Part shown: piece by piece, positions 1 through 23,498 of the stretch | Layout of the letters: each line of letters opens with the position of its first letter | Numbering within the stretch: position 1 is the first letter of the stretch | IMG/VR virus record: IMGVR_UViG_3300035180_000626 | Location: 1 to 23,498 of that record | Direction: 5' to 3' (one strand) | Length of the DNA: 23,498 nt | Origin: a virus | Translations under genes and position numbers: made by a program | Notes under the pieces: model-generated | What the model was told of the DNA's origin: nothing | Seen by the model: only the letters and a program-made list of their open reading frames with translations | The model's database searches: none

Positions 1-459
1 TTTGGCACTATTTCCATAGTTAGACCCATTATCTCTACCTTTCCTTATTGTAGGTATTTCTTTCTTTACTAGCCCCTGTGCATTATACATACATTGATTT
101 TTATAAAAAATTAAGATATTTTCGTGTGCTTTCATAGGTTGTTTTTTAGCATTAAGATGGCCTGTTTGCTTACTTTTATGCCATATCCATTCATATTTTA
201 AGTAATCAATTTGTGACGCTCCAAGCATTTTATCAAAGGGGGGTTGTGCCGTTAAAACAATAGCCGCATTAGGTTTGCATACCCGCCAATATTCAGCCCA
301 TAATTTATTTAGTGGTAATATGCTATCCCATTTATTTTGTGTTGTACCATATGGTAAATCGCATAATACCATATCAATAACACCATCGGGTATTTCTTTC
401 ATTGCATCAAAGCAATCGGCATTATAAAATCTGCCACCTTTTAAATCTTGATACCACAT
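1..459 (-). CDS. DNA methyltransferase, N6-adenine/N4-cytosine type (C-terminal part off window)
   Basis: The reading frame is open from the ATG at 459 to the window edge (153 codons), so the C-terminus is missing. Residues 34-38 read DLPYG, a form of catalytic motif IV ((D/N/S)PP(Y/F)) of amino-methyltransferases, followed by TTQNKWD as in many phage site-specific MTases. The stretch from about residue 62 (KPNAAIVLTAQPPF) resembles the following strand of the fold. The family transfers a methyl group from SAM to adenine N6 or cytosine N4 in duplex DNA. Its start overlaps the stop of the clamp gene in a TAATG, so it is the last visible gene of the leftward operon. Target specificity cannot be read from sequence; self-protection against host restriction is an inference. 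Confidence 0.85.
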   Translation of the reverse strand, partial: MWYQDLKGGRFYNADCFDAMKEIPDGVIDMVLCDLPYGTTQNKWDSILPLNKLWAEYWRVCKPNAAIVLTAQPPFDKMLGASQIDYLKYEWIWHKSKQTGHLNAKKQPMKAHENILIFYKNQCMYNAQGLVKKEIPTIRKGRDNGSNYGNSAK

Positions 460-1457
460 TACCGCATACCCGCAATAACACCACGTATATTATCACCGAA
501 GAAATAGACATAAGATTGGCTTACATTCAAGTCTATTAGTGTTGCATAGGGTTCTATCAACTGCATGTACTTATAGTTAACAGAAATTCCTTTAGGCAAT
601 CCTTCAACCGCATAGGTTGCCCCTGCACCATCTACTTCTTCAGTTGCTAGCTGCCCCTCATTAATCATAATGCGGCTAGATTTGTGGGCAAATGGTTTAA
701 TTGCATCAATGCCCACAAATAGCATAGGTGGTACAGGAATGGGTTTAGATGGTAAGTTAATCAATTTGGTTATATCAGGCCATTTATCATTATACATTTG
801 TGTTCTAATCCAACTACCATCAGTAAACCAGAAAGTAACAGAAGTAGCTGAATAGCCCATTTTGTCAAGTGATTTACCAGACTTTAAAATAGCAGCAAGC
901 GCGGCTTTTGGGATTGGGTATTCACCAGGCATATCTATGCCATGCCAATATTCAAACAATACTTCACGATTTGTAGAGTACATTGAATTAGTTTTGAGTA
1001 ACACTGAAGCAGTAACAACATGCTCACTATTATCCGCCACGAGTATCTGTACAGCTTCAAACCCCTTTTTCAAATTATCATTGATAATAATTGTAGGGCT
1101 ATCCGGCTGTGCATAGGTCATAGCCATAGGCTCAGCACAAGGTATTACTGCTTTGAAGTTTTCAGACTTGATTGATAGCTTGTAATTATCAAGCTGTGTA
1201 ATAGATAAACTTTCACCGCATTTTGAAAGCGCGGCGGTTAATTTTACCGTGTGTGGGCAAATACTAATATCTTCTTCAATGACTTGACCGGCTGCTAGCA
1301 AACCATTGAAGGCTGTTGCGGCCCTGTTCCCTAGCACACAGTAAGTTTCAAAAACTTGGCCTTCTTCTTTTTGCACCAATGACACAAATTTAAGTGCGGC
1401 TAGCAGTGAGCTAGTTGCACCAGGTTCTGCTTTAGCTTTGCGGGGGCCTCTAGCCAT
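459..1457 (-). CDS. DNA polymerase III beta-like sliding clamp
   Basis: This 332-residue protein resembles phage-encoded DnaN-like processivity factors: an N-terminal region with AALKFVSLVQ and the CPHTVKLTAAL stretch, and a C-terminus with YFFGDNIRGVIAGMR, similar to the ending of bacterial beta clamps, where the last strand closes in PMR. It is a little shorter than bacterial DnaN (about 370 residues). The family forms a ring around DNA and tethers polymerase and other partners. It overlaps the upstream 70-residue gene and the downstream methyltransferase by one base each (TAATG), indicating translational coupling. No DNA polymerase gene is visible, so it may load host Pol III or work with the PrimPol at 8269-10602 (inference). 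Confidence 0.75.
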   Translation of the reverse strand: MARGPRKAKAEPGATSSLLAALKFVSLVQKEEGQVFETYCVLGNRAATAFNGLLAAGQVIEEDISICPHTVKLTAALSKCGESLSITQLDNYKLSIKSENFKAVIPCAEPMAMTYAQPDSPTIIINDNLKKGFEAVQILVADNSEHVVTASVLLKTNSMYSTNREVLFEYWHGIDMPGEYPIPKAALAAILKSGKSLDKMGYSATSVTFWFTDGSWIRTQMYNDKWPDITKLINLPSKPIPVPPMLFVGIDAIKPFAHKSSRIMINEGQLATEEVDGAGATYAVEGLPKGISVNYKYMQLIEPYATLIDLNVSQSYVYFFGDNIRGVIAGMR

Positions 1458-1669
1458 TAGAAAGGCACCACTTCTTCATAGCTAGAGCAACCATTAGCAA
1501 TAACTCTTGCTGGTGGCCTGCATTTAGCAAGCTCACAAACTTCAGTTTTTTCTGTGAAGTTATCACAAGTAATACAGGTGCGAATAGAACTATTAAGCTC
1601 TACCCTAATAACTTCAGTTAAGCGCCTGATAATATCATTTGTTGCTAGTTCACGTTCACTAATATTCAT
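1457..1669 (-). CDS. small Cys-rich protein, same module as nuclease C-terminus
   Basis: A 70-residue protein of no recognised named family. An N-terminal helix-like part (residues 1-30) is followed by a cysteine module: C32-x2-C35-x9-C45-x15-C61, with an extra C50. The C-terminal tail of the nuclease at 3424-4281 has C246-x2-C249-x12-C262-x15-C278, with the same x15 spacing and the same GC-x2-aromatic ending, so both probably fold as the same small metal-binding unit. The gene starts inside the helicase gene's end (11-base overlap) and couples to the clamp start. A role as a metal-binding adaptor in the replication complex is only an inference. Confidence 0.7.
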   Translation of the reverse strand: MNISERELATNDIIRRLTEVIRVELNSSIRTCITCDNFTEKTEVCELAKCRPPARVIANGCSSYEEVVPF

Positions 1670-3257
1670 AGCCTAACACCTCTGGATAAGGAAGCTTATT
1701 AACCCATACTCTAATTCTTTTTGGTACCCTTAGCTGTGCAGCAATGCTTAGCACATTGTCGGTAGTTGCACCATCTTCATATTCTTTAGCTAGTGGTATG
1801 CGCTGCCTGAGCCAATCTAAAGCTAGCTTTCTAGCTTTAGGATTATCAAAAGCTACCCATTCTTTAAACATTTGCATATCACAATAGTAGGTAACTCTAA
1901 CTGATGGTGGCTTACCAATTTTTTCATGCTTAAGATAAGTTACCTTATTTACATTGAAGTACTCTACCAAAGGTATGCCGGTAGAAATTAATTCTTCAGT
2001 GCTTGCTGTGTCTTTAAACTTATCTTCAAAGATAAATTCAAAATTACACGCTGCACAAAACCTTACTGAAGCATGGTTATAGCAGCCACATTCTTCACAG
2101 ATTTTTACAGGTGCATCACCTGTACCCTTACCCTTCTTTTTTGGTATAACAGGGTCATTGATAGGCCCAAGCTTCTTAGTATTTCCTGCAAAGTCTAACA
2201 CCATGCAAAATTGTTTGCCGGTTGCCGGTGATGGCCTGGTACCTCTGCCTAACATTTGTACCCACAATACGGGTGATATTGTAGGGCGCAACATGACAAT
2301 TAAATCAAGCGGTGGGTGGTCAATGCCGGTTGTAAGCTTGCCCATATTCACAGCCCATTTAACCCGGCCTGCCTTCCAGTCTGCTAAAGCCTTCTCATTT
2401 ACTTCATCAGACTTTTTAGAATGTAAGCACACAGAAGTTTGCCCGAATACCTTAATAAGCATTTCATTGATATGTTCAGCATGTTGTATGCCCGTAGCAA
2501 ATACCATAGCAGAGCGCCTAGAGGGTGCATAAAGCATAGTTTCTTGAAGGGCTGCAAAGGTAGTCTTTTCATTGTCTACTAGCTCTTGTAAATCATGCTG
2601 CTTGTAATCACCGTTTGAAATACCAATTCCACTAGCATCTATTTCAACATTGGTTTTCTTTGGTATAAGTGGCGCTAGGTAGCCTTCAGCTATCAACCTG
2701 GTGAAAGCTTCTACCCCCGTTAGATTATAGCATATATCCGTGAATATACCCCCATCAGTAATATAACCTTGTCCTAACCTCCAAGGTGTAGCAGACAAAC
2801 CAATTACCTTAAAATAAGGGTTTATAGCCCTAAAGTGATTAATCACCCTACCATACATAGTTTCAGCATCAGGCGATACTAAATGAGCTTCATCTATAAA
2901 GCCTAAGTCTCTGTGCCCAAATGCCCCCAAGTTACGCACAATGGAACCTACACCCCCGAAAATAATAGGTGCATGGGTTTCTTTACGGTTCAAACCGGCT
3001 GAATAGATGCCCAAGGGTGCTTGCGGCCATGCCTCTAAAAGCTTGTTAGAATTTTGCTCTATGAGTTCTTTAACGTGTGTCATTTTGATTACACGCTGCC
3101 CAGGCCAGCCTTGGAAAATACGTTTTATTGTATTAGCAATCACAATTGATTTGCCGGTACCTGTGGGCAAGGCAATAACAGGATTTCCATTATGATTAGC
3201 AAAGTAATCAAAAATAGATTGTTCTGCTTCCTGCTGATACCATCTAGGTTGAAACAT
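1659..3257 (-). CDS. SF2 DEAD/DEAH-box helicase with zinc-finger-like insert
   Basis: The 532-residue protein carries the SF2 motif set: Walker A PTGTGKS at residues 31-37, DEAH at 122-125, SAT at 155-157, and motif VI as QMLGRGTRPS in the second RecA-like domain. After the helicase core there is a CEECG...CAAC four-cysteine knuckle, a layout seen in RadD-like and phage recombination helicases. The family unwinds or remodels branched DNA using ATP. It lies between the 61-residue gene (TAATG coupling) and the Cys-rich gene in the leftward replication/recombination operon, so branch migration or replication restart is the likely role. Which substrate it prefers is not visible. Confidence 0.9.
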   Translation of the reverse strand: MFQPRWYQQEAEQSIFDYFANHNGNPVIALPTGTGKSIVIANTIKRIFQGWPGQRVIKMTHVKELIEQNSNKLLEAWPQAPLGIYSAGLNRKETHAPIIFGGVGSIVRNLGAFGHRDLGFIDEAHLVSPDAETMYGRVINHFRAINPYFKVIGLSATPWRLGQGYITDGGIFTDICYNLTGVEAFTRLIAEGYLAPLIPKKTNVEIDASGIGISNGDYKQHDLQELVDNEKTTFAALQETMLYAPSRRSAMVFATGIQHAEHINEMLIKVFGQTSVCLHSKKSDEVNEKALADWKAGRVKWAVNMGKLTTGIDHPPLDLIVMLRPTISPVLWVQMLGRGTRPSPATGKQFCMVLDFAGNTKKLGPINDPVIPKKKGKGTGDAPVKICEECGCYNHASVRFCAACNFEFIFEDKFKDTASTEELISTGIPLVEYFNVNKVTYLKHEKIGKPPSVRVTYYCDMQMFKEWVAFDNPKARKLALDWLRQRIPLAKEYEDGATTDNVLSIAAQLRVPKRIRVWVNKLPYPEVLGYEY

Positions 3258-3442
3258 TAGATTGCTTTAGCTAGCTCTAGTTCATGGATAGATTTGCACT
3301 TAGGGCAAGTTACTTTTGCGTAGTTAGATGTAATCCAAAATGTTGCCCCTGCTTTTGATAACACTTCAAACTTGCATAGCACATTAAAGGCATTAGTGTT
3401 ATCATTTGCATAATGCACAATCTCTACACTATTGGTACCCAT
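3257..3442 (-). CDS. hypothetical 61-residue protein with a CxxC
   Basis: The family is not recognised. The 61-residue protein has a mixed beta-rich N-terminal part and a CPKC motif at residues 47-50, followed by a helix-like ending. A single CxxC is not enough for a zinc site unless it dimerises. Its start lies within the end of the nuclease gene (19-base overlap) and its stop overlaps the helicase ATG as TAATG, so it is embedded between two DNA-processing genes. The tight packing supports it as a real gene; function is unknown. Confidence 0.65.
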   Translation of the reverse strand: MGTNSVEIVHYANDNTNAFNVLCKFEVLSKAGATFWITSNYAKVTCPKCKSIHELELAKAI

Positions 3443-4281
3443 TGTTCACACCCTTTTGCAATAAAATCTTCAGGAATGATATTATTATAAAGTCTGCAAT
3501 ACCATTGCCCATTATCCACAGCTACACTATTTATACAACTTCTGCAATTCTTTTCTGCCTGTTCCCCTCTATGGCATAAGCCCATAAAGTCACAATACTT
3601 GCATTCAAATACTGCTTCACTGTAGGCAAACTTTTCAGGGGGTACTGTTGCCTTAATAATATCCTCAGCCTTAGCTTCAAGTTGCTCGGCTAGTTGCCAG
3701 TCCAAAGCCACAATTTCAATGTGTAAATCATCATCATTTTTATTAATACAACAATACAAAGCATAGCGTATTTTATAATGTTTGCCATAGTTGCACATTT
3801 GGGCGTAGTGCTGTGGCTTTGCCTTTTGTACGCCTTCTGATTTGAGTTTTTCAAAACCTGAGCCTGTACCTTGTGTTTTAAATTCAAGTAGTAACCTTTC
3901 ATTAATATTATACTTGATAGGTGGGCTAGCTTGCCCATCCAGGCTACCCCCAAAATGGCCCATAACAGCCGTTATGCGTTGTTGTTTACCCTCAGGTGTT
4001 AAATCTATTACTTCAAATCCAATACCCCTGAGCCATTCAATAAATCGAGCTTCTTCTCTATGCCCACGATTAAACAGGCGCTGCATTCTACCACTATGCT
4101 TAGTGTACTTAACCCATCTAAAAACATTGAATAGATACCGGCTGCAAGGATGCCCTATCTGTGAAGCACCCAAATGCTTCCTATGGCCATCACCATAGGC
4201 CGTAACACAATATGCATCTATATCGGCTTTGATTACATTGGCTATTGTTTTGCGATTAACTGCAATGGTTAAATCTAGCAT
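3424..4281 (-). CDS. Cas4/AddB-like PD-(D/E)XK nuclease with probable Fe-S cluster
   Basis: The 285-residue protein has the RecB/Cas4 nuclease signature: GGSLDG with D115, LLEFKTQ with E133 and K135, and Q157 in the QHYAQM helix; H73 in RGHREE may be the motif-I residue. C46 (in PCSRYLF) plus C227-x2-C230-x5-C236 match the one-plus-three cysteine arrangement that holds a 4Fe-4S cluster in AddB and Cas4. A second C-terminal Cys module (C246, C249, C262, C278) follows. The family degrades DNA ends. With the Sak4-like ATPase and ssDNA-binding protein upstream it fits a phage recombination set in which the nuclease makes single-stranded ends for annealing (inference). A 9-bp hairpin lies just upstream. 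Confidence 0.85.
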   Translation of the reverse strand: MLDLTIAVNRKTIANVIKADIDAYCVTAYGDGHRKHLGASQIGHPCSRYLFNVFRWVKYTKHSGRMQRLFNRGHREEARFIEWLRGIGFEVIDLTPEGKQQRITAVMGHFGGSLDGQASPPIKYNINERLLLEFKTQGTGSGFEKLKSEGVQKAKPQHYAQMCNYGKHYKIRYALYCCINKNDDDLHIEIVALDWQLAEQLEAKAEDIIKATVPPEKFAYSEAVFECKYCDFMGLCHRGEQAEKNCRSCINSVAVDNGQWYCRLYNNIIPEDFIAKGCEQWVPIV

Positions 4282-4301
4282 AGTAGCCCTTTCATAAGTT
4301 A

Positions 4302-4322
4302 GGGGCAGGCTTAGCCTGCCCC
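4302..4322. terminator. 9-bp perfect hairpin between ssDNA-binding and nuclease genes
   Basis: GGGGCAGGC and GCCTGCCCC flank a 3-base TTA loop. On the leftward transcript the hairpin lies between the stop of the 221-residue gene and the nuclease ribosome-binding site, but no T-run follows, so strong termination is unlikely; it may act as an mRNA processing or stability element, or attenuate. In the rightward sense CCCTTCTTT follows, so it could stop antisense transcription. Confidence 0.5.
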
Positions 4323-4342
4323 CCTTCTTTACGCAGTACTTA

Positions 4343-5008
4343 TTACTTCTGCCAGGGGGCGCGCCCTGCTGGCGGCTGTTGCTGCCAAGGGGCGGCAGCG
4401 GCGGGCGGCTCTTGTGGTGGTGGCTGATTAGCAGGGGGTTGCTGAGTCGGTGGCTGGTTCCACTGTGTAGTAGGGGGTTGCCCTGCTAGTGCAGCCCAAG
4501 GCCCACCCTGTGCGGCTGGTGGGGGCTGTTGTGCTGGTGGTGGTGCTTGGTGCGCCTGAGGGGCAAAGCCTGCTGAGTTTGCCGGTGGCTGCTGTGGTGC
4601 TTTGCCTGGTTCATTACCATTAGCATCAAACACCTTATTAACCTGCATAAAGTCACTATCTTTTTGCTTAGTAACTTCAATCATGCAGCGCGCACCACGG
4701 AAAGCCGCGCCTTCATTCATCATAGAAGCACGAAAAATGCCTGTGGCATGAGACAGGGCAGCAAGCCGCTTATGTGAGTTATCAGCCGTTTCTTGCTTAG
4801 GTGACCATAGCCCATAGTACTTTTTAATTGTACCGGCTGGTGTTTCAAACTCTACTACAAACTGTGGCCTGCCTTCAGCATCATCTTTAATAGGCACAAT
4901 AGATGTATTGATAATAACAGCAGGGAATTTACCCTCAGGGTGGTTATTTAGCCCGCCCTGTTCTGGTGTATATTGGTTTGCATCAAATTCATAATTAAAA
5001 CCAGTCAT
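4343..5008 (-). CDS. probable single-stranded DNA-binding protein with P/Q-rich tail
   Basis: The 221-residue protein has a folded N-terminal part (about residues 1-125; contains YYGLWSPKQE and the FRGARCMIEV strand) resembling DUF669-type phage ssDNA-binding proteins, which sit next to Sak/Sak4 ATPases. From about residue 130 to the end it is low-complexity, rich in Pro, Gln and Ala, ending APWQK, like the flexible tails of SSB proteins but without the acidic tip. The local DNA is more GC-rich for this reason. It lies between the RyR-domain gene and the nuclease. Binding of ssDNA and recruitment of partners through the tail are inferences from family and context. Confidence 0.6.
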   Translation of the reverse strand: MTGFNYEFDANQYTPEQGGLNNHPEGKFPAVIINTSIVPIKDDAEGRPQFVVEFETPAGTIKKYYGLWSPKQETADNSHKRLAALSHATGIFRASMMNEGAAFRGARCMIEVTKQKDSDFMQVNKVFDANGNEPGKAPQQPPANSAGFAPQAHQAPPPAQQPPPAAQGGPWAALAGQPPTTQWNQPPTQQPPANQPPPQEPPAAAAPWQQQPPAGRAPWQK

Positions 5009-5044
5009 TGTATTTACTTTCCTAGGTTAGGGGTTAAAGTTAAA

Positions 5045-5419
5045 TTATGCGGGCAAAGCCCCCAGGTGATGCTTAAGGGAGTGTACCACAGCCTTAAACA
5101 AGTAATCCTTGCTCTTTTGCTCTTGTGGCAATTCCACAAAAGACACGCAGCAAGGGTGCTCTTTTTTCTCAGGGTCTTTCACAGGCCCATACTTCCACCC
5201 ATCAGCAAGCTTACCCTTCAGCCAATTATTATGACTATCATCAGGCAATGCTGTAGGGTTTGCAATGTGGAAGTTAACCCCGTCAATGGCGCTTTTGTGC
5301 TGCCAATCTGAGGCTAGTTCCCATTCGGCTTGTGACACATCACCAAGTGATGCACAGTATGCACAGTATGCACGGTTAACCTCATGGCATACCACTGCAA
5401 TATCCTCAATATTAAGCAT
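5045..5419 (-). CDS. RyR-domain protein
   Basis: The 124-residue protein is essentially one RyR domain, the repeat first described in ryanodine receptors. The recognisable parts are the VCHEVNRAYC start, GDVSQAEWE (residues 27-34), the HIANP segment, GWKYGPVKDP (74-83) and the ending ELPQEQKSKDYLF followed by a helix. Bacterial and phage RyR domains are small stand-alone proteins of unproven function; comparative genomics has proposed that they recognise nucleotide-derived ligands. It lies between the Sak4-like ATPase and the ssDNA-binding protein in the leftward operon and is probably co-expressed early. Its role in replication or in countering host defence is open. Confidence 0.85.
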   Translation of the reverse strand: MLNIEDIAVVCHEVNRAYCAYCASLGDVSQAEWELASDWQHKSAIDGVNFHIANPTALPDDSHNNWLKGKLADGWKYGPVKDPEKKEHPCCVSFVELPQEQKSKDYLFKAVVHSLKHHLGALPA

Positions 5420-5439
5420 AATTGCTACCTTTCACCCAC

Positions 5440-6120
5440 CTATGACATTACTTTATTGAATAGTGCGGTTAGGTTACACTGTTCAAATTCTGCAAGCTTG
5501 CCACTTCTATCCCTAGCAACAGCATCAAAGCTAGCGGCTGTTCTAAAAGCTTTGTATTGGCCCACACCTGGTATGTTATGAATACCCAAGTTTAAGATAA
5601 TATCATACAAGTGAGGCACATAGGAAGGCAGGAACTTACCAGGAAATGCGGGGCGCATCATGCCTTCTACAATTTCCATTTTACAAATCAGATATGTGTG
5701 CTTGCGCGGCATATGAAATAGTGTGTTAAGGTGCGGCACCATGCTATCAGCCATTTTACCATATGCCGCTTGCCCATGCGCTTTATTACCGGATGAAGAT
5801 TTAGTATTTAAAGCTTCACGCAAATATATGCTTGCCATTTCGGACAAGCTATCAATGCATACAGTATCAAAGTTGTTAGCTTCATGCGACCTAATAAGCC
5901 ATGCAAAGAAATCTTCTATATGCTTGCTGGTTGGCGCTAGATATGTGGGCACCGTGCTACCCTTCATGGATAACAAACCTGGTTCACAAGCAAGCAATAT
6001 AGGGCGCGGTGCTGTGTTTGTGATAGGTGTTTTGCCCGTGCCTGGTGCACCATATACCAAACACTTAGCCCCATTCAGGGCGGCAAAAGTGCTAGCAGGG
6101 CGCAAATCATTAATGTTCAC
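5440..6120 (-). CDS. Sak4-like RecA-fold ATPase (AAA_24 type), GTG start
   Basis: Walker A GAPGTGKT follows a short N-terminal strand, and a Walker B-like FDTVCIDSLSEM lies about 60 residues later, as in Sak4-type phage recombination ATPases. These are reduced RecA/RadA cores that help anneal single strands together with a cognate SSB. The frame opens upstream to a TTG at 6141, but the GTG at 6120 is preferred: GCAGAGG lies nine bases ahead and it leaves only an 11-base overlap with the 29-codon ORF upstream, giving 226 residues. An SSB candidate and a nuclease lie downstream. Assignment to Sak4 rather than another AAA_24 group is from recall. Confidence 0.8.
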   Translation of the reverse strand: MNINDLRPASTFAALNGAKCLVYGAPGTGKTPITNTAPRPILLACEPGLLSMKGSTVPTYLAPTSKHIEDFFAWLIRSHEANNFDTVCIDSLSEMASIYLREALNTKSSSGNKAHGQAAYGKMADSMVPHLNTLFHMPRKHTYLICKMEIVEGMMRPAFPGKFLPSYVPHLYDIILNLGIHNIPGVGQYKAFRTAASFDAVARDRSGKLAEFEQCNLTALFNKVMS

Positions 6121-6199
6121 TGTTAAAAGCCTCTGCAGCAACGGGTGCTATTGGTTTAATAAGCTCTAGCATAGCTTCTGCATATTCTTTGTTGCTCAT
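6110..6199 (-). CDS. possible 29-residue microprotein
   Basis: An ATG at 6199 overlaps the TGA of the KTSC gene as ATGA and opens a frame of 29 residues beginning MSNKEYAEAMLELIKP and ending at TAA 6110. It bridges the otherwise empty gap to the ATPase start and overlaps that start by 11 bases, the same style of overlap as the other genes of the operon. The peptide could form one amphipathic helix. No family is recognised. It may be a real microprotein or only a coupling ORF that carries ribosomes to the GTG of the ATPase. Confidence 0.45.
   Translation of the reverse strand: MSNKEYAEAMLELIKPIAPVAAEAFNSEH
6130..6136 (-). promoter_or_regulatory. Shine-Dalgarno that decides the GTG start of the ATPase
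   Basis: On the minus strand this reads GCAGAGG and ends nine bases before the GTG at 6120. The alternative TTG at 6141 has no comparable purine-rich site upstream, so the shorter protein is favoured. Confidence 0.5.
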
Positions 6200-6411
6200 C
6201 TTACCCGTTTACCTGTGTAATTTGGTCTAATATGCTTGGCAAAGTGTGCACCAATACTATCAGCATTTGCAAGGGCTTCATGGTGTTCTGGTGGTACACC
6301 AATATAGCTATAAGTTGCGCCGCTGCTAAACTGAACATGCATTTCTTGTGTGGCTGCATCATAACCTACACCAGCAATGTTAGAAGAATTTACCGGCTTA
6401 ATATCAACCAT
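6196..6411 (-). CDS. KTSC-domain protein
   Basis: Beginning at the ATG at 6411, the 71-residue protein is a single KTSC domain: VNSSNIAGVGYDAATQEMHV, then a strand pair containing YSYIGVPPE, a helix (HEALANADSIGAHF) and the ending HIRPNYTGKRV. The domain is named after its occurrence at the C-terminus of some lysyl-tRNA synthetases; stand-alone copies are common in phages and their function is unknown. The frame is open to 6459, but 6411 is the better start because AAAAGG lies seven bases upstream and it leaves an 8-base overlap with the preceding gene's stop. Confidence 0.8.
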   Translation of the reverse strand: MVDIKPVNSSNIAGVGYDAATQEMHVQFSSGATYSYIGVPPEHHEALANADSIGAHFAKHIRPNYTGKRVR

Positions 6412-6619
6412 TGTTACACCTTTTGTCATTGCTCTTTTTTGCCGCGCAATCTTTACCACTAGGCCCTAGTTCTGGGATGTCTTTAGCATGTATTTCATCA
6501 CCATCTAATGCCCTGCCCGCCTGTGGGCAAGGGTAAACAAAGGTAATATGCCTATTACCATCATTAATAATTTGTGATGGTGCATAACATGCCAGAACCA
6601 AGGCGGCAACCTTAAACAT
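6404..6619 (-). CDS. hypothetical 71-residue protein
   Basis: No family is recognised. The N-terminus (MFKVAALVLACYAPSQ) is hydrophobic for about twelve residues but is followed by IINDGNRHITFVYPCPQAGR, which looks like a folded strand region rather than a secreted mature part, so a signal peptide is doubtful. The C-terminus is polar and Lys/Asn-rich. It couples to the 152-residue gene upstream (TAATG) and overlaps the KTSC gene start. Being in a tight operon supports expression; function is unknown. Confidence 0.65.
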   Translation of the reverse strand: MFKVAALVLACYAPSQIINDGNRHITFVYPCPQAGRALDGDEIHAKDIPELGPSGKDCAAKKSNDKRCNNG

Positions 6620-7077
6620 TATTTCACCATAAAACCTAGCAATGTTTTGCGCTTACGCGGCTGCACTTCCAAAACTCCTACAGGTGGTGGGGGTTCATTG
6701 GTAAAGTAGCCTATCATTGCTTCAGTCTTTTGCTGCATAGCTTGGTTGCGTGCAAGTAAATTATCAAAGCGGTTATTAATATCATTTACCATAACATCAT
6801 AGCTATTATAAATAGCCTGGATAGTCGTAGCTCTATCTTGTTCCAGTGTATCAGCTTCAATCCTAAGCAGGTCAAGCGTGTACCTATGATCTTTAACCAT
6901 AAGTTGCCCTGAATTACTGATGCTTCTAGCCTGGTGTGCAAGATGATTTGCAAAGTTCTGCAAATCATCAAAGGCGGGCAAAACCTCAGGTGCATACGTT
7001 TCTTGCTGTGGTGGTTTATCCTCTACCGGCATTGGGGGCCTTTCTGTTAGGCGCGGAAATTTAATTGCTGTGTTCAT
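6619..7077 (-). CDS. hypothetical helical protein, 152 residues
   Basis: No family is recognised. A proline-rich N-terminal arm (about 1-30) is followed by a long, largely helical part (about 35-125) with polar heptad-like patterning, probably coiled coil, then a Pro stretch (NEPPPPVG) and a basic ending RKRKTLLGFMVK. Such a layout suits an oligomeric structural or adaptor protein. It is the third gene from the leftward promoter and therefore presumably early. One of only four GATC sites in the window (6888) lies within it. Confidence 0.65.
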   Translation of the reverse strand: MNTAIKFPRLTERPPMPVEDKPPQQETYAPEVLPAFDDLQNFANHLAHQARSISNSGQLMVKDHRYTLDLLRIEADTLEQDRATTIQAIYNSYDVMVNDINNRFDNLLARNQAMQQKTEAMIGYFTNEPPPPVGVLEVQPRKRKTLLGFMVK

Positions 7078-7106
7078 ATTACACCTGTTGAAGTTAAGGT
7101 TGAAGA

Positions 7107-7340
7107 TTATTTTTCTAGTAAGCTCTCTAGCTCAGCTAGGGTAATCAAACCGGCTTGTGATTTTTCTCTAGCTGCATTTAAGACATAATTAGTATCGGGT
7201 TTATTATCTATGCTATTATAGGCTTCAAATGCCTCTTGTAATTCAATTTTAGTACCAGGGAATAGATTAGGCTTAAGCCTAGCTACAGTTTCGCCATTAA
7301 GCTCTATGCAATCCCCTACAATATACAAACCCTCAGCCAT
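7107..7340 (-). CDS. hypothetical 77-residue acidic protein
   Basis: No family is recognised. The start is set at the ATG at 7340 (MAEGLYIVGD), preceded by AAGAAGAAATAAT just after the stop of the upstream gene; a longer frame reaches 7391 but would lie within the upstream gene. A short beta-like N-terminal part (YIVGDCIELNGETVARL) is followed by an acidic helical part ending LAELESLLEK. It is the second gene of the leftward operon. Confidence 0.65.
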   Translation of the reverse strand: MAEGLYIVGDCIELNGETVARLKPNLFPGTKIELQEAFEAYNSIDNKPDTNYVLNAAREKSQAGLITLAELESLLEK

Positions 7341-7341
7341 A

Positions 7342-7917
7342 TTATTTCTTCTTTGCCTTTGGTTCTTTAATATCCAAGGTGGGGGCAGCATCGGTAATCA
7401 ATACTACTTTGTTAGCTTCCGCTAGCAGCTTGGCCTTGGTAGTGTCTACTGTGGCTTCCTCTACCAGTTTCTTATATTCGCTAACTGAAAGGTCTACAGA
7501 GTACTTAAACAATCTTTCAGCAATAAATGCACCTTCATTACTGATACGTGCAAAGTTATCCATAACTTTGTCAACTGCGTCAAAAGTATTACCTGGTTCA
7601 TTCTCAGGCTTAACCAGCTTGTAATTCTTTTTGATAACGGCCTTAAGCACATAACCATTACCTAGCTCTTGATTGTTAGTGCCTTCCTGTGCGGATTTAC
7701 CAAAACCCATTTCAACAGCAAGCTTACGCAATCGCATTTCTTCTTCTGTGGCAGCCTGCAATGTTTCCTTAGAAGCCTGCCATTGCATAAGCACTTCATC
7801 AAGTGTTAGCTTCTTTTTAATTGGTGCACCATTAACCCAAGGGGTTTGCACAGTCACAGGCCAAGGTGGTATTTCATTAGCTGTGGGCAATACCCAAGGT
7901 TTGGATGTAACTGACAT
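7342..7917 (-). CDS. early phage protein, possibly DUF7173-like
   Basis: First gene of the leftward operon. The start is set at the ATG at 7917 (MSVTSKPWVLP) with GAGGTG just ahead; the frame is open to 7953 but that would run into the promoter. The 191-residue protein has a Trp/Pro-rich N-terminal arm, a helix around KETLQAATEEEMRLRKLAVEM, then NNQELGNGYVLKAVIKKNYKL, a stretch I associate with early proteins of podoviruses (DUF7173-like, from memory), and a Lys-rich C-terminus. These proteins have no established function. Its place directly behind the promoter means it should be among the first made. Confidence 0.65.
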   Translation of the reverse strand: MSVTSKPWVLPTANEIPPWPVTVQTPWVNGAPIKKKLTLDEVLMQWQASKETLQAATEEEMRLRKLAVEMGFGKSAQEGTNNQELGNGYVLKAVIKKNYKLVKPENEPGNTFDAVDKVMDNFARISNEGAFIAERLFKYSVDLSVSEYKKLVEEATVDTTKAKLLAEANKVVLITDAAPTLDIKEPKAKKK

Positions 7918-7946
7918 AGTGCACCTCATAGAAATTAAGTTGTTAC

Positions 7947-7961
7947 AGCCCATTTAGGGCT
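7947..7961. promoter_or_regulatory. candidate operator over the leftward -10 box
   Basis: AGCCC-ATTTA-GGGCT is a perfect 5-bp inverted repeat with a 5-base centre that covers the -10 box of the leftward promoter. Another AGCCC half-site lies at 7990-7994, next to the rightward -35 box. The neighbouring HTH protein is the natural candidate ligand (inference). Confidence 0.4.
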
Positions 7962-7979
7962 TAAATTCTTTCTTGTCAA
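7951..7979 (-). promoter_or_regulatory. leftward promoter of the replication/recombination operon
   Basis: Reading leftward, a perfect TTGACA (7979-7974) is followed after 17 bases by TAAATG (7956-7951); in the alphaproteobacterial frame this is GTTGAC-N17-CTAAAT, 5 of 6 at the -10. It lies about 35 bases ahead of the first leftward gene. An inverted repeat covers the -10 box. Confidence 0.6.
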
Positions 7980-7994
7980 CTGCTATTTTAGCCC

Positions 7995-8023
7995 TTGTGA
8001 ATTATTATTTATTCTTGTATATA
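7995..8023 (+). promoter_or_regulatory. rightward promoter for HTH and replication genes
   Basis: TTGTGA (7995-8000) and TATATA (8018-8023) are separated by exactly 17 bases. A transcript starting near 8030 would include the ribosome-binding site and TTG start of the HTH gene at 8051. Back-to-back with the leftward promoter, it forms the divergent control region. Confidence 0.55.
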
Positions 8024-8034
8024 GACCCGAAGCA

Positions 8035-8042
8035 GAAAAGGG
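8035..8042 (+). promoter_or_regulatory. ribosome-binding site deciding the TTG start of the HTH gene
   Basis: GAAAAGGG ends eight bases before the TTG at 8051 and lies downstream of the predicted transcription start, whereas the longest frame (TTG at 7973) would begin upstream of the promoter. Confidence 0.5.
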
Positions 8043-8050
8043 CCAATACA

Positions 8051-8269
8051 TTGCTTGACACAATCCCTTGTGGATTACTCCACACAACCACACTAAACCT
8101 AGTTAGAAACCGCACTCGCTCATTGACCTTTGAGCGAATTAGTCACGATACCGGCCTAAGCGTATCATGGCTGAAAACCTATTGCCAGGGCAAAAGTAAG
8201 CAGCCTTGTGTTAGCCATGTAGAATTGCTCTATACTTATCTATCTGGCAAGCGCCTGGTGCTAGAATAA
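8051..8269 (+). CDS. small helix-turn-helix DNA-binding protein, TTG start
   Basis: The frame runs from a TTG at 7973 but the TTG at 8051 is preferred because of the GAAAAGGG ahead of it and the promoter at 7995-8023. The resulting 72-residue protein has a helix-turn-helix at about residues 26-50 (FERISHDTGLSVSWLKTYCQ), followed by a helix ending YTYLSGKRL, typical of small phage Cro/excisionase-like regulators or terminase-like wHTH modules. Its stop overlaps the ATG of the replication protein (TAATG). Position in the divergent control region suggests it regulates the two arms, but a replication-initiator role next to the PrimPol is also possible. Confidence 0.65.
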   Translation: MLDTIPCGLLHTTTLNLVRNRTRSLTFERISHDTGLSVSWLKTYCQGKSKQPCVSHVELLYTYLSGKRLVLE

Positions 8270-10602
8270 TGCTTGAAAATTTCTATAATATTCCTGAAGA
8301 AATGCGGCTACTTAAACAGTGGTGCGTATGGCGCTATGAGGAAACAGAAAATGGTAAGCCCACAAAGGTACCATATCAACCTAATGGCTACCATTGCAGC
8401 GTAACAGATAATAGTACATGGTGCACATTTGATGAAGCCGTAGCCTCTTGCAAGTGGTCAAGTGGTAAGCTATCCGGTATTGGTTTTGTGTTTGATCGGG
8501 GTGGAAAATATGCGGGCATTGATTTGGATGCCGCACCTGATGAAGCCACTAGCCAAAGGCAACAGAAGATATTTGCAGCCTTTGATAGTTATGCAGAGCG
8601 TAGCCCAAGTGGTAAAGGTTTGCACATCATCATTAAGGCTATCCTGCCTGGTGGTAGACGCAGAAGCAGCATAGAGCTTTATTCTTCTGACAGATTCTTT
8701 ACTATGACGGGTGATGTATTCAATGCTAAGCCAATTGCTGAAAGGCAAGGGCTTGCGGATATACTGTATGAAGAATTGGGCAAGGTTAAGAACGTATCAA
8801 ACTACCTTGGCACAATAGAGGAAAATAGTTCAGATGCTGAGATTATAAACAAAGCCTTAGCGGCTGTGAATGGCGACAAGTTTAAGACACTACTAGAGGG
8901 CAGATGGCAGGATTTATACCCAAGCCAATCTGAAGCAGACTTGTCTTTTATGAACATGGTAGCCTTCTACACGCATTCACGTAATCAAATTGTGCGTATC
9001 TTCAGGGCTAGCCCTTTGGGCAAACGCGAAAAGGCAAATAGGGCAAATTATATAGAATATATGTTGAATAAGGTTTTTGACCAGGTATTGCCCCCTGTTG
9101 ACATAGAGGGTTTACAGGAAGCTTTTGATGCTGCCAAGGAAGCACACACGGCGAAAGTGCAGAAGGCAAATCAGCCCACCCCACTACAACAAACTGATTT
9201 AGCTTCACATACTGACATTCATTCAGATACACAAACTGATAGCCCATATGTTTTGCCACCTGGTTTGCTAGGTGAGATTGCACAATTTATCTATCAATGT
9301 TCCCCGCGTCAAGTACCAGAGATTTCCCTAGCTGCTGCAATTGCTTTCATGGCGGGGATTACAGGCCGCGCCTACAATGTATCAGGCACGGGCTTAAATC
9401 AGTATGTGCTGTTGCTTGCCCCTACCGGCACGGGTAAAGAAGGCATGGCTTCGGGGATTGATAAGCTGGTTGCATCTATCCGTGATGAAATACCGGCTAT
9501 TAAAGACTTCATAGGCCCTGCTGAGATTGTATCAGGTCAAGCGCTGCTTAAGTATGTCTCTAAGACTTCATCTAGCTTTGTATCTGTTGTGGGTGAGTTT
9601 GGCCTTAAGATGCAACAGCTATCTAACCGCCATGCTAATACTGCTGAGATTATGCTTAAGCGTGTACTGCTAGACATCTACAACAAGTCAGGCTATGGTA
9701 AGCAGCTACAAGCTGCTATCTATTCACAAAAAGAAAACAGTACAGATATGGTGAATAGCCCTGCTGTTACACTGTTAGGTGAAAGCACACCTGAAACCTT
9801 CTTTCAATCCATAGATGAAAATATTATTGCTGATGGCTTATTGCCCCGCTTCACCCTTATAGAATACAATGGTGTTAGACCGGATTTAAATTATAATCAC
9901 GGTTCTGCAACACCTTCAGAAGGGCTTAAAGAAAGGCTGGCTGCATTGGTAGCCCATTGCCTTAGGCTTAATAATGGTGTTAATAATATGCCTATGTGTG
10001 TGCATGTAAATGCCACGGATGCAGCAGCTAAAATACTAAATGAATATGACGTATTTGCCACAGCTAAAATTAATGGCTCAGATGTAAATGTAATCCGGCA
10101 CCTTTGGAATAGGGCACATATTAAAGTACTCAAATTAGCCGCCCTAATTGCCGTGGGCTGTGATGCTTACAACCCTGTTATTAAGACTGAGTATGCACAA
10201 TGGGCTATTAATGTTGTTAACTTCGATGTAGCTAAGCTCTATAATAGGTTTGCTTCAGGTGACTTTGGCAAAGATGAAAATGAAAGTAAGCAACTTGATT
10301 ATATCAAAGCCGCAATTAAACATTATCTTACATCTACCTTTGCACAAGTTAAAATGTATACCCACAATGAAGAATTGCACAAAGCTAAAATTATTCCTTA
10401 TGCCTATCTCAGTAAAAAATTGATTAGTGCTGCACCATTCAGGTTAGATAAAATTGGTTCTACTAATGCAATTAAGAAAGCTTTGGTTAACCTGGTTGAC
10501 AGTGGTGCAATTAAAGAGATTGGTAAGTTAGACCTGAATACAAAGCATAACACTAGCCAAAAGGCATTTATGGTGGAGGATATGGCGTGGTTGTGGAACT
10601 AA
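8269..10602 (+). CDS. bifunctional primase-polymerase with DUF3987-like ATPase
   Basis: A 777-residue replication protein. Residues 1-170 form a PrimPol domain of the phage NrS-1 polymerase type: WCVWRYEE, PTKVPYQPNG, the catalytic GIDLD (D85, D87), ERSPSGKGLHI (111-120) and ELYSSDRFFTMTGD (136-149). After a Thr/Asp/Gln-rich linker around 295-325, a DUF3987-like ATPase domain begins, with Walker A APTGTGKE (384-391) and a VVGEFG Walker B-like strand further on. The C-terminal part is helical. The family makes primers and can extend them, and the ATPase part probably unwinds DNA. It follows the HTH gene with TAATG coupling and precedes an AT-rich gap that could be the origin. No other primase or replicative helicase is seen. 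Confidence 0.85.
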   Translation: MLENFYNIPEEMRLLKQWCVWRYEETENGKPTKVPYQPNGYHCSVTDNSTWCTFDEAVASCKWSSGKLSGIGFVFDRGGKYAGIDLDAAPDEATSQRQQKIFAAFDSYAERSPSGKGLHIIIKAILPGGRRRSSIELYSSDRFFTMTGDVFNAKPIAERQGLADILYEELGKVKNVSNYLGTIEENSSDAEIINKALAAVNGDKFKTLLEGRWQDLYPSQSEADLSFMNMVAFYTHSRNQIVRIFRASPLGKREKANRANYIEYMLNKVFDQVLPPVDIEGLQEAFDAAKEAHTAKVQKANQPTPLQQTDLASHTDIHSDTQTDSPYVLPPGLLGEIAQFIYQCSPRQVPEISLAAAIAFMAGITGRAYNVSGTGLNQYVLLLAPTGTGKEGMASGIDKLVASIRDEIPAIKDFIGPAEIVSGQALLKYVSKTSSSFVSVVGEFGLKMQQLSNRHANTAEIMLKRVLLDIYNKSGYGKQLQAAIYSQKENSTDMVNSPAVTLLGESTPETFFQSIDENIIADGLLPRFTLIEYNGVRPDLNYNHGSATPSEGLKERLAALVAHCLRLNNGVNNMPMCVHVNATDAAAKILNEYDVFATAKINGSDVNVIRHLWNRAHIKVLKLAALIAVGCDAYNPVIKTEYAQWAINVVNFDVAKLYNRFASGDFGKDENESKQLDYIKAAIKHYLTSTFAQVKMYTHNEELHKAKIIPYAYLSKKLISAAPFRLDKIGSTNAIKKALVNLVDSGAIKEIGKLDLNTKHNTSQKAFMVEDMAWLWN

Positions 10603-10771
10603 GTACTTGATATAATAGAAATATAATGGAAATTTGAAGCTATTATCAGCCAATATAATAACAAAATCAACGGTTTGCACCCCATTTAATAAAATATAAT
10701 TATAATTTGCCTATTACCCCTCTCTCAAAACCTCTTGCATAGTATGGAATGTTGTACTTAAAACATCAGTC

Positions 10772-10788
10772 GGGAAACATAGATTCCC
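10772..10788. repeat. small hairpin between TTGTACTTA repeats
   Basis: GGGAA (10772-10776) and TTCCC (10784-10788) flank a 7-base loop and are followed by TTTTG. It could be a weak terminator for the PrimPol transcript or part of a replication signal. Confidence 0.4.
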
Positions 10789-10790
10789 TT

Positions 10791-10818
10791 TTGTACTTAC
10801 TATTATATTTATTATATT
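10791..10818 (+). promoter_or_regulatory. promoter candidate for the methylase-like gene
   Basis: TTGTAC (10791-10796), 16 bases, then TATATT (10813-10818). The surrounding sequence is so AT-rich that chance -10 boxes are likely, hence the moderate confidence. It would give a leader of about 100 bases before the ATG at 10925. Confidence 0.4.
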
Positions 10819-10924
10819 ATTATATATCTAAAGAAAACAAGAGGTTAGGTAGTATAAGGCCAATAGACCTATTAAAAATTTATGTTTAAGCCTGGCAAAG
10901 ACCAATAAAGGATATTTTATAGCT

Positions 10925-11554
10925 ATGAAAATACTTGTAGGTTGTGAAGAATTTGGTAAGGTAAGGCAAGCATTTCGCAATTGTGGGCATGATGCTTGGA
11001 GTTGTGATATATTGCCTGCTGCTGATAATTCACCTTATCATATTCAAGACGATGTAACTAATGTGTTACACTTGAAATGGGATATGGCTATATTATTTCC
11101 ACCATGCACTAGGCTTTGCTTGTCTGGTGTTAGGTGGCTGCATGTACCACCATTAGGTAAAACACTAGAACAGATATGGCAAGAGCTTGAAGAAGGTGCT
11201 GCATTGTTTAGTGATTGCTGGAATTGTGGCATACCTAGGTTGTGTGTTGAAAATCCTATAATGCACCCATATGCTATAGAGAGAATACACAACTATCAAA
11301 AACCACAACAATTTGTGCATTCTTATTGGTTTGGTTATCCCGAATTTAAATCCACAGGACTGCATCTTAGAGGTTTGCCACTAATAAAGCCTACTAAGAT
11401 GCTATGGCCACCTAAAACTGGTACAGATGAGCATAAGAAATGGTCAAAGGTGCATCGGGCTAGCCCTGGCCCTAATTGTGGTAGATTGCGCGGTGAAACT
11501 AATCAAGGCTTAGCTAACGCTATGGCTGAACAATGGGGTTTAAATAGTGCTTGA
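10925..11554 (+). CDS. cytosine-5 DNA methyltransferase-like protein
   Basis: The 209-residue protein starts with a SAM-binding-like strand-loop (KILVGCEEFGKVRQAF), has an acidic residue at the end of the second strand (AWSCDILP), and a PPCT motif at residues 59-62 followed by SGVRW, the arrangement of a phage group annotated as DNA (cytosine-5) methyltransferase-like. It is much shorter than true m5C methylases (about 300-400 residues), with no visible target-recognition region, so catalytic activity or target is uncertain; it could modify free nucleotides or be a degenerate relative. Its TGA overlaps the -35 box of the next promoter. Confidence 0.65.
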   Translation: MKILVGCEEFGKVRQAFRNCGHDAWSCDILPAADNSPYHIQDDVTNVLHLKWDMAILFPPCTRLCLSGVRWLHVPPLGKTLEQIWQELEEGAALFSDCWNCGIPRLCVENPIMHPYAIERIHNYQKPQQFVHSYWFGYPEFKSTGLHLRGLPLIKPTKMLWPPKTGTDEHKKWSKVHRASPGPNCGRLRGETNQGLANAMAEQWGLNSA

Positions 11555-11579
11555 CAACACTATTAAGCCTTACTATATT
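11551..11579 (+). promoter_or_regulatory. strong alphaproteobacterial-type sigma-70 promoter
   Basis: CTTGACA (11550-11556) is followed by TATATT (11574-11579) with 17 bases between TTGACA and TATATT; read as CTTGAC-N17-CTATAT it equals the published alphaproteobacterial consensus. It overlaps the stop of the methylase-like gene and lies about 30 bases ahead of the next ATG. Confidence 0.75.
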
Positions 11580-11610
11580 GCACATACAACTTAACTAAAG
11601 GGAAATTGAA

Positions 11611-11871
11611 ATGAATAAGGCAGAACAAAAGGTTTATCCTGATACACAATTTGCTGCTGCACTTAGGGCATGTGGTTGTGAAACAACTTTTCTATGGGAA
11701 ATGCCAGGGCCTAAAGGTACGCGGGTTGCTTGGCTTAGTAGTTATGGTGTAACATATAATGGGCATACAACATTAGTTATTGTTGAAACTATGGATAATG
11801 GCCCTATCATTATATTGCCCGATGAATATGTAAGTAGTGATTTGCTTAAGCTTATTAAAGATATTAAGTAA
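11611..11871 (+). CDS. hypothetical 86-residue protein
   Basis: No family is recognised. The mixed alpha/beta protein has a short N-terminal helix (TQFAAALRACG), a beta-rich middle (TTFLWEM, TRVAWLSSYG, HTTLVIVETMDNGPIIILP) and a final helix (SSDLLKLIKDIK). It has its own strong promoter upstream and a hairpin terminator downstream, so it is probably made as a separate, abundant early transcript, a pattern common for phage genes that interfere with the host. AAAGGGAAATTGAA gives a good ribosome-binding site. Confidence 0.65.
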   Translation: MNKAEQKVYPDTQFAAALRACGCETTFLWEMPGPKGTRVAWLSSYGVTYNGHTTLVIVETMDNGPIIILPDEYVSSDLLKLIKDIK

Positions 11872-11874
11872 CAC

Positions 11875-11902
11875 TTGACAACCACTAAGGCCATGGTGTA
11901 AC
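11875..11902 (+). promoter_or_regulatory. promoter candidate interlocked with a terminator
   Basis: A perfect TTGACA (11875-11880) is followed after 16 bases by TGTAAC (11897-11902, 4 of 6). The -10 lies inside the hairpin at 11888-11912, so transcripts starting here would lack the 5' arm and escape that terminator. Confidence 0.4.
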
Positions 11903-11920
11903 ACCACGGCCTAACTTTTT
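11888..11920 (+). terminator. rho-independent terminator after the 86-residue gene
   Basis: AGGCCATGGTG and CACCACGGCCT form an 11-bp stem with one mismatch around a TAA loop, followed by TAACTTTTT. It lies directly behind the stop at 11871. Confidence 0.7.
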
Positions 11921-11935
11921 AAATGGGGTTCTAAC

Positions 11936-12178
11936 ATGAAGATTATCAAAGGTTTATATTGGGCTAGCAAGCCTAGTGTAGAAGTAACAGTAGCGGATGC
12001 TGCAAAAGATTCACTTAATTATTCAGATAGTGAAGATACTATTAGGCGTTTGCAAGATATGCTTGATAAGCAAGCATCAGTTATTGCTTTGCTTGCCCAG
12101 GCCCTGCATAATGGTGGGTGCTTGTATAGCCCAGTAATTGCAGATATGCTGAGTTATGAATATAGGATAGAGGAATAG
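11936..12178 (+). CDS. hypothetical 80-residue protein
   Basis: No family is recognised. An N-terminal beta-like stretch (IIKGLYWASKPSVEVTVADA) is followed by an acidic linker and a helix with leucine-rich spacing (TIRRLQDMLDKQASVIALLAQAL), perhaps a coiled coil, then a short tail. It is the first gene after the terminator at 11888-11920 and begins a run of closely packed small genes. GGGG eight bases upstream of the ATG provides ribosome binding. Confidence 0.6.
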   Translation: MKIIKGLYWASKPSVEVTVADAAKDSLNYSDSEDTIRRLQDMLDKQASVIALLAQALHNGGCLYSPVIADMLSYEYRIEE

Positions 12179-12181
12179 TCT

Positions 12182-12376
12182 ATGACTGATGCACAAATGC
12201 TGCAAGCAATTGTAGACCGAAAGCGCCTAGAAGCCCAGGCTGAAACTTTTAGGCTTGACACAGCTATTAGACAAGCTATAAAAGATGGCCAGCCAATGCC
12301 TAAGAACTATTGGCACCTTCTGGTTAAACTTGAAAAGCAGATTAAGCTTTTGGAGAATGTAATTCAAACCTTCTAG
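12182..12376 (+). CDS. hypothetical 64-residue helical protein
   Basis: No family is recognised. The protein is predicted to be nearly all helix: a first helix from about 3 to 35 rich in Ala, Gln and Arg, a break at DGQPMP, and a second helix (WHLLVKLEKQIKLLENVIQTF) with heptad leucines. It starts three bases after the preceding stop with GAGG upstream. A good promoter sequence lies inside its coding region (12255-12282). Confidence 0.6.
   Translation: MTDAQMLQAIVDRKRLEAQAETFRLDTAIRQAIKDGQPMPKNYWHLLVKLEKQIKLLENVIQTF
12255..12282 (+). promoter_or_regulatory. intragenic promoter candidate
   Basis: TTGACA (12255-12260) and TATAAA (12277-12282), 16 bases apart, lie inside the 64-residue gene. 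A transcript would start about 100 bases ahead of the membrane-protein gene at 12388. Confidence 0.5.
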
Positions 12377-12387
12377 GGATTTTAATC

Positions 12388-12501
12388 ATGCAACCACACA
12401 TTCCTATTGTTCTAGCTATTGGTGCACTTGTGCTACTCAGTGCTGCTATTAACCCTAATCTGCTTAACTATTTGTTTAGCTTTGCTGGTATGCCAGGTTA
12501 A
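12388..12501 (+). CDS. tiny membrane protein, 37 residues
   Basis: An ATG at 12388 with AGGGA nine bases upstream opens a 37-residue frame ending in TAA at 12501. Residues 5-21 (PIVLAIGALVLLSAAI) form one transmembrane helix and residues 24-33 (NLLNYLFSFA) continue the hydrophobic character. No family is recognised. It fills the gap between two genes exactly, and its stop lies four bases before the next ATG. Tiny single-span phage proteins can act on the host envelope or in superinfection exclusion, but nothing here identifies a target. Confidence 0.6.
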   Translation: MQPHIPIVLAIGALVLLSAAINPNLLNYLFSFAGMPG

Positions 12502-12505
12502 TGCC

Positions 12506-12853
12506 ATGCTAATTAAAGATAGAGTAGAATACTTAAAGGCTATCAATACAGCCTTGCATATGCAAACAAACAATAATTTGCACCCAAGCTATAGATGTGG
12601 TGTATTCCTCACTATGGAAAGTTGGCGGGCAATCAAAGAAGCCTTGCAGCGTGATATTACCCACAGTGAAGCATTGTTAGCAGCTTATGGTGATTACCTT
12701 GCTGTGGAAGAAAAGCAGCTAGGGTTTATTATGCAGGGTTCTAGAGATTGGAAGCCCGCCCCAATTATTCAGCAAGCTTATGATAGGATTACTGCACAAC
12801 AAGATATTGATGCTGATGCACCAGGTTATAGGAAAGGCCTTAGCCATGATTAA
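12506..12853 (+). CDS. hypothetical 115-residue protein
   Basis: No family is recognised. The ATG at 12506 is chosen over an upstream TTG at 12419 because the latter would overlap the 37-residue gene for most of its length and AGG lies at a fitting distance from 12506. The protein is largely helical (VEYLKAINTALHMQ; MESWRAIKEALQRDITHSEALLAAYGDYLAVEEKQ) with polar faces and a flexible end. Its TAA overlaps the nuclease start by 8 bases. Confidence 0.6.
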   Translation: MLIKDRVEYLKAINTALHMQTNNNLHPSYRCGVFLTMESWRAIKEALQRDITHSEALLAAYGDYLAVEEKQLGFIMQGSRDWKPAPIIQQAYDRITAQQDIDADAPGYRKGLSHD

Positions 12854-13235
12854 TCCTGAAACATATGCTAAAGATACAGAGCACAGTCACCAGGTTGCAG
12901 TATTTGTGTGGGCTAGCTTGCCCCCTCAGCAGAAAGCTTATCCTGAGCTTAAATATATGTTTGCTATTCCTAATGGTGGCAAGCGTGATAAGATTACATC
13001 TTCTAATTTGAAAGCTGAAGGTGTTAAGCCCGGTGCACCTGATATTATGCTGCCAGTAGCCAAGCGCCATTATCACGGCTTGTTTATTGAAATGAAGAAA
13101 CCTAAAGGTGGGGTAGTTAGCGAAGATCAAGTACAATTTATTGACAGTCTTAGGCTTAATGGTTATTATGTCGCTGTGTGCACTTCCTGGTCGCAAGCTA
13201 GAGATTGCATTGTATGGTATATGAGTAATACTTAA
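12846..13235 (+). CDS. VRR-NUC family nuclease
   Basis: A 129-residue single-domain VRR-NUC protein, a PD-(D/E)XK nuclease subgroup found alone in many phages and fused in FAN1. Visible motifs are FAIPNGGKRD (39-48), KPGAPDIMLPV with D66, GLFIEMKK with E82 and K84, and Q95 on the following helix. Stand-alone phage VRR-NUC proteins are Holliday-junction-type resolvases or structure-specific endonucleases. The start at 12846 is set by AAAGG upstream and an 8-base overlap with the previous gene. Junction resolution during replication or packaging is the likely role. Confidence 0.85.
   Translation: MINPETYAKDTEHSHQVAVFVWASLPPQQKAYPELKYMFAIPNGGKRDKITSSNLKAEGVKPGAPDIMLPVAKRHYHGLFIEMKKPKGGVVSEDQVQFIDSLRLNGYYVAVCTSWSQARDCIVWYMSNT
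13141..13169 (+). promoter_or_regulatory. intragenic promoter candidate in the VRR-NUC gene
   Basis: TTGACA (13141-13146), 17 bases, TATTAT (13164-13169, 5 of 6) lie in the 3' part of the nuclease gene, about 90 bases ahead of the next gene at 13259. Confidence 0.5.
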
Positions 13236-13258
13236 CCAACTTAAAAAGAGGAATAATT

Positions 13259-13576
13259 ATGGGTAGTAAATCAAAACGTGTTAGTATGCAGCAGGAAATG
13301 ATTAGAGAAATCCGCCGCAATAGGTTCATTGCGCGGTACAATGCAAACCCTTGTAACTTTCTACCTGGGGGTATGCTTACCAAACTATACAAAATGGACG
13401 TTAACCAGAAGCAACTTGAAACCCTTGCCGGTCAAGTTATCTTTAGTATTAATGAGCATAGAAAAAATGTTAGCTACCCCTTAATTAATTGGCCTTCACC
13501 TGAAGTATTAACTGAATGGAATGCTAGTATTAAAGCAGGAAGGATTGCTAAGAAGTTAGACCATGCAACAGGTTAA
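13259..13576 (+). CDS. hypothetical 105-residue basic protein
   Basis: No family is recognised. A strongly basic N-terminal helix (SKRVSMQQEMIREIRRNRFIARYN) could contact nucleic acid, followed by a Gly/Pro turn (CNFLPGGM), a helix containing QKQLETLAGQVIFSINEHRKN and a C-terminal helix. AAGAGGAATAATT precedes the ATG. It overlaps the zinc-ribbon gene by 14 bases. DNA or RNA binding is suggested by charge only. Confidence 0.6.
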   Translation: MGSKSKRVSMQQEMIREIRRNRFIARYNANPCNFLPGGMLTKLYKMDVNQKQLETLAGQVIFSINEHRKNVSYPLINWPSPEVLTEWNASIKAGRIAKKLDHATG

Positions 13577-13850
13577 AGTTGTTCTAGAATATGCCAAGCT
13601 AGGCCGCATTGTGGGCTTCAAACTTGCAGGCTCGGCTAATACTATTTATTGGGCCTTGCAAGGTGAAGGGTTCACACCTGATGAAATAGCAGACATTGAA
13701 AACAATGTTTTGTTTACTGAAGCCCTGGATGAAACAGCCTTATGCTGTGACATATGTGGCTGGTGGTGCGCTACTGAGGAAGTCTCAGATAACTTTGATG
13801 AATTGGTGTGTGACCAATGCATGAAAGAAGGGCAAGGTGAAGAAGAATAG
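13563..13850 (+). CDS. small zinc-ribbon-like acidic protein
   Basis: The 95-residue protein starts with a beta-helix unit (QQVKVVLEYAKLGRIVGFKL), followed by an acidic middle and a C-terminal C62-x2-C65-x17-C83-x2-C86 ribbon, with additional C61 and C69. The last residues are strongly acidic (KEGQGEEE). Zinc ribbons of this type occur in many small phage regulators, for example ones binding host RNA polymerase, but no specific family is recognised. It ends just before a TTGACA. Confidence 0.6.
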   Translation: MQQVKVVLEYAKLGRIVGFKLAGSANTIYWALQGEGFTPDEIADIENNVLFTEALDETALCCDICGWWCATEEVSDNFDELVCDQCMKEGQGEEE

Positions 13851-13853
13851 GGC

Positions 13854-13882
13854 TTGACAGCCTTATTACTTTAAGCTACAGC
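13854..13882 (+). promoter_or_regulatory. promoter candidate with perfect -35 and weak -10
   Basis: CTTGACA (13853-13859) immediately after the zinc-ribbon stop; 17 bases later TACAGC (CTACAG in the CTTGAC-N17-CTATAT frame, 4 of 6). Position ahead of a well-spaced ribosome-binding site supports it; the -10 is poor. Confidence 0.35.
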
Positions 13883-13910
13883 ATACTTCTAACTTCAAAG
13901 GGGTATTCAA

Positions 13911-14150
13911 ATGACTAATGTATATAAAAGATATGCAGAAATTTCTAGTATTAAAATGCAAAAGGATTGTAATAACCATTGTTTAGAAATTGGTGCAACA
14001 ATGATTAGTACTAAAGCTTCTTATGGGGCACAAAAAGGTATAACATTTAAATTTTCCCTTCCGTACAATTCATCAAATATTAAGAAGCTTGATGCTATTG
14101 TAGAAAAATATGATGATAGCTTGAATAATAGAGGGGAATATGCAAAATGA
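13911..14150 (+). CDS. hypothetical 79-residue protein
   Basis: No family is recognised. A Lys-rich protein with beta-like stretches (HCLEIGATMISTKAS, GITFKFSLPYN) and a C-terminal helix (IKKLDAIVEKYDDSL). AAAGGGG is well placed ahead of the ATG, so strong translation is expected. Its TGA overlaps the next ATG as ATGA. Confidence 0.6.
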   Translation: MTNVYKRYAEISSIKMQKDCNNHCLEIGATMISTKASYGAQKGITFKFSLPYNSSNIKKLDAIVEKYDDSLNNRGEYAK

Positions 14151-14284
14151 CTTATCTAATCTATGGCTACATTGCCGCTATTATCTCAATTGCCTTCATT
14201 ATGGCCTCAGGCCCTGATGATGCCTACAGCCACTGCCAGATTAAGCATTCAGCAGATTATTGCTATAGTGAACTTAAGCCATGA
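14147..14284 (+). CDS. tiny membrane protein with Cys-containing tail, 45 residues
   Basis: A 45-residue frame coupled at both ends by ATGA overlaps (14147-14150 and 14281-14284). Residues 4-20 (LIYGYIAAIISIAFIMA) form one transmembrane segment; the remaining 25 residues are polar with two cysteines (C30, C39) that could form a disulfide if the tail faces the periplasm. GAGGGGAATATGCAAA precedes the ATG. No family is recognised. It is the second tiny membrane protein in this cluster. Confidence 0.6.
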   Translation: MTYLIYGYIAAIISIAFIMASGPDDAYSHCQIKHSADYCYSELKP

Positions 14285-14520
14285 GTAATCAAACAATAAT
14301 TACATTATCAAATAAGCTGATTATAATAGTAGAATTTGATACAGATGAAGCAGACCCTAGCACGGGTACAGCAAGGCATGTTTATGAATGGCGGGTTATT
14401 GCTGTAACAAAAGATAGTGTTACGGATGCATCATTACTTAATTATCTTAATGATGTATTGGGTGATGATGAATTTTATTGTGCTGAGATTAAAAAAGCTT
14501 GTCTAGAGTATGGCCGGTGA
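14281..14520 (+). CDS. hypothetical 79-residue acidic protein
   Basis: No family is recognised. The N-terminal part is beta-rich (TIITLSNKLIIIVEFDTDEADP, VYEWRVIAVT) with an acidic loop, followed by a helical acidic end (LLNYLNDVLGDDEFYCAEIK). It is coupled to the upstream membrane protein and overlaps the following gene by 11 bases. Confidence 0.6.
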   Translation: MSNQTIITLSNKLIIIVEFDTDEADPSTGTARHVYEWRVIAVTKDSVTDASLLNYLNDVLGDDEFYCAEIKKACLEYGR

Positions 14521-14722
14521 CACCACAACCCGCTATACCGATACTCAAAGGCTGGATGCCATAGTGTCCGGTCTTTCCATTTGGTCACAGGAAACTTTTA
14601 CAAATGGTGAATGGATTTTAGTTTACTTTGCTGAGTACTTTGGGGTAGGGAGGTACCAGGCCAATAATTTAAGGGCAGCAATTGACGCTTGCCTAGATGC
14701 AAAAGGGGCTAAGGTGCAGTGA
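14510..14722 (+). CDS. hypothetical 70-residue protein
   Basis: No family is recognised. The protein looks helical and compact (RLDAIVSGLSIWSQ; WILVYFAEYFGVGRYQANNLRAAIDACLDAKG); the part YFGVGRYQANNLRAAIDACL resembles a helix-turn-helix-like pair but this is weak. Its TGA overlaps the next ATG as TGATG. Confidence 0.6.
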   Translation: MAGDTTTRYTDTQRLDAIVSGLSIWSQETFTNGEWILVYFAEYFGVGRYQANNLRAAIDACLDAKGAKVQ

Positions 14723-14961
14723 TGGCAGAGGACAAACGGGTAGGTGTCATAGTTCTGGTGGTGGACCCTGATGCAAATACGGTTATCAGAAGGCACACGG
14801 TAGACTACAACAAAAGCAAAAATCGTGCATGGTTACATAATATGTATGTGTGGGCATTCAATAATGATTACATTGTTGAAATTTTCTCAGGTAAAGTTGA
14901 TAAGAAGCACAAACTTTCTGATGATTACTACTTGACAGAGGCTAAAGCCAGGCCTAAATAG
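14722..14961 (+). CDS. hypothetical 79-residue protein
   Basis: No family is recognised. The ATG at 14722 is preferred to the GTG one codon earlier because it forms a TGATG overlap with the upstream stop. A beta-rich N-terminal part (RVGVIVLVVDPDANTVIRRHTV) is followed by an aromatic helix (RAWLHNMYVWAFNNDYIVEIF) and a basic tail. It is the last gene of the small-gene cluster; the next promoter's -35 lies within its 3' end. Confidence 0.6.
   Translation: MAEDKRVGVIVLVVDPDANTVIRRHTVDYNKSKNRAWLHNMYVWAFNNDYIVEIFSGKVDKKHKLSDDYYLTEAKARPK
14932..14960 (+). promoter_or_regulatory. promoter for the 228-residue gene
   Basis: CTTGACA (14931-14937) with TAAATA (14955-14960) 17 bases after TTGACA; read as CTTGAC-N17-CTAAAT it matches 5 of 6 of the alphaproteobacterial -10. 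It lies in the 3' end of the preceding gene, about 55 bases before the ATG at 15014. Confidence 0.55.
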
Positions 14962-15013
14962 AAACTAATGTGCATAAGCGCATTTCAAACTTCAACAATA
15001 GGACTTCAAAAAT

Positions 15014-15700
15014 ATGGCTAAGAAACCCACAACTATTAATACTCTTGTTCTTAGTGACGCTGATAAGGCATTGCTTCAGGCAATTGTAACTGATACTGCT
15101 AGCGCTGCTGGCTTTCGCTATGTACCCCAGGGTGTTAGCACAAATCTGGTAGCTGCTGGGCTTGTAGAAATTAATCCTGCTGTATCTAATGCTGATGGCA
15201 TTGGAACACGGGCAACCCCAAAAGGAATTGAAACTTTGAACACTAACGAAACCCCTGTAGCCACTGCATCTAATGTTGCAGCAGGTGCAATTACTAAGCC
15301 TACTTTCACTATTGATAGCGGCGTTGCTTTGCCTAATATTAAGCGCAATAGTGGCGGTAATGGTTCTAAGTCTGCTTACCCATTTGATGCCTTGGAACTT
15401 AACCAGAGCTTCCATGTGCCTGCTGATGGCAATAATAAGCTGCCCCGCGTTATTGCGGCTGCTGTATCTAATGCTAATGCCCGTTATGCCAAGCCTACCG
15501 GCCAGTCTGAAACTGTAGAAGTGACTAAATACCAGCTTGATGCATCAGGCAAGCGTGTAAAGGTTGATGGGCACTTTGTTAAGCTTGGCAAGAAATCTGT
15601 TACACGGCCTCAGATGAAAGCTGAGCGTGAATTTGCTTTGCGTACAGTTGATGCAAACGATATTCGCGGGCCCGGTATTCGTGTGTTCCGCATTGCCTAA
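15014..15700 (+). CDS. conserved phage protein, 228 residues, own transcription unit
   Basis: The N-terminal part (about 10-75) looks like a winged-helix fold (DADKALLQAIV, TNLVAAGLVEINPAV, TRATPKGIETL). A Gly/Asn linker leads to a C-terminal domain containing YPFDALELNQSFHVP and VIAAAVSNANARYA, a pattern I recall from hypothetical proteins of alphaproteobacterial phages without known function. A promoter is directly upstream and two strong terminators follow, so it is a single-gene transcript, probably abundant. A DNA-binding or transcription role is suggested by the N-terminal part but not demonstrated. Confidence 0.7.
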   Translation: MAKKPTTINTLVLSDADKALLQAIVTDTASAAGFRYVPQGVSTNLVAAGLVEINPAVSNADGIGTRATPKGIETLNTNETPVATASNVAAGAITKPTFTIDSGVALPNIKRNSGGNGSKSAYPFDALELNQSFHVPADGNNKLPRVIAAAVSNANARYAKPTGQSETVEVTKYQLDASGKRVKVDGHFVKLGKKSVTRPQMKAEREFALRTVDANDIRGPGIRVFRIA

Positions 15701-15703
15701 CTA

Positions 15704-15763
15704 ACCTATAGGTGTTTATAGCAGCCTCAACCCGCTGCATACAAACTCCCAAAACCTATAGGT
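15704..15763. repeat. two copies of palindrome ACCTATAGGT, 50 bp apart
   Basis: ACCTATAGGT is a perfect 10-bp palindrome, present at 15704-15713 and 15754-15763 with identical sequence and a start-to-start distance of 50 bp, close to five helical turns. Between them GCAGC (15721-15725) and GCTGC (15734-15738) form a further inverted repeat. The layout fits cooperative binding of a regulator, or a signal read by a phage transcription factor. Confidence 0.5.
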
Positions 15764-15769
15764 AACTTA

Positions 15770-15826
15770 CCCCTACTCTTTGCAGCAAAACAGATTGTAG
15801 CGTTTGCTAAGAGTAGGGGCCTTTTT
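15770..15826 (+). terminator. strong long-stem terminator
   Basis: CCCCTACTCTT (15770-15780) pairs perfectly with AAGAGTAGGGG (15809-15819), and the stem continues with interruptions through GCA..AAA and TTTGC inside the loop. CCTTTTT follows. It ends the transcript of the 228-residue gene. Confidence 0.85.
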
Positions 15827-15836
15827 AAAGCATTAG

Positions 15837-15951
15837 GCTGAAGCACAGCCGGTAGTGCTTCCTATCACCCCCTGGATGCATTACAAAGCCCCTTCGCCGC
15901 CCATGAAGGGGCTTGCTTTTTTCAAAATCCTAATTTAGGTTGTGCTTCAGC
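15837..15951. repeat. inverted repeat GCTGAAGCACA / TGTGCTTCAGC around the second terminator
   Basis: GCTGAAGCACA (15837-15847) and its exact complement TGTGCTTCAGC (15941-15951) flank the second terminator. The first arm can alternatively pair locally: GAAGCAC (15840-15846) with GTGCTTC (15855-15861), loop of 8. The two pairings are mutually exclusive. Confidence 0.55.
15886..15922 (+). terminator. second strong rho-independent terminator
   Basis: AAGCCCCTTC (15886-15895) and GAAGGGGCTT (15905-15914) form a perfect 10-bp stem with a 9-base loop, followed by GCTTTTTT. It separates the middle genes from the lysis/structural block. Confidence 0.9.
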
Positions 15952-15987
15952 AATATTTTCTTAACCGCTAGGACATAGCAGCCCGCC

Positions 15988-16845
15988 ATGCAAGATAACT
16001 TCAAACCCTCATTAGCCGCTGTGCTTAAGAGTGAAGGCGGCTACAGCAATAATATCCATGACCCAGGCCATGCTACAAACAAAGGTATTACCCAGGCTAC
16101 CTACAACGAATGGCTAGCCAAGCTTGGTAGACCTAAAAGGTCTGTAGCTTTAATTACGGATGCAGAAGTAGAAGCAATCTACAAAGCAAACTATTGGGAT
16201 GCTGAGGAATGTGATAAGCTACCCTATGGGCTAGACTACGCTGTATTTGATTGGGCTGTTAACTCAGGTACTGTAAGGGCTGATACAGCTATTGATAAGG
16301 TTAAGGAGCTTAACCCTAGTGCTAGTGTTGAAAGCCTTATTAATCTTTACATGGCTGAGCGGTTAACCTTCCTACAGAAGCTTTCAAACTGGAAATATTT
16401 TGGTAAAGGGTGGGCTAACCGCGTAGCATCGGTAAAGGCCCTAGCCCTGAAGATGGCTAAGAACAATGCTACTAAGGCAACAACTGAGCTTGTTAAAGAC
16501 AAGCCTAAAATTGAGGTACCAACTATGAACGGTTCTAAAACCTATATCCTATCGGCTATCCTTGCCGCTATTGCTACTACGCTTACTGCCGTAGGCAGCC
16601 TGGACCCTAAAACGGGTGTAGGCGCTGTGCTTGTGTCTGCTATCTTGTTTGCTTTGCGGCATGGTATGTCCACCAGCGTAGCCTACATTATCCAAACTCT
16701 TAGTGGTATTTTGCAGCAGGCTTTGATTAGCTCAGCCCCTGATGAAGCTAAGATTGCAGGGTTTGTAAAGGCGGCTGTAGCTGAAGCGCTTGCTGAGCAG
16801 GCAGCATCAAATGCAAAGCCTGTGGAAGTACAGGTAGTAAAGTAA
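15988..16845 (+). CDS. GH108 endolysin with C-terminal membrane domain
   Basis: Residues 1-155 are an N-acetylmuramidase of glycoside hydrolase family 108: the catalytic-glutamate motif SEGGYSN with E16, then DPGHATNKGIT, followed by a PG_binding_3-type part (YGLDYAVFDWAVNSG, RLTFLQKLSNWKYFGKGWANRV). It cleaves the peptidoglycan glycan strand. After a Lys/Thr-rich linker there are two hydrophobic spans, about 186-203 (YILSAILAAIATTLTAVG) and 211-226 (VGAVLVSAILFALRHG), then an amphipathic helix and an Ala-rich tail. There is no N-terminal signal. The membrane part could tether or export the enzyme, or act as a holin. No clear Shine-Dalgarno lies near the ATG; AGGA is 14 bases away. Confidence 0.85.
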   Translation: MQDNFKPSLAAVLKSEGGYSNNIHDPGHATNKGITQATYNEWLAKLGRPKRSVALITDAEVEAIYKANYWDAEECDKLPYGLDYAVFDWAVNSGTVRADTAIDKVKELNPSASVESLINLYMAERLTFLQKLSNWKYFGKGWANRVASVKALALKMAKNNATKATTELVKDKPKIEVPTMNGSKTYILSAILAAIATTLTAVGSLDPKTGVGAVLVSAILFALRHGMSTSVAYIIQTLSGILQQALISSAPDEAKIAGFVKAAVAEALAEQAASNAKPVEVQVVK

Positions 16846-16846
16846 T

Positions 16847-17050
16847 ATGCTTAAATACCTTGTTGTTCTGCGTTATATTTTGCAGCTATTAGGCTTTGTT
16901 GCAAAAGAAATTAATGACGCAGAACAACAAAAGGTAGGGCAAGATCAACAGCAATTAAGGCAGAATAGGGTAGACCTAGATGCAATCCACAAAGCTAACC
17001 AGGCTGCTACTGCTGCTGTTGACAAGTTTAGGGATATTTGGGTGCAGTAA
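16847..17050 (+). CDS. inner-membrane spanin (Rz-like) candidate
   Basis: The 67-residue protein has an N-terminal hydrophobic span (residues 3-19, KYLVVLRYILQLLGFVA) followed by a Gln-rich coiled coil (about 20-65, containing QQKVGQDQQQLRQNR). This is the layout of i-spanins, which reach across the periplasm and fuse with the o-spanin to disrupt the outer membrane. It is shorter than lambda Rz (153 residues). It starts one base after the endolysin stop, and a lipoprotein frame overlaps its 3' part in the +1 register, which is the usual Rz/Rz1 architecture. Confidence 0.65.
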   Translation: MLKYLVVLRYILQLLGFVAKEINDAEQQKVGQDQQQLRQNRVDLDAIHKANQAATAAVDKFRDIWVQ

Positions 17051-17207
17051 CTTCATGCACCCTCTAACTAAGCCTACACCAAGTGTAAGTGCAATATGTT
17101 TAATCCCGTATATGGGGGAGTTTAGGGCTTCAAAAAATGACACAAGAGCAAGTCAAGAATGGGCAACTGGCCACAACGCGGCCTACGGCGCAATCTGCAA
17201 AAAGTAA
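16980..17207 (+). CDS. outer-membrane spanin lipoprotein (Rz1-like) candidate, overlapping
   Basis: A 75-residue frame starts inside the i-spanin gene in another register. Residues 1-22 form a lipoprotein signal: basic start (STKLTR), leucine run, and lipobox I-F-G-C with C22 as the lipidation site. The mature part has Pro-rich stretches (HPLTKPTPS) and ends DTRASQEWATGHNAAYGAICKK, a C-terminal pattern (HN..Y...C) I associate with Rz1-like proteins. It overlaps the i-spanin by 71 bases and also the next gene by 71 bases. Together they complete the lysis cassette. Confidence 0.65.
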   Translation: MQSTKLTRLLLLLLTSLGIFGCSNFMHPLTKPTPSVSAICLIPYMGEFRASKNDTRASQEWATGHNAAYGAICKK

Positions 17208-17445
17208 GGCTGTTAAAGTGGCTGATATGGAACAAGTTATAGAGGCAACCGTTAAGAAAACCCTTATGGAATTGGGCTTAGATACAGATAATCCAATTGA
17301 GTTACAAAGGGATTTTGCCCACCTTAGAACATGGCGTGAAAGCATTGAAGAAGTGAAGCGCAAGGGCTTTCTTGCGGCTGTTACTGTGGTGGTAACAGGT
17401 GCCTTGGGGTTATTTTGGGTTGCTTTCAAAGGAAGCCTGCACTAA
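17137..17445 (+). CDS. single-span membrane protein, holin-like candidate
   Basis: The 102-residue protein has a polar N-terminal region with a helix (ADMEQVIEATVKKTLMELGL), an acidic part followed by RDFAHLRTWRESIEEVKRKG, and a single C-terminal transmembrane span at about 77-97 (FLAAVTVVVTGALGLFWVAF) with a short tail. Proteins of this layout (DUF6127-like, recalled) are common next to endolysin and terminase genes of alphaproteobacterial phages. A holin or lysis-accessory role is plausible from position. Its start lies inside the o-spanin gene. Confidence 0.6.
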   Translation: MTQEQVKNGQLATTRPTAQSAKSKAVKVADMEQVIEATVKKTLMELGLDTDNPIELQRDFAHLRTWRESIEEVKRKGFLAAVTVVVTGALGLFWVAFKGSLH

Positions 17446-17483
17446 ATCTTGTGTTTTGCCACACTTTGCGCTAGGTGTGGGCA

Positions 17484-17888
17484 ATGTGGCCTAGTGATGC
17501 ACAAATAAATGAAGAAAAACGGGCTTTTGTAAGGGCCTGGTTGAAGATAAGCGACCCTTTTAAGGCCGCTGTTGCTGTATTTGGCCCACTTCAAGCGAGC
17601 AAATGCCTTAAGGTTGCTGATGAATGGCCTAAAGACTCTCTTGTATTGGCTCTTAAAGAGGAATTGCTAGAAGAAAATGGTGAAGAAGCCTTTTTACCCA
17701 GCAAAGCCGAGCTTGCACGGCGGGTAATTGATACAGCAGATGGTTTTATCCAAGTAGAAAATAAGCTTAAAGCCCTAAGGCTGTATGCTGAAGTTATGGG
17801 CTTCATTGCTAAGCCTGAAAACGATAATGGGCCTAAAGGTGCCGGTGTTGTAGCGGTTACTTTAACCCCGAATGAGGCTAAATTATGA
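17484..17888 (+). CDS. terminase small subunit
   Basis: The 134-residue protein directly precedes the large terminase region. It contains helical DNA-binding-like parts (NEEKRAFVRAWLKISDPFKAAVAVFG) and a central LPSKAELARRVIDTA helix, with the end (NDNGPKGAGVVAVTLTPNEAKL) resembling terminase small subunits that recognise packaging sites. The ATG at 17484 with AGGTG seven bases upstream is preferred over a GTG at 17475. It overlaps the next gene by 4 bases (ATGA). Confidence 0.7.
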   Translation: MWPSDAQINEEKRAFVRAWLKISDPFKAAVAVFGPLQASKCLKVADEWPKDSLVLALKEELLEENGEEAFLPSKAELARRVIDTADGFIQVENKLKALRLYAEVMGFIAKPENDNGPKGAGVVAVTLTPNEAKL

Positions 17889-18127
17889 GTGCAGAAATTA
17901 CTGTATTGCCCGGTGTTGTCAGAATTACAGAAGAGCAAAGTAAAGTGCCGGTAGAAAGGGTACTGAAAAGTGCTATGGATGCAAACCTAGCCACTGTTAT
18001 TATAGTTGGCTTTGATAAGCTAGGCACTAGGCATATTTATAGTTCAGAGGGTAACTATTTTGCTAGCGTAGGCAAACTATATGCTGCTGCTAACTGGCTA
18101 GCGTGTGGAACACCTACAGAAGAATGA
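17885..18127 (+). CDS. conserved hypothetical protein between terminase genes
   Basis: The 80-residue protein (MSAEITVLPGV...) sits between terminase small and large subunits with ATGA overlaps on both sides. It contains a helix (VPVERVLKSAMDAN) and a beta-like unit (TVIIVGFDKLGTRHIYSSEG) with a final helix (SVGKLYAAANWLACG). I recall similar short proteins in phage packaging regions but no assigned function. Confidence 0.65.
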   Translation: MSAEITVLPGVVRITEEQSKVPVERVLKSAMDANLATVIIVGFDKLGTRHIYSSEGNYFASVGKLYAAANWLACGTPTEE

Positions 18128-19470
18128 AACTTACAACCAAACAATTGTTAGCTGAAATAATACTAGCTAGTGTTGCTACCTATGTTATGTTGTTCGGTGG
18201 TTCTAGGTCTGGTAAAACCTTTCTTATTGTGCGTAGCATTGTGGTTAGGGCTATTAAAGCCCCCTTTTCGCGGCATGTTATTTTAAGGTTTAGGTTTAGC
18301 CATGTAAAGCAATCTATTATGCTTGATACTTTCCCTAAGGTCATGTCTCTGTGCTTCCCTGGTATGGCATACAAACTAGACAAGGTAGATTACTTTGCAA
18401 CCCTACCTAATGGTTCTGAAATTTGGTTTGGTGGCCTAGATGATAAAGAACGTACAGAAAAGATTTTGGGTAAAGAGTTTGTTACTATATTTCTGAATGA
18501 GTGCAGCCAAATATCATGGAATGCTGTGGGCTTAGTGATTACTCGCTTAGCTCAGAAAGCTATGCAAATTATTGATGGGGTAGAGGTTGGCTATCTTACA
18601 CCTAGAATGTATTTTGACTGCAACCCACCCTCTAAGCTTCATTGGACTTATCTTCTATTCATTAAGCATCTTAATCCTGATAATGTTAAAACCCCGATAG
18701 CACACCCTGAAAGGTATGCACACTACAAGCTTAATCCTCAGGATAACGCAGAAAACTTAACTGAAGGCTATATTGATACCCTGAGTGGGCTTAGCCCTAG
18801 GTTGCGTAAGCGCTTCTTAGAAGGGGAATTTGCAGATGGTGTTGCTAATGCATTGTTCACTGATGAAACTATAGATAAGTGGCGTGAAACTGATTTAAGC
18901 AAGCTACCCAAAATGGTGCGTATTGCTATTGGTGTAGACCCTTCAGGCTCAGATGATGCAGACAATGCAGATAATGATGAAATAGGTATTGTTGCAGCCG
19001 GTCTAGGCATTGATGGTAACGCCTATATATTGCGTGACCATACTATTAAAGCAGGGCCTGGTGTTTGGGGTAAGGTTGCTACACAGCTATATGATGATTT
19101 GCAAGCTAACCTTATTGTGGCTGAAGTCAATTTTGGGGGTGCAATGGTCAAGCAAACTATCCAAGTTGCACGGCCTGGTACGCCATTTCTAGCGGTGACG
19201 GCCTCTAGGGGCAAGCACATACGGGCTGAGCCTTTCTCAGCCCTGTATGAGGCCGGAAAGGTACGTCACGCGGGGGATTTTTCAGAATTAGAGGCGGAGT
19301 TAACCAACTTCACCACAGTAGGTTTTGTGGGCAGTAAAAGCCCCAATAGGGCAGATGCTGGTATATGGGCCTTGACTGCCCTATTCCCTGGGCTTACAAA
19401 ACCCAAAGAAGATAATAGCCAAGTGCAGGTTATCCCCACAGTTTCAATGTTCAATAAGAAAGTTAGGTAA
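18124..19470 (+). CDS. terL: terminase large subunit
   Basis: The 448-residue protein has the ATPase Walker A GGSRSGKT at residues 25-32, a Walker B-like strand TIFLNECSQIS with catalytic E, and the nuclease domain beginning with IAIGVDPSGSDD, whose Asp residues coordinate the metal. It cuts concatemeric DNA and powers its packaging through the portal. The ATG at 18124 (ATGA overlap with the previous stop) is used instead of the upstream ATG at 18103. It is followed two bases later by the portal gene. Confidence 0.95.
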   Translation: MKLTTKQLLAEIILASVATYVMLFGGSRSGKTFLIVRSIVVRAIKAPFSRHVILRFRFSHVKQSIMLDTFPKVMSLCFPGMAYKLDKVDYFATLPNGSEIWFGGLDDKERTEKILGKEFVTIFLNECSQISWNAVGLVITRLAQKAMQIIDGVEVGYLTPRMYFDCNPPSKLHWTYLLFIKHLNPDNVKTPIAHPERYAHYKLNPQDNAENLTEGYIDTLSGLSPRLRKRFLEGEFADGVANALFTDETIDKWRETDLSKLPKMVRIAIGVDPSGSDDADNADNDEIGIVAAGLGIDGNAYILRDHTIKAGPGVWGKVATQLYDDLQANLIVAEVNFGGAMVKQTIQVARPGTPFLAVTASRGKHIRAEPFSALYEAGKVRHAGDFSELEAELTNFTTVGFVGSKSPNRADAGIWALTALFPGLTKPKEDNSQVQVIPTVSMFNKKVR

Positions 19471-19472
19471 TT

Positions 19473-21659
19473 ATGACTGATATAGAATTGAATGATGAAA
19501 CTGGTGATGAAAATACTAGCAAACGCAATGAAGCTAAATTGCGTGAAGTGCACGAAGAAGCACTAGCAGACTTTACCCGCGTTCAAACTATTATGAAAGA
19601 TGAACGTGACCAGTGTCTAGAAGATAGGCGTTTTTATTCTATTGCTGGTGCACAATGGGAAGGCCCATTAGGTGAGCAATTTGGCAATAAGCCCAGGTTT
19701 GAAGTAAATAAAATACATCTTTCTGTTATTCGTATCTTTAATGAATACCGCAATAATCGAATTACTGTTAATTTTGTGCCTAAAGATGGCTCAAAAGGGG
19801 GTAAGCTTACTGATACATGCAATGGGCTTTATAGGGCTGATGAACAGAATAGCGGTGCTGAAGAAGCCTATGATAATGCATTTGAAGAAGGTGTAGGGGG
19901 CGGTTTTGGTGCATGGCGTTTACGTAATGATTATGTAGATGATGAAGATGAAGATGATGATGAACAATGCATTTATATAGAGCCTATTTTTGATGCTGAT
20001 AGCTCAGTTTATTTTGACCCTGATGCAAAAAGGCAAGATAAATCTGATGCTAATTACTGCTATGTTCTTTCTTCAATGACACATCAAAGATTTAAGGCTG
20101 AGTACCCTGATGCAGTTTGGCCCACGTCTTTCCCTAAGACTACCAAAAGCACACAATTTGATTGGTATACCCCTAGTGTAGTGTATATTGCTGAGTACTA
20201 CAAGGTAGAAAAAGTAGCAATTACGCAAATAACCTATACCGGCCTTAGTGGTGAAGTGCAGAAGTATGATAAAGCTGCCTTTGACGATAAAGAAGTAGGG
20301 CCTGAGCTTAAGAAACAACTTGCAGCTACTGGTTTTACAAAAACAAAAACAAAAACTATTACACGGCGCAAAGTTCATAAGTATATTATGTCTGGTACGG
20401 GTATAGTAGATGATTTGGGCTATATTGCGGGTAAGCATATTCCTATTGTGCCCTTCTATGGTAAGCGTTGGTTTATTGACAATGTAGAAAGGTGCATGGG
20501 GCAGGTAAGACTCGCCAAAGATACGCAGCGCCTTAAAAATATGCAAATTTCTAAAATGGGTGAAATTGCTGCTTTCTCTACCGTAGAAAAACCTATCGTT
20601 ACCCCACAGCAAATAAATGGTCATCAAGTTTCATGGTCTAGGGATAACATAGATAATAACCCCTATTTGCTGTTAAACCCCATACTCGATGCCCAAGGGC
20701 AGCTATTGCCAACAGGGCCTATTGCCTATACTAAGGTGCCAAACATACCGCCTGCTATGGCTGCATTGTTGCAAATGACAGATGCGGATATGTCAGACTT
20801 GTTAGGCAATCAAGAGGCCGGTGAAGTTGTAACACCAGGTACTTCAGGTGTAGCTATTGACTTGGTGCAAGCTAAGCTTGATATGCAAACCTTTATTTAT
20901 ATCTCTAATATGTGCAAAGCTATTAAGCGTTCTGGTGAAATTTGGCTAGAAATGGCTAAAGAAATCTATGTAGAAAAAGACCGTAAACGCAAAACTGTTA
21001 ATGAAGCTGGTGAAGCTTCTAGTGTTATTCTTAATCAGCCTGGTAAAAATGATGAAACAGGTGTAGTTGAAACCCAAAATAATCTTACTGAAGCTGATTT
21101 TGATGTTAATGCAACGCCTGGGCCCACCTCAGCAAGCAAGAAAGCTGCTACTGTAAGAGCTTTGGTTAACTTATTGGGGGTAACACAAGACCCTGAAACA
21201 GTGCAAGTGCTCACCGCCATGATTATGATGAATATGGAAGGTGAAGGCATTGGTGAGATTAGAGACTATTTCAGAAAGAAACTGCTTACTATGGGGGTTG
21301 CTCAGCCAACGCCCGAAGAAGCAGCAGAACTTGAAAAGAAACAGGCAGAGGCGGCAAATCAACCACCTGATGCTAACACACAATTCTTGCAGGCTTCAGC
21401 AGAAGAAGCAGCAGCTAATGCACTGAAGGCTAAGGCCTCTGTTGTGGCTACTACAGCTACTGCTGAGAAAACCAAGGCTGAGACTATGCAAATTCTGCAA
21501 GACTTGGAAGGTGGCAAGATTGAAACGGTTATGGGGGCCATAGAAAGGCTACAGGCGATGGCCTTAAAGTCGGGTAGTTTGGTGCCACCAGGTGCCGCGC
21601 CCGCCCCCACAGCCCCCGCCCCTGCTTCCGGTGCCCCTATTGTGCAAATCCCTTCATAA
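19473..21659 (+). CDS. P22-like portal protein
   Basis: The 728-residue length is nearly that of P22 gp1 (725). The N-terminal part contains ERDQCLEDRRFYSIAGAQWEG and the VNKIHLSVIRIFNEYRNNR helix typical of P22-type portals; the middle has KHIPIVPFYGKRWFIDNVER and ADMSDLLGNQEAG; the C-terminal part is Ala/Glu-rich helix followed by a Pro/Ala tail. The dodecameric ring forms the DNA entry channel and binds terminase. The gene follows terL and precedes the scaffold. Confidence 0.9.
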   Translation: MTDIELNDETGDENTSKRNEAKLREVHEEALADFTRVQTIMKDERDQCLEDRRFYSIAGAQWEGPLGEQFGNKPRFEVNKIHLSVIRIFNEYRNNRITVNFVPKDGSKGGKLTDTCNGLYRADEQNSGAEEAYDNAFEEGVGGGFGAWRLRNDYVDDEDEDDDEQCIYIEPIFDADSSVYFDPDAKRQDKSDANYCYVLSSMTHQRFKAEYPDAVWPTSFPKTTKSTQFDWYTPSVVYIAEYYKVEKVAITQITYTGLSGEVQKYDKAAFDDKEVGPELKKQLAATGFTKTKTKTITRRKVHKYIMSGTGIVDDLGYIAGKHIPIVPFYGKRWFIDNVERCMGQVRLAKDTQRLKNMQISKMGEIAAFSTVEKPIVTPQQINGHQVSWSRDNIDNNPYLLLNPILDAQGQLLPTGPIAYTKVPNIPPAMAALLQMTDADMSDLLGNQEAGEVVTPGTSGVAIDLVQAKLDMQTFIYISNMCKAIKRSGEIWLEMAKEIYVEKDRKRKTVNEAGEASSVILNQPGKNDETGVVETQNNLTEADFDVNATPGPTSASKKAATVRALVNLLGVTQDPETVQVLTAMIMMNMEGEGIGEIRDYFRKKLLTMGVAQPTPEEAAELEKKQAEAANQPPDANTQFLQASAEEAAANALKAKASVVATTATAEKTKAETMQILQDLEGGKIETVMGAIERLQAMALKSGSLVPPGAAPAPTAPAPASGAPIVQIPS

Positions 21660-21664
21660 GGGGC

Positions 21665-21691
21665 TTGCATTTGTGGGCAAAGCAGTATAAC
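21665..21691 (+). promoter_or_regulatory. weak promoter candidate ahead of scaffold and coat
   Basis: TTGCAT (21665-21670) and TATAAC (21686-21691) are 15 bases apart, shorter than ideal. It is in the 87-base gap after the portal, where extra expression of scaffold and coat would be useful. Confidence 0.25.
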
Positions 21692-21746
21692 AGGAATTTT
21701 ACACGGTTTCCAATTTACCTTAAATTGAGATTTTGAAGGGTTAAAA

Positions 21747-22616
21747 ATGGCTAATAAAGAGGCTGATGAAACTAATACTGAAGTTGTGGTAAAACCTGAG
21801 GACATTAATCAGGAAACCAAAACTACCGAAACTGAAGGCAAAGAAGCTGGTGGTGAAGGTGATGAAGTAGTAGTTTTAATTGATGGGGTTTCGCCTAACC
21901 CTGAAGATGTAGAAGATACAGCAGAAACCCCTGTTTGGATTAAAGACCTAAGGCAAAGGTACAAAGAAAGCAGTAAACAACTTAGGGCTAAAGATGAAGA
22001 AATTGAGCGGCTTAAGAAAGCCCTACCTTCGGCTAAGCCCACCGAAATCGGCCCAAAACCCACTTTAGAGGGTTGCGAGTATGATGAAGGGAAGTTTGAA
22101 ACTGAGCTACTTTCATGGCAGAAGCGCAAAGATAAAGCTGAAGCTGAAGTTGCTGAAAAGCAAAAGGAAGTAGAAGAAGTACAGAAAGTCTATCAGGTCA
22201 AACAACAGGGTTATGAAGTATCTAAGAGTAATCTTAAGGTTAAAGACTTTCCTGAAGCAGAAGATGTAGTTAAAGCTACATTCTCAGTAGTGCAACAGGG
22301 GATTATTATTAAAGGCTGCAAAGATGCCTCAATAGTAGTCTATGCCTTAGGTAAGAACCCTGATACATCTAAGAAACTAGCAGCCATTAAAGACCCTATA
22401 GAGTTTGCTTTTGAGGTTGCGCGATTGGAAGGAAATCTAAAAGTGTCAACCAGGAAAGCCCCCCCACCGGATAAGAAGCCTAACGCTAGCGGCGGTGCTT
22501 CTAATGCGGGTGGTGTAGACAAAGAGCTAGACCGTCTTAGGGCTGAAGCTGAAAAAACTGGTAACTACACAAAAGTAGTAGCTTACAAGAAACAGCTTAA
22601 GGATAAGACGGGCTAA
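21747..22616 (+). CDS. capsid scaffold protein
   Basis: The 289-residue protein is similar in length to P22 gp8 (303). It has an acidic, low-complexity N-terminus (Glu/Thr/Val-rich), a long charged coiled coil (about 65-160, containing KDKAEAEVAEKQKEVEEVQK), a middle helical part, and a C-terminal basic helix (LDRLRAEAEKTGNYTKVVAYKKQL) like the coat-binding C-terminus of scaffolds. It lies between portal and coat, the standard place. Scaffold assists procapsid assembly and is released. Confidence 0.8.
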   Translation: MANKEADETNTEVVVKPEDINQETKTTETEGKEAGGEGDEVVVLIDGVSPNPEDVEDTAETPVWIKDLRQRYKESSKQLRAKDEEIERLKKALPSAKPTEIGPKPTLEGCEYDEGKFETELLSWQKRKDKAEAEVAEKQKEVEEVQKVYQVKQQGYEVSKSNLKVKDFPEAEDVVKATFSVVQQGIIIKGCKDASIVVYALGKNPDTSKKLAAIKDPIEFAFEVARLEGNLKVSTRKAPPPDKKPNASGGASNAGGVDKELDRLRAEAEKTGNYTKVVAYKKQLKDKTG

Positions 22617-22644
22617 AACCCCACTTTTCTCTTAAGGTAATAAA

Positions 22645-23498
22645 ATGGCTAATAGCTTTAACAAAGAAGAACGTGTAGCGTTTGAAGATTTGCTTGAAGG
22701 TTTTCAGGATGCCCTGGTACTTTCAAAAAATGTTGCAATCTACCAGACTGATATGAGCGAAATGGAACGTAGTGGCGACACTATTTGGCGTCCACAGCCT
22801 TATATTGCTCAGTCTTTTAACGGTATGGACCAATCCGCTAACTTTAAGGATAACACGCAGCTTGCAGTGCCTGCCACGCTTGGTTATTCTAAGGCTGTGC
22901 CTTGGGTTATGGATGCTAAGCAGTTGCGTGATGCTTTGCAGGAAGGCCGGTTGCTTGAAAGCGCAAAGCAGAAACTTGCATCAGATATTAACGTAGCCCT
23001 TAACAGTGTAGCCTCATTGCAGGGTACGCTTGTGGTTAAGCGTACAGTATCCGCATCAGGCTATGATGATGTGGCCCAGGCTGAAGCCCTGTTTAATGAA
23101 CAGGGTATTATGGCCGCTGACAGGGCTATGGCGCTTTCCACCCGCGATTATAACGGTATGGCAAGCAACCTTGCAGCCCGCGCCTATATTACACCTGGTT
23201 CTATGCCTTCTGATGCCTACAAGAAATCCTATGTTGGTGTTGTGGCCTCATTTGACACTTTCAAGCTGGATTATTCCCCCCGCTTGGTTGCTGCTACTGC
23301 AACTGGTGTTACAATGAATGGTGCTAACCAGTATTACACCCCTAAGGCTGTAACTACAGCTAATACAGGTGAAACTGCAAACGTAGACAACCGTTATCAG
23401 ACTATTGCAATCACTGTTGTAGGTGGCACTGTTAAGGCTGGTGATGCCTTCACTATTGCCGGTGTTAATGCTGTGCACCATATCACTAAGCAAGACAC
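22645..23498 (+). CDS. major capsid protein, P22 gp5-like (C-terminus off window)
   Basis: The frame is open from the ATG at 22645 (AAGG seven bases upstream) to the window edge, showing 284 residues; P22 gp5 has 430. The sequence begins MANSFNKEERVAFEDLLEGF and contains RSGDTIWRPQPYIAQSFNGMD and AVPATLGYSKAVPWVMDAKQLRD, characteristic of the P22 coat family. The later part (TPKAVTTANTGETANVDNRYQ, VVGGTVKAGDAFTIAGVNAVH) corresponds to the inserted beta-rich domain. It forms the icosahedral shell. Confidence 0.9.
   Translation, partial: MANSFNKEERVAFEDLLEGFQDALVLSKNVAIYQTDMSEMERSGDTIWRPQPYIAQSFNGMDQSANFKDNTQLAVPATLGYSKAVPWVMDAKQLRDALQEGRLLESAKQKLASDINVALNSVASLQGTLVVKRTVSASGYDDVAQAEALFNEQGIMAADRAMALSTRDYNGMASNLAARAYITPGSMPSDAYKKSYVGVVASFDTFKLDYSPRLVAATATGVTMNGANQYYTPKAVTTANTGETANVDNRYQTIAITVVGGTVKAGDAFTIAGVNAVHHITKQD

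Follow-up and report, generated by a model that had tools for sequence, protein, structure and literature searches.

Phage T7 is a familiar case of counterselection against the DNA word GATC. T7 has hardly any copies of this word throughout its genome. Near-absence is also described for phiX174 (PMC5014478). For T7-like phages and phiX174 a methyl-directed mismatch repair account has been proposed, and the classical work on GATC counterselection in enterobacteriophages is that of Deschavanne and Radman (1991) and McClelland (1984), both cited in PMC5014478. In a survey of dsDNA phages, the type IIM site GATC was avoided by every one of the 46 phages whose hosts encode a GATC restriction endonuclease; its compositional bias (CB) was below 1 in all 46 and below 0.8 in 45, and a CB below 0.1 marked a site as eliminated (Rusinov et al. 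2018, PMC6286503). Among isolated phages, Anabaena phage A-4L (KF356198, locus L273) contains no GATC in 41 kb.

The window, as we call the whole 23,498-nt stretch of DNA analyzed here, covers part of the genome of a P22-like tailed phage. It encodes a P22-like coat protein, an NrS-1-type primase-helicase, a RadD-like helicase, a Cas4-like exonuclease, a Sak4-like annealing protein and a GH108 lysozyme. Complete genomes of relatives whose gene blocks follow the same order measure 34.5–40 kb (MW202867 and MW202475; PfAn1 for the head genes), and with relatives of 35–40 kb the window represents about 60% of a phage genome. The window resembles T7 and phiX174 in its near-absence of GATC; unlike them, it avoids GANTC to an equal extent, a loss not expected from methyl-directed mismatch repair. 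It shares with the phages of Rusinov et al. a strong, palindrome-specific under-representation over both strands, but differs in that two sites are avoided together, that the Burge CB is 0.25 and not below 0.1, and that the cognate enzyme is one we infer. A-4L, which is unrelated, likewise has no GATC but also lacks GGCC and GGNCC and retains 63 GANTC sites. The window is a fresh example of a long-known phenomenon, unusual mainly in that GATC and GANTC are both so cleanly avoided.

Table 1. Surviving copies of the two avoided words and selected genes in the window.
Feature	Position	Strand	Remark
Residual GATC site 1	6888..6891		GAT|C frame, gene 6619-7077 (-)
Residual GATC site 2	8494..8497		GAT|C frame, primase/helicase gene 8269-10602
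Residual GATC site 3	13125..13128		GAT|C frame, VRR-NUC gene 12780-13235
Residual GATC site 4	16943..16946		GAT|C frame, ORF 16847-17050
Residual GANTC site (GAGTC)	4444..4448
Residual GANTC site (GATTC)	8693..8697
Residual GANTC site (GATTC)	10782..10786		Between listed genes
Residual GANTC site (GATTC)	12008..12012
Residual GANTC site (GACTC)	17634..17638
Residual GANTC site (GACTC)	20509..20513
Beta-class N6/N4 DNA methyltransferase, truncated at contig edge	1..459	-	153 aa; has the DLPY motif, lacks the C-terminal SAM motif
Second putative DNA methyltransferase	10925..11554	+	phrog_757 E 1.4e-42; no Pfam match
Terminase large subunit (TerL)	18103..19470	+	Marker for finding related viruses
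P22-like portal protein	19473..21659	+	Pfam P22_portal E 6e-161; second marker

Depletion of GATC and GANTC

A program count finds four GATC sites in the window, at exactly the positions listed in the initial annotation, which had called the word almost absent (Table 1). The expectation of 80–90 sites given there, however, is too high by about two to five fold. Base composition (41.8% G+C) does predict 86.8 copies, but this figure is inflated because GA/TC is a scarce dinucleotide in the window (odds ratio 0.63); GGA (0.57) and GAC (0.66) are also low. Controls that take account of such biases give 46.8 copies (order-2 Markov model), 33.4±5.3 (dinucleotide shuffles) and 47.6±4.9 (a synonymous-codon shuffle that swaps codons between all genes, keeping proteins and codon usage). 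When the dinucleotides at codon junctions are additionally kept nearly fixed, 25.4±4.0 copies are expected (z = −5.4), and Burge compositional bias, the strictest model, expects 15.9. The fair controls thus span 16–48 copies, and the observed four lie below all of them. The Markov and codon-shuffle comparisons that the initial annotation had proposed as checks both bear out the depletion: the lowest count in 1000 codon shuffles was 32, and in 250 junction-preserving shuffles it was 16. The depletion of GATC is real under every model tried.

GANTC is present six times, against expectations of 34 (dinucleotide shuffle), 39 (codon shuffle), 22.3 (codon shuffle with junctions fixed) and 24.4 (Burge); the codon-based comparisons take in the five sites inside listed genes, and the sixth is counted for the whole window. 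The bulk of the missing copies are GAATC/GATTC, seen three times where the order-2 model expects about 32, while the order-2 expectation for GAGTC/GACTC is too low to separate a HinfI-like GANTC from a TfiI-like GAWTC specificity. This second depletion, equal in degree to that of GATC, was overlooked in the initial annotation.

Both words are recognition palindromes of known type II enzymes rather than arbitrary words, and both are under-represented against models that keep the protein, the codon usage and the sub-word content. With a CB of 0.25 each, they are the two lowest of the 32 palindromes of the forms WXYZ (four letters) and WXNYZ (two letters on either side of N), the next standing at 0.76, and they also have the lowest CB among 272 four-letter words.

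The avoidance is written into codon choice. Aspartate is encoded by GAT 4 times and by GAC 27 times before C, as opposed to 299 and 61 times before A, G or T (Fisher p = 1.5e-15); only 4 of 303 GAT codons precede C, in line with the earlier remark that GAT codons are common here yet almost never followed by C. The same context effect is much weaker at Asn (p = 2.6e-4), Tyr (p = 0.11) and His (p = 0.008). When the preceding codon ends in G, isoleucine is never encoded by ATC (0 of 56, versus 62 of 388 otherwise; p = 2.5e-4), and serine after a GAN codon is TCN twice and AGY 25 times, compared with 223 and 141 elsewhere (p = 2e-8). By codon frame, the codon shuffle expects 34, 2 and 11 GATC sites where 4, 0 and 0 are observed, so that all four survivors sit in the GAT|C frame. 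The Asp, Ile and Ser biases fall in different codon frames; selection therefore targets the DNA word itself and acts through synonymous codon choice.

Avoided words in related viruses

We compared the window with 67 IMG/VR viral loci related by TerL or portal, each at least 8 kb long. Across this set neither word is generally rare (median CB 0.90 for GATC and 0.95 for GANTC), and in MW202867, MW202475 and PfAn1 both are normal (CB 0.91–0.98). Three relatives with a P22-like portal nevertheless resemble the window in having 0–2 GATC sites in 15–21 kb: L054 (0 sites, 35 expected), L106 (0, 53 expected) and L105 (2, 47 expected). Unlike the window, L105 and L106 keep GANTC (CB 0.90), and L054 also lacks CCGG, GGCC and other words. 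The reverse is seen in L077, with three GANTC sites (CB 0.12) and normal GATC (CB 1.06). GANTC is partly avoided in L075/L076 (CB 0.50), whereas L003 and L080/L081 avoid neither word. L112, a relative by its replication genes, has a CB of 0.27 for GANTC and 0.77 for GATC, and other relatives are short of GCGC, CGCG or CCGG; CGNCG was left out, its expected values at zero counts being crude.

In the TerL tree the window, L054, L077, L075/L076, L003 and L080/L081 form one eight-member set (support 96/94). Within it the window pairs with L054, with weak support (62/78) and on long branches; L105 and L106 stand outside this comparison, as neither yielded a comparable TerL. The avoided words thus differ between related phages, even within a single TerL set, and avoidance is therefore palindrome-specific, labile and lineage-specific. 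Since the palindromes avoided vary from one related phage to another, what is avoided seems to follow the host and not the descent of the phage.

Restriction as the probable cause, and its alternatives

We favor, at a probability of about two in three, an anti-restriction loss of GATC and GANTC sites in the ancestors of this P22-like phage; we infer that restriction was the selecting agent and that two separate cognate enzymes acted. Unmodified copies of both words would have been cut by type II restriction systems of the hosts, one a GATC cutter of the MboI/DpnII/Sau3AI kind and the other a GANTC or GAWTC cutter of the HinfI/TfiI kind, and the ancestral phage would have shed its sites one by one, mainly through synonymous changes. 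With 4 + 6 sites left in 23.5 kb, incoming phage DNA would then present few targets for cutting, and methyltransferases encoded by the phage may protect the remaining sites. If host restriction changes, the avoided words should differ between relatives, as they do here. The proposal in the initial annotation that the phage had long been exposed to a GATC-directed host system remains the best-supported one, since the avoidance acts on the DNA, is site-specific, extends to every codon frame and is specific to the lineage; it is also incomplete, as GANTC is avoided equally. Two observations count against restriction: neither word, at a Burge CB of 0.25, reaches the eliminated level (CB < 0.1), and alphaproteobacterial prophage loci, in which restriction need not act, show a mild shortage of GANTC (median CB 0.59, compared with 0.96 in beta- and gammaproteobacterial loci). 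If restriction is the cause, the codon choices of this uncultured phage cleanly record that its ancestors met host systems directed at GATC and GANTC.

GATC and GANTC are the best-known sites of solitary methyltransferases, and GANTC is the site methylated by CcrM in alphaproteobacteria. Avoidance could accordingly concern epigenetic sites, with Dam methylation of GATC and CcrM methylation of GANTC marking the DNA for a DpnI-like or type IV nuclease, or upsetting phage replication or transcription, and with classical type II restriction playing no part. The avoided pair matches these sites exactly, the low GANTC of the alphaproteobacterial prophage loci fits, and the literature contains endonucleases of the DpnI/winged-helix kind that depend on N6mA (PMC11037411). 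Nonetheless, such an explanation needs one host, or alternating hosts, methylating both words, with host and nuclease both hypothetical here, whereas relatives lose one word without the other and also lose GCGC, CGCG and CCGG, which have no such epigenetic role. We consider it unlikely.

Methyl-directed mismatch repair by Dam/MutHLS, in which GATC is lost either because MutH nicks its unmethylated copies while phage DNA replicates or because escape from repair raises the mutation rate, draws on the classical enterobacteriophage counterselection described above and on phiX174, with 0 GATC sites where about 20 are expected (PMC5014478). It predicts the loss of GATC only, and mismatch repair alone is insufficient because GANTC is lost equally in the window; moreover, L077, from the same TerL clade, loses GANTC while keeping GATC. 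To our knowledge MutH is confined to some gammaproteobacteria, and the searches described below led to no host. We judge mismatch repair improbable as the cause; on sequence grounds, it is the second motif together with the relatives that would favor restriction over it. More doubtful still is a single host nuclease, dependent on N6-methyladenine, that reads both Dam- and CcrM-type marks, so that the phage was selected for invisibility to both main epigenetic adenine methylases. Finally, we give almost no credence to a compositional artefact in which low GA/TC and codon bias alone make both words rare: the odds ratios given above are indeed low, modeling such bias brings the GATC expectation from 87 down to 16–25, and the depletion of the non-palindrome CTCC/GGAG (11 versus 54.5) shows that context bias unrelated to restriction exists, but the observed counts lie below every one of the 250–1000 shuffles under each codon-based model, GATC and GANTC remain the two lowest words by CB, and the codon switch at Asp before C far exceeds its counterparts at Asn, Tyr and His.

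Methyltransferases and host

The truncated methyltransferase at the left edge of the window matches phrog_12862 (E 1e-47), PADLOC MTase_II (E 3.5e-52) and Pfam N6_N4_Mtase (E 3e-5); the Pfam match falls under the cut-off because the gene is truncated, and the full-length homologue in L112 spans the whole domain. It is a possible counter-restriction gene, whose target is not readable from its sequence. A phage methyltransferase can in principle protect GATC, as in lactococcal phage Phi93 (PMC4190342). Viruses with homologues of the window's enzyme nevertheless keep the word: L112 (74% identical) has 21 GATC sites, L139 (72%) has a GATC CB of 0.92, and L003, the record carrying a 70% identical copy (L154), has a CB of 0.74. 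Tested as a group, relatives with this methyltransferase do not avoid GATC (median order-2 ratio 0.85). No N6_N4 or D12 methyltransferase was found in the records of L054, L105 and L106, the three relatives with almost no GATC, as would fit phages that lose sites instead of methylating their own DNA.

A search for tRNA genes in the window returned none. TerL matches in genomes reach at most 63% identity and are scattered over alpha-, beta- and gammaproteobacteria, while searches with the lysozyme, primase, helicase and coat protein do not agree on a group. The nearest isolated TerL comes from Ssp-JY42; its Synechococcus label was set aside as host evidence because the record has a GcrA-like regulator and 67% G+C. 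By dinucleotide signature the nearest sequence is L054, an uncultured virus, and no named sequence among those tried. The coat protein, compared with 754 sampled genomes (369 and 385 from two classes; E 1e-40), matched only an already known Sphingomonas genome, at 49% identity. The avoided pair could itself serve as a weak clue to the host, pointing to bacteria with both GATC and GANTC systems.

Composition of the window

The tetranucleotide CTCC/GGAG is far rarer than expected on both strands of the window as a whole, at 13 sites against 34 predicted from compositional bias (Burge). Inside the genes, 11 sites are present where 54.5 are expected from a synonymous codon shuffle that holds the codon-junction dinucleotides nearly fixed. 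As the coding strand carries CTCC 3 times and GGAG 10 times, the loss is more than an avoidance of internal ribosome-binding-like words.

The dinucleotide signature of the window is unusual (CG 0.45, GA/TC 0.63, TA 1.02, GC 1.61), and, with the identical contig L002 set aside, the nearest signature among all loci belongs to the GATC-free virus L054. This proximity suggests that the window and L054 share a common kind of host.

Palindrome loss in relatives and in a cyanophage, and a possible wrong host label

Within the phage group of the window, a separate case of palindrome loss is found in several relatives at the loci L010, L019, L020, L023 and their kin, where GCGC, CGCG or CCGG is present at 0–2 sites against about 10–30 expected. 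Anabaena phage A-4L (L273, KF356198, 1-41000), an isolated cyanophage, has eliminated three palindromes, as GATC, GGCC and GGNCC are all at 0 across 41 kb. For Synechococcus phage Ssp-JY42 (L277, PP438432), the host label may be wrong, because its G+C content is 67% and one of its genes is annotated as coding for the cell cycle regulator GcrA, which is typically an alphaproteobacterial protein.

Methyltransferase genes in other records

The homologue of the window's methyltransferase in L154, a locus from a related phage, is split, which reflects either a sequencing error or a frameshifted gene. A second record, which contains locus L187, seems to represent a phage that is gathering methyltransferases; GATC, GGCC, CCGG and CTAG are each at 0 in a count over 10.4 kb of the record.

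Methyltransferase features outside the window
Locus	Record	Handle	Record length (bases)	Coordinates	Content
L154				4983-5734	Two overlapping reading frames, 113 + 156 aa
L187	IMGVR_UViG_3300043411_001575	G005	169,658	77,956-115,619 (~38 kb)	16 N6_N4-type methyltransferase genes and 1 D12 methyltransferase, all on the same strand
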